Part shown: positions 1-64,000 of the stretch, piece by piece
Layout: each line of letters opens with the position of its first letter
How positions within the stretch are numbered: position 1 is the first letter of the stretch
Notes under the pieces: generated by a model
Databases searched by the model: none
What the model was told of the DNA's origin: nothing
The model's input: only the letters and a program-made list of their open reading frames with translations
Position numbers and translations under genes: made by a program
NCBI GenBank assembly: GCA_015058655.1
Contig: SVBX01000001.1
Coordinates: forward strand, 1 to 64,000
Direction: 5' to 3'
Length of the DNA: 64,000 nucleotides
DNA from: Pseudoselenomonas ruminantium
GTDB taxonomy: Bacteria > Bacillota > Negativicutes > Selenomonadales > Selenomonadaceae

Positions 1-7
1 TGTCGCG

Positions 8-52
8 CACCCGCATAGCGGGTGGTTTATTTGCTGAACGCACTTCGTGCGT
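8..52. other. Two terminator-like hairpins at the left window edge
   Basis: CACCCGC/GCGGGTG (8-24) forms a perfect 7-bp stem followed by GGTTTATTT on the plus strand. ACGCAC/GTGCGT (38-52) forms a second stem. They probably end a plus-strand gene lying left of the window; nothing else is recognisable in bases 1-74. Confidence 0.45.
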
Positions 53-74
53 CCAGCAGGGTCACGACCCTATA

Positions 75-102
75 AAACAAAAAGGACTGCCGCAGCAGTC
101 CT
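75..102 (-). terminator. Rho-independent terminator of ilvE
   Basis: On the minus strand an 8-bp stem AGGACTGC/GCAGTCCT with a 4-nt loop is followed by TTTTGTTT. It lies 21 nt past the ilvE stop codon. Confidence 0.85.
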
Positions 103-122
103 CGCATAAATTCTCTGTGAAA

Positions 123-1148
123 TCACTTGATTTCCCGGATCCAACCCTCGGGCCCTTCGATGGTGCCCAGCTGGATGCCCCGCAGGGTGTCGTAGAGCTT
201 CTGGGTGACAGGCCCCATCTTCTCCATGCCACTGGGGAACTCGATGGTCTCATCCTTGCCAACCACCTTGCCCACAGGAGAGATGACAGCAGCAGTGCCG
301 CAGAGGCCGCACTCAGCGAAGTCCTTGAGCTCGCTGAACTTGACGGGACGGTGCTCCACCTTGAGACCCAGCATATGCTCGGCCAGGTATACCAAGGAGC
401 GACGAGTGATGGAGGGCAGTATGCTGCCAGACTTCGGAGTCACTACCGTGCCGTCCTTGGTGATGAAGAGGAAGTTGGCACCGCCTGTTTCCTCCACATA
501 GGTGCGGGTAGCAGAATCAAGGAACATGTTCTCGTCAAAGCCGTTATGATGGGCCAGCACATAGGGATGGAGGCTCATGGCATAGTTGAGGCCAGCCTTG
601 ATGTGGCCCGTGCCATGGGGAGCTGCACGGTCAAAGTCACTGACGCAGAGGGTGATGGGCTTGGCGCCGCCCTTGAAATAGGGGCCAACGGGAGTGCCAA
701 AGAGGCGGAACTGATACTCTTCCGCCGGCTTCACGCCAATGACCGGGCTGGAAGCGAACATATAGGGGCGCAGATACAGGGAAGCGTCCGAGCCATAGGG
801 GGGCACCCAGTCTTTGTTGGCGGACACCACCTGGTCCACTGCCTCCAGGAACCTTTCCTTGGGGAAGGCAGGCATCTCCAGTCTCTTGGCGGAATCTTCC
901 ATGCGCTCTGCATTGAGGTCCGGACGAAAAGTCACGATACGCCCATCTTTGGTAGTATATGCCTTCAAGCCCTCAAAAACTTCCTGACAATACTGCAGTA
1001 TGCCTGCGCACTCGTTGAGGACGATATTGGCATCCTCGGTGAGCGTCCCTTCGCCCCATTTGCCATCCTTGAAATTCGCTACATAGCGCTTAGATATCGT
1101 CCGATAGCTGAAGCCCAAGTTAGACCAATCCACATCTGTCCTTGCCAT
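123..1148 (-). CDS. ilvE: Branched-chain amino acid aminotransferase
   Basis: PLP-dependent fold-type IV transaminase that interconverts Leu/Ile/Val and their 2-oxo acids with glutamate/2-oxoglutarate in the cytoplasm. The 341-residue protein is of the long (mitochondrial BCAT-like) bacterial class. GTGHIKAGLNYA carries the expected PLP lysine, and the C-terminal half has the phosphate-binding LFITKDGTVVTP and ITRRS segments. The reading frame extends 18 codons further upstream, but the ATG at 1148 follows AAGGGGC at good spacing while the upstream ATG has no ribosome site. It appears to be a single gene with its own terminator. The 5' side was checked for a T-box leader and none was seen. 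Confidence 0.93.
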   Translation of the reverse strand: MARTDVDWSNLGFSYRTISKRYVANFKDGKWGEGTLTEDANIVLNECAGILQYCQEVFEGLKAYTTKDGRIVTFRPDLNAERMEDSAKRLEMPAFPKERFLEAVDQVVSANKDWVPPYGSDASLYLRPYMFASSPVIGVKPAEEYQFRLFGTPVGPYFKGGAKPITLCVSDFDRAAPHGTGHIKAGLNYAMSLHPYVLAHHNGFDENMFLDSATRTYVEETGGANFLFITKDGTVVTPKSGSILPSITRRSLVYLAEHMLGLKVEHRPVKFSELKDFAECGLCGTAAVISPVGKVVGKDETIEFPSGMEKMGPVTQKLYDTLRGIQLGTIEGPEGWIREIK

Positions 1149-1269
1149 GTTCCATGCCCCTTTTCTGCTGAGAGCCTTAATGTCTTTCCCAAGGCCCTCC
1201 ATCTGATTTTGACTGATATTTGTCCATCAATAGTGGAAATGTGAAACATCTTTATTCCATTTTCCTATT

Positions 1270-2895
1270 TTAGGTCAGAAATGTAACATTGTCAATGCCC
1301 TTTGAGAACAAGCGCCTTTCTATATCCTTGATCCCTTTCTCCTTGCGCCAGGCGAGGAGTTCCCTGCGAGCCTGGGGCAGATTCTCTATGATATCCCCTG
1401 CCACCAGGCCATCGCCTCTTTCCTCGTACGCCAAATCTCCGGCCCTGCCATGGAGATAGGTGCCCAGGAGGGGCATGAAATCCACCTCCGTCTGGCTTGC
1501 CAGTCCGGCAACAGTGCCTGCCAGCACATCCCCGGCTCCCGCTGTGGCCATGCCCGGATTTCCCAGATTAGAAAAGAACACTTCGCCATCAGGATATGCG
1601 ATCAAGGTACGATCGCTCTTGGCCACCACCACGGTCTTGCAGCCCTTGGCCAGCTTTTGAGCTGCCGGCACCAGATTCCCTTTGAGGGTTTCAACTTCCA
1701 CTCCCATGAGTCTTGCCAATTCACCCATATGAGGCGTAAGGATCGGTCTTTCCTTGCACTCTGCCAGCACTTCCGGCAAGCGGGCAAAAGCGAAGAGCGC
1801 ATCTGCATCAAGCACCAGGCGGCAGGAGGTACGAGTGGAAACCAGCCGCACGAACTCCATGGTTTCTGCCGCCCGTCCCAGTCCCGGCCCCATCAGGAGC
1901 ACATCTGCCCTATTAGCCAGGGTCAGCACCAGCTGCACTGCATCCTCTCCCCCCAGGTACCCGGTTTCTGTTTCCGGCAAGGGATAGGTCATGACTTCCT
2001 GCAACTGGGCGGCTACCACAGGCTGCTGGCTCTGAGGCACCGCCAGGGTAACCAAGCCGGCACCGATTCGGAGCGCGGCCCTGGCCGCCATGACAGCTGC
2101 GCCGGTCATGCCTTGGGATCCTGCCACAATGAGAATGCGCCCACAATCCCCCTTGTGAACATTCCTTGCTCTCTCCGGCAGCAAGGACGCAACAAGATCC
2201 TTGTCAAGGGTCTGCAGGGAAAGCCTGTCTGCCTCCAAAAGCTGGGAGGGCAGTCCTATGTCATCCACCACCAGCTTTCCCACATGCTCCGCGCCGGGCG
2301 AGAGCAGCTGTCCCGGCTTGATAAGCCCCAGGGACAGGGTAATGCAGGCCTTCACCGCCATGGTCTGCACAGCCCCGTTGTCTGCCGCCACGCCGCTGGG
2401 CATGTCTATGGACATGACAGGCCTTTCCGACTGATTGATTTCCTCGATAAGCCGCAGGGTCTTTTTCCTTAGCTCTCCCACAGCTCCGGTGCCCAAGATC
2501 CCGTCAACTACCCCATCGGAGAATTTCAGCGCCATGTGCAGCCTGTCCCAATCCCTGTCGCTGTTTAGTTCATGCAGCTCCATGCCCATTCTCTCCAAGA
2601 TGGCATACATGGATGCGGCCGATGGTTTGAGATGTGCATGCTCTCCCGCCAGGAATACCCTTACCCGCGCCCCTTTATTGGCCAGATGGCGGGCCGCGGA
2701 CATCGCATCTCCGCCGTTGTTGCCGCTGCCTGCTATCACGCAAAGGCTTTTGCCCTTAACTGTGCCCAGCATCTCCATGACAAGTTCCGCCGACCTCCTG
2801 CCGGCGTTTTCCATCAGCACGATTTCAGGCAAGCTGTAAGTCTCTGCCGCTTCCTTGTCTATCCTGTGCATATCCTCTATAAGTCCCAGCTTCAT
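1270..2895 (-). CDS. nnr: Bifunctional NAD(P)H-hydrate epimerase / ADP-dependent NAD(P)H-hydrate dehydratase
   Basis: Metabolite-repair enzyme that restores damaged NADHX/NADPHX. The N-terminal YjeF_N epimerase domain (about residues 1-210) contains GSGNNGGDAMSAARHL and SIDMPSGV. The C-terminal ribokinase-like dehydratase domain (about 225-520) contains the GPGLGR stretch and the catalytic GNPGMATAGAGDVLAGT motif. At 541 residues it has the length usual for the fused form. Start chosen at ATG 2895 because GGAGG lies 7 nt upstream; an in-frame ATG at 2931 lies inside acpS and lacks a site. It is 17 nt downstream of acpS, a pairing common in bacteria, so the two are probably co-transcribed. Confidence 0.93.
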   Translation of the reverse strand: MKLGLIEDMHRIDKEAAETYSLPEIVLMENAGRRSAELVMEMLGTVKGKSLCVIAGSGNNGGDAMSAARHLANKGARVRVFLAGEHAHLKPSAASMYAILERMGMELHELNSDRDWDRLHMALKFSDGVVDGILGTGAVGELRKKTLRLIEEINQSERPVMSIDMPSGVAADNGAVQTMAVKACITLSLGLIKPGQLLSPGAEHVGKLVVDDIGLPSQLLEADRLSLQTLDKDLVASLLPERARNVHKGDCGRILIVAGSQGMTGAAVMAARAALRIGAGLVTLAVPQSQQPVVAAQLQEVMTYPLPETETGYLGGEDAVQLVLTLANRADVLLMGPGLGRAAETMEFVRLVSTRTSCRLVLDADALFAFARLPEVLAECKERPILTPHMGELARLMGVEVETLKGNLVPAAQKLAKGCKTVVVAKSDRTLIAYPDGEVFFSNLGNPGMATAGAGDVLAGTVAGLASQTEVDFMPLLGTYLHGRAGDLAYEERGDGLVAGDIIENLPQARRELLAWRKEKGIKDIERRLFSKGIDNVTFLT

Positions 2896-2912
2896 TTGAC
2901 TTCCTCCACCTG

Positions 2913-3281
2913 CTATTTTTCCATCACGCATTGAGCCGTAGCATACTCCTTCGAATGGCTCAGCGATATCCAGACAGATTTTATCCCCCTGTCCCGGGCC
3001 AGCTGTCCAAAATAACCGCTGAGCCTGACCTTGGGGCAGCCTAGCTCATCAGGCAAAATTTCTATATCCAGCAAAGTGCCCTGCCGGAGCCCCGTGCCAA
3101 ATGCCTTCAGCACCGCTTCCTTGCCTGCCCAGCGCGCTCCGTAGCTGGCATATTTTCCCGCCCCACGCTTCTCGCAGTAGTCCTGCTCTTTTTCCGTATA
3201 GACCCGCTTCAGGAAAGCGGGGCTCAATGCCTTCTCCACCCGGTATATCTCTATAATATCTGTGCCAATGCCAGCAATCAA
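2913..3281 (-). CDS. acpS: Holo-[acyl-carrier-protein] synthase (TTG start)
   Basis: Transfers 4'-phosphopantetheine from CoA to the serine of apo-ACP, activating the ACP encoded at 38.3-38.5 kb. The 122-residue protein shows GTDIIEI at the N-terminus (metal-binding Asp), WAGKEAVLKAFGTG in the centre (metal-binding Glu) and SHSKEYATA near the C-terminus, all AcpS signatures. Translation most likely starts at TTG 3281, with GGAGG 8 nt upstream; no ATG gives a full-length protein in this frame. First gene of the acpS-nnr pair. Confidence 0.93.
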   Translation of the reverse strand: MIAGIGTDIIEIYRVEKALSPAFLKRVYTEKEQDYCEKRGAGKYASYGARWAGKEAVLKAFGTGLRQGTLLDIEILPDELGCPKVRLSGYFGQLARDRGIKSVWISLSHSKEYATAQCVMEK

Positions 3282-3302
3282 GGGCCATACCTCCGCTCAA
3301 TC

Positions 3303-3336
3303 AAAAATCAGGAGCCGACAGAAACTGCCGACTCCT
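3303..3336 (-). terminator. Terminator of motAB
   Basis: Minus strand: 12-bp stem AGGAGTCGGCAG / CTGTCGGCTCCT with one G-T pair, 3-nt loop, then GATTTTT. It lies between the motB stop and the acpS start. Confidence 0.85.
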
Positions 3337-3370
3337 ATAGTATACCATTTCAGCGTATGAACTTGTACCA

Positions 3371-4333
3371 TCAGTTTGCCAAAGCAGGAGGCAAATCACC
3401 CGTATAGGCTCTGCCTCCCATAGTCGGACCTCCGGTGGCGCCAGTGGCGCTGCTGTCATCGGTGCTGCCAACTTTGCTGTCTCCCGTAGCGCCTACGGCG
3501 CTGCTGCCTCCAGTGGAGGGGATATTGCCCGTAGCCTTGGCGTTTGGCCCTCCATCGCCACCGCCCGCCGCAGTCACGCCCTCATTGGGATTGAAGCGGT
3601 AGTTGCGGGCGATGAAGACTTCCACCCGTCGATTCTGCTGCCTGCCATCATCCGTATCGTTGGAAGCGATAGGCCGATACTCGCTGTATCCCACAGCGCT
3701 GAAACGCCTGGGATTCAAACGGGCATCCTGGGCGATTATGTACTTCATGAAATTAAGGGCACGACTTGAGGAAAGTTCCCAGTTGGAAGGGAACTGAGCC
3801 GTGTTGATGGGCACATTGTCCGTATGCCCGGAGATGACCACTCGCTCTGGCAGGGTAGCCAGCAGGCCTGCAATCACCGGAGCGATCTTCTGCGACTCAG
3901 CCACCAGCTGTGCAGAGCCGGAAGGGAAAAGCGCCCTCTCCTTGATGCGAATCATAAGTCCATCTTCAGAAAGCTCGGTGGTGAGCTTGTCCTTGAGATT
4001 ATTGGCCTCAATATACTCTTCCATCTGTCTCTGAACTTCTTCCAGGCTCTGATTCTCCTGAATATAAGCAGAATTGCCCGCATCTTCATCGCTGGGCATC
4101 TCTGCCCGGCGGCCAGGGTTCGGTCCCATGGCATCGAAGAAGGAAGGGCCGCCAGAATTGAAAGCCGCAGTAAAAGCCTGGGCCATCTGCTTCAATTTCG
4201 TCTGGTCAGTCTGGGAAATAGCAAAAAGCGCTATGAAAAGAGCCAGCAGGAGGGTCATCAGGTCGGAATAAGGCAGGAGCCAGGGCTCACCTTCATGTTC
4301 TTCGTGGGGAGCCTGATGTTTCTTCTTAGCCAT
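3371..4333 (-). CDS. motB: Flagellar motor stator protein MotB
   Basis: Forms the peptidoglycan-anchored half of the flagellar stator with MotA. The single membrane helix LMTLLLALFIALFAIS is preceded by the conserved proton-channel aspartate (Asp24 in PYSDLM). A periplasmic linker follows, then an OmpA-type peptidoglycan-binding domain (about 130-250: VVISGHTDNVPI, NWELSSSRA, GYSEYRPIASN, RRVEVFI). The last ~65 residues are Gly/Ser/Ala/Thr-rich low-complexity sequence not typical of MotB. ATG 4333 follows AAGGAG at 7 nt; a TTG one codon earlier is less likely. The gene starts 4 nt after the motA stop, so translation is probably coupled. Confidence 0.95.
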   Translation of the reverse strand: MAKKKHQAPHEEHEGEPWLLPYSDLMTLLLALFIALFAISQTDQTKLKQMAQAFTAAFNSGGPSFFDAMGPNPGRRAEMPSDEDAGNSAYIQENQSLEEVQRQMEEYIEANNLKDKLTTELSEDGLMIRIKERALFPSGSAQLVAESQKIAPVIAGLLATLPERVVISGHTDNVPINTAQFPSNWELSSSRALNFMKYIIAQDARLNPRRFSAVGYSEYRPIASNDTDDGRQQNRRVEVFIARNYRFNPNEGVTAAGGGDGGPNAKATGNIPSTGGSSAVGATGDSKVGSTDDSSATGATGGPTMGGRAYTGDLPPALAN

Positions 4334-4337
4334 CAAA

Positions 4338-5111
4338 TCACTCCTTCTTCAACCCTTCGCGCTCGGACTGAGGAATGAATACCATCAGTTTTGCCTCGAT
4401 AGCCGTAGGAGAATCGCCGGCCTGCAGAGAAAGGATGCCTTCGATGATCATGCGCTTCTCACTGACCTCCGCCTTGGACAGGAGCTTCAGCTTGTTGGCC
4501 ATGGGCAGATACACAACATATGCAGTGAAGATACCGAGGATGGTTGCCACGAACGCTGCTGCGATTGCATGGCCCAGCTTGTTGATATCATTCAGGTTGC
4601 CCAGCGCTGCGATAAGGCCGATAACCGCGCCCAGCACGCCCAGGGTAGGAGCATACAGGCCAGCCTGCTCCAACATGGCACGACCTTCGGCATGACGCTC
4701 CTGCATGACTGCCAGCTCTGCATCAAGCACATCGCTGACGAACTCAGGGTCCATGCCGTCGATGACCATGCCAAGTCCCGTACGGAAGAAAGGATCCTCG
4801 ATTTCCTGCACCTTGCTCTCCAGGGCCAGTATGCCCTCGCGGCGGGCAATCTGAGAAAGCTCTATGAACATGCTCAGCAGCTCCGCCTTTTCATGCAGAG
4901 CTGGCTTGAAGTAAACCATCTTGACTATCTTAGGCAAAGACTTCAGCTGCTTCATATTGAAAGCAGTGAACAAGCAGGAGAAAGTTCCGCAGATAATGAT
5001 CAGGAATGCTGCCGGATTATTCAGCGAACTGATCGGCGCACCCTTGATGATCATACCTACGAAGACGGAAATCAGACCGCCTATTGCGCCTATGACTGTT
5101 GACATTTCCAA
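4338..5111 (-). CDS. motA: Flagellar motor stator protein MotA
   Basis: Proton- or ion-channel subunit of the flagellar stator (MotA/TolQ/ExbB family), 257 residues with four predicted membrane segments: two near the N-terminus, then about 150-170 (PTLGVLGAVIGLIAAL) and 180-200 (AIAAAFVATILGIFTAYVVYLP). The large cytoplasmic loop between helices 2 and 3 carries ARREGILALE, the segment expected to touch FliG. The likely start is TTG 5111, 8 nt after AGGGGGG; ATG 5105 is the alternative. First gene of motAB. The ~230-bp upstream region is AT-rich but shows no clear flagellar sigma-28 promoter. Confidence 0.95.
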   Translation of the reverse strand: MEMSTVIGAIGGLISVFVGMIIKGAPISSLNNPAAFLIIICGTFSCLFTAFNMKQLKSLPKIVKMVYFKPALHEKAELLSMFIELSQIARREGILALESKVQEIEDPFFRTGLGMVIDGMDPEFVSDVLDAELAVMQERHAEGRAMLEQAGLYAPTLGVLGAVIGLIAALGNLNDINKLGHAIAAAFVATILGIFTAYVVYLPMANKLKLLSKAEVSEKRMIIEGILSLQAGDSPTAIEAKLMVFIPQSEREGLKKE

Positions 5112-5291
5112 GATAAAAGCCCCCCTAACCTTCTATTTCGATTGAAGGAACATCGTCTGAGATATTTGGTACATATGCTTATTTGTATAATTCCTTGCAA
5201 AGGACAAAAATCCTACCGCCCGCAAGGAAAATTTTTTTCCGAGAGGATAATAATTTTTTTTTATTATATCATTTATGTGTTAGAAATATGA

Positions 5292-5297
5292 TATAAT
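5292..5297 (+). promoter_or_regulatory. Candidate -10 element of the LysR gene
   Basis: A perfect TATAAT lies 48 nt before the LysR start codon in an AT-rich stretch. The -35 position (TCATTT, 17 nt upstream) matches consensus poorly, so activator dependence or autoregulation is possible. Confidence 0.45.
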
Positions 5298-5344
5298 AGC
5301 CTAAGATAAAGACGATTTATGTTCTCACAGAAAGAAGCGATTGC

Positions 5345-6232
5345 ATGGAACTCAGACAACTCGAATATTTCCAGATGGCCAGCCGTCTGCGGAATATCAC
5401 CCGGGCTGCGGAAAGGCTGCGTGTTTCCCAGCCAAACATCACGGTCGCTATCAAGAAGCTGGAGGCGGAACTTGGCATACAGCTTTTCGACCGGAGCCAG
5501 AAACAGCTGTCCCTGACCCCAGAGGGGGCAGTCTTTCTCAACCGCATCGAGCTTGCCCTGCGGAACATCCAGGATGCAGTGCTGGAAGTCAACGACTACA
5601 AGCAGCTTCAAAAAGGCACCATCAAGATAGGCATCCCCCCCATGATGGGCGCCTATCTCTTCCCCAAGATCTTCTCCAGCTTCCAGAAGCGGTACTCACA
5701 CCTGGAAATCTTTCTCCACGAAGAAGCCTCCATGTCCATACGGGAACAGCTGGAACGCGATGAGCTGGACTTCGGCATCATCATCATTTCGGGAGCCTCG
5801 CAAAGCCTGCAGCTGCTGCCCATGTCTCGGAATCAGATCGTCTGCTGCGTGCCGGACTCAAGCCCGCTTGCCCAAAAGACATCCCTCAGCCTCAGGGATG
5901 TTGCCGAATCCAGCATGGTGATGCTGAAAGAAGGCTCTTTCCTCAGGCAGCTTATCTTGAGCAAGCTGGAAGACGAAGGCGTAAGGCCCAACATCGTGCT
6001 GGAATCTAATCAGGTAGGCACCTTGAAGGGCCTGGTGGCCTCAGGAGTAGGACTCGCCTTCCTGTTGGACATGGTCGTGGAGGACACGCCGGGCATGAAA
6101 GTCATCCCCCTCTCCGAGCCCCTCTTCGTAGATGTGGGCCTAGCCTGGAAAAAGGATCGTTACATCTCCAAGGCCGCACAATCATTCATCGACTTCTGCA
6201 AGGAAATCCTCAAGCAGAAAGACGCCCAATAA
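5345..6232 (+). CDS. LysR-family transcriptional regulator
   Basis: Typical 295-residue LysR regulator. The N-terminal winged helix-turn-helix covers about residues 1-60 (LRQLEYFQMAS, NITRAAERLRVSQPNITVAIKKLE). A substrate-binding effector domain fills the rest (about 90-290). The GTIKIGIPPMMGAYLFP start of that domain is like CynR/CbbR-type regulators, but the effector cannot be told from sequence. It is convergent with dcuB and shares a bidirectional terminator, so the two are not divergent partners. Start ATG 5345 follows an AAAGAAG site. Confidence 0.9.
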   Translation: MELRQLEYFQMASRLRNITRAAERLRVSQPNITVAIKKLEAELGIQLFDRSQKQLSLTPEGAVFLNRIELALRNIQDAVLEVNDYKQLQKGTIKIGIPPMMGAYLFPKIFSSFQKRYSHLEIFLHEEASMSIREQLERDELDFGIIIISGASQSLQLLPMSRNQIVCCVPDSSPLAQKTSLSLRDVAESSMVMLKEGSFLRQLILSKLEDEGVRPNIVLESNQVGTLKGLVASGVGLAFLLDMVVEDTPGMKVIPLSEPLFVDVGLAWKKDRYISKAAQSFIDFCKEILKQKDAQ

Positions 6233-6245
6233 AATCGCAAAAAGA

Positions 6246-6286
6246 AGCTCCACAGCCTGCGCTTGGCAGGCCGTGGAGCTTTTCTT
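6246..6286. terminator. Bidirectional terminator between LysR gene and dcuB
   Basis: Strong hairpin with AGCTCCAC and GTGGAGCT outer arms and a GCCTGC/GCAGGC inner stem. TTTTCTTG follows on plus and TTCTTTTT on minus, as expected between convergent genes. Confidence 0.85.
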
Positions 6287-6302
6287 GTTATATTTCAGGT
6301 TC

Positions 6303-7643
6303 TCAATAGAGCACATGTGCCAGCAAATAGCCCACGCAGCAGCCGGAGCCAACGCCAATGAGGCCCGGAATCATGAAGCTGTGGTTCAGGATGTACTTGC
6401 CGATGCGGGTAGTACCGGAACGATCGAAGCCGATGCAGGCCAGATCGGAAGGATAGGTCGGCAGGAAGAAGTAGCCGTAGCATGCAGAAATGAAGGACAG
6501 AACCAGCACAGGATCCATGCCCACATTGAGTGCCATAGGCACCACGATGGCGATAGCTGCGCCCTGGGAGTTCACCAGCTTGGAGGTGAGGAAGGCCAGT
6601 ACGGCATAAGCCCAGGGATAGTTCTGCACGGCATTGCCCAGGAACTCCTTCAGGAAGCCCATGTGATGAGCGAAGAAGGTGTCTGCCATCCAGGCTACGC
6701 CATAGACGGATACCAGCGCCACCACGCCGGAGCGGAACACCTGGCTGTTGCCCACATCCTTAGCTTTCACCTTGCAGGTAATCAGGATGATGGCCGCCAC
6801 GAAGAGCATGACCATCTGGATGACCAGCACCATGGAAATAGGCTTCATAACGCCCTTGGCATCGGCAAAATGAGGCAGCAGGGAGTGAACATTGCCCAAG
6901 ATGGCAATGACTGCGATGCCTGCCAGGAAGATATACATAGCGCGATAGTACTCGGTAGGCAACTCCTTGTCCAGGAGGCTTTCCGTATCGCCGTACACAT
7001 AAGCCTTGTTCTCAGGATCCTTGATGAATTCCTGGAAGCGCTCATCCTTTTCCAGATCCTTGCCGCGGTTGTAGCTCCACAGAGCTGCGAAGAACACGCC
7101 CAGGCCGGTAGCGGGAATGGAAACCATCAGCACCTGCAGCAAGGAGAACTCACTGCCAGCTGCTGCCAGGAAAGCCACGATAGAAACCACTGCCACGGAA
7201 GCAGGAGAAGCGCAAATACCCATCTGGGAGGCTACGGACGCCACCGCCATGGGACGCTCAGGACGGATGTTCTGCTTGATGGCCACATCGTAGATGATGG
7301 GGAACAGGGTGTAAACCGCATGGCCAGTGCCGCAGAGGATAGTGAGAAACCACGTGGTCATAGGCGCCAGGATAGTGACATATTTAGGATGGCTTCTCAG
7401 GAGCTTCTCAGCCCCCTTCAGCATGACCGTAAGACCACCGGAAGTCTGGAGGAAACCTGCGCAGGTGACCACCGCCATGATGATGAGCATGACATCCACA
7501 GGCGGCTTGCCCGGCTTGTAGCCGAACACGAATGTAAAAATGATCAGACCAATACCACTGATGACAGCCAGGCCGATGCCGCCATGACGGACACCGACCA
7601 CCAGGCATGTCAACAGTACAACGAAACCTAGTAGCATCTCCAT
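6303..7643 (-). CDS. dcuB: Anaerobic C4-dicarboxylate transporter, DcuB type
   Basis: Inner-membrane antiporter for fumarate/succinate exchange, usual in anaerobes that use fumarate as electron acceptor. The 446 residues contain about 10-12 hydrophobic helices. Signature stretches of the DcuA/DcuB family are clear: FGYKPGKPPVDVML, LTILCGTGHAVYTLFPIIYD, NIRPERPMAVASVASQMGI, FLPTYPSDLACIGFDRSGTT and IGKYILNHSFMIPGL. Start ATG 7643 follows GGGGAG; the frame runs 10 codons further without a site. A palindromic R3 repeat lies 34 nt upstream of the start. Confidence 0.93.
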   Translation of the reverse strand: MEMLLGFVVLLTCLVVGVRHGGIGLAVISGIGLIIFTFVFGYKPGKPPVDVMLIIMAVVTCAGFLQTSGGLTVMLKGAEKLLRSHPKYVTILAPMTTWFLTILCGTGHAVYTLFPIIYDVAIKQNIRPERPMAVASVASQMGICASPASVAVVSIVAFLAAAGSEFSLLQVLMVSIPATGLGVFFAALWSYNRGKDLEKDERFQEFIKDPENKAYVYGDTESLLDKELPTEYYRAMYIFLAGIAVIAILGNVHSLLPHFADAKGVMKPISMVLVIQMVMLFVAAIILITCKVKAKDVGNSQVFRSGVVALVSVYGVAWMADTFFAHHMGFLKEFLGNAVQNYPWAYAVLAFLTSKLVNSQGAAIAIVVPMALNVGMDPVLVLSFISACYGYFFLPTYPSDLACIGFDRSGTTRIGKYILNHSFMIPGLIGVGSGCCVGYLLAHVLY

Positions 7644-7676
7644 AAAATCTCTCCCCTTTTTGAAGCTACACACAAA

Positions 7677-7725
7677 ACTCCGTGCGAAACGGTGTTTCGC
7701 ACTACGCCCTTACACGAAATCCAAG
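7677..7725. repeat. R3 repeat, copy 1 (palindrome plus conserved flank)
   Basis: Perfect 9-bp inverted repeat GTGCGAAAC-ggt-GTTTCGCAC followed by a conserved TTACACGAAAT tract. A second copy at 27182-27231 has the same layout with paired base changes in the stem. It lies 5' of dcuB on the minus strand. Confidence 0.7.
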
Positions 7726-8019
7726 TTCCCGCTGCGCCTACGGCCTGCGCTCACTAAGATTTCATAGTAAAATAATTTCCCTGCTTTGCTATTTCGCCGT
7801 TGAAAAACAATTTCCTTCCTTTTCAGAAAAAACTTGTAATTATTTCCTAATAAAGCAAGGCAGGGAACATGGCTTCCAAAATTCTGAAAAAACCTTGGAT
7901 ATTATAACGCTGTTATATGGAAAAGTAAATATTAGTTATAAAAAAAATATATATCATAATTTTAGCTTATTGTATTTTAGCCATAATTAATTATTACTAT
8001 AATGTTTTATAATAAATAC
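7726..8019. other. AT-rich intergenic stretch upstream of dapL
   Basis: No believable gene; the 102-codon plus-strand frame across 7682-7990 starts inside the R3 repeat and resembles nothing. The stretch becomes strongly AT-rich after 7780. Its only ordered feature is the dyad TATAAC-GCT-GTTATA at 7903-7917. Confidence 0.6.
7903..7917. promoter_or_regulatory. Dyad TATAAC-N3-GTTATA upstream of dapL
   Basis: Perfect 6-bp inverted repeat with a 3-nt spacer. The same half-sites recur at 8029-8045 with a 5-nt spacer, overlapping the dapL promoter, which suggests paired binding sites for one regulator. Confidence 0.4.
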
Positions 8020-8047
8020 TTGCAAAGATATAACATTATGTTATAAT
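8020..8047 (+). promoter_or_regulatory. dapL promoter with overlapping palindromic operator
   Basis: TTGCAA (8020-8025), 16-nt spacer, TATAAT (8042-8047). A perfect 17-bp palindrome TATAACATTATGTTATA (8029-8045) covers the spacer and most of the -10 box, so a bound protein would block RNA polymerase. Confidence 0.65.
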
Positions 8048-8098
8048 ATCTTCAAAGTTCATTGAGATTAATTCTTTTTTGACCTACAGGAGGAATAT

Positions 8099-9331
8099 AT
8101 GGCTACTATCAATGAAAACTACCTAAAGCTCCCCGGCAGCTATCTGTTCGCTGAAATAGGCCGCCGGGTGGCAGCCTATAAGGAGCTCCATCCGGAAGCT
8201 GATATCATCCGCCTGGGGATAGGCGATGTGACCCGGCCCCTGCCCCCTGCCTGCATAGAAGCCATGCACAAGGCTGTGGACGAAATGGCCCACGCCGCTA
8301 CCTTCAGGGGATATGGCCTGGAACAGGGCTACGGCTTCCTGGCAGAAGCCATTCTCAAAAACAATTACGAGCCCTATGGGCTGCACTTCGGCACTGATGA
8401 AATCTTTGTCAGCGATGGCTCCAAAAGCGACTGCGGCAATATCCAGGAAATCTTCGGCCTCACTGACAAAGTGGCCATCACCGACCCTGTATACCCCGTC
8501 TATCTTGACACCAATGTCATGGCAGGGCGTACCGGCAAGCTCAAGGAGGACGGCCACTTCGAAGGTGTCACTTACCTGCCCTGCACCGCAGAGAACGACT
8601 TTGCCCCGGAGCTGCCCAAAGAGCATGTGGACATGATTTACCTCTGCTGCCCCAACAATCCCACTGGCACCACCCTCTCCCACGCAGAACTCAAGAAATG
8701 GGTGGATTACGCCAAAAAAGAAGACGCCGTCATTCTCTTTGACGCCGCCTATGCTGCCTATATCACGGAAGATGATGTCCCCCGTACCATTTATGAAATC
8801 GAAGGAGCTGCGGAAGTGGCCATCGAGTTCCGCTCCTTTTCCAAGACCGCAGGCTTCACCGGCACTCGTTGCGGCTATACCATCATACCCAAGGGCGTGA
8901 CCGGCAAGGCCGCAGATGGCAGCCGCGTGGACTTCAACCGCCTCTGGAACCGCCGCCACACCACCAAGTTCAATGGCACCGCCTACATCGTCCAGCGTGG
9001 CGCCGCTGCCATCTACACCGAAGAAGGCAAGGCTCAGGTGAAAGAAACCATCGCCTATTACATGGAAAACGCCCGCCTGATCCGTGAAGGCCTGAAAGCC
9101 GCCGGCATCGAAGCCTACGGCGGCATCAATGCTCCTTATATCTGGCTCAAGACACCAAACGATATGTCCTCCTGGGATTTCTTCGACAAGCTCCTGACAG
9201 AGATCAACATCGTAGGCACCCCCGGGGCAGGTTTCGGCCCCTGCGGAGAAGGCTATTTCCGCCTCACTGCTTTCGGTAACAGGGAAAACACCCTGCGAGC
9301 CGTGGAGCGCATCAAAAAACTTGCATTCTAA
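8099..9331 (+). CDS. dapL: LL-diaminopimelate aminotransferase
   Basis: PLP enzyme that converts tetrahydrodipicolinate directly to LL-diaminopimelate for lysine and peptidoglycan synthesis, bypassing the acyl-intermediate steps. The 410-residue protein has the DapL N-terminus ([18 protein letters not shown]), [35 protein letters not shown] and the PLP-lysine segment [15 protein letters not shown]. Start ATG 8099 follows AGGAGG at ideal spacing. Its promoter carries a palindrome and is probably regulated. The stop codon abuts a 157-bp inverted-repeat element. Confidence 0.95.
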
Positions 9332-9487
9332 GGAACTGGCAAGAAATAAATTGAGCATAATGCGAAGGATTAGTTTGGCTAGACAAGGCGGAGGAAGGAG
9401 GCATAGCGGTGCTATGTCGACTGACGACAACGCAGTATAGACGAACTAAGACAAGCAGAATGCTTAATTTATTTCTGAACAGTTCCT
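9331..9487. repeat. 157-bp imperfect inverted-repeat (MITE-like) element
   Basis: The ends AGGAACTG and CAGTTCCT are exact inverted copies. The arms stay complementary inward (AGAAATAAATT / AATTTATTTCT, TTAGTT / AACTAA) to a central hairpin CATAGC-ggt-GCTATG. There is no open reading frame. The element begins on the last base of the dapL stop codon. It has the size and symmetry of a non-autonomous mobile element or a large folded RNA; no second copy is in this window. Confidence 0.7.
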
Positions 9488-9501
9488 AAGCATACCGCAT
9501 G

Positions 9502-9551
9502 AAAAAATCCCCCTAAGTCAGGTTGCCGGCAACTGACTTAGGGGAATTTTT
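9502..9551. terminator. Bidirectional terminator between dapL and larC1
   Basis: 13-14-bp arms (TCCCCCTAAGTCAG / CTGACTTAGGGGA), T5 on the plus side and an A6 tract (T on minus) on the other. Confidence 0.85.
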
Positions 9552-9589
9552 CATGTCGAAGATTCAGCACATCTATCCAATCGGGTACA

Positions 9590-10336
9590 TTAACTCATTT
9601 CACCGAAATAAACCCTCAGCACATTTGGTATGGACAAATCCCAACTCCCGGCTCCATAGGCAATGCGCTCCACGCAGAAATTCCCAGGCATATTTTCCTC
9701 ATACCCGGCCAGAGCATGCACGAAAGCTGCGCCGGTGGGTGTCGCCAGTTCCCTCTCTGCCCCCTTATGGTAAACAGGGAATCCCCGCAGAAGCTCTGCG
9801 GTCGCCGGAGCAGGAACAGGCATCAGGCCGTGGGCGCACTTCACAAAGCCGCTTCCTGTGTTGACAGGAGAAACCATGACTTTTTCGATGGCAAGATACT
9901 CCAGGCAGATGGCCGCCCCCACGATATCCACTATGGAGTCCACAGCCCCGACCTCGTGAAAAGTCACCTTCTCTTTGGGACAATCATGAATCTTCCCTTC
10001 AGCTCCAGCCAGGCTGTCAAACACAGCCAGGCTCTGCTCCTTTACCTGCTCTGACAGGGATGACTCCTCTATCAGCCTGCGAATATCTGCCCAGGAGCGA
10101 TGATGATGGTGCCCGTCGTGTTCCTCGACATGATGCGGCTCCAGCCAAACATCTGCGAAAACAGCAGAAATGCCATTCTTTTTCGTCTTGCTGGCCCGCA
10201 GCTCATAAGCATCTGGAAGCGACAATTTGCGCAGCTCGTCCTTCAGATGCTCCAAAGGCACACCGCCCTGCAAAAAAGCCCCCAGCAGCATATTTCCACT
10301 AATGCCTGCAAAGCAATCCAAATATATCGCTTTCAT
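9590..10336 (-). CDS. larC1: Nickel-pincer cofactor biosynthesis protein LarC, N-terminal half (LarC1)
   Basis: Corresponds to the N-terminal domain of LarC (DUF111), the CTP-dependent cyclometallase that inserts nickel into the pincer cofactor of lactate racemase-like enzymes. Visible are the DCFAGISGNMLLGAFL opening, a histidine-rich nickel-binding loop (HHVEEHDGHHHH, about residues 68-79), FHEVGAVDSIVDIVGAAICL and the NTGSGFVKCAHG/PVPAPATAELL block. The protein ends at residue 248 after PNVLRVYFGEMS, where full-length LarC would continue into ETNIDDM. That missing half is encoded separately at 43879-44355. It is 20 nt downstream of the flavodoxin-like gene. larB and larE are not in the window. 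Confidence 0.88.
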   Translation of the reverse strand: MKAIYLDCFAGISGNMLLGAFLQGGVPLEHLKDELRKLSLPDAYELRASKTKKNGISAVFADVWLEPHHVEEHDGHHHHRSWADIRRLIEESSLSEQVKEQSLAVFDSLAGAEGKIHDCPKEKVTFHEVGAVDSIVDIVGAAICLEYLAIEKVMVSPVNTGSGFVKCAHGLMPVPAPATAELLRGFPVYHKGAERELATPTGAAFVHALAGYEENMPGNFCVERIAYGAGSWDLSIPNVLRVYFGEMS

Positions 10337-10356
10337 AAAAACCTCGGTAAATAAGC

Positions 10357-10974
10357 TCAGCGAATGAAGTTAGTAGGCGCCCAGGCTTCCCTTTGGGGCA
10401 GGCCGTATTTTTCCTTCCCCAGGGCAATGCTCTTCATGAGGAAGCTCATATTGAGAGCCAGGGTACGCATGGTCTGCATGCCCTCGCCGTCCTGCGCCGC
10501 CTCTCCCTGCGCCCCGCCATGGACACTGTTCCAATACTGGCTGGCAGCTATGGGCATGTTGGATATGGTGAAATACTTGTTCAGCTGGTCAAAGGTAGCG
10601 GAAAGCCCACCGCGACGGGCGACCGCTACGCTTGCCCCCACTTTCATGGCCTTGTCGAATTTGGTGCTGAAGAAAAGCCTGTCCAGATAAGATACCAAAT
10701 TACCATTGGCAGAGGCATAATACACAGGAGAACCTACCACGATGCCATCGCACTCCTCGAAGAGCCCGGCAGTTTCATTGACTGCATCATCAAAGACGCA
10801 CTTGCCCAGCTCATTGCACTTGCGGCAGGCAATGCAGCCCCGCACAGCCTTGCTGCCCACCTGCACTATCTCTGCCTGGATGCCTTCCTGCTCGAAGACC
10901 TTGCGCATCTCATCAAGTGCCAGGAAAGTATTCCCCTTGGCATGAGGCGAACCATTTACCAGCATGACTTTCAT
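10357..10974 (-). CDS. Flavodoxin-fold NAD(P)H-dependent oxidoreductase (iron-sulfur flavoprotein type)
   Basis: NADPH-dependent FMN reductase-like protein of 205 residues. The N-terminal NGSPHAKGNTFLAL is an FMN phosphate-binding loop, and SPVYYASANGNLVSYLDR is the second FMN contact. The CIACRKCNELGKC cysteine cluster (about 47-59) matches the family that may hold an Fe-S cluster. The substrate is unknown. ATG 10974 is preferred because GGAG lies 8 nt upstream; ATG 10980 is too close. It is probably co-transcribed with larC1, but no functional link to nickel can be shown. Confidence 0.85.
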   Translation of the reverse strand: MKVMLVNGSPHAKGNTFLALDEMRKVFEQEGIQAEIVQVGSKAVRGCIACRKCNELGKCVFDDAVNETAGLFEECDGIVVGSPVYYASANGNLVSYLDRLFFSTKFDKAMKVGASVAVARRGGLSATFDQLNKYFTISNMPIAASQYWNSVHGGAQGEAAQDGEGMQTMRTLALNMSFLMKSIALGKEKYGLPQREAWAPTNFIR

Positions 10975-11144
10975 ATCCATCTCTCCTAACCTGAATCAGC
11001 TAATACAAAATACACTCAGCCATACAGCTCTTACTTTAATCATTTTACCACCTTGAGCCCACTTCAAGTCAACCCTCAAAAACAGCCGCACTGCTCAGCG
11101 CTGCCTGAGGAGATGACCAGCCACGCGGCTGCGCGTGGCCAGCA

Positions 11145-11173
11145 TTGAAAACACTGGCCAGAGTTGCTAAAAT
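11145..11173 (+). promoter_or_regulatory. Promoter of the TSCPD gene
   Basis: TTGAAA (11145-11150), 17-nt spacer, TAAAAT (11168-11173), 42 nt before the start codon. The bases upstream include a GC-rich inverted repeat at 11119-11140 that could act as a site or as a terminator. Confidence 0.6.
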
Positions 11174-11215
11174 AGAGAAGACAAAACTCACCAATATATT
11201 TCAGGAGGACTTGCC

Positions 11216-11482
11216 ATGAAAGACTATTCCTATCAGCCCCAGGGAGTCTGCAGCAAGCAGATAGACTTCAGCATCGACGAAGAAGGGAAAATCCACAATG
11301 TGCGCTTCACAGGTGGCTGCCCCGGCAATCTGGCCGCCATCAGCAAATTAGTGGAAGGAGCACAGGCCCAAAGCATCGCCGACCTGCTCAAAGGCAATCC
11401 CTGCGGCGGTCGCGGCACTTCCTGCGGCGACCAGCTTTCCATAGCGCTGACGGCTGCCTTGGAAGAAATGCAGGGAGCCTGA
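11216..11482 (+). CDS. TSCPD domain protein (TIGR03905 type)
   Basis: Small 88-residue protein that is almost entirely a TSCPD domain, the module also found at the C-terminus of class II ribonucleotide reductases. Landmarks are the conserved N-terminal Cys (GVCSKQI), FTGGCPGNLAAISKLVEG and the CGGRGTSCGDQL cysteine motif, so a metal or Fe-S ligand set is plausible. The function of stand-alone members is not established. Start ATG 11216 follows AGGAGG, and the gene has its own promoter and terminator. Confidence 0.85.
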   Translation: MKDYSYQPQGVCSKQIDFSIDEEGKIHNVRFTGGCPGNLAAISKLVEGAQAQSIADLLKGNPCGGRGTSCGDQLSIALTAALEEMQGA

Positions 11483-11513
11483 CTGAGCCATCAAAATCAT
11501 ACATGCCGAGCAA

Positions 11514-11563
11514 GACGAAAAAGCTGGACTGCGGAATCTTAGCAGTCCAGCTTCTTGTTTTTT
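11514..11563. terminator. Bidirectional terminator after the TSCPD gene
   Basis: Perfect 12-bp arms AAGCTGGACTGC / GCAGTCCAGCTT with a 9-nt loop. CTTGTTTTTT follows on plus, and TTTTCG follows on minus for the convergent cysteine desulfidase gene. Confidence 0.85.
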
Positions 11564-11594
11564 GAAGGCGCCACGGCAAAGGACAATCGCGCTT

Positions 11595-12872
11595 TCATCT
11601 GCCGATCATCATGCTGATGATTTCCTTGTCCGTTTCCTTCATACCTATGCGTCCCAGGCGGCTGATATTGCGGATGGTGTTTTCCACGCCCTTCTCCACC
11701 AGGCCATCTCCACCGTAGAACTGCTGGCCATTGCGATACATTTCAAAGCCCAGGATACCAGCATCCACAGCAGCAGAAATCTTAGCAGCGCAGGAGGCCT
11801 TGGCACCATCGCAGACAATCCCTGAAGTAATGGCCAGGGCATTGACGATGGTATGGATGACAGTCTTGTAATCCCCCGTGCAGAGCCAGGCAATGCCGGC
11901 GCCGGCTCCCGCCCCGGCGCTGATGGCACCGCAGTAGGCCGAGAGGCGGCCAATGCCCTCCTTTTCATGCAGGGTGACAAGGTTGGAAAGCAGCAAGGCG
12001 CGATAGAGCCTTTCCTTGCCTGCCCCAAGTTCCCTGGCGTATTCGATGACAGGCAGGGAAACAGTCATGCCTTGATTGCCGCTGCCTGAGTTGATGACCA
12101 CTGGCAGCTCGCAGCCATTCATGCGGGCATCGGAACCAGCTGCCGCTCTGGCCCGGGCGCGGATGCGTACATCTGTGCCATAAGCCTTCAAAAGAGTCTT
12201 GCCTATATTGGCACCATAATCATTTTTCAGCCCTTCATCGGCAATAGCCGTATTATACTCTATCTGCCTGTCCAAAATATCCCGCACATCGTCCAGGTCG
12301 CAAGTCATGGCGAAGTCATAGATATCCTCCACCGTCAGGCATTCATAATCAGGCCGCCCCGGCTCTGTCACCTCAAGGATTTCTTTTTCCAGCAGCGTAA
12401 TCCCGTTGCGGACTATTTTCACGATATTGGTATGCTCATTGACTACCTGCACCTCAGCAGTGTCGTCCCCTTTGCTGACCGTTACCACAATGTCGAGGAC
12501 ATGGGGGGACTGGGCAAACTCCACCCTGATATCTGCGCTGCCCAAATATTCTCCCAGCTTGGCCTTGTCCTCCTCTCTGGCATGGGCGATTACCTCCAGA
12601 CCAGCCTTCTCATCTCCTGCCACGATGCCGATGGCAGCAGCGGCTTCAATGCCCTTGCGCCCCCCGGTATTCGGCACGATGACGCTTTTCACATTCTTGA
12701 TGATATTGCCGCTGGCAGCCACGACTGCCTTATCCGGCAGGCTTCCCAGGACCGCACGGGCCTTGGCGGCACAGTATGCTATGGCAATAGGCTCCGTGCA
12801 TCCCATGGCAGGCACCAGTTCCCGCCTGAGGATTTCCACATAGTCTTTGTAAAGGGGACAAGCCTTTTCCAT
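11595..12872 (-). CDS. cyuA: L-cysteine desulfidase / UPF0597 (CyuA/YhaM) family protein
   Basis: Predicted 4Fe-4S enzyme that breaks L-cysteine into pyruvate, ammonia and sulfide. The family motif MGCTEPIAIAYC (about residues 23-34) supplies one cluster cysteine. The C-terminal half holds the other conserved Cys in SAYCGAIS and IVCDGAKASCAAK. Glycine-rich blocks NSGSGNQG and GAGAGAGIAWLC are typical. The likely start is ATG 12872 (AAAGGAG upstream); 18 further in-frame codons lack a site. The family assignment is firm; the exact substrate in this organism is inferred. Confidence 0.85.
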   Translation of the reverse strand: MEKACPLYKDYVEILRRELVPAMGCTEPIAIAYCAAKARAVLGSLPDKAVVAASGNIIKNVKSVIVPNTGGRKGIEAAAAIGIVAGDEKAGLEVIAHAREEDKAKLGEYLGSADIRVEFAQSPHVLDIVVTVSKGDDTAEVQVVNEHTNIVKIVRNGITLLEKEILEVTEPGRPDYECLTVEDIYDFAMTCDLDDVRDILDRQIEYNTAIADEGLKNDYGANIGKTLLKAYGTDVRIRARARAAAGSDARMNGCELPVVINSGSGNQGMTVSLPVIEYARELGAGKERLYRALLLSNLVTLHEKEGIGRLSAYCGAISAGAGAGAGIAWLCTGDYKTVIHTIVNALAITSGIVCDGAKASCAAKISAAVDAGILGFEMYRNGQQFYGGDGLVEKGVENTIRNISRLGRIGMKETDKEIISMMIGR

Positions 12873-12922
12873 TCCAACATCTCCTTTGCTCCTATTTTGG
12901 CTGTGACAGCGCAAAACCTCCA

Positions 12923-13633
12923 TCATTCGAAATCAGCCCTGTCATTCATATGCTTCTTGACAGTTCTCCATCCCGGATAGTACCTGTCCATCCTGGCCTT
13001 GAATTCCTGGCCGTGGTTCGCCTCCCACAGATGGGTCAGCTCATGTATGGCCACATACCTGAAAGCCTCCGGAGGCTGCTTGGCCAAATGGATGGACAGC
13101 CAGATACGGCGAGCCTGCACATTGCAGGTCCCCCAACGGGTGCGCATATCACGAAACCGCCACTCGGCAGCAGACTGCCCCACCAAGGATTCAAGCTGCG
13201 CCCTTTCCCTGGCCACAGCCCTTTCCAGCTGATAGCGATACCAGCCATGCAAGACCTGCTGCCGCTGCTCCTTAGTGGCGTAGCCAGGCACGAAAAGCAG
13301 CACTTTATCTCCCTTGCAAGCAACTCTGGCTCTTTTTCCAGCTACTTCTCTGACCACCAGTTCATAAGCCTTGCCCCAGACCTGAATCTTTTCCCCCGTC
13401 ACATACTCATGCTTCACCGGCTTCCTGGCATTTTCCCTGATGGATTCCTGCCTGGACAGAAGCCATTCCCTGCGACTGGCCAGCACATCCTCTATCGCCT
13501 GCCTGCTGTACCCTTTGGGCACTGACAGCAAGATTCGTCCTTCCGGCGGCAGCACTTTGAGATATATATTCTTGATGGGCTTTCTCTGCACTGTCACCAT
13601 CTGCCCCGCCCAAGGGATGATGCTTTCTTCCAT
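12923..13633 (-). CDS. YgjP-like (SprT/WLM-type) metal-dependent hydrolase
   Basis: 236-residue member of the DUF45/YgjP family. The zinc motif HELTHLWEANHGQEF near residue 200 gives the HExxH plus distal His arrangement. It is preceded by the family-typical TRWGTCN and RIWLSIHLAKQP stretches. The role is unknown; members are annotated as metallopeptidases or nucleotide hydrolases. ATG 13633 has AAGGG just upstream. An alternative ATG at 13648 overlaps the tauE stop (TGATG), so coupling to tauE is also possible. Confidence 0.82.
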   Translation of the reverse strand: MEESIIPWAGQMVTVQRKPIKNIYLKVLPPEGRILLSVPKGYSRQAIEDVLASRREWLLSRQESIRENARKPVKHEYVTGEKIQVWGKAYELVVREVAGKRARVACKGDKVLLFVPGYATKEQRQQVLHGWYRYQLERAVARERAQLESLVGQSAAEWRFRDMRTRWGTCNVQARRIWLSIHLAKQPPEAFRYVAIHELTHLWEANHGQEFKARMDRYYPGWRTVKKHMNDRADFE

Positions 13634-13647
13634 GCTTACCCTTCTCA

Positions 13648-14469
13648 TCAGAAATCAACGCCGCTCCCCGAAAGTATGAGCCTGGCGCTGACGCACAGCA
13701 TGGCCAGCGCCAGGATAACCAGGATGGTCTTCGAACGGGTCTTGCGGGAAATCCTGGCTCCAATCTGGGCACCAATGGCAGCGCCTATGCTGATGCATAC
13801 AGCCGGAATCCAAACCACATGATCCAGCATGACATGAGTCACAGTCCCCCCCAGAGCCGAGATAGCCAGAATGAAGCAGGAGGTAGCCGTGGCAATATGC
13901 ACGGGGAACTTGAGCATATATACCATCATGGGCACATGGATGATGCCACCGCCCACACCAAAAATGCTTGAGAGGAACCCCACCCCCATGCTGGCTACGA
14001 TGCCCAGGCCCCTGCAGTAGGTGAAGCCTGCCGGGATTTCCAATAAGTTCTCATGCTTTGCGTGAGTAGCATTCCAATACATCATGACAGCCATGCAGCC
14101 GATGAAAATGCCGTAATACAGATTCAGCATGCTCACGCTGAAACCATCGACTATCCAGGAGCCCAGGAAAGCCCCGGGCAAGGTGGCTATGGCAAAGGGA
14201 ATGGCAGCGTGGAAAAAGACCCGTTTCTGCCTTATATATGCCCAGGCCCCTGACATGGCATTGGCCAGCACGATGAACAGCGAAGTTCCCGTGATTTGCG
14301 CCGCCGTAGAAAAAAAAGGATAAATGCCTCCCTGGGACATGAAAAATATGAACACCGGCACGCAGATAAGCCCCCCGCCTATGCCTACCAACGAGCCAAA
14401 GACGCCCACGCCCATGCCCAGCAACAAGAACAAGATGAATTCCAAGCTCAAGACCACCTTCTGCTCCAA
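13648..14469 (-). CDS. TauE/SafE-family sulfite/sulfonate exporter-like permease
   Basis: Integral membrane protein of 273 residues with about eight hydrophobic helices in two repeats, each opening with the glycine-rich family signature (GSLVGIGGGLICVPVF; SSIFGVGGGIIHVPMM). The substrate is unassigned; family members export sulfite or organosulfonates. The frame has only TTG/GTG candidates: TTG 14469, or TTG 14445 which sits 8 nt after AAGGTGG and may be the true start. An R1 repeat lies just upstream with TATAAT facing the gene (14505-14510, TCGACA 18 nt further), a likely promoter. Confidence 0.85.
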   Translation of the reverse strand: MEQKVVLSLEFILFLLLGMGVGVFGSLVGIGGGLICVPVFIFFMSQGGIYPFFSTAAQITGTSLFIVLANAMSGAWAYIRQKRVFFHAAIPFAIATLPGAFLGSWIVDGFSVSMLNLYYGIFIGCMAVMMYWNATHAKHENLLEIPAGFTYCRGLGIVASMGVGFLSSIFGVGGGIIHVPMMVYMLKFPVHIATATSCFILAISALGGTVTHVMLDHVVWIPAVCISIGAAIGAQIGARISRKTRSKTILVILALAMLCVSARLILSGSGVDF

Positions 14470-14504
14470 ATAACCAACGCGGGCTTGCGCCCCGGCAAAG
14501 AGTA

Positions 14505-14651
14505 ATTATAACGCCATTGTTCAGATTTTGTCGATAGACAAAATCTTCCAATCAGCGTTTCAACGAGGCGGGAGATATGCTCTCCCGCCTGTTATGATAT
14601 TCGCCGCCCCCCACCTATAGAGGTGGGGGACATCTTCTTCCGAGTTATAAC
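14505..14651 (-). repeat. R1 repeat, copy A (left end drives tauE)
   Basis: Begins ATTATAACGCCATTG and ends CGAGTTATAAC. Internal hairpins: a TTTTGTC/GACAAAA stem, GGCGGGA/TCCCGCC, and CCCCACCT/AGGTGGGG. On the minus strand the left end reads TCGACA-18 nt-TATAAT towards tauE. A partial second left end follows directly. Confidence 0.85.
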
Positions 14652-14682
14652 ACCATTGTTCCAATTTTGTCGAAGGCAAAAC
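14645..14682. repeat. R1 left-end fragment abutting copy A
   Basis: TTATAACACCATTGTTCC plus the TTTTGTCGAAGGCAAAA stem repeats the first ~38 bases of the element and shares the TTATAAC junction with copy A, as in a tandem insertion. Confidence 0.7.
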
Positions 14683-14766
14683 TGCAGCCCCTGGCGCCAT
14701 TGCCAAAAACCGGGCTATGGCGTAAGATATGGAAAAGAGCGGAGCTATGAGGGGAGAATATTTCAC

Positions 14767-15354
14767 ATGAACAGGCGGGATTTTTTGCGCTATGGCGTGT
14801 CGTGCTTGATGGGGATATTGCTGGGCGAAGGAGGAAATCTCCTGGAGGCATCGCCTTGCAGGCAACCCATGATTTACAAGCGATTTTTCCAATTCACCGA
14901 GTATGAGCGCCGCCAGGCTACGGAGTATCTGGTCATCCACCACACTGGCTTTCCCGGCGCTGACAAGGACTCCACTGCTGCAGGCATACACAAATTCCAT
15001 CAGGGAACCAACAAGTGGGCCGGCATCGGCTATCACTACCTTATCCGCAAAGACGGAACTATCGAGCAGGGGCGGCAGCCCGAGATGGTAGGCGCCCATT
15101 CCTATGAGCACAACAAGACTTCCATCGGGATCTGCCTGGCAGGCAATTTCAATCTCGGCAAGCCTACGGAGGAACAAATGGCATCGGTGAAGGAGCTTTG
15201 CTGGTGGCTGTGCCAGGAGTATGGCCTGGACCCTCTGAAAAAAGGCGTCATAGTAGGGCATCGCGACCTCAATGATACTGAATGCCCCGGCAAGAACCTC
15301 TACAAGAAACTGGGCGAGATCCGGCGATTCTGCTTTGACAGGACAAATCCATAA
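14767..15354 (+). CDS. N-acetylmuramoyl-L-alanine amidase, Tat-exported
   Basis: Cell-wall hydrolase of the amidase_2/PGRP fold, 195 residues. The N-terminus MNRRDFLRYG with a following hydrophobic stretch is a twin-arginine signal. The zinc site is visible: His58/His59 in VIHHTG, His165 in GHRDLNDT and Cys173 in ECPG. The middle block KWAGIGYHYLIRKDGTIEQGRQ is typical of the family. Start ATG 14767 was chosen because it yields the Tat signal and follows GGGGAG; the frame extends upstream only through R1 repeat sequence. It has its own terminator and stands alone between opposite-strand genes. Confidence 0.9.
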   Translation: MNRRDFLRYGVSCLMGILLGEGGNLLEASPCRQPMIYKRFFQFTEYERRQATEYLVIHHTGFPGADKDSTAAGIHKFHQGTNKWAGIGYHYLIRKDGTIEQGRQPEMVGAHSYEHNKTSIGICLAGNFNLGKPTEEQMASVKELCWWLCQEYGLDPLKKGVIVGHRDLNDTECPGKNLYKKLGEIRRFCFDRTNP

Positions 15355-15355
15355 G

Positions 15356-15398
15356 AAAATGAGGCGTGGCGCCATCTCCTGGCGCCACGCCTCATTTT
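15356..15398. terminator. Long perfect bidirectional terminator
   Basis: 19-bp perfect arms from AAAATGAGGCGTGG to CCACGCCTCATTTT with a 5-nt loop. It separates the amidase (plus) from the small membrane protein gene (minus). Confidence 0.9.
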
Positions 15399-15438
15399 CA
15401 TGTCTCCATATGCAAGATGCGCCGCCGAAGCTCTGCCG

Positions 15439-15789
15439 TCACTTCAGCAATCTCATAATGAACCAGAAGGCCAGGGCAATTCCTGCAGCTCCCAGCAATA
15501 CAGGCAGGACGAAGCTGACAAACAGTACCAGCACAGCAGCCACCCCGATGAGGGCAGCTATCCTGATGAGCCTTGCGCGCCAATCATTGCCGAAAACCAT
15601 GCCGCCCCAACTCAATCCACGGGAGAACGGGGAACGGCTGGAATAGACACGGTAGTATCGAGTGGCTTGCTCCCTTTCCTGCTGATAGGAACCGCCAGCC
15701 TCGCTGCCGTCTTCATCTATGGTCAAGCCATTGTAATGATCTTTCTCGTCCCTGGTCAAAACACGGACAGGTTCTCTCTCTTCTTCCAT
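15439..15789 (-). CDS. Hypothetical small membrane protein
   Basis: 116 residues with no recognised family. The first ~70 residues are charged and polar (EEEREPVRVLTRDEKDHYNG). The last ~45 form one or two hydrophobic helices (about 74-95 and 97-113), so it is probably a membrane-anchored protein with a soluble N-terminus. Start ATG 15789 follows AGGAGG at 7 nt, which supports real translation. It lies 51 nt downstream of the AGCS symporter gene and may be co-transcribed with it. Confidence 0.7.
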   Translation of the reverse strand: MEEEREPVRVLTRDEKDHYNGLTIDEDGSEAGGSYQQEREQATRYYRVYSSRSPFSRGLSWGGMVFGNDWRARLIRIAALIGVAAVLVLFVSFVLPVLLGAAGIALAFWFIMRLLK

Positions 15790-15840
15790 CTGCTCCGCCT
15801 CCTTCTAGGCGCTATCATTATCTTACATCTTCATGGAATC

Positions 15841-17250
15841 TTACTGATAGTCTACGATTTCCCCGTTCTTCTCCCTTTCCACTACTTCCTTCTGGAACTC
15901 GAAGCACTCCTTGGCCACATCATTGGAAAGCCACAGCAGGCAGATGAGGTTCGGGATGGCCATGAGGCCGTTCATCGTATCGGAGAAGTTCCAGACTACT
16001 TCCAAAGAAGTGGTTGCCCCCACGAAGGTAATCATGCCGAAAATCACGCGGTAGCTCATGATGACCTTGCGATTCTTGATGAGGTACTCCAGAGCCTTCT
16101 CGCCATAATACTCCCAGCCGAGAATGGTGGAGAAGGCGAAGAGTGCCAGGGCAATGGAAATCACCAGCTTGCCGTAATCGCCAAAGACCGTGGAGAAGGC
16201 CAGGATGGTGAGCTGGGCGCCGGACACGGGTGCCCCGGTAGCGGGATCGATGGTGCCCAGGAGGCCAGAAGAGGCTATGACAAGTCCCGTCAGCATGCAG
16301 ACAATCATGGTATCGAAGAAGGTGCCCGTCATATTCACATAGCCCTGACGGGAAGCGTGGTCAGTGCGGGCTGCCGCAGCCGCGATGGGCGCAGAGCCCA
16401 GGCCTGCCTCATTGGAGAACACGCCCCGGGCCACGCCCCAGCGCATGGAGGTGAGCATGGAGGCCACGATGGAACCTCCCACGCCACCTGCCACGGAGTC
16501 AAAGGAGAAAGCCATGCGGAACATCTCCGCCACACCCGCAGGCACTGCCTCAAAATTCACGATAATGACAATAAGAGCTGTAATGAAATAGAAAGCCGCC
16601 ATAGCGGGCACCACGATGCTTGACACCTTGCCAATGCTGCGTATGCCGTTCACCAGCGTGCAGGTGGCTGCTACCATGATGACTACGCCGGTAAGCCAGA
16701 CAGGCACATCATAGCTGGCAGAGAGAGCCGCAGAGATCGAGTTGGCCTGAGTCATGTTGCCGATGCCGAAGGAGGCCAGCACCACGAAAGAAGCAAAGAG
16801 AGCCGCCAGGGTTCGCCCGATATACTTATTGCTGAAGCCACTTTTCATGGCGTACATGGGGCCGCCGCACATCTCTCCCACGCTGTTGGTTTCGCGGTAC
16901 TTCACCGCCAGCACAGACTCAGCGTATTTGGTGGAAAGTCCGAAAGCTGCGCTGATCCACATCCAGATAAGCGCACCGGGACCGCCCAGCACCATAGCCG
17001 TGGCCACGCCTACGATATTGCCCGTGCCCACAGTGGCGGACAAAGCCGTCATCAGGGACTGGAAGGGAGAAATATCTCCCTCATGGCTCTTCTTCTGGCG
17101 GAATATCATCTTGATAGCGTAGATAAGATTAATCCAGGGCAGGAAGCGCAGCCTCACCGTCAGAAAAACGCCTGTTCCCACCAGAAAGGCCAGCATGATT
17201 GGCCCCCAGACAAAATCATTGATGTCTGCCAAAAGTCTCGATACATCCAT
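15841..17250 (-). CDS. Alanine/glycine:cation symporter (AGCS family)
   Basis: 469-residue inner-membrane carrier with about 11 hydrophobic helices that takes up alanine or glycine with sodium or protons. AGCS landmarks: PFQSLMTALSATVGTGNIVGVATA near the N-terminus (substrate and sodium site), GGPGALIWMWISAAFGLSTKYAE, GGPMYAMKSG, and RWGVARGVFSNEAGLGSAPIAAAAA in the second half. The start ATG 17250 has GAGGGG upstream. It lies 30 nt after the M18 aminopeptidase gene on the same strand; import of amino acids and peptide breakdown may be expressed together. Confidence 0.92.
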   Translation of the reverse strand: MDVSRLLADINDFVWGPIMLAFLVGTGVFLTVRLRFLPWINLIYAIKMIFRQKKSHEGDISPFQSLMTALSATVGTGNIVGVATAMVLGGPGALIWMWISAAFGLSTKYAESVLAVKYRETNSVGEMCGGPMYAMKSGFSNKYIGRTLAALFASFVVLASFGIGNMTQANSISAALSASYDVPVWLTGVVIMVAATCTLVNGIRSIGKVSSIVVPAMAAFYFITALIVIIVNFEAVPAGVAEMFRMAFSFDSVAGGVGGSIVASMLTSMRWGVARGVFSNEAGLGSAPIAAAAARTDHASRQGYVNMTGTFFDTMIVCMLTGLVIASSGLLGTIDPATGAPVSGAQLTILAFSTVFGDYGKLVISIALALFAFSTILGWEYYGEKALEYLIKNRKVIMSYRVIFGMITFVGATTSLEVVWNFSDTMNGLMAIPNLICLLWLSNDVAKECFEFQKEVVEREKNGEIVDYQ

Positions 17251-17280
17251 AAGCTATCCCCTCACTTCATCCGTCTTTGC

Positions 17281-18672
17281 TCAGGCTTCCACCAGGAAAG
17301 CCTGATACCCCTTCCAAACTTCGTAAATATCCACCTTGCTGGTTGCCTCCCAGGGAGCATGCATGGACAGTACCCCCACGCCGCTGTCTATGACCTGCAT
17401 GCCATAAAGGCTCATGATGTAGGCGATGGTACCGCCGCCCCCCAGGTCAACCTTGCCCAGCTCTGCCAGCTGGAAATGGACATTGTGCTTCTTCATGATG
17501 CCGCGGATTTCGCCCAGATACTCCGCGTTGGCATCGTTGGAACCAGACTTGCCCCTGGCCCCGGTGAACTTATTGAACACCATGCCCTTGCCCAGGTAAG
17601 CCACATTCTTCTTGTCAAAGGAAGAAGCATAGAGGGCATCGAAGGCGCTGGACACATCGGAGGAAAGCATCTTGGAGCCTGCCAGGGTACGGCGCACAGC
17701 CAGGTCACTGCCCTGCCCCATGGCGGCAAGCAGCTCTGCCACCACATTCTCGAAGAAGCGGGATTGCATGCCCGTAGCCCCTACGCTGCCGATTTCCTCC
17801 TTGTCCACCAGCAGGCAGCAGGCAGTGCGGCGCATCTTGCCCGTCTCCAGCATAGCCATGAGGGAGGTATAGGCGCACACCCTGTCATCCTGGCCGTAAG
17901 CCAGCACCATGCTGCGGTCAAAGCCCAGCTCCCGGGCCTTGCCTGCAGGCACCAGGCAGAGCTCTGCAGACTGGAAGTCCTCCTCCTCAAGGCCGTACTT
18001 GTCCTTGATAAGCTTCAGTACCCCTGCCTTGACGGATTCCTTCTCTCCTTCTTTCAAAGGATAGTTGCCCACCAGGATGTCCAGGCTCTCGCCCTCAACT
18101 ACCTTGGCACCGGCCTTCTTGAGCTGCTCCTGGGAAAGATGTATCAGGAGGTCGGTGACGCAGAATACCGGGTCACTCTCATCCTCGCCGATGCAGATTT
18201 CCACCACCTCGCCAGAAGGCTTCACCACCACGCCGTGCAGGGCCAGGGGAAGGGCCACCCATTGATATTTCTTGATGCCGCCGTAGTAGTGGGTATCAAG
18301 GTAGGCCAGCCCGCCCTCCTCATAGAGAGGATTCTGCTTCACATCCAAGCGGCAGGTATCGATATGGGCCCCCAAAATATTCATGCCCTTTTCCAACGGC
18401 TCCTCGCCGATGTTGAAGAGCACCACGGACTTCTTCATGTTCACCGCATAGACCTTGTCGCCGGGCTTTATCTGCTCCCCGGCCTCCAGCACGGCAAAGA
18501 GGTCGCGGTAGCCAGCCTTCTCCGCCAACTCCACTGCCTCGGCGGCACTTTCCCGCTCCGTCTTGCAGCGGGAAAGAAAATCTATATAGCCTGCAGAAAG
18601 CTTCTCCAGGGCTTCCTTGTCAATGTCCGTATACTGGCTCCAGATGGAGTCTTTTGCTTTATCATCTGACAT
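17281..18672 (-). CDS. M18-family metalloaminopeptidase
   Basis: Cytoplasmic dizinc aminopeptidase of the M18 (aspartyl aminopeptidase-like) family, 463 residues. Metal and catalytic motifs are visible: NILGAHIDTCRLDVK, LVDKEEIGSVGATGMQS and SMHAPWEATSKVDIYEVWKGY. Length and order match the bacterial M18 group that has the long insert between the first ligand and the EEIGS motif. Start ATG 18672 follows AAAGGA; the reading frame continues 48 codons upstream only by running through the R2 repeat, so that extension was discarded. Confidence 0.9.
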   Translation of the reverse strand: MSDDKAKDSIWSQYTDIDKEALEKLSAGYIDFLSRCKTERESAAEAVELAEKAGYRDLFAVLEAGEQIKPGDKVYAVNMKKSVVLFNIGEEPLEKGMNILGAHIDTCRLDVKQNPLYEEGGLAYLDTHYYGGIKKYQWVALPLALHGVVVKPSGEVVEICIGEDESDPVFCVTDLLIHLSQEQLKKAGAKVVEGESLDILVGNYPLKEGEKESVKAGVLKLIKDKYGLEEEDFQSAELCLVPAGKARELGFDRSMVLAYGQDDRVCAYTSLMAMLETGKMRRTACCLLVDKEEIGSVGATGMQSRFFENVVAELLAAMGQGSDLAVRRTLAGSKMLSSDVSSAFDALYASSFDKKNVAYLGKGMVFNKFTGARGKSGSNDANAEYLGEIRGIMKKHNVHFQLAELGKVDLGGGGTIAYIMSLYGMQVIDSGVGVLSMHAPWEATSKVDIYEVWKGYQAFLVEA

Positions 18673-18698
18673 GAAAAACATTCCTTTCTGTATCAAAT

Positions 18699-18826
18699 AG
18701 CCTTCCCCTTGAGGGGAAGGTGTCAGCCGACAGGCTGACGGATGAGGTGGCCTGCTGCAGTCAATCAACATAGCGAGACACCTCATCCACCGCTTCGCGG
18801 TCCCCCTTCCCCTCAAGGGGAAGGCT
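18699..18826. repeat. R2 repeat, copy 1
   Basis: Ends are inverted copies (AGCCTTCCCCTTGAGGGGAA / CCTCAAGGGGAAGGCTT). Inside are GATGAGGTGG / CACCTCATCC arms and small GC hairpins. It fills the gap between the dusB stop and the M18 gene start. Confidence 0.85.
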
Positions 18827-19792
18827 TCAGAGGTGGTCTTCTAAAATTTTCTCAAAATCTCCACGGGTAGTTGCCTTGTTGAACCTGTCTCTCAGCAATG
18901 CCCCATGCTGCAGGCCTCGGGTATACCAGGTGGCGTGCTTCCTCATTTCCCTGGGGCCGATATATTCGCCCTTGTATTTCAGCAATAAATCCAGATGCCG
19001 CATGATGACCCTTGCCCGCTCCTGCATGGTGGGGGGAGGCAGTTCCTCTCCCGTGGCCAGATAATGGGTGAGCCGCCGGAAAATCCAGGGATTGCCCTGG
19101 GCGCCGCGGCCTATCATGACCCCGTCAGCCCCAGTGACTTCAATTATCTTCTTCAGGTCGGCGCAAGTCCTCACATCCCCGTTGGCAATGACGGGAATAG
19201 AAACAGCCCGCTTCACCTCGGCAATCTTCTCCCAGTTGGCCTGCCCCGCATAGAACTGGGCTCTGGTGCGGCCATGGACGGCGATGGCATCAACGCCGGC
19301 GTCCTCTGCCATTTTGGCGATTTCCAGCACATTGACATTCTCCGCGTCCCAGCCCAGCCGCATCTTCACCGTGAAGGGCATCTTCACAGCCCCCCGCACA
19401 GCCTTCATGATGGCATAGGCCCGCTCCGGTTCGCGCATCAGGGCGGAGCCTTCCCCATTCTTCACGACTTTCGGAGCCGGACAGCCCATATTGAAGTCCA
19501 GTATGTCGCAGGTGCCCTGCTCCTCCACAAAAGCCGCCGCCTCTGCCGCCATCTCCGGGGTGGCGGCAAAGATCTGCATGGCCAGGGGACGCTCCCCCGG
19601 CTCGGAGTTCAGCATCTTGAGAGTCTTCTCATTGCGAAAGTGTATGCCCTGGCTGCTGACCATCTCCGCATAGCACAGGGGACAGCCCATATCATGGGCG
19701 ATGATGCGGTAGGCCGTGTCCGTCACCCCTGCCATGGGTGCCAAGAACACCGGATAGTCAAAGTGGAAAGCGCCTATATCCATGCCTTTCAT
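18827..19792 (-). CDS. dusB: tRNA-dihydrouridine synthase
   Basis: FMN enzyme that reduces uridines in the tRNA D-loop, 321 residues. Dus signatures: APMAGVTDTAYRIIAHDMGCPLCYAEMVSSQGI, DFNMGCPAPKVVKNGEGSALM (catalytic Cys), VHGRTRAQFYAGQANW, VIANGDVRTCADL and GVMIGRGAQGNPWIFR. The start ATG 19792 overlaps the coaX stop (ATGA), so translation is coupled. It is the last gene of birA-coaX-dusB, and its stop codon abuts an R2 repeat. Confidence 0.94.
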   Translation of the reverse strand: MKGMDIGAFHFDYPVFLAPMAGVTDTAYRIIAHDMGCPLCYAEMVSSQGIHFRNEKTLKMLNSEPGERPLAMQIFAATPEMAAEAAAFVEEQGTCDILDFNMGCPAPKVVKNGEGSALMREPERAYAIMKAVRGAVKMPFTVKMRLGWDAENVNVLEIAKMAEDAGVDAIAVHGRTRAQFYAGQANWEKIAEVKRAVSIPVIANGDVRTCADLKKIIEVTGADGVMIGRGAQGNPWIFRRLTHYLATGEELPPPTMQERARVIMRHLDLLLKYKGEYIGPREMRKHATWYTRGLQHGALLRDRFNKATTRGDFEKILEDHL

Positions 19793-20583
19793 TCCTGCCC
19801 TTTCCTTTCCGCTGCCTTCACCTGATTGCGCTCATAGAGCGCCCGCAGGCCGGTCAAAGTCAGGAAATGGTCAATCTTGTCGATGGTAGCCGATTCCTTG
19901 GCAATCATCTTGGCCAGGCCCCCCGTGGCGATGACCCTCATATCGCAGCCCATCTCTTCCTTGATGCGGCGCACTATCTCGTCAATCTGACCCACATAGC
20001 CAAAGATGATGCCCGCCTGCATACCCTGGATGGTGTTGCGGCAGATGACCTGCTTGGGGGGCACCAGCTCGATGCGGGGCAGCTGGGCTGCCTGCTGAAA
20101 GAGGGCGTCAGCACTGGTGCCGATGCCTGGAGCTATGACGCCGCCCAAAAAATCCCCATTCTCCGCCACCACATCGAAGGTGGTGGCAGTGCCGATGTCG
20201 ATGACGATAAGGGGGCCGCCGTACTGCTCATAGGCTCCCACCACATTCACGATGCGGTCAGCGCCGATAGCCCTTGGATTCTCATAATGGAGCTTGATGC
20301 CCGTCTTGATGCCGGGCCCCACCACCAGCGGCTTGATGTGGAAATAGCGCTCGCACATCTTCACCATGGGCACTACCAAAGGCGGCACCACAGACGAAAT
20401 GATGATGGCCTCAATATCGCTCATGCTGATGCCCTGAAAGCGGAAAAGGTCATTGAGGAGCATGCCGTATTCATCCCCGGTTTTCTGTCTGTCCGTGGAG
20501 ATGCGCCAGTGCTTCACCAGCTTCTTGCCCTCATAGGTGCCCATGACCGTATTGGTATTGCCTATATCAAAAACTAACAGCAA
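19789..20583 (-). CDS. coaX: Type III pantothenate kinase (TTG start)
   Basis: First step of CoA synthesis, ASKHA fold, not feedback-inhibited by CoA; 264 residues. Visible are the P-loop-like DIGNTNTVMG at the N-terminus, RIVNVVGAYEQYG, VIDIGTATTFDVV and GGVIAPGIGTSADALFQ, plus ATGGLAKMI near the C-terminus. The start is TTG 20583, 8 nt after GGGAGG. The frame is open upstream through R1 repeat copy B, which explains over-long predictions. It is separated from birA by copy B, whose outward TATAAT (20605-20610) is only 22 nt from this start. Confidence 0.93.
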   Translation of the reverse strand: MLLVFDIGNTNTVMGTYEGKKLVKHWRISTDRQKTGDEYGMLLNDLFRFQGISMSDIEAIIISSVVPPLVVPMVKMCERYFHIKPLVVGPGIKTGIKLHYENPRAIGADRIVNVVGAYEQYGGPLIVIDIGTATTFDVVAENGDFLGGVIAPGIGTSADALFQQAAQLPRIELVPPKQVICRNTIQGMQAGIIFGYVGQIDEIVRRIKEEMGCDMRVIATGGLAKMIAKESATIDKIDHFLTLTGLRALYERNQVKAAERKGQE

Positions 20584-20604
20584 AGTATTTTCCTCCCGTT
20601 GGGA

Positions 20605-20748
20605 ATTATAACGCCGTTGTTCCAGTTTTGCCGTAGGCAAAACTTCCTCTTGGCGTTTCAACGAGGCGGGAGATATGTGCTCACCGCCTGTTATGATATT
20701 CGCCCCCCCACCTGCAGAGGTGGGGGACATCTTCTTCCTCGTTATAAT
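20605..20748 (-). repeat. R1 repeat, copy B (between birA and coaX)
   Basis: Left end ATTATAACGCCGTTG, right end CTCGTTATAAT, with the GTTTTGCC/GGCAAAAC, GGCGGGA and CCCCACCT/AGGTGGGG stems. The birA stop codon TAA is formed by the right end, and the left end places TATAAT in front of coaX. Confidence 0.85.
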
Positions 20749-21740
20749 TTCTTCGGCCTGATGGACACATCCCCGGCCATCACCGTGCGCACGCCCTCAG
20801 CCGTCTCCACCAGCAAGGCACCGTAAGAATCGATATCCACTGCCCTGCCCGTGAATTCCTCATCGCTGTGGATGCCGATGACCCTGACTTCCTGTCCCAA
20901 GGTCACCGAATACTTCCGCCAAGCCTCGAAGACAGGCTCAAAACCTTCGCTTATAGCTACCTTGTACCATTTTTCCAGGGAACGCAGCACCGTCTGCAGG
21001 AATCTCACCCTGGACACCGGCTCCCCTTTCATTATCTCCATAGAAGTGGCCTTGTCCCGCAAGTCATCCGGGAATTCCTCTTCCTTGATATTGGCATTGA
21101 TGCCGATGCCCAGGATGATATGCTTGATGCGGTCTATGTCGCACCCGGCCTCCGTGAGGATGCCCACCAGCTTCTTGCCCTCATAGACGATATCATTAGG
21201 CCATTTGATGCCGGGGGTCAGGCCCACCTTCCGCATGGCCTCCGTCACAGCCACCGCAGCCAGCAAAGTGCATTTGGGTGCTTCCTGGGGTGCGAAGGGC
21301 GGGCAAAGCACCACCGAGAACCAGATTCCTGTCCCCGCCGGGGAAAAGAAGCTCCGCTCCAGGCGTCCCCGCCCTCCGGTCTGGCTTTCCGCCACCACCA
21401 CCAGGCCGTCAAGTGCCTTCCAGCCACCGGGTTCATTTTTTATGAGCATCTGCTTGGCCACATTGTTCGTAGAATCCACCTGCTGGAAGTTCTTGATCAA
21501 GCGCCCCACCAATTCCGTATTCAGGCCATGGCTTATCTCACTGGCCAGCAAGCTGTCCGGCGACTCCTTGAGCACATATCCATTGCGGGGATGACTCACG
21601 ATCTCATAGCCTGATTTGCGAAGCTCCTGGATGTGTTTCCACACAGCCGTCCTAGTAACCCCCAGCATTTCTGCCATTTCTTCCCCGGAGACATAGTTAT
21701 CCCCGGCCTGACGCAATAAATCAAGTATCTTGCCACGCAT
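20742..21740 (-). CDS. birA: Bifunctional biotin operon repressor / biotin-[acetyl-CoA-carboxylase] ligase
   Basis: Attaches biotin to carboxylase carrier proteins and, with its N-terminal winged helix, can repress biotin genes; 332 residues. The HTH occupies about 1-60 (GEEMAEMLGVTRTAVWKHIQELRK). The ligase domain contains DSTNNVAKQ, the biotinyl-AMP loop GGRGRLERSF, IKWPNDIVYEGKKLVGIL and LGIGINAN. A C-terminal SH3-like domain follows (about 275-330). ATG 21740 follows GGGGGG; longer frames run into R1 copy C. First gene of birA-coaX-dusB. Confidence 0.94.
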   Translation of the reverse strand: MRGKILDLLRQAGDNYVSGEEMAEMLGVTRTAVWKHIQELRKSGYEIVSHPRNGYVLKESPDSLLASEISHGLNTELVGRLIKNFQQVDSTNNVAKQMLIKNEPGGWKALDGLVVVAESQTGGRGRLERSFFSPAGTGIWFSVVLCPPFAPQEAPKCTLLAAVAVTEAMRKVGLTPGIKWPNDIVYEGKKLVGILTEAGCDIDRIKHIILGIGINANIKEEEFPDDLRDKATSMEIMKGEPVSRVRFLQTVLRSLEKWYKVAISEGFEPVFEAWRKYSVTLGQEVRVIGIHSDEEFTGRAVDIDSYGALLVETAEGVRTVMAGDVSIRPKKL

Positions 21741-21760
21741 ATATTTCCCCCCTGACGGGA

Positions 21761-21905
21761 CTATAACGCAATTGTTCAAATTTTGCCGTAAGCAAAATCT
21801 TCCCATCAGCGTTCCAACGAGGCGGGAGATATATGCTCCCAACCTATAGCAAATAATGGACTCGCCACCTCTGAAGGTGGGAGACATCTTCTCCCGAGTT
21901 ATAAC
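21761..21905 (-). repeat. R1 repeat, copy C (upstream of birA)
   Basis: Left end CTATAACGCAATTGTTC (outward TATAGT towards birA, 21 nt from its start codon), right end CCGAGTTATAAC. The TTTTGCCGTAAGCAAAA stem and the CCACCT/AGGTGG stem are present; the central part is more diverged than in copies A and B. Confidence 0.8.
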
Positions 21906-21988
21906 CGATTAAAAACCTAATAATAACACGGTAACAGTATACCATAAAAACATAGCTCCTGACACGCTGAAATTTCCTGCCTGCAAGC

Positions 21989-22026
21989 AAAAAGAGGTTC
22001 GAGGAACAAGAATGTCCTCAAACCTC
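21989..22026 (-). terminator. Terminator of the tpsA-tpsB operon
   Basis: Minus strand GAGGTTTGAGGA / TTCCTCGAACCTC stem followed by TTTTT, 17 nt past the tpsB stop codon. Confidence 0.85.
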
Positions 22027-22042
22027 ACGCTGATAAAATCTG

Positions 22043-23665
22043 TCAGAAAGTCTTCCCCGCCATGAACCAAAGCCTGCCGCGGCTTTCGGCCTCCCTGGAC
22101 ATGAATTCGTCGGAGCCGATGCGTCTGGCGTAGTCCAGGCGGGCGAACCAGTTGCCCGGGCGGGTGTAGGAGAGGCCTACGCCCCAGCCTTTCAGAGTCA
22201 TGTTGCCTTCGTCACCGGAGCGGGCTATTTCCACATGGCCCGCGTCCAGATAGGTGGAAAGGGTCAGGCCCTTGGCGGGGGTGTGGTAGCGCAGTTCTAC
22301 CGTGCCCAAGAGTCCTTCGTCACCGGAGCCTTCGCCCTGGGGGTAGGCTCTCACGCCGTGGGCGCCGCCCAGGTAGATATGCTCGCTGCTGTCCAGGTTG
22401 CCGGAGGCTTTCTGGGCGGAGAATTTACATAAGAGGTCGGTGGCATGGCCCAGGGATTGCACTGCCGTCAGGTCGAAGGTGCCCTTGGTGAACTGCCCTT
22501 CGGTGCTCCCCAGGGAGGCAAGTTCCCTGGCCTCCTGGGAGTCCGGCACCAGGGTGCCGGAGTGGAGGGTCAGGTCGTAGCGGAGCCAGGTGGCAGGCAG
22601 GCGGCAGGTGCCGTCTACCCCCAGATGGAATACATGGCTGTGCTTCTTCCAGGACACATTGAAGGCGGTCAGCCCGTCCGTGATGTTGCGGTAGTCGTAG
22701 CCGTATTTGACTTCCATGGAGCCCCTGCCCGTGTCAAAGAGGGGCGTCCTGCCGTAGATGCTGTAGGTGTCGGCGGTGCCTTCTGCCCCCAGGGCCTGGG
22801 CCAGGGCGCCCAGTTCGTAGTCGGAGCGGGAGTAGCCCAGGCCGATGCGGGTGCCGCTGTGGCCTACGGGCATTTCAGCGGAGAGGTTGTAACCGTGCTG
22901 GTGCTTGTTGGAGATGAGGACGCCAAAATCCACTTTGGCCCCGGTGCCCCCAAGATTGCCCAGTTCCCCCTGCAAGCCGTAGCGGTAGCGGCCCGCGCTC
23001 TTGCTGCCGTAGTTTTCGGCGTAAACGATGAAGGAATTGGCCTTGCCGTCCATCACCTTGATATGGAAGTCGCTCTCCCCCGGTTCGCTGCCGGGAAAGA
23101 GGACGCCGCCTACTTCCACCCCTGCGATGTCCTGCAGTTTCCGCATGGCGGCTTCTACCTTGCGGGTCTTGATGATGTCCCCTGATTTCATCCCTGCGAA
23201 GTACCCTTCGGCAATGGAGGACTTCAATCTGCTGTCATTATCTATGGTGATCTTGCCGAAGCGCCCCGGGGCGATGACTGCCCGCAGCCTGCCCCATTCT
23301 GCCGTCTGGGCGGGGATATAGGCGGTGGCGGCGGGGTAGCCCTTCTGGCGGGCGTAGGCGGTAATCTTGTCCAAAACCTCATTGAGTTCTGTCTGGGAGA
23401 TTTCCCTGCCTGTGATGGGGGCTGTCAGTTCCTGGAGTCTTTCTTCGTTCAGCACCAGACCTTCATGCTCCACGGTGATGCGGGTGAGGGTGAAATGAGC
23501 CGCCCCTGCTTCATTCGCCGTGGGCAGGTTGTCCGTGAGGTTCGTTTCCTTCTGGGGCGCAGGTGGCAGGCTCTCCCCCGGCGCGGGGACGGCAGGAGCC
23601 GCCCCGGCAGTGAGGGGGAAGGTGCAGGCCAGGGCCAGGGTGGTTGCGGTGTATTTTAAGTTCAA
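22043..23665 (-). CDS. Two-partner secretion outer-membrane transporter (TpsB, ShlB/FhaC family)
   Basis: Outer-membrane pore that exports the adjacent TpsA protein; 540 residues. A signal peptide (about 1-23, LALACTFPLTAGAAPA) is followed by a Pro-rich linker. A first POTRA domain lies at about 55-130 (LTRITVEHEGLVLNEERL, YARQKGYPAATAYIPAQ) and a second at about 130-215. A 16-strand-type beta barrel ends in aromatic residues (FMAGKTF), the usual barrel-assembly signal. Family motif VRAYPQGEGSGDEG is seen near residue 430. Translation starts at TTG 23665 after an AGAGG site. It is downstream of tpsA, separated by an R2 repeat. A 121-bp near-copy of its 3' end lies at 27.9 kb. Confidence 0.92.
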   Translation of the reverse strand: MNLKYTATTLALACTFPLTAGAAPAVPAPGESLPPAPQKETNLTDNLPTANEAGAAHFTLTRITVEHEGLVLNEERLQELTAPITGREISQTELNEVLDKITAYARQKGYPAATAYIPAQTAEWGRLRAVIAPGRFGKITIDNDSRLKSSIAEGYFAGMKSGDIIKTRKVEAAMRKLQDIAGVEVGGVLFPGSEPGESDFHIKVMDGKANSFIVYAENYGSKSAGRYRYGLQGELGNLGGTGAKVDFGVLISNKHQHGYNLSAEMPVGHSGTRIGLGYSRSDYELGALAQALGAEGTADTYSIYGRTPLFDTGRGSMEVKYGYDYRNITDGLTAFNVSWKKHSHVFHLGVDGTCRLPATWLRYDLTLHSGTLVPDSQEARELASLGSTEGQFTKGTFDLTAVQSLGHATDLLCKFSAQKASGNLDSSEHIYLGGAHGVRAYPQGEGSGDEGLLGTVELRYHTPAKGLTLSTYLDAGHVEIARSGDEGNMTLKGWGVGLSYTRPGNWFARLDYARRIGSDEFMSREAESRGRLWFMAGKTF

Positions 23666-23721
23666 TTTTCAATCGCCTCTTTTGGTAAAATGAAATATAG
23701 TATACACAAGTATATTACAGA

Positions 23722-23856
23722 CCTTGCCTGCCCCGCTTGCGGGGAAGGGGGACCGGCAAAGCCGGTGGAAGGGGAGGATGCAGGGTAACGCCCTCTTCCG
23801 CCCCTTCCGTCAGTCCTGCGGACTGCCACCTTCCCCGTTTCACGGGGCAGGCAAGG
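23722..23856. repeat. R2-like repeat, copy 4 (between tpsA and tpsB)
   Basis: Inverted ends CCTTGCCTGCCCCG / CGGGGCAGGCAAGG with inner GGGGAAGG/CCTTCCCC arms and the GTCAGTCCTGCGGACTGCC hairpin also seen in R2 copy 3. It interrupts the two-gene secretion operon. Confidence 0.75.
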
Positions 23857-23883
23857 CCTACAAGTTACGATGCAATACTAAAA

Positions 23884-26800
23884 TCAGTTCTGCTCACTCT
23901 GCTTCTTATCTTCTTCGTCGCTATCCTCATCAACGGTGCTGTTTTCCTGCCGATTATGCACTTCCTCGGTGCCGATGGTGAGGTCAACCTGCTCTGCTGC
24001 TTCCATCACTTCATTGGCATTGCGGCGGCCAGGATTGCTGCCCATGACAGCAGATGCGGGGGCGCTGTTCACATCGTCCCGCACTGCTACCAGGCCGCCA
24101 TCCAGCATGGTGTAGCTATGGCCGCTGTCGCTGGGTGCCGGTGACGGCGCATTGGCTTCTACTGCGCCCATCTCTGCCATAGTAGCCCTGTCTTTGGCAA
24201 AGGCCTGCTCCTTGGCAGTTTCCGCCGCATTCTCCAGTTCCGTCACCGTGCCCAAAGAGAGATTCCCTGCTTCTACCTCGGCTATCACCCACTCGGCCAG
24301 AGTGCCCTCGGGACGAAGCGTGCCGCTGGCAGGATTAGTGACCGCCTGACCAGGAGTGCCTGGGGTAGCAGGAGTCGGCTCTGACGGAATGGCAGGAGTC
24401 GGCCCTGCGGGATTAGCAGGGATAGGCTCTGCGGGATTGATGGGAGCCGGTTCCACGGGATTGACGGGAGTGGCAGGAGTGACCGAACCGCCGGAGCCGC
24501 TACCGGGATTACTGGGGGCAGGCTTGGCATTGATGGTGAAGGCAGTGGCATTGCTGGCGGCGTTGGCGAAGGTGTAGTTCGCGCCGTAGTCGCCGCTGGC
24601 ATTGCCATTCAGAGTACCATTGACAGCATAGCTGCCCACTGCATCCGGGGTACCCTCAAGGGCGAAAGCGTACGCGTCACCTTCCGTCAGTCCTTCACCT
24701 GCTACAAAGCCGGTCAAATTGCCCGTGAAGCTGGCGGGGATTTCCTGCCCCTGGGTGATGGTCACGGGGTCTGCCACCAGCTCCAACGCCTTGCGGGTGA
24801 TAGCACCCGTGGTCGTGCCACTGGCACCAATCGTGTAATTCTTCGCCTTCGCGCCGGAAATGGTCAGCCCCCCATAGGTGACAGTCTTGCCTGTGCCGAC
24901 ATTTTTGTTGTCATAAGCCGCCGAGGTGACATCAACCGTCAGCGCATCCCCCGTGACCACGCCCTCAAGGTTCGCCGCCGTCAGCGTGGCATCCGTGGTG
25001 CCATCATAGGTCTTATCGACACCGCCCGTGACGGTCAACTCCTTCGGCGTGACAATGGTATAGTCCTTGACATAGTTGATGCCGCCGATTTGATTGACTG
25101 TGCCGCTGTAGGTGGAGTTGCTGTAATTCGCCCCCACATCCCCGGTGGATGTGCCGTTATATACCGCCGTGCCCTTGCTATAGTCGGCGCGCTTCAAAAA
25201 CGCCGTCAGGAGCGGCATGGTCTGCCCCTCATAGATACGCCAAGCACCGTTTTCCGAAAAATCGAAGCCTTGGAAGGTCGCCGCTTTTTTCAAGTCCCCA
25301 TCTTCAGATGTGTATGCGTTGCTAACTCCCTCATCATCAACAATACCATCTTGAAAAACCCACTCGCCCGTGCCACTGACTGTGCCGGTGTTGTAAACAT
25401 TCATGATATTGCTGCTGCCAGAAGATTCATCAGGAATCTGTGGGGGTTCACCAGGAGCAGGCAGGGCATGATAAACATTGTTCTGCCCCGCAATGCCGCC
25501 AACCCAACTATGGCTGGTACTATTGCTTGTGACCGTTCCGGTATTGTAGGCATTGGTTATCGTCCCGTTAACCACTTGTTGGTTCATATGCGGGTCAATG
25601 TCAGGCGAACCACCATACTGTGGTTCGTCATGAATCTGGCCAAAGTTATTCTGCCCCACGATACCACCAAGCCAATTACTCGTGCCCACGCCAGCTATCG
25701 CACCAGTATTGAAGACATTCTCGATTGTGCCTCCTTCATTCATCGCCACAATGCCACCACCCCAACTAGTGCTGGTGACTGCGCCGGTATTGTAGGCATT
25801 CTTGATTGTGCCAAGGATATTGCTACCTACAATACCGCCAACTCTGCCATTATCACTATTAATACTTTTGACCGTCCCAGTGTTGAAGACATTCTCGATT
25901 GTCCCCTCCGTATTTTGACCCGCTATGGAACCTACATAAGCGTAGCCAGTAATCGAGCCGCCGACCAAGCCGACATTTCTTATCGTGCCGGAATTGACAC
26001 CGAATAAGCCAACACAATCCTCCGTACTATCAATACACAGATTCCTTATCTCATGATTCAGCCCATTGAAATTCCCCTTGAAATAATTTTTATCTTCATC
26101 TCCGTAATAATCATATTTACCATTGCCAATGGGAGCAAAGGTCACTCCGCTCATATCAATATCATTGGCCAGCATATAGTTGCCAGACAGGTTATTCTGC
26201 ATATTCTGCAGTTCGTACTCATTGCGAACCAGCATATAATAGGCAGGAGTCTTGCCACCAAAGTTCCACCCGCTCAGAGTCGGCGTATTCACAGTCCTGT
26301 ACTGGGTGTCATTGACCGCCATAGCCATCTCGCCATTCTCATAGCCCAGATGGATTTCCCCGCCATTGGCGGTCAGGGTAACAGCACTATTCAGCGTGCC
26401 GCCGGTAATATCTCCATTCGCAAGTGTGCCGCCCTTGGTCACATCTGCCACATTCTTGAATGTGATGTTATTGCCCTCCACGGAAATAACATCCGCATTC
26501 AGCTTGCCCATATTTATGACATCGCCCTTGAGGTCGCCTGCGCTGAACAGCGCTCCCGTGGCGGTGGCGTAGTCCGTCAGCTGGTCAGTGGTGAGGTTGC
26601 GGGTGGAGAGATAGAGGTTCCCCACATCAATGCGGGCACTGTCGCCAATCAAGATGCCATTGGGGTTCACCAGATAGATATTCCCTCCCCCGGTGAGCGT
26701 CCCCATAATATCCGAGCGGGCGTGGCCCGTGACATAGTTCAGGTAATCGTTGTTGTCAAATTTGACTGCATTGCCCTCGCCAATGGAAAAGCTCACCCAC

Positions 26801-27009
26801 TTGATGACATTGTTCTCCGCACCGGTGATATTCATAGTGCCGTCATTAGTGGTAATCGAGGCCGTGGAGCTGATCCCGCCCTGGGGCAGTTCACCTCCCC
26901 GAAGCGCCTCAGCCACCGGCAGGAAGCTGAACGCCCCCGCCATCAGTCCCGCACAGACAGCCGCCGTCAGCCGTTTCCAGCCCTTGCAGGAGGGCACCAA
27001 TGTACCCAT
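23884..27009 (-). CDS. Secreted filamentous-haemagglutinin-like adhesin (TpsA) with GLUG, YDG and MBG repeats
   Basis: 1041-residue exoprotein, exported by the neighbouring TpsB. A signal peptide (about 1-36) precedes the TPS/haemagglutination domain (about 40-200; NNVIKWVSFSIGEGNAVKF, LVNPNGILIGDSARIDVGNL). A run of GLUG-type repeats (about 330-580) repeats NAYNTGTV / GGIVGQN units. A YDG domain (about 656-738, KTYDGTTDATL) and an MBG-type Ig-like domain (about 740-826) follow. A Pro-rich linker of NPAEP/TPA repeats (831-890) leads to a charged tail ending in an Asp/Glu/Lys-rich segment. It is probably a surface adhesin. The start ATG 27009 is close behind GGGGGGG; TTG three codons on is possible. 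Confidence 0.9.
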   Translation of the reverse strand: MGTLVPSCKGWKRLTAAVCAGLMAGAFSFLPVAEALRGGELPQGGISSTASITTNDGTMNITGAENNVIKWVSFSIGEGNAVKFDNNDYLNYVTGHARSDIMGTLTGGGNIYLVNPNGILIGDSARIDVGNLYLSTRNLTTDQLTDYATATGALFSAGDLKGDVINMGKLNADVISVEGNNITFKNVADVTKGGTLANGDITGGTLNSAVTLTANGGEIHLGYENGEMAMAVNDTQYRTVNTPTLSGWNFGGKTPAYYMLVRNEYELQNMQNNLSGNYMLANDIDMSGVTFAPIGNGKYDYYGDEDKNYFKGNFNGLNHEIRNLCIDSTEDCVGLFGVNSGTIRNVGLVGGSITGYAYVGSIAGQNTEGTIENVFNTGTVKSINSDNGRVGGIVGSNILGTIKNAYNTGAVTSTSWGGGIVAMNEGGTIENVFNTGAIAGVGTSNWLGGIVGQNNFGQIHDEPQYGGSPDIDPHMNQQVVNGTITNAYNTGTVTSNSTSHSWVGGIAGQNNVYHALPAPGEPPQIPDESSGSSNIMNVYNTGTVSGTGEWVFQDGIVDDEGVSNAYTSEDGDLKKAATFQGFDFSENGAWRIYEGQTMPLLTAFLKRADYSKGTAVYNGTSTGDVGANYSNSTYSGTVNQIGGINYVKDYTIVTPKELTVTGGVDKTYDGTTDATLTAANLEGVVTGDALTVDVTSAAYDNKNVGTGKTVTYGGLTISGAKAKNYTIGASGTTTGAITRKALELVADPVTITQGQEIPASFTGNLTGFVAGEGLTEGDAYAFALEGTPDAVGSYAVNGTLNGNASGDYGANYTFANAASNATAFTINAKPAPSNPGSGSGGSVTPATPVNPVEPAPINPAEPIPANPAGPTPAIPSEPTPATPGTPGQAVTNPASGTLRPEGTLAEWVIAEVEAGNLSLGTVTELENAAETAKEQAFAKDRATMAEMGAVEANAPSPAPSDSGHSYTMLDGGLVAVRDDVNSAPASAVMGSNPGRRNANEVMEAAEQVDLTIGTEEVHNRQENSTVDEDSDEEDKKQSEQN

Positions 27010-27181
27010 GTCCCCCCCGAATGGACAAAATCAGGCACACCAAAAATCCCAGTGTCTTTCTTTCCCCTACGCATAACTTTCTTTCCTTTCGCGCAATCAT
27101 CAGACAGTTCCCAAAAATCCTCTCATACTGCTCTAATTCTATCACAATTTCAGCCCCAAAGACAAGCAAATCCCCAAGCAA

Positions 27182-27231
27182 ACTCCCGTGCAAGACGGTG
27201 TCTTGCACTGTGCACTTACACGAAATCTAAG
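27182..27231. repeat. R3 repeat, copy 2
   Basis: Perfect stem GTGCAAGAC-ggt-GTCTTGCAC followed by TTACACGAAAT. Compared with copy 1 (7677) two stem positions change on both arms so pairing is kept. It lies 5' of tpsA on the minus strand (173 nt). Confidence 0.7.
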
Positions 27232-27297
27232 CTCCCTCCGGCAAGCAAAAAACTGCCGGAGGGGGACTATGCTACCCTCTGCCACAGTTTCAATAAC

Positions 27298-27504
27298 TCA
27301 CCACGGGTGCTCCTCATCATACTTGGCAGCTGCCTCATTGATCTCGTCCAAAGGCATATCCTTGAAATGTTCCCTCTGCCAAACCGTGTAATCAAATCTT
27401 TCCCTGAGCAACATGGAAATGAACTCTTCCGCTGCAATATCACCTAATTCTTTCACCAGGCACTGCATGCCACGATTCATCAACGCAATGGATTCAGTTG
27501 TCAT
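27298..27504 (-). CDS. Small partner protein of a PIN-domain module (putative antitoxin)
   Basis: 68-residue acidic protein with no firm family name: ALMNRGMQCLVKELGDIAAEEFISMLLRE, then DYTVWQREHFKDMPLDEI. Small proteins of this layout are often found beside PIN-domain proteins, and this one overlaps the 3' end of such a gene by 11 nt. Start ATG 27504 follows a GAGGTGA site; the GTG at 27510 is too close to it. An antitoxin role is an inference from context only. No promoter of its own is evident. Confidence 0.6.
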   Translation of the reverse strand: MTTESIALMNRGMQCLVKELGDIAAEEFISMLLRERFDYTVWQREHFKDMPLDEINEAAAKYDEEHPW

Positions 27505-27805
27505 TGTCACTCACCTCGCATATCCTAATGAAATCTACTGGGTTAAGCATTGTTATCTTCTCTGATTTATGTTTCAGCAACTTGTCATCAGTTGAGATGA
27601 AGTAATCACAACCAGCCAGTATGGCACTTGCGACATGACAAGCATCTTTTGCCTTCACCCCATTTTTTATCATTTCAGCAGCCTCCTGCCTAACTGCAGC
27701 AGCCCGGCTGGCATCAATATGCACTATCCTGTTGCTCCTGCAGAAATTTTCAATGGTCTGCCGTTTCGTCTCAAACGGATTCTTGGAATTTTCGAAGCGA
27801 AGCAT
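27494..27805 (-). pseudogene. PIN-domain protein, N-terminally truncated
   Basis: The visible 103 residues match the C-terminal two-thirds of a PIN-fold nuclease: MLRFENSKNPFE, then KAKDACHVASAILAGCDYFISTDDKLL with the acidic DACH and STDD positions, then MLNPVDFI. The first ~45 residues, with the opening beta-strand and first catalytic Asp, are missing. Upstream codons in the frame are only terminator-hairpin sequence (27839-27881). ATG 27805 is preceded by GGGAGAGG, so a short product could still be made, but nuclease activity is unlikely. The break coincides with a direct repeat and a tpsB remnant. Confidence 0.65.
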
Positions 27806-27838
27806 ATCCTCTCCCTGCCAAAACTTATACGAAAAAAA

Positions 27839-27881
27839 CTCCCTATGCCTAAATTTTAGCACAGGGAGGCCCTTTTTTCTA
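27839..27881. terminator. Terminator hairpin, copy 1 of a 42-bp direct repeat
   Basis: CTCCCTATGC...GCACAGGGAG stem with T-tracts on both strands. Copy 2 at 28052-28093 differs at one base apart from the T-run length. The two copies bracket the tpsB remnant. Confidence 0.75.
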
Positions 27882-27890
27882 TCAAATTTA

Positions 27891-28011
27891 TCAGAACACC
27901 TTCCCGGTCATGAACCAGATCCTGCCGCGGCTTTCGGCGTCCTTGGACATGAATTCGTCTGAGCCGATGCGGCGGGCGTAGTCCAGGCGGGCGAACCAGT
28001 TGCCCGGGCGG
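27891..28011 (-). pseudogene. Remnant of a TpsB transporter gene (last ~40 codons)
   Basis: Minus-strand translation gives GNWFARLDYARRIGSDEF, then a segment ending WFMTGKVF and a TGA, closely matching the C-terminus of the intact TpsB at 22 kb. DNA similarity starts at the stop codon and ends abruptly at GCCCGGGCGG (28011). No start or upstream domain remains. It implies that a second tpsB once stood here or that a gene-conversion fragment was left behind. Confidence 0.85.
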
Positions 28012-28051
28012 AGAATTGCCATATCCTTGACAGTTTCCATCAGCCAAAAGC

Positions 28052-28093
28052 CTCCCTATGCCTAAATTCTAGCACAGGGAGGCCCTTTTTCTA
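28052..28093. terminator. Terminator hairpin, copy 2 (downstream of acrB)
   Basis: Same 42-bp sequence as 27839-27881. It lies 16 nt past the acrB stop codon and is the natural terminator for acrAB. Confidence 0.75.
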
Positions 28094-28108
28094 TATATTT
28101 CCAGTTGC

Positions 28109-31100
28109 TTACATATAATCGATAGAAGACTTTCTCTTTTCCTGCTTCATATAGCCAAGCTTCTTGGCAATCCACTCCGTGATGACGAAGAACACAGGAA
28201 TGAGGAAGATACCCATGACGGTAGCAAAAAGCATGCCTCCTACCACCGCCACGCCCATGCCGTTGCGGGCGGCGGCGCCTGCACCGCTGGCCATAGCCAG
28301 GGGCAGGCAGCCGATGATGAAGGCGAAGGAGGTCATGAGGATAGGACGCAGGCGCAGGCCTGCAGCCTCCAGAGCCGCCTTCACAGGTTCCATGCCGCGG
28401 TCTACACGCACCTTGGCGAACTCCACGATCAGGATGGCGTTCTTGGCCGCCAGGCCGATGATCATGATGATACCAATCTGCATGTAGACGGAGTTCTGCA
28501 GACCGGCATTCAAATGGCCGGTAAGCATCACGCCCAAATTGGACAGAGCCCACTCGGAGAACAGTGCACCGAAAATGCCCGTGGGCACCGTAAGGAGCAC
28601 TGCGAAAGGCACGCTCCAACTCTCATAGAGAGCTGCCAGGCACAGGAAGACGAAGACGAGAGCCAGGGCCAGCACCTGGAAGGTGGAGCTTGCAGCCTTC
28701 TTTTCCTCCCGGCTCTGGCCGGACCATTCGATTTTGAAGCCTGTACCGGCCTCCTGACGGGCGATTTCCTCAACAGCCTCCATGGCCTGCCCGGAGCTGT
28801 AGCCTGCCCCGGCATTGCCCTGGATAGTGACGGCCTTGGTGCCGTTGAAGCGGGAAATAACCGTGGGGCCGGTGCTGTTCCTGGGCTTCAGAAGGGTGTT
28901 CAAGGGCACCATGGTGCCGGAAGAACTCCTCACGAACATGAACTTCATGGAGTCTGCCTCGCTGCGGAAGGCGGTGTCTGACTGGAGCACCACCTTGTAG
29001 CTCCTGCCGAAGCGGTTGAAGTCATTCACCTGGGAACCACCGAAGTTCACCTGCATGGCTGTAAACACGTCAGAGAGCTTCACACCAAGATTCTTGATCT
29101 TCTCCCTGTCCACATCGTATTCGATGGTGGGAGCGGTGATGGAATAGGTGGTTCGCACACCTTGCAAGGCTGGGTTCTGGTTGGCCTTGGCCACGATGCG
29201 ATTGGTGATCTCGTAGAGCTCCTCATCCGTATGGCCCGCCATGTCCATGAGCTGCATGCTCCAGCCGCCCACATTGCCAAGGCCCGGCAGAGCGGGAGGA
29301 TTGGCGGCAATGACCGTGGCCTCGGGAGCAAGCCTTGCCCCCAGGCCAAAGAGAGTACCCACCGCTGCATCCACGGACTGGTCATAGTCAGGACGCTTGC
29401 TCCAATCCTCCATGCCGATGACAAGAATCCCTGCGCTGGGCTTCTGGGTGAAGGCCAGCATGTCAAAGCCTGTAACCGCCATGGACATCTTGATGCCCTT
29501 GATATTTTCCAGAGCCGCAGCCTGCATCTTGTCCATGGTTTTCTGGGTCTGGTTGAGGGAGGTGCCCTCAGGCAGGTTTATCATGGCAAAGGCGTAGCCC
29601 TGATCCTCCTCAGGCACGAAGGTGGTGGGCAGCTTGGTGTAGAGGAGAGCCATGAGTCCCGACACGATGAGCAGGAACAGGATGGCCAGCCTGGATCTTT
29701 TGATGAACCCCGCCACTATGCCCACATAGCCATCTTTGGTGCGCTCAAACCAATCGTTGAAGGCGGTAAAGAAACGGTCTAAGAGGCCATCCTTCTTTTC
29801 CCCTTCCTCGTGGCGCTTCAGGATCATGGCGCAAAGAGCCGGGGTGAGGGTGAGGGCCACAAAGGCGGACAAAGCCATAGAAACGGCGATGGTCAGGGCG
29901 AACTGGCGGTAGAGCACGCCGGTCATGCCCCCCAGGAAGGCCACGGGCACGAAAACTGCCGCCAGCACGAAGGCAATGGCCACCACAGGGCCCTGCACCT
30001 CGTCCATGGCCCGCTCCGTGGCATCCAAAGGCTCCAGGCCTTCTTCCATATGCTTCTCCACGTTCTCGATGACCACGATGGCATCATCCACCACCAGGCC
30101 GATGGCCAGCACCAGAGCAAAAAGGGTCAGGGTATTGATAGAGAACCCCAGCAGGACGAAAGCGGCCAAGGTGCCGATCAGAGAAACAGGCACCGCCAAG
30201 AGCGGAATGACCGTAGCCCGCCAGTTCTGCAAGAAGACGAAGATAACCAGCACCACCAGCAAGAGGGCCTCAAAGAAAGTCTCCAGCACCTCATGGATGG
30301 AGGCGTTGATGTAATCCGTGCTGTCCATGATCTCGTTGGTTTCCAGGCCGGGAGGCAGATCTGCCTTGGCCTGTTCGATGATCTCCCGGACACCTGCCAC
30401 CGTCTGCATGGCGTTGGCATCGCTGGTGAGCATGATGCCAAAGCCCACGGCGGGAGCGCCATTGCTCTTGGTGACAAAACCGTTGTCCTTCTGGCCCTCT
30501 TCCACCCGGGCCACATCTCTCAGCCGGACGAAGGAACCGTCAGTGCCCTTGGTCTTGACAACTATATTGCCAAATTCCTCTGGGGTGGTGAGACGGCCCT
30601 GGATCTTGCCGGTGTACTGCTTTTCCTGGCCTGCGTCCACAGGCATGCCGCCTACGGTACCGGCGGGAGCCTGGACATTCTGCTCTTCAATGGCATCGGT
30701 TACGTCCTTCACCGTCAGATTGTACTCTGCCAGGCGGTCAGGATTCAGCCAGACGCGCATGGCATAGTCGGCGCCGAAAACCTGCACATCACCTACGCCG
30801 GCCACGCGCTTGATCTGATCCATCAGATAGATATCCGCATAGTTCTTCATGAAGGCGCGGTCATACCTGCCATCAGGAGAAGTCAGGGACACCATATAGG
30901 CCATGTCATTGGAAGACTTGCGGGTGGTGACACCCACAGCCTGCACATCCGTAGGCAGGCTGGCGTTGGCGATAGCCACATTGTTCTGCACTTTGACGGA
31001 GTCCATATCGCCGTCCGAGCCGGTATCGAACACCACGCTGAGGCTGTAACGGCCCGCATCGTTGGAGGTAGAACTCATGTAGTCCATGCCCTGGGTGCCG

Positions 31101-31309
31101 TTGACCTGCTGCTCGATGATCTGAGCCACAGTATCGTTGACGACGCTGGCATTAGCACCAGTGTAAGAAGTACCCACGGAAATGGTAGGAGGAGAAATCT
31201 GCGGGTACTGGGATATCGGCAGCTGAACTGCCGAAATAAGGCCCACAATGACGATAATCACGGAAATGACTATCGCAAAAATCGGGCGGTGTATAAAGAA
31301 TTTTGACAA
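28109..31309 (-). CDS. acrB: RND multidrug efflux pump, inner-membrane subunit (HAE1/AcrB type)
   Basis: 1066-residue proton-driven drug exporter of the AcrB family with 12 membrane helices and two large periplasmic loops. Seen: the amphipathic N-terminus FFIHRPIFAIVISVIIVIVG, LTLFALVLAIGLVVDDAIVVIENVE with the paired proton-relay aspartates in helix 4, GVLYRQFALTIAVSMALSAFVALTLTPALCA, and AAKNAILIVEFA in the C-terminal half. Start is TTG 31309, 12 nt after the acrA stop. A shorter minus frame at 28062-28619 is only an out-of-frame shadow. No TolC-like outer-membrane channel gene is in the window. Confidence 0.95.
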   Translation of the reverse strand: MSKFFIHRPIFAIVISVIIVIVGLISAVQLPISQYPQISPPTISVGTSYTGANASVVNDTVAQIIEQQVNGTQGMDYMSSTSNDAGRYSLSVVFDTGSDGDMDSVKVQNNVAIANASLPTDVQAVGVTTRKSSNDMAYMVSLTSPDGRYDRAFMKNYADIYLMDQIKRVAGVGDVQVFGADYAMRVWLNPDRLAEYNLTVKDVTDAIEEQNVQAPAGTVGGMPVDAGQEKQYTGKIQGRLTTPEEFGNIVVKTKGTDGSFVRLRDVARVEEGQKDNGFVTKSNGAPAVGFGIMLTSDANAMQTVAGVREIIEQAKADLPPGLETNEIMDSTDYINASIHEVLETFFEALLLVVLVIFVFLQNWRATVIPLLAVPVSLIGTLAAFVLLGFSINTLTLFALVLAIGLVVDDAIVVIENVEKHMEEGLEPLDATERAMDEVQGPVVAIAFVLAAVFVPVAFLGGMTGVLYRQFALTIAVSMALSAFVALTLTPALCAMILKRHEEGEKKDGLLDRFFTAFNDWFERTKDGYVGIVAGFIKRSRLAILFLLIVSGLMALLYTKLPTTFVPEEDQGYAFAMINLPEGTSLNQTQKTMDKMQAAALENIKGIKMSMAVTGFDMLAFTQKPSAGILVIGMEDWSKRPDYDQSVDAAVGTLFGLGARLAPEATVIAANPPALPGLGNVGGWSMQLMDMAGHTDEELYEITNRIVAKANQNPALQGVRTTYSITAPTIEYDVDREKIKNLGVKLSDVFTAMQVNFGGSQVNDFNRFGRSYKVVLQSDTAFRSEADSMKFMFVRSSSGTMVPLNTLLKPRNSTGPTVISRFNGTKAVTIQGNAGAGYSSGQAMEAVEEIARQEAGTGFKIEWSGQSREEKKAASSTFQVLALALVFVFLCLAALYESWSVPFAVLLTVPTGIFGALFSEWALSNLGVMLTGHLNAGLQNSVYMQIGIIMIIGLAAKNAILIVEFAKVRVDRGMEPVKAALEAAGLRLRPILMTSFAFIIGCLPLAMASGAGAAARNGMGVAVVGGMLFATVMGIFLIPVFFVITEWIAKKLGYMKQEKRKSSIDYM

Positions 31310-31321
31310 GACGCCGCCCCC

Positions 31322-32521
31322 TTATTTCTTAGTCGTAGAAGCGTCAGGATTGTAAAGGGTATTGTCGGGTTTCAGCGAGAAGCCCATCTCCTCAGGAGTA
31401 ACCATGGTGACGGAAAGCTCCCTGCCCTCCTGCAGGTTGGACAGGCCCTCCACCACCACGATATCGCTGGCATCAATGCCATCCTTGATGATGTAGTAGC
31501 TGCCCACCTTGTCGCCCAGGGTCACGGTGCGAGCCTCAGACTTGCCATCCCCGTTCACCACCATGACAAAGGACTTGCCCAGGAGCTGCTGCACAGCCCG
31601 CTGGGGCACCAGAATAGCATTAGGCACAGTCTCGCCCGTGAGCTTCACCCTGGCGTACATCCCAGGCAGCAGGGTGCCATTGGGATTATCAAAGAGAGCC
31701 TTCAAAGTCAAGGTACCCGTATTGTCGGACAGAGCGCGGTCTGCCTCGGAAATCACGCCCGTCAGGGGGTATTCCGTACCGTCTGACAAGGTCAGGGACA
31801 CCTGCACATTGCTGTTGGGGTCGCCCTGCTGCATGGCTTTGATATTCATGAACTTCAGGTACTCAGTCTCAGAAATGGCAAACTGAGCGTAAATGGGATC
31901 AGGGGAACCGATAGTGACCAGGTTAGTGCTTCCTGCATTCACATAGGTGCCGACAGCCACATCATCCACGGAAAGCTGCCCCGTCATGGGAGCATAGACC
32001 ACCGTATCATCCAAATCCTCCTGAGCTTTCTTCAGCAAGGCTGCATTGGCCGCTGCCGCTGCCCTGTAGGCATTCACCTGAGCCTGCTGGTTCGCCACTG
32101 TCTGCTCGGCAATGGCATCAGACTTCAAGAGTTCCTGATAACGATAGAGGTCAGTGACGGCGTTGTTCAGGTTCGCCTCAGACTGAGCCAGGGTGGCATG
32201 GGCATTCAGCACCGCCGATTCATACTGGCGGGAATCGATGCGGTAAAGAGGCTGGCCCTCTGTCACATACTGGCCGCCCTGGACATACTTTTCCACCACT
32301 TTGCCGGACACGCGGGCCTGCACCCGTACCTCATCCTTGCCCACCAGAGAGCCTGCATACTCGCTGGTGAGCGGCGTATCCTGCTGGATGACGTTCATAG
32401 CCTTCACTTGAGCGCCCCCCCGCTGGGCCTGCTGTTTATCCTGACCGCAGCCAGTGAGGGCCACTGCCAGAGCAAAAGACAGCAACACGGCCAGGACTTT
32501 GTTGTTTTTCGTCAAAAACAA
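31322..32521 (-). CDS. acrA: RND efflux periplasmic adaptor lipoprotein (AcrA type)
   Basis: Membrane-fusion protein linking AcrB to an outer-membrane channel; 399 residues. The N-terminal signal VLAVLLSFALAVALTGCGQ carries a lipobox (LTGC). Barrel-sandwich halves (VRVQARVSGKVVEKYV; DLDDTVVYAPMTGQLSVDDVAVGTYV) flank an alpha-hairpin (about 95-170). A beta-barrel domain and a C-terminal membrane-proximal domain follow (ILVPQRAVQQLLGKSFVMVV). The start is TTG 32521, 8 nt after AAAGGAGG; longer frames would precede the lipoprotein signal. Its promoter contains a 20-bp palindrome, probably bound by the divergent MarR protein. Confidence 0.93.
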   Translation of the reverse strand: MFLTKNNKVLAVLLSFALAVALTGCGQDKQQAQRGGAQVKAMNVIQQDTPLTSEYAGSLVGKDEVRVQARVSGKVVEKYVQGGQYVTEGQPLYRIDSRQYESAVLNAHATLAQSEANLNNAVTDLYRYQELLKSDAIAEQTVANQQAQVNAYRAAAAANAALLKKAQEDLDDTVVYAPMTGQLSVDDVAVGTYVNAGSTNLVTIGSPDPIYAQFAISETEYLKFMNIKAMQQGDPNSNVQVSLTLSDGTEYPLTGVISEADRALSDNTGTLTLKALFDNPNGTLLPGMYARVKLTGETVPNAILVPQRAVQQLLGKSFVMVVNGDGKSEARTVTLGDKVGSYYIIKDGIDASDIVVVEGLSNLQEGRELSVTMVTPEEMGFSLKPDNTLYNPDASTTKK

Positions 32522-32571
32522 AGCAAAAAACCTCCTTTTATAAATGATACCCCACTTACTTTCATCCTTGA

Positions 32572-32599
32572 AGATTAGTAAATAAGTGTTTACTATCAA
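32572..32599 (-). promoter_or_regulatory. acrAB promoter with MarR-type operator
   Basis: Minus strand: TTGATA (32599-32594), 16-nt spacer, TAATCT (32577-32572). The spacer and -10 are covered by a 20-bp near-perfect palindrome (TAGTAAA...TTTACTA, 32576-32595), a good repressor site shared with the divergent marR. Confidence 0.6.
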
Positions 32600-32680
32600 T
32601 GGATTATATAGTATTATACTGCTAAGGAAAAGTCAAGAAGCACATGACAAAAATCAAATTCTTGGCAAGGAGGGACGGAA

Positions 32681-33118
32681 ATGACCTTAAAAAAACCCGG
32701 GCATGCCCTTTCCAAAGATTTCTTGGAGACCCTCATGCTCATCCATGTAAATGTATTCCGCAACAAGCAGCTGCCCCTGCCCCTCAACCAATATGTGCTG
32801 CTCATGTTCATAAATACGGAAGGAGTCATCACTAACAGCAGCGCCAGCGAAATGCTGAAGATTTCCAAGCAGCAGATGAGCACTGTAGCCGAGCGGCTCC
32901 TTGAGCAAGGCTACATCAGCAAGAACACAGACTGCCATGACCGCAGGCGCTGCCTGCTGGAGCTGACGGAAAAGGGCAGGGAAATCATCAGGCAGCAAAA
33001 TGGATATGTGCGGAAAAAATTCGAGGACAGGCTGCCAAAGCTCTCAGAGGACGAACAACAGCAGCTATCAGATGCCATCAACTGCCTGAAAATCTCCATA
33101 GACCGCATGTTCTCCTAA
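32681..33118 (+). CDS. MarR-family transcriptional regulator
   Basis: 145-residue winged-helix regulator, divergent from acrAB and likely its local repressor. The recognition region SASEMLKISKQQMSTVAERLLEQGYISKNTDCHDRRRCLLELTEKG (about 53-98) is the standard MarR wHTH plus wing with the DRRR turn. Flanking helices form the dimer interface. The start ATG 32681 follows AAGGAGGG. The ligand cannot be predicted; drug or bile-type effectors are usual for MarR proteins that guard RND pumps. Confidence 0.9.
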   Translation: MTLKKPGHALSKDFLETLMLIHVNVFRNKQLPLPLNQYVLLMFINTEGVITNSSASEMLKISKQQMSTVAERLLEQGYISKNTDCHDRRRCLLELTEKGREIIRQQNGYVRKKFEDRLPKLSEDEQQQLSDAINCLKISIDRMFS

Positions 33119-33136
33119 AATGATGCACCCTAAAAG

Positions 33137-33181
33137 AAAGAACCGGACTACCTGGGAAACCTGGTATTCCGGTTCTTTTTT
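33137..33181 (+). terminator. Terminator of marR
   Basis: AAAGAACCGGA / TCCGGTTCTTT arms followed by T-rich sequence, 19 nt past the marR stop. Confidence 0.8.
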
Positions 33182-33197
33182 CATCCTCCGAGCAGGC

Positions 33198-34001
33198 TCA
33201 AAGGTCAATCACATCGAGGTCATCCGGCACGAAAACCTTACCGCCGTAGTATTTCGCCGCCTCTGCGCTGTAATCCTGCTTGCGGGTGGCTATATGTTTA
33301 TCTTCTGTGTGATAGAGCACCAGATTCTTGGCCTTCAATTCCTCAGCCAATTCGCTGGCCTCCTTCACGGTGCTGTGGTTCTTCTCGTACGGCTTGAAGA
33401 CATCCCTGTCCTCATAGCGGCAGAAAGCCTCCGCCAGCAGCCAATCAGCCCCTGCCGCATACTCCCGGTCATGCTCATTGTAGGGCTCATCCCCCAGGCA
33501 GACGAACTTCATGCCATCGGGGAAAATCAGCTGATAGCCAAACTGCTTGGCCTTGGTAGAGCAGATATCGAAAGCGGTGAGATCGGCAAAGGGCAGCTCC
33601 ACTCTCTCCCCGTCCTGCACCTCATGCACCAGGATATCCGTCCCCACCCTGGCAAAATCCTTCTTCTTCAAGGTCATCTTCGTCATGGCAATGAGCATGT
33701 CCTTCACCACATCATGGCAGTAAATGTGGAACTGCCCCTCGTACTTGCCCTTGTTCATCAGGTCGGCCACCTTCCGCATGACCCAGATGACCCCCAGCAC
33801 ATGGTCAGTATGGCCGTGGGTCACAAACATATGGTGGCAGTCACCGAACTTGAAAGGCGTTTCCTCCAGCTGCCGCAGGATGCCATTGCCCCCTCCCGCA
33901 TCAGTCAGGAACAGCCCCTGCTCCGTTTCTAAATAAAAACAGGTGTTGAAACACTTGGTAGCCATGGCAAACCCGGTGCCAAGAATGTACATTTTCCGCA
34001 C
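33198..34001 (-). CDS. MBL-fold metallo-hydrolase (RNase Z-like)
   Basis: 267-residue metallo-beta-lactamase-fold enzyme. The metal motif THGHTDHVLG (about 61-70) is canonical. FVCLGDEPYNEHDREYAAGADWLLAEAF supplies later ligands, and KNHSTVKEA and LVLYHTEDKH give the final histidines, an arrangement like RNase Z/ElaC relatives. The N-terminus YILGTGFAMATKCFNTCFYLE resembles that group, but the exosite arm needed for tRNA processing is not evident, so the substrate is unknown. Start GTG 34001 follows GGGGGAG; ATG 33992 is the alternative. Confidence 0.82.
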   Translation of the reverse strand: MRKMYILGTGFAMATKCFNTCFYLETEQGLFLTDAGGGNGILRQLEETPFKFGDCHHMFVTHGHTDHVLGVIWVMRKVADLMNKGKYEGQFHIYCHDVVKDMLIAMTKMTLKKKDFARVGTDILVHEVQDGERVELPFADLTAFDICSTKAKQFGYQLIFPDGMKFVCLGDEPYNEHDREYAAGADWLLAEAFCRYEDRDVFKPYEKNHSTVKEASELAEELKAKNLVLYHTEDKHIATRKQDYSAEAAKYYGGKVFVPDDLDVIDL

Positions 34002-34111
34002 AAAAACTCCCCCTATAAAAGTTCAGCCAGACCACTCCAACTGGCCCCCAGGGATGGGGGCCACGGGGCCTTTGAATTCAGGATGAATTCAGGCCCAGAG
34101 GTTTTCTTTTG

Positions 34112-34140
34112 GTACTTTTCTTTGCACCAAAGAAAAGTAC
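34112..34140. repeat. Perfect 29-bp palindrome next to the manA stop codon
   Basis: 13-bp arms GTACTTTTCTTTG / CAAAGAAAAGTAC around CAC. It abuts the manA stop and probably acts as its terminator. A GC-rich GGCCCC/GGGGCC hairpin lies at 34040-34070. Confidence 0.6.
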
Positions 34141-34141
34141 A

Positions 34142-35110
34142 TCACCGCTCCACCAAGAGGCACTCAGCCGCGCCTGCCAAGGTATAATCCCCCATGCCCA
34201 CCGGCAAGAAGGCAGTTTCTCCCTTGGCAAGCTCCATTTCCCTGTCACCGCAAATCAGCTTCAGCTTGCCGGACAGCACCGTCAAAGACTGGAAGGATTC
34301 CTTGGGCGCCCTGAACTCCGTCTCGCCATCCATCTCCAGATGATAGGTAGTGAAATAATCGCACTTGGCCAAAAGCGAAGCCCTGCAGCCCTTGAACAGA
34401 TCAAACTCCGCCAGGGGCTTGGTATCGAGAGGGAGCCTCTTGCGCTTCGTCACTGCCAGTGCCTTGCCGATGTGCAAGGGGCGGGACTTGCCATCAGCCC
34501 CCACCCTGCCGTAGTCATAGACCCGGTAGGTGGAATTGGAACTCTGCTGCACCTCGCAGATGAGTATGCCTGCCCCGATGGCGTGCAGGGTTCCCGCCTC
34601 TATGAAAAACACATCGCCCTTCTTCACCGGCACCTGGCTGCAAACCTCCAGCAGGTTGCCCTCCTCGATGCGACTCCTGAATTCGTCCTTGGAAATCTCC
34701 TTCTCGAAGCCATAGATGAGCTTGGCTCCGGGTTCGGCATCCATGATGTACCACATCTCCGTCTTGCCCTGCTCGCCTTCTACCCGCTCGGCGTATTCAT
34801 TGTCAGGGTGTACCTGCACGGAGAGGCTGTCCCTGGCATCGATGAACTTGATCAGCAGAGGGAACTCCGTCAGCTTCTCGCACCGGGAGCCCAAGACTTG
34901 CTTTCCTTCACGCTCGATATATTCCCTGAGCGTCAGGCCCTTGTCCTCCCCCTCGGCAATGATGCTTTCTCCATCCTTGTGGCAGGAAAGCTCCCAGCTC
35001 TCTGCCACCTTATCCATATCTGTTTCCTTGCCGTACTCCTCCCTCAGGCGGGTGCCCCCCCAGAGATAGTCCTTCAAAGGAGCGTGCAGCTTAAGCGGAT
35101 AAAATGCCAT
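34142..35110 (-). CDS. manA: Mannose-6-phosphate isomerase, class I
   Basis: Interconverts fructose-6-phosphate and mannose-6-phosphate at the entry to mannose and GDP-sugar metabolism; zinc cupin enzyme of 322 residues. Visible: DYLWGGTRLREEYG, ESWELSCHKDGES, LSVQVHPDNEYA (zinc ligands), KTEMWYIMDAEPGA, FIEAGTLHAIGAGILICEVQQSSNSTYRVYDYGR, then a second cupin-like half. The length is that of the short Bacillus-type ManA. Start ATG 35110 follows AAGGGG; the longer frame begins inside the preceding terminator. Confidence 0.93.
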   Translation of the reverse strand: MAFYPLKLHAPLKDYLWGGTRLREEYGKETDMDKVAESWELSCHKDGESIIAEGEDKGLTLREYIEREGKQVLGSRCEKLTEFPLLIKFIDARDSLSVQVHPDNEYAERVEGEQGKTEMWYIMDAEPGAKLIYGFEKEISKDEFRSRIEEGNLLEVCSQVPVKKGDVFFIEAGTLHAIGAGILICEVQQSSNSTYRVYDYGRVGADGKSRPLHIGKALAVTKRKRLPLDTKPLAEFDLFKGCRASLLAKCDYFTTYHLEMDGETEFRAPKESFQSLTVLSGKLKLICGDREMELAKGETAFLPVGMGDYTLAGAAECLLVER

Positions 35111-35171
35111 TTGTTCCCCTTCCTCTCCAATAAACAAAAATCTAGACACATTGTACCACAATAAGCAGCAA

Positions 35172-35222
35172 CAAAAAAGAGACGAAGGAAAATCTGTTGG
35201 CCACATCTTTCCACCGTCTCTT
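35172..35222 (-). terminator. Terminator of the fab-rnc operon
   Basis: Minus strand AGAGACG / CGTCTCT outer stem with TGGAAA/TTTTCC inner pairing, followed by TTTTTTG; 12 nt past the rnc stop. Confidence 0.75.
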
Positions 35223-35234
35223 ATTTATTTGATT

Positions 35235-35951
35235 TCAACCCTTCCATTTAGCCAAGGCAGCCTTGGCGGCCTGCTGCTCTGCCGCCTTCTTGCTCCTGCC
35301 TGAGCCTTCGCCGTAAGGAATGCCATCCACCAGTACCCTGCTGATGAAAGTCCTCTCGTGGGCAGGGCCAGACTCCCCGACCTCTTCATAGGCAATGACC
35401 TTGTCCGGGTCCTTGTGCACCAATTCCTGAAAGGTGGTCTTGTAATCCGTCAGGATTTCTCCGACCCGGCTGGCCTCCTGGAACTCATGGGCCAGCTGGC
35501 GCACTACATAAGCCTGGGCAGCTTCCCAGCCCTGGTCTTCGTAGATGGCGCCGATGACGGCCTCGAAAGCATCCTCCAGATTGGTCTGGCGCTGGCGGCC
35601 ACCGCCCATTTCCTCGCCGCGGCCAAGGAGCAGATGCTCTCCCAGCCCCAGTTCCCCGGCCAGCCTTGCCAAGGTCTCCGAGCGCACGATGCTGGCCCGG
35701 ATCTTGGTAAGCTCGCCTTCCGGCAGCTTCTTGAAATGACCATACAGATAAGTGCTGGAGGCAAGCTCCAGCACTGCGTCTCCCAAAAATTCGAGGCGTT
35801 CGTTATGGTCAGTCTTCCTTTTTGCCTCATTGGCAAAGGAGGTATGCGTAAGAGCCCTGTCCAAAAGATGCAGATTCCTGAACTTCACGCCCAGCCTTAC
35901 TGCCAGATGCTCCAGTTCCCGCCGCCTTTCCTCAGAAAGGAATTCAGACAT
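35235..35951 (-). CDS. rnc: Ribonuclease III
   Basis: Double-strand RNA endonuclease for rRNA and mRNA processing; 238 residues. The catalytic signature NERLEFLGDAVLEL is at about 50-63 and the second acidic pair in LEDAFEAVIGAIYEDQG at about 124-140. A dsRNA-binding domain occupies about 165-236 (DYKTTFQELVHK, GEGSGRSKKAAEQQAAKAAL). It is last in the fatty acid operon, 16 nt after fabF, a common Firmicutes arrangement. Start ATG 35951 follows AGAGGAA. Confidence 0.96.
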   Translation of the reverse strand: MSEFLSEERRRELEHLAVRLGVKFRNLHLLDRALTHTSFANEAKRKTDHNERLEFLGDAVLELASSTYLYGHFKKLPEGELTKIRASIVRSETLARLAGELGLGEHLLLGRGEEMGGGRQRQTNLEDAFEAVIGAIYEDQGWEAAQAYVVRQLAHEFQEASRVGEILTDYKTTFQELVHKDPDKVIAYEEVGESGPAHERTFISRVLVDGIPYGEGSGRSKKAAEQQAAKAALAKWKG

Positions 35952-35967
35952 ATCCGTTCCTCTTATC

Positions 35968-37212
35968 TCACTCAGCGTACTTCTTCAGCAGCAGGCAAGC
36001 ATTGTGGCCGCCGAAGCCGAAGGAGTTGGACATGGCTGCGCGGACAGTCTTGGCCTTGGCCTTGTTGGGCACATAGTCAAGGTCCAGCCCCTCGTCCGGA
36101 GTCTCATAGTTCATGGTAGGAGGCATCATGTCGTTCTCCACCGTCAGGGCAGTGGCGATAGCCTCCACGCCGCCAGCAGCGCCAAGGAGATGGCCGGTCA
36201 TGGACTTGATGGAGGAAACAGAGACATCCTTGGCTGCCTCGCCCCAAACAGCCTTGATGGCCTCGCTCTCGCCCTCATCGTTCAGATGGGTGGAGGTGCC
36301 GTGAGCATTCACATAGTCAACCTCGGCGGCAGCTATGCCGGCATCATCCAGAGCCAGCTGCATGCACTTGGCCTGATAGGTGCCATGGGGTGCAGGGCTG
36401 GTCATGTGATAAGCATCGGAATTGGCGCCATAGCCAACCACCTCAGCGTAGATGTGAGCGCCGCGTGCCTTGGCATGCTCCAGGCTCTCCAGCACTACGA
36501 TGCCAGCGCCCTCGCCCATGACGAAACCGCTGCGGTTCTTGTCAAAGGGACGGGAAGCATGGGCAGGATCGTCATTGTGATCCATGCAGAGAGCCTTCAT
36601 GGCAGCGAAACCTGCCACAGCAGCAGGAGAGATGCAGGCCTCGGTGCCGCCTGCCAGCATGGCATCGGCATCGCCCCGCTGGATGACGCGGAAGGCATCA
36701 CCGATGCAGTTGGTACCCGTAGCGCAAGCCGTCACCACGCACTCGGAAGGGCCGTGGAGGCCGAACTGGATAGCCACATGGCCGGTAGCCAGGTTAGCGA
36801 TCATCATGGGAATGAAGAAGGGGCTGATGCGGGAAGGTCCCTTGGCAAAGAGCTTCTCATACTGGCTGTGCATGGTCTCGATGCCGCCGATGCCTGCGCC
36901 GATGTAAGTGCCGATGCGGTCACAGTTCTCCTTCTCCAGCTCCAGGCCGGCATCCTCGATGGCCAGCTTGGACGCAGCCACGGCAAACTGGGCATAGCGA
37001 TCCATGCGCTTGGCTTCCTTCTTGTCGATGAAAGCGGCAGGGTCGAAGTCCTTCACTTCACCTGCAATCTGGGCACCGTACTCGGAGGCATCGAAACGGG
37101 TGATCTTCTCAATGCCGTTCTTGCCTTCCAGGAGGCCCTTCCAAAATTCATCCTTGCCGATGCCGATAGGGGTAACGGCACCAAGGCCGGTGATAACTAC
37201 GCGATTCTTCAC
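35968..37212 (-). CDS. fabF: 3-oxoacyl-[acyl-carrier-protein] synthase II
   Basis: Chain-elongating condensing enzyme of fatty acid synthesis; 414 residues. The thiolase-fold triad is visible: Cys in VTACATGTNCIGDAF, His in VNAHGTSTHLND and His in SIKSMTGHLLGAAGG. The N-terminus KNRVVITGLGAVTPIG and the C-terminal NSFGFGGHNACLLLKKY are typical. Start GTG 37212 follows GAGGAG at 8 nt; an 11-codon longer frame has no site. It sits between a FabK-like gene and rnc. No fabH is present in this operon. Confidence 0.96.
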   Translation of the reverse strand: MKNRVVITGLGAVTPIGIGKDEFWKGLLEGKNGIEKITRFDASEYGAQIAGEVKDFDPAAFIDKKEAKRMDRYAQFAVAASKLAIEDAGLELEKENCDRIGTYIGAGIGGIETMHSQYEKLFAKGPSRISPFFIPMMIANLATGHVAIQFGLHGPSECVVTACATGTNCIGDAFRVIQRGDADAMLAGGTEACISPAAVAGFAAMKALCMDHNDDPAHASRPFDKNRSGFVMGEGAGIVVLESLEHAKARGAHIYAEVVGYGANSDAYHMTSPAPHGTYQAKCMQLALDDAGIAAAEVDYVNAHGTSTHLNDEGESEAIKAVWGEAAKDVSVSSIKSMTGHLLGAAGGVEAIATALTVENDMMPPTMNYETPDEGLDLDYVPNKAKAKTVRAAMSNSFGFGGHNACLLLKKYAE

Positions 37213-37278
37213 TGCAGTGTCTCCTCTCGAAACTGAAATAGTCAATAGAATAGGGCGCGCAGAGCACGCCCCGTATTT

Positions 37279-38220
37279 TTAGATTGCTGCCACCTCAGCC
37301 TTGAGCTGCTCGAAGATATCGTGCACGCTCATGATGCTCTTGATGGTAGGCAGACGCTCGCCCGTGAAGACCAGCCCTGTCTCCACATCACCCTGCTGGG
37401 CCCTGATAAGGGAGCGGATAATGCAGAAATTATGCTTGCAGGCCTTCAGGCAGGCATCACAAACGGTCGGCGGCACAGGCCCTTCCATCACCCTGGCGGT
37501 GAAAGGACTGCGCACAGCACGCCCCGGGAGTCCCACAGGACTGTGAATAACCGTCACATCCTCGGGCTTGGATTTCAGATAGTATTCTTTCAGGGCCGGA
37601 GCTCCATTGGCTTCCTCACTTGCCGCAAAGCGGGACCCCATCTGGACGCCGTTGGCGCCCATCTTTATCAAATCAACGACATCCTGGCCGGAAAGGACAC
37701 CACCGGCTGCAATCACCGGCAATTTCACTGCCGCGCGGATATCCGGGATAAGGTTCCTCACAGAGGTATTCGTTCCCAGGTGCCCGCCAGCCTCCTTGCC
37801 CTCTACTACGATAGCAGTAGCGCCAAGACGCTCGGAAATCTTTGCCAATTTAACTGACGATACAATCGGTACGATAGGCGTGCCGGATTCCTTGCCCAGG
37901 CCGAACATATCGCGGGAGAATCCCGCCCCGGCTACTACCAGGTCAATGCCCTCATCGATTGCAGTGTTCACTATCCCTGCAAAGTCGCGGGCCGCCACCA
38001 TGATGTTGATGCCGATGATGCCTTTCGTAAGGGCTCGAGCCAGTCTGATCTCGTAGCGCAGTTCGTCATGGGACATACCGGATGCAGCAATGAGCCCAAT
38101 GCCACCCTCGTTAGCTACAGCAGCAGCCAGACGAGCCGTTGACAGACGAATCGCCATTCCTCCCTGGATGATAGGCATTTTCGCGATTTTCGTGCCAATT
38201 TTCAGCTCTGGAAGCTTCAA
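37279..38220 (-). CDS. Second FabK-like flavoprotein (nitronate monooxygenase family; TTG start)
   Basis: FMN-binding TIM-barrel enzyme of the nitronate monooxygenase/FabK family, 313 residues. It has MPIIQGGMAIRLS, VVEGKEAGGHLG, VIAAGGVLSGQDVVDLIKMGANGVQMGSRF and PVGLPGRAVRSPF. It is clearly different from the FabK in the same operon (40.3 kb). Near the C-terminus it has a cysteine cluster CDACLKACKHNFC, unusual for FabK. It may be an alternative enoyl reductase or detoxify a flavin-reactive metabolite. TTG 38220 is 7 nt after GGAGG; no ATG fits. Confidence 0.85.
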   Translation of the reverse strand: MKLPELKIGTKIAKMPIIQGGMAIRLSTARLAAAVANEGGIGLIAASGMSHDELRYEIRLARALTKGIIGINIMVAARDFAGIVNTAIDEGIDLVVAGAGFSRDMFGLGKESGTPIVPIVSSVKLAKISERLGATAIVVEGKEAGGHLGTNTSVRNLIPDIRAAVKLPVIAAGGVLSGQDVVDLIKMGANGVQMGSRFAASEEANGAPALKEYYLKSKPEDVTVIHSPVGLPGRAVRSPFTARVMEGPVPPTVCDACLKACKHNFCIIRSLIRAQQGDVETGLVFTGERLPTIKSIMSVHDIFEQLKAEVAAI

Positions 38221-38252
38221 TGTTACTCCTCCAATCAATCTCCCCTCTTGAC

Positions 38253-38285
38253 AAAATCCCGCAAACTCAAGTTCACGGGATTTTT
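38253..38285. terminator. Hairpin between acpP and the FabK-like gene (possible attenuator)
   Basis: AATCCCG / CGGGATT stem with T-tracts on both sides, inside an apparent operon. It may reduce transcription downstream of acpP so that ACP mRNA is more abundant. Confidence 0.5.
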
Positions 38286-38312
38286 CAAAAGGTAAGACGC
38301 CCAAAACTATTG

Positions 38313-38546
38313 TCAGTCTTTGTTCTGGTCGATGTAGGTAACTACATCCTGAACAGTCTTGATCTTCTCAGCAGCCTCGTCAGGAATCTCAATGTTGAAT
38401 TCCTCCTCGAAAGCCATGATCAGCTCCACGATATCCAGGGAATCAGCACCAAGATCATCGATGAACGTAGACTCGATTGCTACCTCATCAGCCTCAACAC
38501 CCAGCTGCTCAACCACGATATCTCTTACTTTATCAAAAGTAGACAT
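38313..38546 (-). CDS. acpP: Acyl carrier protein
   Basis: Carrier of growing acyl chains; 77 residues, acidic, with the phosphopantetheine-attachment motif [10 protein letters not shown] (Ser near residue 37). AcpS at 2.9-3.3 kb would activate it. Start ATG 38546 follows AAGGAGG. It sits between fabG and the second FabK-like gene, as in other Firmicutes fab operons. Confidence 0.97.
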
Positions 38547-38599
38547 GAAGTTTCACCTCCTTAAATTGGTGTACTTAAATAAGTACCTCATATAATATA

Positions 38600-39343
38600 T
38601 CACATTACCATGCCACCGTCTACATTGACGATCTGGCCTGTGATATAAGATGCATTTTCACTCACCAGGAAGAGGACGGCACTGGCCACATCCTCAGGCT
38701 GCCCCATCCTCTTCATGGGGATGGTACCCAGCACTGCTTCCCTGGCCTTCTCGTTCATGGCATCAGTCATATCCGTGGCGATGAAGCCAGGAGCCACCAT
38801 GTTCACGGTGATGCCGCGGGAAGCAAGTTCCTTGGCGGCAGACTTGGAGAAGCCGATGACGCCGGCCTTGGAGGCAGCATAATTGGTCTGTCCTGCATTG
38901 CCGGTGAGGCCTACCACGGAAGCCATATTCACAATGCGTCCGCTGCGCTTCTTCATCATGAGCTTGGCTACAGCCTTGGTGCAGTAGAACACGCCTTTGA
39001 GGTTCGTATCCACCACAGCCTCGAAATCCTCATCCTTCATGCGGGCCAGCAGCCCGTCGCGGGTGATGCCCGCATTGTTCACCAGGATGTCAATGGTGCC
39101 GAAGGCTTCCAGCACTTTTGCGACCATCTCTTCCACGGCTGCGCTGTCAGCCACATTGGCCTGCACCAGGATGGCCTCGCCGCCCATCTTCTCGATCTCG
39201 GCCTTGACTTCTTCAGCCTTGCCCTGGCTGCCAGCGTAGTTGATGGCAACCTTGGCACCCTCGGAGGCCAGCTTCAGAGCCACTGCCCTGCCGATGCCAC
39301 GGGAGGCGCCTGTAACCAGAGCGACCTTTCCATCTAAAAGCAT
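38600..39343 (-). CDS. fabG: 3-oxoacyl-[acyl-carrier-protein] reductase
   Basis: NADPH-dependent short-chain dehydrogenase that reduces 3-oxoacyl-ACP; 247 residues. TGASRGIGRAVAL (cofactor loop), NNAGITRDGLL, the catalytic Ser in NMASVVGLTG and YAASKAG (Tyr and Lys) are intact, and the C-terminus ends in the typical VNVDGGMVM. Start ATG 39343 follows AAGGAGG at 9 nt and is one base after the fabD stop codon, so translation is tightly coupled. Confidence 0.96.
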   Translation of the reverse strand: MLLDGKVALVTGASRGIGRAVALKLASEGAKVAINYAGSQGKAEEVKAEIEKMGGEAILVQANVADSAAVEEMVAKVLEAFGTIDILVNNAGITRDGLLARMKDEDFEAVVDTNLKGVFYCTKAVAKLMMKKRSGRIVNMASVVGLTGNAGQTNYAASKAGVIGFSKSAAKELASRGITVNMVAPGFIATDMTDAMNEKAREAVLGTIPMKRMGQPEDVASAVLFLVSENASYITGQIVNVDGGMVM

Positions 39344-39344
39344 A

Positions 39345-40289
39345 TTAGCGAACCTCCTTGAAATAGTCAAGCGTTTTTTGCAGGGACTCCATATTTTCCA
39401 CATTCAGGCTGGTGATAGCCTTGTCAATGCGACGGTTGAAACCGCAGAGAGTCTTGCCGGGGCCGGCTTCTACGAAGGTGTCGGCACCAAACTCCTGCAT
39501 GGTCTTGACGCAGTCAATCCACTTCACGGGATTATCAGCCTGCTTCACCAGGTTTTCCTTGATTTCCTCGGCCTTGGTCTGAAGCTTGCCCGTGTAGTTG
39601 GCTACCACGGGGAAAGCAGCATCGTGAAGGGTGACCTTGTCAAGCTCTGCCGCCAGCTTCACAGCTGCAGGCTGCATCAAGGTGCTGTGGAAGGGAGCAG
39701 AAACGGGCAGGATGACTGCTTTCTTGGCACCTGCTTCCTTCAGAGCCTCCACGGCTGCCTCCACACCTGCAGTGGTGCCGGCGATGACCGTCTGGCCAGG
39801 GCAGTTGAAATTCACGGCCTGCACTGCACCCTTGGCTGCCGTTGCCTTCTCGCAAGCGTCCACGATAACCTCATCAGAGAGGCCGATGATGGCAGCCATG
39901 CCGCCCTCCCCTACGGGGACAGCTTCCTGCATGAACTGGCCGCGCTTATGTACCAGCACTACTGCATCCTGGAAGGACATGACACCGGCTGCTACCAGGG
40001 CGGAATACTCGCCCAGGCTGTGACCACCAGCCACCTGGGGCTGGATGCCGTTTTCCTTCAAAACTTCATTGGCAATGACGCTCATGGTGAGGATGGCCGG
40101 CTGGGTATTGGCCGTGAGCTTCAGATCCTCGGCAGGACCCTCGAAGCACATGTTCATGATGGAGTAGCCCAAGGCCTCGTCAGCCTCTTTGAAAAGTTTC
40201 TTGGCCACATCATAGTTATCATAGAAATCTTTGCCCATGCCCACAGCCTGAGCTCCCTGACCCGGGAATACGAATGCCAGTTTATTCAA
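39345..40289 (-). CDS. fabD: Malonyl-CoA:ACP transacylase (TTG start)
   Basis: Loads malonyl groups onto ACP; 314 residues, alpha/beta hydrolase-like. FPGQGAQAVGMGKDF opens the protein. The nucleophile Ser is in GGHSLGEYSAL (about residue 92) and the catalytic His in PVSAPFHSTLM. GADTFVEAGPGKTLCGF is the family's C-terminal block. Start TTG 40289 lies 7 nt after AAGGAGG; no ATG is available at the N-terminus. Confidence 0.96.
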   Translation of the reverse strand: MNKLAFVFPGQGAQAVGMGKDFYDNYDVAKKLFKEADEALGYSIMNMCFEGPAEDLKLTANTQPAILTMSVIANEVLKENGIQPQVAGGHSLGEYSALVAAGVMSFQDAVVLVHKRGQFMQEAVPVGEGGMAAIIGLSDEVIVDACEKATAAKGAVQAVNFNCPGQTVIAGTTAGVEAAVEALKEAGAKKAVILPVSAPFHSTLMQPAAVKLAAELDKVTLHDAAFPVVANYTGKLQTKAEEIKENLVKQADNPVKWIDCVKTMQEFGADTFVEAGPGKTLCGFNRRIDKAITSLNVENMESLQKTLDYFKEVR

Positions 40290-40327
40290 AGCAATGCCTC
40301 CTTGAAAGATAAGCCGGAAATCAACTC

Positions 40328-41275
40328 TTACTTACAGGTATCCTCTATAGAGGTGATGACCTGGGGCAGGCCATTCACCATGTCTTCAATGATGGTCTTG
40401 ACGGGCTTGATGTCACTGAGCATGCCGGAAATCTCGCCGATCATGACGGAGCCGTTCTCCACATCACCCTCATGGGTAGCGCGATGCAAGCTGCCTGCGC
40501 CCAGCTTCTCCAGTTCCTCTGCAGGAGCCTGGGCTGCTTCCATCTCCTCGTACTTGCGGGAGAGCTTGTTGGCCAGCACGCGGGCAGGATGACCCAGGGA
40601 GCGGCCCGTCACCACCGTAGAGCGATCCTTGGCCTTCAGCACCATCTTCTTGTAGTTCTCGTGGGCGATGCACTCCTCAGAGAGTACGAAGCGTGAACCC
40701 ATCTGCACAGCCTGCGCCCCCAGGGCAAAAGCTGCTGCCATGCCGCGGGAATCGCCGATGCCGCCGGCGCCAATGACAGGCACCTCCACAGCATCCACCA
40801 CCTGGGGCAGCAGTGCCATGGTGGTGATTTCGCCGATGTGGCCGCCGGACTCGGTGCCCTCTGCGATGACTGCATCAGCTCCGGCACGCACCAGGCGCTT
40901 GGCCAGAGCCACAGAAGCCACCACGGGGATGACCTTGGTACCGATTTCTTTCAGAGCCGGCATATACTCGCCGGGATTGCCGGCACCGGTGGTGATGACC
41001 TTTACCCTCTCATCGATTACCACCTGCATGACTTCCTTCACGAAGGGGCTCATGAGCATGATGTTCACACCAAAAGGCTTATCCGTCCAGCCCTTGCACT
41101 TCTGGATCTCAGCCCGGAGGACATCTGGCGGCATATGGCCGGCACCGATAATGCCGAGGCCACCGGCATTGGATACTGCCGAAGCCAGTTCAGCGGTGCC
41201 GATCCAGGCCATACCTCCCTGGAAAATCGGGTACTTTATGCCCAGTAGCTTACAGATTGCATTGTTTTCAAACAT
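40328..41275 (-). CDS. fabK: Enoyl-[acyl-carrier-protein] reductase II
   Basis: FMN-dependent last step of the elongation cycle, insensitive to triclosan in known members; 315 residues. The sequence follows the streptococcal FabK pattern closely: IKYPIFQGGMAWIGTAELASAVSNAGGLGIIG, DKPFGVNIMLMSPFV, VITTGAGNPGEYM, AVIAEGTESGGHIGEITTM, VIGAGGIGDSRGMAAAF and GAQAVQMGSRFV. ATG 41275 overlaps the plsX stop codon (TGATG); a TTG just before it is an alternative. It takes the place where fabH usually follows plsX. Confidence 0.94.
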   Translation of the reverse strand: MFENNAICKLLGIKYPIFQGGMAWIGTAELASAVSNAGGLGIIGAGHMPPDVLRAEIQKCKGWTDKPFGVNIMLMSPFVKEVMQVVIDERVKVITTGAGNPGEYMPALKEIGTKVIPVVASVALAKRLVRAGADAVIAEGTESGGHIGEITTMALLPQVVDAVEVPVIGAGGIGDSRGMAAAFALGAQAVQMGSRFVLSEECIAHENYKKMVLKAKDRSTVVTGRSLGHPARVLANKLSRKYEEMEAAQAPAEELEKLGAGSLHRATHEGDVENGSVMIGEISGMLSDIKPVKTIIEDMVNGLPQVITSIEDTCK

Positions 41276-42312
41276 CAATTATTATCCTCCTTAGAGCCGT
41301 CAGTGACCAGCTGCTCCTCTTCCTGGAGTGCCTCCTGGATATGGGTGAGGACGCTCCCTTCCACATAGTCTTTCGCTACGCCAATGGCGCTGCAGATGGC
41401 CTTCGCATTGGAAGAGCCGTGGCTGATAAGGCAGCAGCCGTTGACACCCAGGAGCGGCGCACCGCCATACTCGCTGGCATCCAGTTTCTTGCCCAGCTTC
41501 TTGAGCGTAGGCATCAACAGGAATGCACCCAGCTTCGGCAGGATGCCTCCCTCTTTCACAGCGTCCTTAATCAGCTTCATAATGGTCTTTGCCAGACCCT
41601 CACCAAATTTTAGCACAACATTGCCAACAAATCCATCACAAATTACGACATCGAAATTCCCCTTGGGAATGTCCCTGCCTTCCGCATTGCCCTGGAAGTT
41701 GATGGTGTGCATGGTCTTCAAGATCTGATAAGTAGCCTTGGCCTGCTCGTTGCCCTTGGTTTCCTCCTCGCCGATATTCAGAAGCCCTACGCGGGGCTTT
41801 TCTCTTCCGAATACATATTCGGCATAGATGGAGCCCATGATGCCGCTCTGCACCAGGTGCTCAGGCCTGGAATCCACATTGGCGCCGGAATCCAAGAGAA
41901 GCGTCACGCCCTTCGGAGTCGGCATGGGCGTAGCTATAGTCGGACGGCCTATGCCCTTGATGCGGCGAAGGATCAGCTGCGCTGCGGTCACCGCTGCCCC
42001 GGTGCTGCCTGCGGAAAGCACCGCATCGCATTTGCCCTCCTTCACCAGCCTGGTGGCCACTACCACCGAGGCATCTTTCTTTGTGCGCACAGCGTCAGCG
42101 GGATGTTCATCCATCTCGATGACCTGCGTGGTGTGATGGATAGTGATGCCCAGTTTCTCCCAGCCATCTTCCCTTTTCAGCACCTCACGAATCTGAGGCT
42201 CATCCCCCACCAGGACAATCTCGCAACCATACTTCCTGGCTGCCCGGACTGCACCGAACACCACCTGCTCCGGTGCATAGTCTCCGCCCATGGCATCGAC
42301 TGCAATCTTCAC
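41275..42312 (-). CDS. plsX: Phosphate acyltransferase (GTG start)
   Basis: Makes acyl-phosphate from acyl-ACP, the acyl donor for PlsY in phospholipid synthesis; 345 residues. The opening KIAVDAMGGDYAPEQVV, LSAGSTGAAVTAAQLILRRIKGI, PKGVTLLLDSGANVDSRPEHLVQ and VICDGFVGNVVLKFGEGL are diagnostic. GTG 42312 follows GGAGG at 7 nt. It is downstream of fapR, as in Bacillus-type operons, and so probably under FapR control. Confidence 0.96.
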   Translation of the reverse strand: MKIAVDAMGGDYAPEQVVFGAVRAARKYGCEIVLVGDEPQIREVLKREDGWEKLGITIHHTTQVIEMDEHPADAVRTKKDASVVVATRLVKEGKCDAVLSAGSTGAAVTAAQLILRRIKGIGRPTIATPMPTPKGVTLLLDSGANVDSRPEHLVQSGIMGSIYAEYVFGREKPRVGLLNIGEEETKGNEQAKATYQILKTMHTINFQGNAEGRDIPKGNFDVVICDGFVGNVVLKFGEGLAKTIMKLIKDAVKEGGILPKLGAFLLMPTLKKLGKKLDASEYGGAPLLGVNGCCLISHGSSNAKAICSAIGVAKDYVEGSVLTHIQEALQEEEQLVTDGSKEDNN

Positions 42313-42337
42313 GCTGCCGCCTCCTAATAAATCAACT

Positions 42338-42898
42338 TCAATTCTCTCCCCAGGAAGCCATGATGAACTTGGCTCTGAAGACTTCCTGCGTCTCGTTTCT
42401 GGTCTTTACCCAGACAAAATACTTATTGCCCCGCACCTTCACAATCTCGGCTTTGGCAATGAGCTTTTCACCTACATGCACAGGCACCTTGTACTTGACA
42501 TTGGCCACCCCCGTCACCGCCATGGGCGCATCTATCACCGCTATGGCCAGGGAATTGGCCTGTGAGAACATGTACTGCCCTTTGGCAATCTGTGTCTTGG
42601 CAAAAACCATATCCTCAGTGATCCTGAGCAACGAGATTCCCGAATGCCCCAACTCCAGGTCGATAAGCTCGCCTACCACTTCGCCGCTCCTAAGGGCCTT
42701 CACCTTATTCTGAGCCGTTTCCGCCATCTTGCGTATGCGACCTCGCAGCTCGGGTATGCCCAGCTCCAGGCGGTCAAGCCTGATAGTCTGTACACTGACA
42801 TCCAGATTCTTGGCCAGTTCCTCATCTGTAAGGAAAGGCTTATCCTTCACCTGGGCCAGCAAAATCTGCTGCCTTTCCTTCTTCTTCACTCGTGCCAT
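42338..42898 (-). CDS. fapR: Fatty acid biosynthesis transcriptional regulator FapR
   Basis: Malonyl-CoA-responsive repressor of membrane-lipid genes; 186 residues. The N-terminal DeoR-like HTH (about 1-55: KERQQILLAQVKDKPFLTDEELAKNLDVSVQTIRLDRLELGIPELRGRI) is joined by a linker helix to a hot-dog thioesterase-like effector domain (about 75-186; HSGISLLRITEDMVFAKTQIAKGQYMFSQANSLAIAVIDA, VGEKLIAKAEIVKVRGNKYFV). It heads the plsX-fab operon, and a FapR-like site lies between its promoter and ribosome site, so autoregulation is expected. Confidence 0.95.
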   Translation of the reverse strand: MARVKKKERQQILLAQVKDKPFLTDEELAKNLDVSVQTIRLDRLELGIPELRGRIRKMAETAQNKVKALRSGEVVGELIDLELGHSGISLLRITEDMVFAKTQIAKGQYMFSQANSLAIAVIDAPMAVTGVANVKYKVPVHVGEKLIAKAEIVKVRGNKYFVWVKTRNETQEVFRAKFIMASWGEN

Positions 42899-42916
42899 GT
42901 TCTCACCTCCTTATTT

Positions 42917-42935
42917 TTAGTACCTGCTTCTACTA
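42917..42935 (-). promoter_or_regulatory. FapR operator-like site
   Basis: Plus-strand TTAGTACCTGCTTCTACTA resembles the known FapR site (TTAGTACC... dyad) and lies between the fapR promoter and its Shine-Dalgarno sequence. Confidence 0.6.
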
Positions 42936-42951
42936 TCTCATATAATGGACT

Positions 42952-42980
42952 ATTATAAAGTGTATATACTAAAAAAGCAA
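42952..42980 (-). promoter_or_regulatory. Promoter of the fapR-plsX-fab-rnc operon
   Basis: Minus strand: TTGCTT (42980-42975), exactly 17-nt spacer, TATAAT (42957-42952), 54 nt before the fapR start codon. Confidence 0.8.
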
Positions 42981-43061
42981 GGGACATCTGTCATAAAAAT
43001 AAACTTGTTCGCCTGTGCACACATCAAGGACAAACTTAACATTGACTCATGCTTATAGAAA

Positions 43062-43092
43062 TAAAAAGAGCAGAACCTCGCGGTTCTGCTCT
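43062..43092 (-). terminator. Terminator of yceD-rpmF
   Basis: Perfect 11-bp stem AGAGCAGAACC / GGTTCTGCTCT, 4-nt loop, followed on the minus strand by TTTTAT; 11 nt past the rpmF stop. Confidence 0.9.
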
Positions 43093-43103
43093 ATATAGCC
43101 AAA

Positions 43104-43283
43104 TTACTCAGCGGCTGCGATGACCTCTTTGCCATCGTAGTAACCGCACTCAGTGCACACATGATGCGGCATCTTAGGCTCGTGGCACTGGGGGCAAGAA
43201 ACGAAGCCCGGAGCCTCAAGCTTCCAGTTGGCACGGCGGCTGTCGCGGCGAGCCTTGGACATTTTACGCTTTGGAACTGCCAT
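43104..43283 (-). CDS. rpmF: 50S ribosomal protein L32
   Basis: 59-residue protein read directly from the minus strand: [20 protein letters not shown] at the N-terminus, then [22 protein letters not shown], then KEVIAAAE and TAA. Both CxxC pairs are present, so this is the zinc-binding form of L32. The start ATG 43283 follows AAGGAGGTGT; a longer overlapping frame at 43091-43303 is spurious. It is co-transcribed with yceD as in most bacteria and is followed by a strong terminator. Confidence 0.96.
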
Positions 43284-43312
43284 TTAGGATACACCTCCTT
43301 CAAGGTATGCGA

Positions 43313-43819
43313 TCAATCTTCCTTATCTATCAGTTGCTGTAATGCTGCCAGACGCGGGTCGGGGACGAAGCTGTCACAGCCACATTCTCCCTCATTGAGG
43401 TCATGTCCACACACCGGGCAAAGGCCCTTGCAGTCGGGCCGGCAAAGATTGCTGAGGGACTGAGCTGCCAGAATCGTATCCCTGACCAAATCCGTGATTT
43501 CGAGGGCATCCCCATCAACCACCAGTGCTTCCTGATCCTCGGCCTCATCTGCCTTGCGGTACTCCTCCTCAAAGCTGAGGTTCTGTTCCTCCTGGCATTC
43601 CTTCAGGCAACGGTCACAGGCAAAGGCCTTCACCGCCTCGATTTTCCCGGAAACACGATAACAGACGCCCGTATAGACCAAGTTGCCACGAACGACAATC
43701 TCCCCCACAAAGGAAAAACCGTCACCCGTTGCTCCCAGTTCTGCTGCGGTCGTCCGATAGGCAAAAGGGATTTCCTGTCCCAGATTCCCATTTGCCTCAG
43801 CAATACTCATTTTCATCAT
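43313..43819 (-). CDS. yceD: YceD/DUF177 family protein, 23S rRNA accumulation factor
   Basis: 168-residue protein of the YceD family, needed for large-subunit rRNA accumulation in studied bacteria and almost always upstream of rpmF, as here. The family's cysteine motifs are intact: FACDRCLKECQ in the middle and SNLCRPDCKGLCPVCGHDLNEGECGC near the C-terminus, probably binding zinc. The frame is open to 43867, but ATG 43819 or 43816 fits the usual N-terminus best; no strong ribosome site helps decide. Confidence 0.88.
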   Translation of the reverse strand: MMKMSIAEANGNLGQEIPFAYRTTAAELGATGDGFSFVGEIVVRGNLVYTGVCYRVSGKIEAVKAFACDRCLKECQEEQNLSFEEEYRKADEAEDQEALVVDGDALEITDLVRDTILAAQSLSNLCRPDCKGLCPVCGHDLNEGECGCDSFVPDPRLAALQQLIDKED

Positions 43820-43878
43820 TTCAGCATCAACCTCAGATATTTTAACACCATTGTCCAGATTTTGCAACAGGTAAAATG

Positions 43879-44355
43879 TCAGTCACCCAACCTGGCCTCA
43901 AAGTCCTTCACAGCCTCCTGCTGCACCAGCTTCAGAGGCACCCCTTTTTCCCGGGCCAGGCGGCAGCAATCCTCATATTCCGGCGATACATTGATGATAT
44001 GGCCGCCATAAGCGCTGACCTTGCAGGCGATCACGCCGTATTTGGTTTCCACTTTCGCCATGTGGCGAACAGCTTCCAGCCTTTCCTCCAGACGGCGCAC
44101 CCTGATGCCTATGCTGGTGGTCTCCCGGAAAATTATCCGGGCACAGGCTTCTTTCTCCGCCTCGCTCACCAGCACGGAGAGCATCTGCCCCGGACGATTT
44201 TTCTTCATATAAATGGGAGTCGTCCACACATCCCTGGCTCCGGCTTCAAAAAGCCTGTCGTAGAGATAACCGTATATCTGAGGATTCATGTCATCGATAT
44301 TAGTCTCCAGAAGCAACAGTCCCCCTGCTGCTTCCTGTTCCACATTCTCTTGCAT
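43879..44355 (-). CDS. larC2: Nickel-pincer cofactor biosynthesis protein LarC, C-terminal half (LarC2)
   Basis: 158 residues that match only the C-terminal domain of LarC: LLLLETNIDDMNPQIYGYLYDRLFEAGARDVWTTPIYMKKNRPGQMLSVL, IIFRETTSIGIRVR, KVSAYGGHIINVSPEYEDC. In full-length LarC this follows the DUF111 N-terminal half, here encoded 34 kb away (9590-10336). It has its own good start (ATG 44355, GGAGG 8 nt upstream) and sits within rsmD-coaD-...-yceD-rpmF, so it is a real gene and not a fragment left by a frameshift. The two products presumably assemble in trans. Confidence 0.88.
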   Translation of the reverse strand: MQENVEQEAAGGLLLLETNIDDMNPQIYGYLYDRLFEAGARDVWTTPIYMKKNRPGQMLSVLVSEAEKEACARIIFRETTSIGIRVRRLEERLEAVRHMAKVETKYGVIACKVSAYGGHIINVSPEYEDCCRLAREKGVPLKLVQQEAVKDFEARLGD

Positions 44356-44393
44356 GAGCATCGCCTCCCAAAGTCAGACTGCAACAGAGCAGC

Positions 44394-45026
44394 TTACTCT
44401 TCAATAGGCTGAGGCGCCGCAGCCGGATGATTGTTCACCGGACGGGGCTGGTTCATCTGGCTCTTGGCCTGCTGCAGCACTGTCAAGGCCTGCTGGAGGC
44501 CGCCTTCCGCCTGGCGCACTCCCTGGAAGGTGCTGCTGACATGAGCGATGAGCTGGTCAAAAACCTGATTGGCATAATTGTCAGCGTCACTCTGAAGCTG
44601 AGTTGCATTAGCCTGGGTACGCTCCATGATTTCCTGCGCCTGGGACTGAGCCTGCTCCAGAAGGGTCCTGGCTTTTTCCTGATTTTCTGTCAGCATTGCC
44701 TCAGACTGGGCACGAGCCTCGGCCATGATCCTTTCAGCCTCCATCTTGGCATTTCTCACCAGTTCCTGCTCGTCTGTAACGCGCCGGGCATATTTTTTGG
44801 CCTCTTCAACAATATTGTCAGCTTCTTTTCTGGCATCATCCAAGATTTTATCCCTATTGGCTTTGATCTCGTTAGATTCATTCAGCTCATTAGGCAGATC
44901 ATGACGCAATTCATCAACATAATGGAGCAGCTCCTCATCGCTGACCAGGCTCCTGCCCATAAAAGGAACCGTATGCGCTCCCACAACAATATTTTCAATT
45001 TTATCCAAGCATTCTAATACTGACAT
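44394..45026 (-). CDS. Coiled-coil protein of the coaD-rpmF cluster
   Basis: 210-residue protein, mostly a long charged coiled coil (about 50-165; DDARKEADNIVEEAKKYARR and AMLTENQEKARTLLEQAQSQ). A short conserved N-terminus (VLECLDKIENIVVGAHTVPF) precedes it and a Gln/Pro/Ala-rich tail follows. Similar proteins beside coaD in Firmicutes are annotated as ATPase-like or F0 subunit b-like, but no nucleotide-binding motif is seen here. A DivIVA-like scaffold role is possible but unproven. ATG 45026 follows GGGAG. Confidence 0.75.
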   Translation of the reverse strand: MSVLECLDKIENIVVGAHTVPFMGRSLVSDEELLHYVDELRHDLPNELNESNEIKANRDKILDDARKEADNIVEEAKKYARRVTDEQELVRNAKMEAERIMAEARAQSEAMLTENQEKARTLLEQAQSQAQEIMERTQANATQLQSDADNYANQVFDQLIAHVSSTFQGVRQAEGGLQQALTVLQQAKSQMNQPRPVNNHPAAAPQPIEE

Positions 45027-45084
45027 AAACCATTACTCCCTTTCCCTTATATTTGCAAAATGCGGCCCACAACACCACCGCAAC

Positions 45085-45573
45085 TCAAGACTCACTATCT
45101 CCGTGAAGCTGCGCGATAGCTCGCTCCACGCAATCCGGCACCAATCCACGGATATTTCCACCAAAATTCACCAACTCCCGCACAGCAGATGAGCTGACGA
45201 AGGATAATTCAGGTTTGGTCAGCAGAAACACCGTATCCAGGCGGCCATCCAGATGCCTCAGCATATAGGCCTCATTTTGCTCGTACTCCAAATCCTTCAC
45301 AGAACGGACTCCCCGAACGATGATATGAGCATCATGTTCTTCCATATATCTGGTCACCAGTCCGTCAAAAGAATCAACCCTCACATTCGGCAGATGCCTT
45401 ACCGCTTCTTCTATAAGCTTCACCCGCTTTTCCACAGGCAGAAACGGCTTTTTCTTCACATTGTTGAAGACGCAGACAATAAGCTCATCAAACATGAGAC
45501 TAGCCCGCTCAAAAACATCGATATGGCCATTGGTCACCGGGTCGAAGCTGCCTGAGCAAATAGCTCTTTTCAT
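45085..45573 (-). CDS. coaD: Phosphopantetheine adenylyltransferase
   Basis: Fourth step of CoA synthesis; 162-residue nucleotidyltransferase. The HIGH-type motif is in CSGSFDPVTNGHIDVFERA, RGVRSVKDLEYE follows, and FVSSSAVRELVNFGGNIRGLVP holds the ISSTxxR-like motif. Complements coaX at 20 kb. Start ATG 45573 overlaps the rsmD stop (ATGA), so translation is coupled. Confidence 0.96.
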   Translation of the reverse strand: MKRAICSGSFDPVTNGHIDVFERASLMFDELIVCVFNNVKKKPFLPVEKRVKLIEEAVRHLPNVRVDSFDGLVTRYMEEHDAHIIVRGVRSVKDLEYEQNEAYMLRHLDGRLDTVFLLTKPELSFVSSSAVRELVNFGGNIRGLVPDCVERAIAQLHGDSES

Positions 45574-46151
45574 GATTCAGCCTCCTCGCAGGCTTGCAAA
45601 TAATCTTTCCGCTGAAAAAAACTCAGCTGAGTGGTATGTCCATAGCGCTTGTTCAGCGCTAACTGCAGATTTCTCAGTTCCGGGTACTCATTTTCATCAG
45701 CCCCATGCTCAACTACCAGTATGCCCTCATAAGCCAGCAAATCTGACGCATCGATCGCTGAGAGAGCTCTTTCCCACAAGCCCTTGTGATAAGGCGGGTC
45801 GCAGAAAATCAGGCTGAAACTGCGCCCGACGCCAGCCAGGCGGCTGATGGCAGCATATACATCTGCCCCCATGACCTCAGCCTTGCCCGCCAAATGAGTA
45901 TGGCGAGCATTTTCGCTGATGAGGGAAGCCGTAGCCTTATCCACCAGCACCGCGCTTTCAGCCCCTCGCGAGAGGGCTTCCAGTCCCAGGTTGCCAGTGC
46001 CAGCAAATATGTCCAGCACCTTGCGTCCTTCCACCATACGGCCCAGGATATTGAAGAGAGATTCCTTCACCCTGTCTGCCGTGGGCCTGGTATCCTGTCC
46101 TTTGGGTGTCTTCAGTTTTGCGCCCCGGGCGCTGCCCGTGATAATCCGCAT
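45570..46151 (-). CDS. rsmD: 16S rRNA (guanine(966)-N(2))-methyltransferase
   Basis: 193-residue SAM-dependent methyltransferase of the 30S subunit. RIITGSARGAKLKTPKGQDTRPTADRVKESLFNIL at the N-terminus is diagnostic. The SAM site is VLDIFAGTGNLGLEALSRGA and the catalytic motif LIFCDPPYHKG. Start ATG 46151 follows TGGAGTG. First gene of rsmD-coaD-coiled coil-larC2-yceD-rpmF. Confidence 0.95.
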   Translation of the reverse strand: MRIITGSARGAKLKTPKGQDTRPTADRVKESLFNILGRMVEGRKVLDIFAGTGNLGLEALSRGAESAVLVDKATASLISENARHTHLAGKAEVMGADVYAAISRLAGVGRSFSLIFCDPPYHKGLWERALSAIDASDLLAYEGILVVEHGADENEYPELRNLQLALNKRYGHTTQLSFFQRKDYLQACEEAES

Positions 46152-46234
46152 CTTTCACTCCATTCCGGCCTTCCTGCCGAGCATAGTGACCATAAACAAA
46201 CTTAGACAAAAGCTATTCTATCATATTTTTCCAT

Positions 46235-46263
46235 TTTCGTGAACCGCTCTATCCTGCTATAAT
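46235..46263 (+). promoter_or_regulatory. Promoter of the DUF4127 gene
   Basis: TATAAT at 46258-46263 with a weak -35 (TTTCGT) 17 nt upstream; 49 nt before the start codon. Confidence 0.55.
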
Positions 46264-46312
46264 GTTATCACCGTTGAAAATTCTTCATTAAATTAGATAA
46301 AGGAGCATTGCC

Positions 46313-48004
46313 TTGCCTGCCAATAAAACACTCGCTTTGTCACTCCTGACCCTTCTGGTCCTGCTGTCAGGCTTCGCCCTCTGGCACGCCCGTCATCCCG
46401 CCTCTCCCGGCCAGCCCTTGCCCATGCCGCAGACCCATCTTCAGGAAAAGATATCTCTTCTGCCCCTTGACGGCCGTCCTCCCTGCCGCCAATTCGTCAT
46501 CAACGGCGGCAAAATTGCCGGCATTGAAATTTCTGTCCCCCCCAGCGAACTGCAGGACTACTACTCCCTTCCCGGCAATGCCCCAGGCATGCGGGAATGG
46601 CTTATGAGCGACCTCTACGGCTCCAATGCCGCCATCATCTCCATCGACCAGCTGCTGCATGGAGGACTGCTGGCCGCCAGAGAGAAAAATGCCAGCCACG
46701 AAGAAGTAGACAGCCTTATCAACTATCTGCGGCAGTTGCATGAAAAACATCCCGCCATCCCCCTCTACGCCTTTTCCATCCTGCCCAGGCTCACGCCGCA
46801 GGACAGCATCGACGGCTATCAGGAACGCAAGGATCTGGTAGCCTACTCCCGGCTGGTGGGGAAAAAAGCCGCAGGACTGGAAGTTGACGAGGAGGAAATC
46901 AAGCAGCTGGAAGCAGCCATCCCGCCCCAAAGCCTTTCTGCCTACCTGGCCCATTTCAAGGAAAATGAATACCTGAACCAAAAGCTCATCGACCTGGCCA
47001 AGGAGGGCGTGCTTGAGCAGCTGGTATTGGGACAGGACGATGGCGAAGCCTATAGCATTCCCAATATCGAAAAAAGCGCCCTCATAGGCTACATAGACAA
47101 GAGCGGCCTTGACTCCTCCCGCGTCTTCCTCACCCACGGCGCAGACGAGATTGCCTTGAGCCTGCTGGCAGAAATAAAAAACTCCAGGACAGGCAGCAGG
47201 CCCAAAGTATACCTTGACTGCAATGCCCCGGGCACCCCAGAGAAAATAATGCCCTATATGGCAGTGGATATGGAAACCACCGCCCGGGAAAAGATTGCCC
47301 TGCTGGGGGCAGAGGAAACCAGTTTCCCGGAAGAAGCCGATATCATCCTCTTCCTTTCCGCCATGGACAATAAAGAAGACACCCTGCAAAGCCGCGCCGG
47401 AAGCCTTGAGAAATTGCAGTCTTATCAAGCCCAGGGCAAGGAAATAGCCTTGGTAGACCTCAGCCAGCATTTCGCCGCCGCTGAATGCCTGCTACCCTAT
47501 CTCATCGAGGAAAACTTTCCCGTCGGTGCCCTGGCTGCCTACTCCGGCTGGAACACCGCCAGCAACTCCATCGGCACCGCCCTCAGCCAGGCCATTCTCA
47601 GCCACGCCGCCCTCTCCTCCTGCGAAAGCGAAGAGGAAGCCATCGCCATTTCCTACGCCCAGAGCGCCTTCCTGCAGGGCAGAATCATGGAAGACTATTA
47701 CTATCTGAAGCAGGACATAGATGAAGTAAACAACAGCCTGAAAAAGGCCGGCTACACAAACACCGCCGACCTGGATCTGGAACACAACTACCGCTGGGCC
47801 ACCGCGCTCCTGCAAAAATCAATGCAAGCACACCTGGAACTCTACCAAAACACAGCCGCCGCCCGCGCTCCCTACAAAGTGAAATGGAAAAAGGGCGAGC
47901 TCACGCTCGCCCTGCATCATCTGAAAATAGATGTCTCCTTCCCCTGGCCCCGGACCTTTGAGATAAACCTGATGGCTTATCCGGAGCTGTATAGATTGCC
48001 ATAA
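46313..48004 (+). CDS. DUF4127 family protein, membrane-anchored (TTG start)
   Basis: 563-residue protein of the uncharacterised DUF4127 family. An N-terminal hydrophobic helix (about 6-24) acts as signal or anchor, so the bulk is likely outside the cytoplasm. Family hallmarks: LLPLDGRPPCRQFV near residue 50, SIDQLLHGGLLAAR, LVLGQDDGEAYSIPN and SGWNTASNSIGTALSQAIL. The function is unknown; conserved Asp and His residues suggest a hydrolase-like fold, but this is a guess. The start is TTG 46313, 7 nt after AAAGGAG. It runs convergent to the DUF362 gene with only 3 nt between stops. Confidence 0.88.
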   Translation: MPANKTLALSLLTLLVLLSGFALWHARHPASPGQPLPMPQTHLQEKISLLPLDGRPPCRQFVINGGKIAGIEISVPPSELQDYYSLPGNAPGMREWLMSDLYGSNAAIISIDQLLHGGLLAAREKNASHEEVDSLINYLRQLHEKHPAIPLYAFSILPRLTPQDSIDGYQERKDLVAYSRLVGKKAAGLEVDEEEIKQLEAAIPPQSLSAYLAHFKENEYLNQKLIDLAKEGVLEQLVLGQDDGEAYSIPNIEKSALIGYIDKSGLDSSRVFLTHGADEIALSLLAEIKNSRTGSRPKVYLDCNAPGTPEKIMPYMAVDMETTAREKIALLGAEETSFPEEADIILFLSAMDNKEDTLQSRAGSLEKLQSYQAQGKEIALVDLSQHFAAAECLLPYLIEENFPVGALAAYSGWNTASNSIGTALSQAILSHAALSSCESEEEAIAISYAQSAFLQGRIMEDYYYLKQDIDEVNNSLKKAGYTNTADLDLEHNYRWATALLQKSMQAHLELYQNTAAARAPYKVKWKKGELTLALHHLKIDVSFPWPRTFEINLMAYPELYRLP

Positions 48005-48007
48005 GAC

Positions 48008-49135
48008 TTACTTGATTTTCACCAGCTCATACTCGCGGGAGCCCATGCCAATCTTTTCCGCATGCTCCAGGGTTTCCTTCCAATGGACATTGGGGTTACT
48101 GTCCAGGAAGTGGTCGTGGTGGCAGTGCCAGTCTGGCTTTTTCAGGTTATCCGACAGCTGACTGTTGGGCATGGGCTCTGCCTGCTGGCAGGCATCCACG
48201 CAGGCCTGGTCCAGCGCCACCGGGTCGAAGGAAGCGAACATGCCGATATCCGGCAGGATAGGCGCGTCGTTCTCCCCGTGGCAGTCGCAGTTGGGGGAAA
48301 TATCCCTGACGATGTTGATGTGGAAGCAGGGACGATCCTGGCACACAGCCTGGGCGTACTCTGCCATCTTGCGGTCAAGGAGGTTGCCAGCATCCCACTG
48401 CACAGTCTGGATAGCATCAAAGGAGCAGGCTCCTATGCAGCGGCCGCAGCCCTTGCAGAGGTCAGGGTTGATATGAGCCTTGTTGCCTTCGTAGGTGATA
48501 GCATCAGAGCCGCACTCCTTGGCGCAGCGGCGACACCCCTTGCACAATTCCTGATTTACCTCCGGCTGGCCGGAGGAATGCTGCTCCATCTTGCCTGCCC
48601 GGCTACCGCAGCCCATGCCGATATTCTTGATGGCGCCGCCAAAGCCAGTCATCTCATGGCCCTTGAAATGCGACAGGCTGATGAACACATCTGCATCCAT
48701 GATGGCCCTGCCGATTTTGGCGGTCTTCACATACTCGCCGTTCTTTACCGGCACCTCTGCCTCATCAGTGCCCCGCAGGCCGTCGCCAATGATGATCTGG
48801 CAACCGGTAGTGAGGGGATTGAAGCCATTGATATTGGCGCAGTCCAGATGCTCCAGCGCGTGCTTGCGGCTGCCGGGATAGAGGGTGTTGCAGTCGGTCA
48901 GGAAGGGTATGCCCCCTGCTTCCTTTACCGTCTCCACCACCGCCCTGGCATAGGCAGGACGCAAGTAGGCCAGATTCCCCAGTTCTCCGAAGTGCATCTT
49001 GATGGCAGTGAACTTGCCCTGGAAATCGATCTCCTTGGTCATGCCAGCCACCTTGCAAAGCCGCTGCAGCTTCTGCATCAGGTTGGTTTGCAGATCCGTA
49101 CGGAAATCCGTGAAATAAACCTTGGCTTTTGACAT
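48008..49135 (-). CDS. DUF362 protein with two 4Fe-4S clusters
   Basis: 375-residue ferredoxin-like protein. The N-terminal DUF362 domain includes FTAIKMHFGELGNLAYLRP, FLTDCNTLYPGSRKHALEHL and LSHFKGHEMTGFGGAIKNIGMGCGSRAGK. Two adjacent cluster motifs follow, CKGCRRCAKECGSDAI and CKGCGRCIGACSFDAI (about 190-240). A C-terminal part has ADWHCHH-like histidines. It probably carries electrons in the cytoplasm; the partner is unknown. Start ATG 49135 follows GGAG. An R1 left-end fragment 46 nt upstream reads TTGGAA-18 nt-TATAAT towards this gene. Confidence 0.88.
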   Translation of the reverse strand: MSKAKVYFTDFRTDLQTNLMQKLQRLCKVAGMTKEIDFQGKFTAIKMHFGELGNLAYLRPAYARAVVETVKEAGGIPFLTDCNTLYPGSRKHALEHLDCANINGFNPLTTGCQIIIGDGLRGTDEAEVPVKNGEYVKTAKIGRAIMDADVFISLSHFKGHEMTGFGGAIKNIGMGCGSRAGKMEQHSSGQPEVNQELCKGCRRCAKECGSDAITYEGNKAHINPDLCKGCGRCIGACSFDAIQTVQWDAGNLLDRKMAEYAQAVCQDRPCFHINIVRDISPNCDCHGENDAPILPDIGMFASFDPVALDQACVDACQQAEPMPNSQLSDNLKKPDWHCHHDHFLDSNPNVHWKETLEHAEKIGMGSREYELVKIK

Positions 49136-49180
49136 TTCGGACTCTCCTTTGTAAAATATACACAATTGTTATCTTAGTAT

Positions 49181-49208
49181 ATTATAACGCAAATGTTCTA
49201 ATTTTTCC
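49181..49208 (-). repeat. R1 left-end fragment upstream of the DUF362 gene
   Basis: ATTATAACGCAAATGTTC followed by TAATTTTTCC matches the left ~28 bases of R1. Minus-strand reading gives a promoter-like TATAAT facing the DUF362 gene. Confidence 0.65.
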
Positions 49209-49227
49209 AAAGATAACTTTTATCAAT

Positions 49228-49283
49228 AAACAATATATTTACCTATCAAAGTAGTAGACAAATATGTTGTTTATCTATATAAT
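49228..49283 (+). promoter_or_regulatory. Promoter of the DAACS symporter with flanking inverted repeat
   Basis: TAGACA (49255-49260), 17-nt spacer, TATAAT (49278-49283). A 13-bp inverted repeat (AAACAATATATTT at 49228; AAATATGTTGTTT at 49260; one mismatch) brackets the -35 and may be an operator. Confidence 0.6.
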
Positions 49284-49360
49284 AGCTGACAAGTCGAATT
49301 TATTCATTCCATTATCTCGACTGAGATGCAATCATCTGCACTTTGGAAAGGAGCGTTCTT

Positions 49361-50665
49361 ATGTCTGAAAAAAACAACCTGCAAGAGCAGGCCCAGAACA
49401 TCATCCAGGCCAGCCGCCAGCAGGGCAATGGCAAGAATTTCCTGCTCTGGCTGGGTGCCCTGATCCTGGGCGCCATCCTGGGCTGGGTAGGCCCTGCCCC
49501 GCTGATCTCATTTTTTGATTTCATCGCCACGGTATTCACACGACTTTTCCAATTCATTGCCGTGCCCACCATCGCCCTGGCGGTCACCACCACCCTTTCG
49601 GGGCTGGGGGCCAGGAAAGAAACCCGCAAGATTTTTGCCAGGGCTCTGACCTATACCCTGCTTACCACCTTCTCTGCGGCTCTGGTGGGATTGCTGCTTT
49701 ACCTGTGGATAGAACCCAGCAATCTTCCCGCAGAAGCCATTGGCGCAGGAGCCAGTGCCGTGCCTCTGGACAAGGTTGGATCCCTGTCCTACACCGAGCA
49801 CTTCCTGAAGGTAATCCCCAATAATCTCCTGCAGCCCTTCCTGGCTGGCAATGTGCTGTCTGTCCTCTTCATCGCTGCCTCGGCAGGCCTGGGTCTGGCC
49901 TTCATGCCGGAAAGCGAGAACCGCGCCGTGCTGCTGAAGGGCATCGCAGGCCTGCAGGAGCTGCTTTTCACCTTGATTCGCGGCCTGCTCTACATCCTGC
50001 CCTTCGGCATTCTGGCTTTCTCCGCCCAGCTCGCTGCCCAGATTGAAGCAGGCGTCATCGTAGGCGCTCTGGGCAAATATGTGGCGGTGGTCATGGGTGG
50101 CAACCTCATCCAGTTCTTCCTGGTGCTGCCTATCTTTTTGGCCATCCGTGGCCTCAATCCCATCCAGGTGATGCGGAAGATGTCCCCGGCCATTGCCGTG
50201 GCTCTTTTCACCAAGAGCTCTGCTGCCACTCTCCCCGTGACTCTGACCACCGCCGAGGAAAATCTGAAAGTGAATCCCACAGTCTCCCGCTTCGTGCTGC
50301 CCATCTGCACCACCATCAACATGAACGGCTGCGCCGCCTTCATCCTGGTCACTTCCCTTTTCGTGATGCAGAATGCAGGCTTTGAGCTGACCCTGCCCAG
50401 CATGATTGCCTGGGTCTTCGTGGCAGTGCTGGCCGCCGTTGGCAACGCCGGCGTCCCCATGGGCTGCTACTTCCTGACTCTCTCCCTCATGTCGTCCATG
50501 GGCGCCCCCTTGGGACTGATGGGCATCATCCTGCCCATCTACGCCGTCATAGACATGATTGAGACAGCAGAGAATGTCTGGTCCGACTCCTGCGTCTGCG
50601 CCATGACTGACCATGATTTGAAAGACAAACTGCAGGAAGGCAATACCGCATCTACTACCATCTGA
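49361..50665 (+). CDS. Dicarboxylate/amino acid:cation symporter (DAACS family)
   Basis: 434-residue membrane carrier of the glutamate/aspartate/serine transporter family with about eight helices and two re-entrant hairpins. Seen: FIAVPTIALAVTTTLSGLG, the serine-rich hairpin ALFTKSSAATLPVTLTTAEENL, and the substrate/sodium segment LPICTTINMNGCAAFILVTSLFV. It is closest in feel to GltP/SstT-like members; substrate not assigned. Start ATG 49361 follows AAAGGAG; six upstream codons of the frame were dropped. It has its own promoter and terminator, so it is a single-gene unit. Confidence 0.9.
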   Translation: MSEKNNLQEQAQNIIQASRQQGNGKNFLLWLGALILGAILGWVGPAPLISFFDFIATVFTRLFQFIAVPTIALAVTTTLSGLGARKETRKIFARALTYTLLTTFSAALVGLLLYLWIEPSNLPAEAIGAGASAVPLDKVGSLSYTEHFLKVIPNNLLQPFLAGNVLSVLFIAASAGLGLAFMPESENRAVLLKGIAGLQELLFTLIRGLLYILPFGILAFSAQLAAQIEAGVIVGALGKYVAVVMGGNLIQFFLVLPIFLAIRGLNPIQVMRKMSPAIAVALFTKSSAATLPVTLTTAEENLKVNPTVSRFVLPICTTINMNGCAAFILVTSLFVMQNAGFELTLPSMIAWVFVAVLAAVGNAGVPMGCYFLTLSLMSSMGAPLGLMGIILPIYAVIDMIETAENVWSDSCVCAMTDHDLKDKLQEGNTASTTI

Positions 50666-50683
50666 AATCTTGCCTGGATATCC

Positions 50684-50718
50684 AAGCTTCTCTGCCCAAG
50701 CGGCAGAGAAGCTTTTTT
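50684..50718 (+). terminator. Terminator of the DAACS symporter gene
   Basis: 13-bp arms AAGCTTCTCTGCC / GGCAGAGAAGCTT, 5-nt loop, followed by TTTT. Confidence 0.9.
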
Positions 50719-50730
50719 CCTACCCAAGAC

Positions 50731-50764
50731 CTATCGACAAAATCTGACCATTGGCGTTATAATA
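50731..50764 (+). repeat. R1 left-end fragment (inverted) with promoter, upstream of the rubredoxin gene
   Basis: Reverse complement of the first ~34 bases of R1 copy A. It supplies TCGACA (50734-50739), 18-nt spacer and TATAAT (50758-50763), 46 nt before the start codon of the flavin reductase-rubredoxin gene, the same geometry as at other copies but on the opposite strand. Confidence 0.7.
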
Positions 50765-50808
50765 TTAAGCAGATATATCTGAATTTTCTCTTGACAGGAG
50801 GGCCGCTT

Positions 50809-51423
50809 ATGAATCCCAAAGCCATGTTCAATATTTCCTATGGTCTCTATGTGCTCACTGCCAATCTGGATGGCAAAGACAACGGCTGCATCATCAACAC
50901 CGTCACCCAGGTGACCTCTGACCCCAACCAGATCACCATTGCCGTGAACAAGGCCAACTATACCCGTGATATGATTGCCCAAAGCAAAAAATTCACCGCC
51001 TCCATCATCAGCCAGCAGGCAGATTTTGAGCTGTTCAAGCGCTTCGGCTTCCAATCCGGGAAGACTACGGACAAGTTTGCAGGCTTCTCTGCCACCCGCC
51101 GCCTGCCCAACGAAGCCCTGCTCATCACCGAGGGCACCAATGCCTATATCTCAGGCTATGTCACCCAGGAAATAGACCTGGGCACCCACAGCCTCTTCAT
51201 CGCCAGCGTCACCGACATGGATGTGCTGAACGATACCCCCGCCGCTACCTACACCTACTACCATCAGCACATCAAACCGAAACCCCAGGCAGCCCCCAAG
51301 AAGGAGGGCAAGACCATCTGGCGCTGCACCATCTGCGGCTACGAATACGAAGGTGACGAACTGCCCGCAGACTTCATCTGCCCCATCTGCAAGCACCCCG
51401 CCTCGGATTTTGAGAAGGTATGA
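50809..51423 (+). CDS. Flavin reductase-rubredoxin fusion (high-molecular-weight rubredoxin type)
   Basis: 204-residue two-domain redox protein. Residues about 1-150 form a split-barrel FMN reductase domain (MFNISYGLYVLTANLDGKDNGCIINTVTQVTS, ISQQADFELFKRFGFQSGK). After a Lys/Pro-rich linker, residues about 165-204 are a rubredoxin with both iron knuckles, CTICGYEYEG and CPICKHP. Proteins of this layout (Hrb) pass electrons from NAD(P)H to flavodiiron proteins that remove oxygen or nitric oxide in anaerobes, a probable role here. Start ATG 50809 follows AGGAGGG. Its promoter appears to be an R1 fragment. Confidence 0.92.
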   Translation: MNPKAMFNISYGLYVLTANLDGKDNGCIINTVTQVTSDPNQITIAVNKANYTRDMIAQSKKFTASIISQQADFELFKRFGFQSGKTTDKFAGFSATRRLPNEALLITEGTNAYISGYVTQEIDLGTHSLFIASVTDMDVLNDTPAATYTYYHQHIKPKPQAAPKKEGKTIWRCTICGYEYEGDELPADFICPICKHPASDFEKV

Positions 51424-51451
51424 CCTGTCCAGCGAAAAACAGTTTCCAAAT

Positions 51452-51483
51452 GAAAAACAGCCTCACACCGAGGCTGTTTTTCA
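51452..51483. terminator. Bidirectional terminator between the rubredoxin and methyltransferase genes
   Basis: GAAAAACAGCCTC / GAGGCTGTTTTTC, 5-nt loop, T5 on both strands; it overlaps the methyltransferase stop codon. Confidence 0.9.
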
Positions 51484-52233
51484 TTTTCTGGCTGCTATGC
51501 AGAATAGCGGCACCTTATCAAATTGCATTTCTTCATCCATATGAACTCGTGGCCCTATATCTTCCTCAACTGTCACCTGCATGCCCAGGCTCTCCAAATA
51601 TACCTTATCCCAACCGGGGCGCCGGTGATTGCTTATCATAAGCTCGTCTTTGATATCATTGCACTCCGTCACCAGTTCCTTGCGGATGCCTGCATGGACA
51701 TCTATGGGGTCATCCTTCTGCCCGAAGGAAACCATGCCATAATCAGAATCAAAGTTCAAAAGAAGCCCGCCGGGCTTCAGCACCCGCTGCCACTCTCTGT
51801 AGGCCTCAATCACATCCGGCAGAGTCCAGGTAAGATTGCGAGTCACAATTGCATCAAAAGACTCTCCTGCAAAGCTGAGTGCCTGGGCATTCTCCTTGCA
51901 GAACTCCACCGAGCAGCCAGCCGCCAGGGCATTCTGCTTGGCCTGATGGAGCATCTCCCCGGACATATCCACCCCGGTCACCTTATGCCCCAGCTTCGCC
52001 AGCAGTATAGCCAAAAAACCAGCTCCGGTGCCCACATCCAGCACCTTCAAAGACTTCGCCGGCAGCTTCTCCGCCAGCACCCCGCTCCAGGCCGCCCCGC
52101 AAGGCCCCGAAAGCTCCTTCAAACGCAGCCTGCTGAAATCCCCGCTGCGCTCATCCCAGTAGGCCTCTATCTGCTCATTGAGCCTTGCTTCCTGCTCATA
52201 TGCAGCTTCCCTTTGAAGAAGATTCGACTTCAC
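51481..52233 (-). CDS. Class I SAM-dependent methyltransferase
   Basis: 250-residue Rossmann-fold methyltransferase of unknown substrate. SAM-binding VLDVGTGAGFLAILLAKLGHKVTGVDMS (about 67-94), then FDAIVTRNLTWTLPD and VLKPGGLLLNFDSDYG are typical of the UbiE/small-molecule group. The N-terminus YWDERSGDFSRLRLKEL resembles methyltransferases that act on small metabolites or metallophores. GTG 52233 has GGGGG 7 nt upstream, GTG 52239 is the alternative. It is the last ordinary gene before the accessory island. Confidence 0.85.
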   Translation of the reverse strand: MKSNLLQREAAYEQEARLNEQIEAYWDERSGDFSRLRLKELSGPCGAAWSGVLAEKLPAKSLKVLDVGTGAGFLAILLAKLGHKVTGVDMSGEMLHQAKQNALAAGCSVEFCKENAQALSFAGESFDAIVTRNLTWTLPDVIEAYREWQRVLKPGGLLLNFDSDYGMVSFGQKDDPIDVHAGIRKELVTECNDIKDELMISNHRRPGWDKVYLESLGMQVTVEEDIGPRVHMDEEMQFDKVPLFCIAARK

Positions 52234-52239
52234 AATCAC

Positions 52240-52504
52240 ACCCCCAGAATATTTTAGCTACCTGCTATTTTATCCTAATAAGGCGGAAAAAATAAGCCTC
52301 CCTGGGGGTTATTGGGAATATGTCTGTCCTTATGGTGCTTCAAAAGCCTAAATATTCTTTACGCTCTAAGGATTTCACTATATTCACCTCTAATTAGCAT
52401 TTATTCCATATATAATATGCTTTAGCATAAATATGGATTTTATTCCACATTTACGCTAAAAGTAGCATAAAGGAAGAAAGTCGATTTCATCCCATAGCAG
52501 GCCC
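52240..52504. other. AT-rich intergenic stretch at the island edge
   Basis: No gene seen. Contains imperfect dyads of TAGCATAAA / TTTATGCTA type (52396-52470) and a short GC hairpin near 52300. It may mark the left boundary of the accessory segment. Confidence 0.5.
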
Positions 52505-53239
52505 TTAACGCAATCCTTTCGCCGTCCACAGAAAATTTCCGCTCTCCTGCACCTTGTCACCAGGAAACGCCTCTTTGACTTCGGCTTTGAGTTCGTCCAT
52601 GCTGCGGGCAATAGAAAAGACACCCTGTCTAATAGAGTGCCCTTTCGGTATCGGGAACTTCCCCGACTTCTCATATTCATCAATTTTGTCGTACATCCGG
52701 CGGTACTCGCCCGGAATTTCTGCTACGCTTCCATTATTTCTTTTACTTCTGAGGGAGTCAAGGATCCGTTGCATATCTCTTGCAAGATAGCTTCCCTCTC
52801 TGAGTAATCCTCTGTTGCGTAGAAGTCTTTCCAGGTTGCGGATGTTTTCTTCTGTTGAGTGTTCTTCTCTTGTTTGGTTGGCATCGTCTCTCGCCTCCCT
52901 CAAAGCGTTGAATAAATCCACTGCTTTCTGTGTAACCTTTTTGACAGACTGGTAAGAACGCTCAAACACCGTAAGTAATGATGCTGTCTTGCGATTACGC
53001 TCGTCCAAGAACAACTCTCTGGCCTCGCCAAAGGACATATCATCAGTGATTTTGTCTAATGCTCTGCTCTCATTGTAGGTTAAGTTATCAGAATTGTCAA
53101 GCGAGTATTTTCTGTTGCTCGAAGTTTTTTCTTCCTGGGCTTCCCCCTTCGGTGCCTTCTTATATTCTATCTCGTCAACTTCCGGCGACTCCTTCACGCC
53201 CTTTGGTGCCGTTATCATCGGCAGCCCTTGGGTGTCCAT
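52505..53239 (-). CDS. Phage-derived hypothetical protein (C-terminal part of a decayed gene)
   Basis: About 244 residues, not assigned to a family. It opens with MDTQGLPMITAPKGVKESPE, then charged helical sequence including NRKYSLDNSDNLTYNESRAL, SFGEARELFLDERNRKTASL and ERLLRNRGLLREGSYLARDM. The style (KYSLD... linker, helical repeats, no known catalytic motif) is that of large phage or mobile-element polyvalent proteins. The upstream DNA (53243-53487) still encodes related protein in other frames with stops between, so this is probably the 3' part of a broken gene. The ATG chosen has no convincing ribosome site. Confidence 0.5.
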   Translation of the reverse strand: MDTQGLPMITAPKGVKESPEVDEIEYKKAPKGEAQEEKTSSNRKYSLDNSDNLTYNESRALDKITDDMSFGEARELFLDERNRKTASLLTVFERSYQSVKKVTQKAVDLFNALREARDDANQTREEHSTEENIRNLERLLRNRGLLREGSYLARDMQRILDSLRSKRNNGSVAEIPGEYRRMYDKIDEYEKSGKFPIPKGHSIRQGVFSIARSMDELKAEVKEAFPGDKVQESGNFLWTAKGLR

Positions 53240-53242
53240 CAC

Positions 53243-53487
53243 CTTCTGACACGGATAAGTCCTTGTATTGTCCTACCCGTTCAGTTTCACTTTCACATAG
53301 ACAGTATCATCCGGGTTGACCTGTAACCCTCGATTGTGCCCTTCTTGACATCGACTATTACATCAGACATTACAGGTACACACTCTACAAACCACTGCGG
53401 AGGCAGCGTGGGATTCTTACCCAAACCATCCCAAAGGTTATTAAGGAATCCCCCGTAAGTATGGGCAAAGCAGGCAAAATAAAGCTA
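53243..53487 (-). pseudogene. Frameshifted upstream remnant of the phage-like gene
   Basis: Minus-strand frames give protein-like stretches such as HTYGGFLNNLWDGLGKNPTL, PPQWFVECVPVMSDVIVDVK and, in a shifted frame, LQVNPDDTVYVKVKLNG ended by TAG. They lead into the 52505-53239 frame but need at least one frameshift (near 53325) and a stop-codon readthrough (near 53280). The left end is cut by the CRISPR array. Confidence 0.5.
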
Positions 53488-53539
53488 AACAGAAATCACC
53501 GGCATACTACTCACTCAAGAGCTATACCGATACCACAGG

Positions 53540-54115
53540 CGGATCATACCCGCGCGTACGGGGCATGATTCATTCGCCAACCAACATATAAATTCCGGTT
53601 CATCCCCACATGCGTGGGGCATACGCGTAGGCGCTACCGGCAGGACCGTCGATGCACGGTTCATCCCCACATGCGTGGGGCATACCACATACTCATAACT
53701 GATACTGTCGAACAGGAACGGTCCATCCCCACATGCGTGGGGCATACAGCCATTAACAGATTTAATCCGGGAGGCTATGCGGTTCATCCCCACATGCGTG
53801 GGGCATACTCTCTGCTAGGACGCTTCTGGTCATACTCTACCGGTTCATCCCCACATGCGTGGGGCATACAAGAATCCTTATTTCATGCGGCCTGCGGGAC
53901 TTCGGTTCATCCCCACATGCGTGGGGCATACGCTTGGTGGCTCCTTATTCTGTTCCTGTTTGCCGGTTCATCCCCACATGCGTGGGGCATACAGCCACGG
54001 CCTATTCCCATGCGGATATTCTGACGGTTCATCCCCACATGCGTGGGGCATACGATATGGGACACCTTGGAAGTCTGGCTGTAGTTCGGTTCATCCCCAC
54101 ATGCGTGGGGCATAC
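53540..54115 (-). CRISPR. CRISPR array, type I-E-like repeat, nine repeats plus one degenerate
   Basis: 29-bp repeats (minus strand GTATGCCCCACGCATG... ending GATGAACCG) begin at 53596, 53657, 53719, 53780, 53841, 53903, 53964, 54025 and 54087. The eight spacers are 32 or 33 bp. The repeat at 53719 has one change. A strongly degenerate repeat lies at 53540-53568, with only 27 bp to its neighbour. The repeat is of the E. coli type I-E class (CCCC...GGGG stem, GAACCG end). By analogy the array is read on the minus strand with the leader at the high-coordinate end; the worn repeat is then at the old, distal end. No cas gene is in the window. Confidence 0.97.
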
Positions 54116-54342
54116 GATTCGTACCATCTAAAGATAATTTCCCCCATAATGACCTTGCCTGAGGAGATAGTCCTCTTACGCCATCTTCCATAATCAAGAC
54201 TCCAAATACACATAAATTCTATCAAATAAAAAATGATTCATGCTCAAGCAATCCATTTTCTCTTTCTGTAAACCTTGTCAGTTACTTCTACACACAGTCA
54301 GTTTTTCCTGCCACTAAAGGAAAATGGCTAATCATACACAGC
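54116..54342. other. Presumed CRISPR leader and intergenic stretch
   Basis: AT-rich DNA next to the intact end of the array, with runs such as ATAAATTCTATC and AAATAAAAAATG. No reading frame or cas gene is seen. It is the expected place for the array promoter and leader if the array is read on the minus strand. Confidence 0.5.
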
Positions 54343-54386
54343 AAAAAGGTTTCGACTATGAACCTTTATTAGGCTCCGTCGAAACC
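54343..54386 (-). terminator. Terminator downstream of the rlmD partial copy
   Basis: Minus strand GGTTTCGAC / GTCGAAACC stem with a 21-nt loop, followed by TTTTTG. Confidence 0.75.
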
Positions 54387-54413
54387 CTTTATTTTCAAAG
54401 TTTCTCAACTCTC

Positions 54414-54912
54414 TTATTCATCTTTCCTTGTCAACAGGCAGACATTCTCCACATGTGAAGTATTGGGGAACATATCCACTGGCTGCACCTTCCGGGCCTT
54501 GTACCCCAGTTCATCCAGCACCGCGATATCCCTGGCCAGGGTGGCGGGATTGCAGGAGACATAGACTATGCGCTCCGGCTGCATGTCGGCGAAGGTCTTC
54601 AGCACCGTCTCTGTACAGCCTGCCCTGGGGGGATCTACCACTACCACATCGGCCCGAATGCCCTGCTTGTAGAGGCGGGGCATTACCTGGGTGGCATCGC
54701 CTACGATGAATTCGGCGTTGCGCACATTGTTGTCCCTGGCGTTCTTCTGGGCATCCTATATGGCGGGCTTCACGATTTCGATGCCGATGACCTCTCTGGC
54801 CTTCTGGGCCAGAAACAGGGTGATGGTGCCGGTGCCGCAGTAGGCGTCAATGACGGTTTCCTCCCCCTTGAGGTTGGCATATTCCAGCGCCTTGTTGTAG
54901 AGGACTTCCGCC
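54414..54912 (-). pseudogene. Decaying partial second copy of rlmD (3' third)
   Basis: About 445 bp nearly identical (about 15 mismatches by eye) to the 3' part of the intact rlmD (56025-56470). It keeps [35 protein letters not shown] and the [10 protein letters not shown] motif, but a CAG-to-TAG change makes an in-frame stop (54756-54758). The 5' two-thirds are missing: similarity stops exactly where an R1 repeat begins (54913). The last codons differ from the intact gene ([12 protein letters not shown]). Confidence 0.9.
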
Positions 54913-55029
54913 TAAGCAAAATCTTCCAATCAGCGTTTCAACAAAGCTGGAAATATTAGCTCACCGCCTGTTATGATATGAGCCACCCTCAGTTACAGAG
55001 CTAGGAGACATCTTATTCCGAGTTATAAG
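54913..55029 (-). repeat. R1 repeat, copy D (left end truncated)
   Basis: Starts inside the TTTTGC stem (TAAGCAAAATCTTCC) and runs to TTCCGAGTTATAAG. It joins the rlmD partial copy on the left and shares its right-end TTATAAG with copy E, so D and E are in tandem. Confidence 0.8.
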
Positions 55030-55164
55030 GCCATTGTTCCAGTTTTGCCGTAGGCAAAACCTCCTCTTGGCCTTTCAACGAGGCGGGAGATATTAACTCG
55101 CCGCCTGTTAGTAGTTTGCCGCCCCCACTTATGGAAGTGGGGGACATCTTGTACTCGTTATAAT
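55023..55164 (-). repeat. R1 repeat, copy E (fused to the 3' end of a coding gene)
   Basis: Left end TTATAAGGCCATTGTTCC, right end GTACTCGTTATAAT, all three internal stems present. Its right ~36 bases form the last codons and stop of the 55129-55719 gene. Confidence 0.85.
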
Positions 55165-55719
55165 CTGGAATGCCTCGACCTCTTTATATTCTTTATCTCT
55201 GATGTACTTATCGTGATCGTCCTTTTCTTTCATAACTGTATACGAAATAGCAATGTATGCCCTATCATCCTTGTCAGCTAAGATTAAGGAACATTCTTTC
55301 GCCAGAAAAAGGTTACTATAAAGCCCATGTTCCTCATTATGCCAGTATATAATAAAATCAGCACGTATATTCGATTCTTTCTGTCTCATAAAATAGAACT
55401 TGTAAATCGAACCACTTACCAGGAGATGAGTTACCTCCATAAACTTCTCAATGCGATTACGCATTTGTCTATACTGCGTAGCATTATATTTTCTCATCGT
55501 AGCAATAGTCAAAGTACCATCCTGAATCTTCTTATACCCTCGGATACCAACGAATTCCTTATTCTTTGGAAAAATGTGCTGTATACCAAGCAGATGGCAC
55601 AAATTCTCTTTGTGAAAAGCCAGATCGATAACTTGTCCGCCACGCAATTTATACCGAAATATTCTGTTTTCGAGATTATCTATGTAAAATTGCTGAATCT
55701 CTTGCAACGATATTGCCAT
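55129..55719 (-). CDS. PBECR4-like domain protein (phage-associated)
   Basis: 196-residue protein that resembles PBECR4-type domains (phage relatives of barnase/EndoU/colicin nucleases): IFRYKLRGGQVIDLAFHKENLCHLLGIQHIFPKN near the N-terminus, with the CHLLGI core, and SLILADKDDRAYIAISYTVMKEKDDH near the C-terminus. Nuclease activity is only inferred. ATG 55719 follows AAGGA. The last ~10 residues (ITSTRCPPLP) and the stop codon come from the right end of R1 copy E, so the native C-terminus has been altered by insertion. It lies between the two rlmD copies and is low in GC compared with its neighbours, which suggests transfer. Confidence 0.6.
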   Translation of the reverse strand: MAISLQEIQQFYIDNLENRIFRYKLRGGQVIDLAFHKENLCHLLGIQHIFPKNKEFVGIRGYKKIQDGTLTIATMRKYNATQYRQMRNRIEKFMEVTHLLVSGSIYKFYFMRQKESNIRADFIIYWHNEEHGLYSNLFLAKECSLILADKDDRAYIAISYTVMKEKDDHDKYIRDKEYKEVEAFQIITSTRCPPLP

Positions 55720-55741
55720 CAAAGAATCCTTCCAAATAGCA

Positions 55742-55765
55742 AAAGGAGGCTTCTCAGCCTCCCTT
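55742..55765 (-). terminator. Weak terminator upstream of the PBECR4-like gene
   Basis: AAAGGAGGCT-type stem with AGCCTCC and TTTT on the minus strand; it could end transcription coming from rlmD. Bases 55766-55959 hold no gene. Confidence 0.45.
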
Positions 55766-55959
55766 TAGTGTTCATGCTAGATGACAAGCTTGTACTGTAC
55801 AGCCCAAGCCAGGCCAAGTCTCCAGTGTATATTTATTGTCCCCAAGGGCATCGCCCCTCTTGACTGGAAGGGATGGCGTGGGTCATCCGTCCGCACCATA
55901 TGTTTTCTAAGTACATGATAGCAGAAAAAAGCGAATCTGTCAAAACATCCCTAATAAAA

Positions 55960-57342
55960 TCAACGGTTACGGGAATCGATTCTTTGTAGCAATGTTACGC
56001 ACTCCACATGTGAAGTATTGGGAAACATATCCACCGGCTGCACCTTCCGGGCCTTGTACCCCAGTTCATCCAGCACCGCGATATCCCTGGCCAGGGTGGC
56101 GGGATTGCAGGAGACATATACTATGCGCTCCGGCTGCATGTCGGCGAAGGTCTTCAGCACTGTCTCTGTGCAGCCTGCCCTGGGGGGATCTACCACTACC
56201 ACATCGGCCCGGATGCCCTGTTTGTAGAGGCGGGGCATGACCTGGGTGGCATCGCCTACGATGAATTCGGCGTTGCGCACATTGTTGTCCCTGGCGTTCT
56301 TCTGGGCATCCTGTATGGCGGGCTTCACGATTTCGATGCCGATGACCTCTCTAGCCTTTTGGGCCAGGAACAGGGTGATAGTGCCGGTGCCGCAGTAGGC
56401 GTCAATGACAGTCTCCTCTCCCTTGAGGTTGGCATATTCCAGCGCCTTGTTGTAGAGGACTTCCGCCTGGACGGTGTTTACCTGGAAGAAGGAACGGGGG
56501 GAAATGTGGAAGTTCAGCCGTCCCAGACCGTCCTGAATGGTGGGACGCCCCCACAGGAGCTTGGTGTCCCTGCCCATGATGACATTGTTGCGATAGGTCT
56601 GGATATTCTGGTGAATGCTGACCACCTTGGGCAGCCTTGAGCGCAGCATCTTGACGAATTCCTTTTCCCTGGGCAGGGTCTTGGTGGCGGTGACAATCAC
56701 CACCATGATATCCCCATGCTTGCCCACGCGGCCCACCACATGGCGCAGGACGCCGGTGTGCTTGTCCTCGTTGTATACGGGAATGTTCAATTTGGTGACG
56801 ATTTCCCTTACGGCATTCACCACCTCATTGTTGCCCTCTTTCTGGATATGGCAGTCCGCAGTGTCGATAATCCTATGGCTCCCCTGGGCAAAGCAGCCAA
56901 TGACGGTCTTGCCCTTTTCCCTGCCAATGGGGAACTGCATCTTGTTGCGGTAGTTCCAAGGGGTAGCCGCCCCCAGAGTCGGCTCCACGAACAGGTCAGG
57001 CTGCTTGCCAATACGGGTCACGGCATCAATGACCTGCTGGCGCTTGGCCTTCAGCTGTGCCTCATAGCTGAGGTGCTGGAGCTGGCAGCCGCCGCATTCC
57101 TTGTAAATTGGGCAGACAGGCTCCACCCGGTCTCCGCTCTGGCGGAGGATTTCCAGCAATTTGCCCGTGGCATAGGTTTTCTTGACTTCCGTAATGCGCG
57201 CCTTGACCTTTTCACCCGGCAGGGCGTAGGGCACGAAGACAGTGAAATCCTCATAGCGCCCCACCCCTTCGCCGCTGGTGCCCAGAGTGTTTATCTCAAT
57301 CTCGTAAATCTGTCCCTGCTGGACAGGTATCTTGCCTTTCAT
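55960..57342 (-). CDS. rlmD: 23S rRNA (uracil-C5)-methyltransferase, RlmD/RlmCD family
   Basis: 460-residue SAM-dependent m5U methyltransferase of 23S rRNA. An N-terminal TRAM domain (about 8-65) is followed by the Fe-S cysteines CPIYKECGGCQLQHL. The catalytic domain has [31 protein letters not shown] (SAM site), [10 protein letters not shown] (nucleophile Cys) and [11 protein letters not shown]. The length is normal. ATG 57342 overlaps the gph stop codon (ATGA), so translation is coupled. A partial, decaying second copy of its 3' third lies at 54.4-54.9 kb. Confidence 0.94.
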   Translation of the reverse strand: MKGKIPVQQGQIYEIEINTLGTSGEGVGRYEDFTVFVPYALPGEKVKARITEVKKTYATGKLLEILRQSGDRVEPVCPIYKECGGCQLQHLSYEAQLKAKRQQVIDAVTRIGKQPDLFVEPTLGAATPWNYRNKMQFPIGREKGKTVIGCFAQGSHRIIDTADCHIQKEGNNEVVNAVREIVTKLNIPVYNEDKHTGVLRHVVGRVGKHGDIMVVIVTATKTLPREKEFVKMLRSRLPKVVSIHQNIQTYRNNVIMGRDTKLLWGRPTIQDGLGRLNFHISPRSFFQVNTVQAEVLYNKALEYANLKGEETVIDAYCGTGTITLFLAQKAREVIGIEIVKPAIQDAQKNARDNNVRNAEFIVGDATQVMPRLYKQGIRADVVVVDPPRAGCTETVLKTFADMQPERIVYVSCNPATLARDIAVLDELGYKARKVQPVDMFPNTSHVECVTLLQRIDSRNR

Positions 57343-58052
57343 ACTTCCTCACTTGCCTCGCTGCCGGTCACAAACTCCACCTTGGTAAAGAGGTCAGCAG
57401 GCATTTCCAGAATGAATCTGGCACCGCTTTCCTCCAGTTCCTCCCTGGTGCGGAAGCCCCAGGTGACCCCCAGGGCGATGGCACCGGCGTTCTTGGCCGT
57501 CTCCATGTCCACGCTGCTGTCGCCAAAGTAAGCTACTTCCTCCGGCTTCACGCCCATCTTCTCCGCCAGCTTCAGCACCTTCAGGGGATTGGGTTTCCGT
57601 GGCAGATCCGGCTGGTCGCCGATTACCTCCACAAAAGTACCCTCGGCAAAGAGCTCCCGACAGATTTCCTCGGCGGCGCTCTGATGCTTGTTGGTGCAGA
57701 CCGCCATGGGCACTCCCATTTCCTTCAGGCGCCTCAGCATATTGAAGATGCCCGCATAGGGACGGGTCTTGTGGAGTATATTCTTGGCGTAGCAGGCCTT
57801 GTACTCTGCCAAAAGCTGGTCAACCAAAGCTTCATCCCCTGCCTTGTCCTCCGGCAGGACACGCTCGATAAGCTTGCGAGAGCCGTTGCCTACCTTGTAG
57901 CGGTAGAGGTCAACTTCAAAGGTAGGATAGCCGTGAGCCGTCAGCACTTCATTTACGCTGTCCGCCAGGTCCTCAAGTGAATCTATCAGAGTGCCGTCCA
58001 GGTCAAAGACCGCAGCCTTGGCAGTGACGGCAGCCCGGTTAAAATATTGCAT
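57339..58052 (-). CDS. gph: HAD-family phosphatase, phosphoglycolate phosphatase-like
   Basis: 237-residue haloacid dehalogenase hydrolase, subfamily IA. The nucleophile motif is AVFDLDGTLIDSLEDLADSVN, motif II is VCTNKHQ and the acidic motif is VAYFGDSSVDMETAKNAGAIALGVTWGF. Cap-domain residues are in the C1 position. This is the pattern of Gph/PGP enzymes that clear 2-phosphoglycolate, although HAD substrates are hard to predict. ATG 58052 follows AAAGGA. It starts the gph-rlmD pair and follows an R2 repeat. Confidence 0.88.
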   Translation of the reverse strand: MQYFNRAAVTAKAAVFDLDGTLIDSLEDLADSVNEVLTAHGYPTFEVDLYRYKVGNGSRKLIERVLPEDKAGDEALVDQLLAEYKACYAKNILHKTRPYAGIFNMLRRLKEMGVPMAVCTNKHQSAAEEICRELFAEGTFVEVIGDQPDLPRKPNPLKVLKLAEKMGVKPEEVAYFGDSSVDMETAKNAGAIALGVTWGFRTREELEESGARFILEMPADLFTKVEFVTGSEASEEV

Positions 58053-58075
58053 GATAATCCTTTCTGTTCGAAAAA

Positions 58076-58210
58076 AGCCTTCCCCTTGAGGGGAAGGTGG
58101 CAGCCGAAGGCTGACAGATGAGGTGGAAATGAACTAAATACTTCAGCCTGACTCAAAAAGTCGCACCTCATCCGCCCCTTCGGGGCACACCTTCCCCAGA
58201 GGGGAAGGCT
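58076..58210. repeat. R2 repeat, copy 2
   Basis: Ends AGCCTTCCCCTTGAGGGGAA and CCCCAGAGGGGAAGGCTT, inner GATGAGGTGG / CACCTCATCC arms and a CAGCCGAAGGCTG hairpin. It fills the gap between gatB and gph. Confidence 0.85.
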
Positions 58211-58218
58211 TTATTGTC

Positions 58219-59661
58219 TCAGCCGTCCAGCTTCTGGGCCAGCAGCTGGTTCACCATCTGGGGGTTGGCCTTGCCCTTGGAGGCTTTCATGACCTGGCCC
58301 ACCAGGGCGCCGATGGCCTTTTTGTTGCCGCCCTTGTAGTCGTCCACTGCCTTCTGATTCTTGGCAATGACCTCGTCCACAATGCCCTCGATGGCCTTGG
58401 TATCAGTTATCTGCACCAGGCCCTTGTCCTTGACGATTTTTTCGGGGCTGTCGGTGTTTGTCCACATTTCCTTGAAGACCTTCTTGGCAATCTTGCCGGA
58501 AATGGTGTCCTTCATGATGAGCTGGATCATCTCGCCCAAGCGTTGTGCCTCCACAGGAGACTTGCTGATATCCAGGCCCTCATCATTGAGGTTTTTCAGC
58601 AGGTCGCCCATCATCCAGTTGGCAGCCAGCTTGGCATCGGCACCGGTGGCCACCACGGCATCGAAATACTCAGCCATGGCGCGGCTGCTGGTAATGATGC
58701 CTGCATCGTAGTCGGACAGGCCGAAATCCTTTTCCAAGCGGGCGCGGCGGGCATCCGGCAGTTCCGGCAGCTCGCTGCGGTATTTGTCAATGGTCTCCTG
58801 GCTGGTGACGATAGGTGGCAGATCCGGCTCCGGCATATAGCGGTAGTCGTGGGCGTTTTCCTTGCTGCGCATGGAAAGGGTGATGCCCTGCACAGGGTCA
58901 AAGGTGCGGGTCTCCTGCACGATATGGCCACCATCCTCCAACACCTCGGTCTGGCGCTCAATCTCGTAGTTGATGGCGTCCTCAAGGTTCTTGAAGGAGT
59001 TGATGTTCTTCATCTCCGTGCGGGTACCCAGCTCCTTGGAGCCCACGGGGCGCAGGGACACATTGATGTCGGCGCGGAGGTTGCCTTCCTCCATGCGGCA
59101 GTTGGACACATCGATGTACTCCATGATGGCCTTGATTTTTTCCATGTAGGCACGGGCTTCCTCGGCGGAGCTCATGTCAGGCTCGGAAACGATTTCCAGC
59201 AGGGGCACGCCGGTGCGGTTGTAATCCACATTGGAAGAAGCGGAGTCCTTGATGTTGGTGCCGGAATGCACCAGCTTGCCTGCGTCCTCCTCCATGTGGA
59301 TGCGGGTCAGGCGGATGCGCTTCTTCTCCCCCTCCACATCAATATCCACCCAGCCATGCTCGGCAATGGGCAGGTCGTACTGGGATGTCTGCCAGTTCTT
59401 GGGCAGGTCGGGATAGTAGTAGTTCTTGCGGTCAAACTTGCTGTACTTGTTGATTTCGCAGTTGGTGGCAAGACCCGCCTTGATGCCGAACTCCACCACC
59501 CGCTGATTCACCGTGGGCAGCACGCCGGGCATCCCCAGGCACACAGGGCACACATGGGTGTTCTGGTCTGCGCCAAAGCTGGTGGCGCAGCCGCAGAAAA
59601 TCTTGGTCTTGGTCTTCAGTTCGCAATGTATTTCCAGGCCGATTACGGCTTCATACTTCAT
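58219..59661 (-). CDS. gatB: Asp-tRNA(Asn)/Glu-tRNA(Gln) amidotransferase subunit B
   Basis: Kinase and tRNA-binding subunit of GatCAB, which converts mischarged Glu-tRNA(Gln) or Asp-tRNA(Asn); 480 residues. [20 protein letters not shown] with later [12 protein letters not shown] forms the zinc site. [32 protein letters not shown] and [17 protein letters not shown] are signature blocks, and a YqeY-like tail domain (about 410-480) ends the protein. ATG 59661 overlaps the gatA stop (TGATG). Last gene of gatC-gatA-gatB. Confidence 0.97.
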
Positions 59662-61130
59662 CAGTTGTTACCTCCCAGCTTCGCCATCTTCGTGTGATAG
59701 TCCTGACTCTGCTCATAGGTGTAAGCCGCGCGGATAATGGTTTCCTCATCCAAAGCCTTGCCGATGATCTGCATGCCGATGGGCATGCCCTTGCTGCTAA
59801 AGCCGCAGGGCAGGGAAATGCCTGGCAGGCCTGCCAGGTTAAGGGGCACGGTGCAAGCATCCTGCAAGTACATCTGCAGGGGGTCGCCGGCCATCTCGCC
59901 GATCTTGAAGGCCGTGGTGGGCGCCACGGGAGCCAGGATCACATCCACCTGCTCAAAGGCCTTGGCATAGTCCTCTGCCACCAGGGTGCGCACCTTCATA
60001 GCCTTCAGGTAATAAGCATCGTAGTAGCCTGCAGACAGGGCGTAGTTGCCGATGACGATGCGGCGCTTCACTTCCTCGCCGAATTTCTCCGTGCGGGTGT
60101 TGGTCATCATGGCTACCAGATCCTCGCCTTCCACGCGCTCGCCGTAGCTTACGCCGTCATAGCGCTGCAGGTTGGTAGCAGCCTCGGCGGGAGCAATGAG
60201 GTAGTAGGCAGAAATGGCGTAGTCCGTATGGGGCAGGGAGATATCCATGATCTCTGCTCCCATTTCCTTGTATTTCTCAATGGCAGCCCGGATGGCTTTC
60301 TCCACCTCGGGATCCATGCCCTTGACGAAATACTCCTTGGGCAGGCCAATCTTCAGCCCCTTCACATCCTCCACCAGAGCCTTGGTGAAGTCAGGCACAG
60401 CCACCCCGCTGGAGGTGGAATCCATATCATCATGGCCGGAAATCACATTGAGGATATGGGCGCAGTCCGTCACATCGCGGGTGAGAGGACCAATCTGGTC
60501 AAGAGAAGAACCGTAAGCCACCAGTCCGTAGCGGGAAACACGACCGTAGGTAGGCTTCAGTCCCACCACGCCGCAGAAGGAAGCAGGCTGGCGGATGGAA
60601 CCGCCGGTATCGGAACCCAGCGCCCAGATGGAAGTGCCTGCAGCCACAGAAGCTGCGCTGCCGCCGGAGGAACCGCCGGGGACGCACTCGGTATTCCAGG
60701 GGTTGCAGGTGGGATGGTAAGCGGAATTCTCCGTAGAGCCGCCCATGGCGAACTCGTCCATGTTCAGCTTGCCCAGGATAACAGGGTTCTCAGCCTTGAG
60801 CTTGGTCATGACCGTAGCATCATAGGGAGGCACGAAGTGCTCCAGGATCTTGGAAGCACAGGTGGTCCTCACCCCTTTGGTGCAGATATTGTCCTTGATG
60901 GCGCCGGGAATGCCCTCCAGGAAGGAAATCTCCTCTCCCTTGGCAATCTTCTCATCCACTGCCTTGGCCTGGGCCAGAGCCTCATCACGGGTGACGGTGA
61001 GGTAAGCCTTGACTTCGCCCTCCACCTCGTCCATGCGGGCGAGCACATCTTCCGTCAGCTCTACGCTCGTAATCTCTTTATTCACCAGCATCTCATGCAG
61101 GACATGAGCCGGTTTCTCATATAATCTCAC
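59661..61130 (-). CDS. gatA: Asp-tRNA(Asn)/Glu-tRNA(Gln) amidotransferase subunit A (GTG start)
   Basis: Glutaminase subunit of GatCAB, 489 residues of the amidase-signature family. The Ser-cisSer-Lys triad is visible: Lys in [13 protein letters not shown], cis-Ser in [16 protein letters not shown] and nucleophile Ser in [17 protein letters not shown]-terminal [23 protein letters not shown] is standard. GTG 61130 lies 7 nt after AGGAGG; the TTG two codons earlier directly abuts that site and is less likely. It is 21 nt after gatC. Confidence 0.97.
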
Positions 61131-61151
61131 GTTCAATCCTCCTGCCTAAAA

Positions 61152-61442
61152 TTAACCTTCCAGCACCTTGGGCACCTTGAAATAACCGTCTTCCTTGAGG
61201 GGAGCATTGGCAAGGGCTGCCTCCCGGTCAAGGGACTCCTTCACCTCATCCTTGCGGAACACATTCTGCATGGGCAGGGCATAGGTGGTGGGCTTGACAC
61301 TTTCCGTATCCAGCTCGGAGAGGTTGTCCATATAGGTCAGGATCTTGTCCAGCTGACCCAGATAGCGCTCTGTGTCCTCCTCGGCAATGGCAAGCCGGGA
61401 CAGCACAGCTACATTATCCAGGTCCTCTTTCGTTACTTTCAT
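61152..61442 (-). CDS. gatC: Asp-tRNA(Asn)/Glu-tRNA(Gln) amidotransferase subunit C
   Basis: Small linker subunit that stabilises GatA-GatB; 96 residues. The family N-terminus VTKEDLDNVAVLSRLAIAEEDTERYLGQLDKILTYMDNL and the C-terminal LPMQNVFRKDEV / PLKEDGYFKVPKVL are clear. ATG 61442 gives the usual length; a frame extension to 61475 has no better site. R1 copy F lies upstream with TATAAT (minus) 55 nt from this start, the likely promoter of gatCAB. Confidence 0.94.
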   Translation of the reverse strand: MKVTKEDLDNVAVLSRLAIAEEDTERYLGQLDKILTYMDNLSELDTESVKPTTYALPMQNVFRKDEVKESLDREAALANAPLKEDGYFKVPKVLEG

Positions 61443-61496
61443 CTTATTCACCATCCAGCATTTAGAATTCAACATTACAAGGCAATATTATAACGC

Positions 61497-61631
61497 CACT
61501 GTTCAAATTTTGCCATAGGCAAAATCTTCCAATCAGCGTTTCAACGAGGCGGGAGATATTAGCTCACCACCTGTTATGATATGAGCTCCCAAGCTGCAGA
61601 GCCGGGGGACATCTTATTCCGAGTTATAACG
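61497..61631 (-). repeat. R1 repeat, copy F (upstream of gatC)
   Basis: Left end ATTATAACGCCACTG, right end CCGAGTTATAACGC, TTTTGCCATAGGCAAAA stem and the usual CAACGAGGCGGGAGATATTA block. On the minus strand ATGGCA-18 nt-TATAAT points to gatC. Confidence 0.85.
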
Positions 61632-61693
61632 CAAAATAGCGTATTTCGCCACATGTAAAACACTTATAGTAAATGTCATAATGGTTGACAATC

Positions 61694-61812
61694 AGCCTTA
61701 CCCTTTGGGGGCGGATGAGGTGCGGCTTTATTTCTTATGGCAGCATATCAAGTTAGTTTCCCACCTCATCCGTCAGTCCTTCGGACTGCCACCTTCCCCA
61801 GAGGGGAAGGCA
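61694..61812. repeat. R2 repeat, copy 3 (left arm worn)
   Basis: Right part is typical (CCACCTCATCCGTCAGTCC, CCCCAGAGGGGAAGG); the left arm is reduced to AGCCTTACCCTTTGGGGGCG followed by GATGAGGTG. It lies between the gat operon and the priA stop. Confidence 0.75.
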
Positions 61813-61817
61813 GAGCT

Positions 61818-64000
61818 TCAAAGCATAGTTATAGGGTCTATGTCTATAGCCACCTCTGTCCTTAGGTGCAGCTTCTGCTCCCGCAGGAATTCCTGCACGG
61901 CAGGCAGGTCAGCGGTCTTGATCAGCACCACAAAGCGGTAGATGTTGCGGAACTTGGCAATGACTGCAGGGGACGGCCCTATTATCATATGGGATTTGCT
62001 GCCCCTGAAGTACTCATCAAAGGCCCTCACCAGCCTCCTGCCGTTCCCCTTGGCCATTTCCTCATCCTCGTCCTGAAACAGCAGCTTCACAATACGGCTG
62101 CAGGGCGGGTAGAAAAGCTCCTTCCGCAGCTCCATTTCCTGCCGGAAAAACTCCTCATAGTCCTGCTTCAGCCCCGCCGTCACCGCATAGTGCTGGGGAT
62201 TGTAGGTCTGCACGATGACCCGTCCCCTGCCTCCGTGTCGGCCGGCCCGCCCTGCTGTCTGGGTGATGAGCATGAAGCAGCGCTCTGCCGCCCGGAAGTC
62301 CGGCATATTAAGACTGGAATCGGCACTGATGATGCCCACGGAGGTGACATTGGGTATATCGTGGCCCTTGGCCACCATCTGAGTACCCAGGAGGATATCG
62401 TACTCATGGCGGCGGAACCTGCTTAAAATATCCCGATGGGCGAACTTCGTGCCCGTGGTATCCCTGTCCATGCGTATCACCCTGGCCTGGGGCATGATGG
62501 TGCGCAGTTCCTGCTCCAGCTTCTCCGTCCCGGAGCCGAAATACTTGATGTAGCGGCTGCCGCACTTGGGGCACACATCCGGCACAGGCTCCGTCACATC
62601 GCAGTGATGGCAGGAAAGCCGCCCATTCTTGTGATATACCAGGGGCAGACCGCATAGTTTGCATTTGATGACCTCACCGCAGGAACGACACATGACGAAA
62701 GTCGAGAACCCCCGGCGGTTCAACATGATGATGGACTGCTCCCCCCGGGCCAAAGTCTCCTCCAAAAGTCGCTGCAAGTCACGGGAAATGATGTGCCGGT
62801 TCCCCATTTTCAACTCCCGCCGCATATCCACGGCGTGAACCAGGGGCATAGGCAGGCTGCCAATGCGCTCCGGCAGCTCCAAAAGCCTCAGTTCCCCCTT
62901 ATTCGCACGATAATAAGTTTCAAGTGAAGGCGTAGCACTGCCCAGCAGCAATACTGCCCCATGAATCCTGGCCAGCTGCTCTGCCACCACCCGGGCATGA
63001 TAGCGGGGAGACTCGTCCTGCTTGTAGCTCATGTCCTGTTCCTCGTCCATGACGATGAGCCCGATATCTGCCGCAGGGGTGAAGAGGGCTGAACGGGCGC
63101 CAATGATGATGCCAGCCTCTCCCCTTCTTACCCTTAGAATGGCGTCATTGCGCTCGGTCAGGGACAGGCGGCTGTGCATGACCATGATATCATGGGGAAA
63201 ATACTCCTTGAAGGAAGCCACCACCTGCCCCGTCAGGGCAATCTCCGGCACCAGCGCAATCACCTGCCGCCCCAGGGCCCGGACTTTCCTGGCTAATTCC
63301 ATATAGACCTGGGTCTTGCCGCTGCCGGTGACGCCTTTCAGCAGAAAGCCTTGAAACTTCCTCGCTTCAGCAGCTTGCTCAAGCGCTGCCAAAGCATCTT
63401 CCTGAGCTTTGGTCAGCTGTATCCCTTGGGCACTATTCCTGCCTTCATTATAGGCGCCGTAGCTGTCCCGCAGGACACGCCTCTGCCGTACTTCTGCCAA
63501 TCCTTGCTCCGCCACAGCTTTGACGGTAGCAGGAGAAACCCTGGCTTCTTTGAGGACAGCGTATGAGAGTTCCTTTCCCTCGCTCGATGCCAGCAGTTCC
63601 AACAAATGCAGCTGCGCCTTCTTGCGTTTGAAGTCGGCTCTCAATGCTTCCGTAACTTCTGCCTTCAACAGGACATATTTCTCATAGCGCGCCTTGTCCC
63701 GCTTCTCTGCCAGATAGTCTTTGCGCAGCACCTGATAGCTGACCATGCGCTTCACCAGAGCAGGCAAATCATCCCCTGCCTCCGGCAGAGCCTTCCTAAG
63801 CTCCCTCAGGCTACTGGGTCCCTCCGCCAGGAGATACTGGTAAATTCTCCTAGCCAACGGCATGGACAGCATCAGATGCTCCCCCATGCTCTCTTCAGCG
63901 GCGTAGCTCACAGTGATCTTCAGCCCGGATTTCCCCGGCATGAAGAGCCGCATGATTTCCGCCAGGGAGCAGAGGTAAAAGTCCGAGAGCCACTGAGCCG
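61818..64000 (-). CDS. priA: Primosomal replication restart helicase PriA (5' end outside window)
   Basis: 3'-to-5' helicase that restarts stalled replication forks. About 727 residues are present; the N-terminus is cut, and coding sequence (WLSDFYLCSLAEIMRLFMPG) continues to the last base. Walker A is GVTGSGKTQVYMEL and the DExH-type box reads DEEQDMSYKQDESPRYHAR, with Gln where His is usual. Zinc-site cysteine pairs CRSCGEVIKCKLC, CHHC and CPKC are in place. SDS-like ADSSLNMPDFRAAERCFMLITQTAGRAGR is the motif V/VI region. The C-terminal domain ends DPITML. Confidence 0.95.
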   Translation of the reverse strand, partial: AQWLSDFYLCSLAEIMRLFMPGKSGLKITVSYAAEESMGEHLMLSMPLARRIYQYLLAEGPSSLRELRKALPEAGDDLPALVKRMVSYQVLRKDYLAEKRDKARYEKYVLLKAEVTEALRADFKRKKAQLHLLELLASSEGKELSYAVLKEARVSPATVKAVAEQGLAEVRQRRVLRDSYGAYNEGRNSAQGIQLTKAQEDALAALEQAAEARKFQGFLLKGVTGSGKTQVYMELARKVRALGRQVIALVPEIALTGQVVASFKEYFPHDIMVMHSRLSLTERNDAILRVRRGEAGIIIGARSALFTPAADIGLIVMDEEQDMSYKQDESPRYHARVVAEQLARIHGAVLLLGSATPSLETYYRANKGELRLLELPERIGSLPMPLVHAVDMRRELKMGNRHIISRDLQRLLEETLARGEQSIIMLNRRGFSTFVMCRSCGEVIKCKLCGLPLVYHKNGRLSCHHCDVTEPVPDVCPKCGSRYIKYFGSGTEKLEQELRTIMPQARVIRMDRDTTGTKFAHRDILSRFRRHEYDILLGTQMVAKGHDIPNVTSVGIISADSSLNMPDFRAAERCFMLITQTAGRAGRHGGRGRVIVQTYNPQHYAVTAGLKQDYEEFFRQEMELRKELFYPPCSRIVKLLFQDEDEEMAKGNGRRLVRAFDEYFRGSKSHMIIGPSPAVIAKFRNIYRFVVLIKTADLPAVQEFLREQKLHLRTEVAIDIDPITML

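Follow-up and report, generated by a model that had tools for sequence, protein, structure and literature searches.

Bcr1-type repeats, PATEs and Correia elements are the described systems nearest to the repeat analyzed here. Bcr1-type repeats of the Bacillus cereus group are presented, in the available excerpts of PMC6542083 and PMC3446304, as small non-coding intergenic sequences that often lie in untranslated regions or in gaps within operons. PATEs are portrayed in the accessible part of PMC7290912 as derivatives of IS200/IS605 that consist of the ends only, with hairpin ends and no coding sequence, and that can be moved in trans. The Correia elements (NEMIS) of Neisseria are, according to excerpts of PMC10969869 and PMC2229807, abundant elements of intergenic DNA that sit in front of genes; they have 24-bp inverted repeats, duplicate their target and carry sigma70-like promoters.

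The window, that is, the whole stretch of 64,000 nucleotides of Pseudoselenomonas ruminantium analyzed here (contig SVBX01000001.1), carries several copies of a repeat termed R1. An initial annotation of this DNA had described R1 as a dispersed element with three internal stems, a description borne out across the genome (G000; ~3.1 Mb, 50 contigs): R1 is a hairpin-rich dispersed repeat of ~140 nt, with stems kept by covariation, and a covariance model found at least 108 matches at E ≤ 0.01, a lower bound because only 150 of 1,301 first-look candidates were scored. Collecting the genomic copies, as the annotation had proposed, yielded 54 distinct full-length ones (both model ends covered and a score of ≥70, in the loci examined), some of them identical to each other; a BLAST query with R1 returned 47 matches. 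The family is far above chance expectation in this genome. None of the 54 copies lies within a predicted gene; in eight of the 54, the right end runs into the end of the predicted gene upstream. Genes were called with a simple codon model, so individual start codons may be wrong.

Among other Selenomonadaceae the distribution of R1 is patchy. Under stricter filters, matches were present in 15 of 41 relatives searched, with 56, 56, 29, 47 and 63 in five congeners (G001 to G005) and 1 to 69 in the other genomes. Twenty of 200 genomes drawn from the class had matches, 19 from the same family and one from another, and a 29-base R1 pattern matched 42 stretches, mostly from rumen Selenomonas and one from Schwartzia. 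Phages, viral contigs and plasmids (one Selenomonas plasmid record) gave no match to R1 and no exact match to its 18-nt core. No description of R1 appeared among the literature matches listed for Selenomonas, which does not prove its absence from print.

The window has five full R1 copies, all on the plus strand, besides a truncated one and a number of left-end fragments (Table 1). The copies reported in the initial annotation are real, although the one placed at 61497 was 9 nt off and the one at about 54910 is truncated on its left; the left-end fragments at 14645 and 50731 were recovered with half-models, whereas the one at 49181 scored at chance level. Left ends had also been said to lie 20 to 60 nt before start codons, facing the gene. 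Each of the six starts in question is faced by a left end (Pfam domains TauE, Pan_kinase, BPL/HTH_11, GatC, DUF362, and Flavin_Reduct with a rubredoxin-like domain), but the copies at 14645, 54910 and 55023 are not 20 to 60 nt before a start. A gap of 22 nt separates the left end of copy B from the coaX start, and copy B does supply the birA stop codon, as previously noted; R1 is absent from this stop site in all five congeners. The TATACT stretch of the probable native birA promoter is kept in relatives without R1 (by eye), and at the site of copy F another locus, L136, has a decayed R1 left end at the same place.

Table 1. R1 copies, R1 fragments and associated features in the window (positions are those of the window).
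Feature	Position	Strand	Evidence and remarks
R1 copy A	14506..14649	+	cmsearch 151 bits; left end faces tauE (- strand); outward TCGACA-18-TATAAT, 11/12
R1 left-end fragment	14645..14685	+	half-model E 4e-9; TTATA(A) common with copy A right end
R1 copy B, between birA and coaX	20606..20746	+	cmsearch 168 bits; empty in G001-G005
birA stop codon TAA	20742..20744	-	inside copy B right-end TTATAA (sequence)
R1 copy C, in front of birA	21761..21903	+	cmsearch 127 bits; absent from G001-G005; outward ACGGCA-18-TATAGT, 8/12
Probable native birA promoter, GTGTCA-18-TATACT with TG, upstream of copy C	21936..21965	-	consensus scan
Weak left-end fragment facing DUF362	49182..49212	+	half-model E 0.64, chance level by score alone; TTGGAA-18-TATAAT
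Left-end fragment facing flavin reductase-rubredoxin fusion gene	50708..50762	-	half-model E 0.002; TCGACA-18-TATAAT, 11/12
Left-truncated R1 copy D, abutting tRNA_U5-meth_tr gene fragment	about 54910..55027	+	nhmmer, model positions 25-142
R1 copy E, tandem to D, TTATA common to both	55023..55162	+	cmsearch 163 bits
R1 copy F, left end faces gatC	61488..61628	+	cmsearch 143 bits

The three stems were confirmed in an alignment of 87 copies (82 distinct rows, with 80 loci as sources), which was made to the model and leans toward the structure. In it, 97.4% of stem cells are paired and 20 of 31 pairs have changed on both sides in a compensatory manner; on none of five measures did any of 500 shuffles reach the observed level, and the covariation signal vanished when the pairing partners were slid. 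Non-Watson-Crick helix cells comprised 30 GT, 31 AC and 31 other mismatches, and since GT is about as frequent as AC, no RNA strand of R1 is favored. The hairpins near both ends behave as DNA, with covarying stems and no strand asymmetry, and copy B has DNA fold z-scores of -6.7 and -6.4. Terminal inverted repeats extend only to about TATAAC/GTTATA. Visual inspection showed smaller forms made up of hairpin 1 and a short hairpin closed by AAC...GTT, followed by ATA (G001 C2:110887 and 456884-456940, L071 and the L114 array), as well as long forms with an additional module. An AACGAG...CTCGTT helix in the common form was rejected as a general feature, because the frequent right end CGAGTT breaks it (by eye). 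Right-end subfamilies were also seen, with a contrast between terminator and non-terminator forms that was recorded as counts alone.

Comparison of filled sites with empty ones in relatives, also proposed in the initial annotation, demonstrated the mobility of R1 at four loci (L088, L004, L090 and L060). The empty site has a single TTATA for the first three; filled L060 has TTATA on the left and TTATT on the right, and its empty counterparts L134 and L156 have one TTATT there. Of the filled/empty pairs, these four alone are relied on, the full list of 28 pairs for 18 filled sites including same-genome pairs (L065/L311, L060/L147) and poorly aligned ones. At the coaX/birA sites the empty relatives differ by several bases and the comparison is not clean. 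Among 151 distinct copies, orthologous ones between genomes included (e.g., L093 and L281), TTATA stands at both ends in 127, deviates at the left end only in 8 and at the right end only in 16, and deviates at both in none. The fifth base is A at the left end in 151/151; at the right end it is not A in 12 copies, as the sole deviation in 12 of the 16. The left fifth base therefore belongs to the element, and insertion occurs after TTAT. Tandem and nested copies have TTATA in common. A 5-bp target duplication is ruled out at L060, and a 4-bp duplication of TTAT would fit these data equally well.

No Y1 transposase (Y1_Tnp) was found in this assembly. The domain occurs in 29 of 41 genomes searched, the five congeners among them, and its presence does not track R1: R1-bearing G010 and G022 are without it, and many Y1-bearing genomes are without R1. 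Contigs C1, C3, C6, C13, C41 and C44 end inside sequence nested in R1, and none of 13 additional contigs sampled was shorter than 5.4 kb, so multi-copy insertion sequences are missing; because the assembly is without small contigs and has such sequences collapsed, the absence of Y1 is not final. Y2_Tnp (PF04986) was found in 0/25 genomes, and the control was likewise without a match, so this result allows no inference. In the loci searched with half-models, no left/right pair of R1 ends flanked a gene as in an autonomous partner, and one pair lay 272 nt apart. The two TnpB genes of this genome were dismissed as partners, their flanks not being R1-like (by eye). With a model built from the left end of the local IS605, the matches that followed directly after IS605-like sites were reverse-complemented R1 right ends (E ≥ 0.007), a similarity that may offer a weak lead on mobilization; beyond it, the R1 ends had no homology to an autonomous Y1-type element in this assembly and the loci searched.

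How R1 moves can be weighed from these observations. The initial annotation had guessed at an IS200/IS605 origin; R1 could then be a PATE that a Y1 transposase mobilizes in trans. The fixed orientation of R1 and the fixed tetranucleotide behind which it inserts, DNA-type hairpins near the ends, the lack of any deviation or 5-bp target duplication common to both ends, the occurrence of Y1_Tnp in most genomes searched and the response of R1 right ends to the IS605 model all agree with that origin. It is opposed by the distribution of Y1_Tnp, missing from this genome and two other R1 carriers and frequent where R1 is not, and by the lack of an autonomous partner in the sequence searched. Furthermore, the local IS605 ends are TTTAAC/TTCAC instead of TTAT, and the weak likeness to them involves one hairpin only, in an orientation opposite to the TTAT/element/TTAT reading. 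An IS200/IS605-like mechanism is possible, and we hold actual descent from such an element to be a tentative candidate that falls somewhat short of an even chance. That R1 is instead a classical DDE-type MITE, which would have terminal inverted repeats and duplicate its target, seems unlikely to us: the short inverted ends, the TTATA on either side and the sharing of TTATA by nested and tandem copies would fit, but the same deviation was present at both sides in 0/24 deviating copies among the 151, and the L060 junctions argue against a 5-bp, though not a 4-bp TTAT, duplication. Strong covariation could also point to a structured RNA acting as a transcript in cis. Against this stand the GT count, which does not exceed that of AC, the absence of the birA-coaX copies from the five congeners, and the Rfam searches, with 0 matches above the gathering score in the window and none on R1 in 20500-22000 at E ≤ 1; we give this explanation hardly any credence.

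R1 copies are oriented non-randomly with respect to start codons, the outcome on which the initial annotation had made its interpretation depend. In co-directional gaps, 32 of 40 copies in this genome (p = 0.0002) and 25 of 32 in other genomes (p = 0.002) have their left end toward the start codon. Within 70 nt of a start there are 24 left and 3 right ends here, and 17 and 4 elsewhere. Target availability in co-directional gaps (TATAA:TTATA, 164:127) is insufficient to cause the pooled value of 57/72 (p = 7e-5). Insertion into native -10 boxes (sense TATAA) was rejected as well; -35-like hexamers upstream of the right junction scored on average 2.51 versus 2.49 when shuffled (57 copies). Start-facing left ends were found in 24 of 27 diverged copies versus 16 of 26 that have a near-identical sibling (≥98.5%; p = 0.028; one of three cut-offs, one copy without context left out), and co-directional SE:ES alone gave p = 0.24, 0.11 and 1.0 at the three cut-offs; the effect of copy age on orientation is weak. 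Solitary ends in 1.47 Mb comprised 14 left-only, of which 12 face a start, and 5 right-only; the 14 include 2 complete minimal elements, 1 nearly full copy and 4 with E > 0.1, and 3 of the 5 are parts of interrupted copies.

The outward hexamers named in the initial annotation are present, with an 18-nt spacer at all six genes. In addition to those in Table 1, ACGGCA/TATAAT faces coaX (9 of 12 consensus matches) and ATGGCA/TATAAT faces gatC (10); the pair at DUF362 also has 10. Across copies, the outward consensus averages 9.3/12 at the left end and 6.7/12 at the right, and the spacer is 18 nt in 101/105. The left-end -35 matches at 5/6 in 27, 4/6 in 37 and 3/6 in 41 of the 105 copies, and the TATAA for the most part coincides with the insertion site. 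Copies whose left end faces a start show no excess of complete TATAAT (36/73 versus 11/24 stop-facing copies), and promoter scores do not differ between 13 left-only remnants and full copies (p = 0.78). Neither copy B nor copy C had a promoter listed at its left end in a consensus scan of 20500-22050, the site listed lying beyond copy C (the probable native birA promoter). The scan also listed three terminator-like sites, all on the plus strand and thus opposite to birA and coaX, and the proposal that copy B both ends and restarts transcription finds no support here. An outward promoter at the R1 left end is plausible from these consensus matches.

Two explanations of the orientation bias have to be set against each other and against selection. 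Under the first, the bias would come from a replication-strand preference at insertion and not from genes. In divergent and convergent contexts, in which a start is faced by both ends or by neither, 17 of 22 copies did agree with the local majority strand (p = 0.017), and an earlier count of 57 partly overlapping copies had 12 along the majority strand and 2 against. However, in a regression on 52 copies outside this genome (from G001, G005 and G024; listed best matches and one 800-kb stretch of G001), the majority term was 0.01 (SE 0.58) once gene context, at 1.42 (SE 0.50), was included, and co-directional pairs on the minority strand were gene-facing in 5/5. The part of the regression from G000 leaned toward strand majority, with 0.95 (SE 0.73) for majority and -0.31 (SE 0.68) for gene, and is not representative because the G000 sample, in the earlier count as well, was deliberately enriched for divergent, convergent and opposite contexts. 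Gene context accounts for orientation better than the local majority of gene strands does, except in some subsets, and we judge a replication-strand origin improbable. Alternatively, the left end could be an active outward promoter, with copies kept because they drive the next gene. The better left-end consensus, the near-constant spacer, the orientation bias and the start-facing remnants, several of which retain TCGACA-18-TATAAT, speak for it; the -35 of just 3-4/6 in 78/105 copies, the independence of TATAAT completeness from start-facing, the silence of the scan at copies B and C, the remnants that score no better than full copies and the mixed make-up of the 14 remnants speak against. On the sequence data we regard such a mobile promoter as doubtful, if a more serious candidate than strand preference.

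With the mobility, target, structure and orientation bias of R1 established, and R1 being a non-autonomous mobile element, we consider it reasonably probable that R1 copies are short elements of Selenomonadaceae that insert at TTAT, are selected after insertion for facing starts, and possibly add promoters. The core would comprise hairpin 1 and a second hairpin domain with TTAT(A) on either side, and the common form would carry two further stems within the second domain. In intergenic DNA, R1 would insert behind TTAT, most often TTATA, probably via a folded single-stranded DNA intermediate and an enzyme supplied in trans. Copies facing starts would then survive better and for this reason form the majority, and the -10/-35 hexamers of the left end may add a promoter at some genes, with tauE and the rubredoxin fusion as the best candidates. 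A more far-reaching reading, which we think quite improbable, would make R1 a self-contained folded-DNA unit (hairpin 1 and an AAC...GTT-closed second domain able to carry nested hairpins) that is moved by a non-Y1 enzyme and spreads start-facing promoters, a selfish repeat turned into family-wide portable 5' ends. Rumen Selenomonas genomes carry a structured mobile repeat, tens of times over, in the 5' regions of genes; young and old copies, together with empty sites in congeners, provide a natural experiment on whether orientation bias arises by insertion or by selection.

With Correia elements, as far as the excerpts cited above describe them, R1 shares abundance in intergenic regions upstream of genes and sigma70-like promoter sequences; Correia elements differ in having 24-bp inverted repeats and a target duplication, the former lacking in R1 and the latter too as regards a 5-bp form, and their promoters are reported there as experimentally shown, whereas that of R1 is predicted from consensus matches alone. 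Similar to PATEs as portrayed in the accessible part of PMC7290912, R1 is short, has hairpin ends and is without coding sequence, but the PATE of that account carries the ends of a resident IS605, while the ends of R1 have no clear counterpart in any resident IS605 and the assembly yielded no Y1 gene. Bcr1-type repeats, likened here by their description in the excerpts, are, as is R1, small non-coding intergenic repeats present in tens of copies; they belong to another host group, and the site used by R1 is TTAT(A).

Several copies of R1, the hairpin-rich mobile element, hosted further sequence. The hairpin 3 loop held a second small element with ends CAATGTCATT... (loci L003, L010, L095, L096, L105, and L216, the last at the start of contig 41 of the source genome, G000), and in several copies the loop sequence, CCTATAGAGG or similar, was present on either side of it. 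The extra module of the long R1 form contained a nested multi-copy sequence with GTAGTGAC/GTCACTAC ends, within which G000 contigs C1, C3, C6, C13, C41, and C44 break. A small module like GACGCGAAGCTAGTCCCC was inverted within one R1 copy and was also found outside R1 (L094; upstream of birA in congener G005, L130).

Palindromic forms were also observed. Two R1 right ends made up a perfect palindrome at G000 C15:69906-69967 and C32:57330-57391, and in L162 (Schwartzia), L106, and L120 hairpin 1 had become a long perfect palindrome, the form that template switching would be expected to give.

The window carried other repeats and a gene fragment, the latter adjoining the truncated R1 copy.

Other repeats and the tRNA_U5-meth_tr gene fragment in the window
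Feature	Positions	Remarks
CRISPR-array-like repeats	53587-54122	Regular 61-62-nt spacing
131-nt repeat, two copies	22033-22163 and 27881-28011	89% identity
tRNA_U5-meth_tr gene fragment and downstream gene	54414-54725 and 55960-57342	97% likeness, fragment versus part of gene
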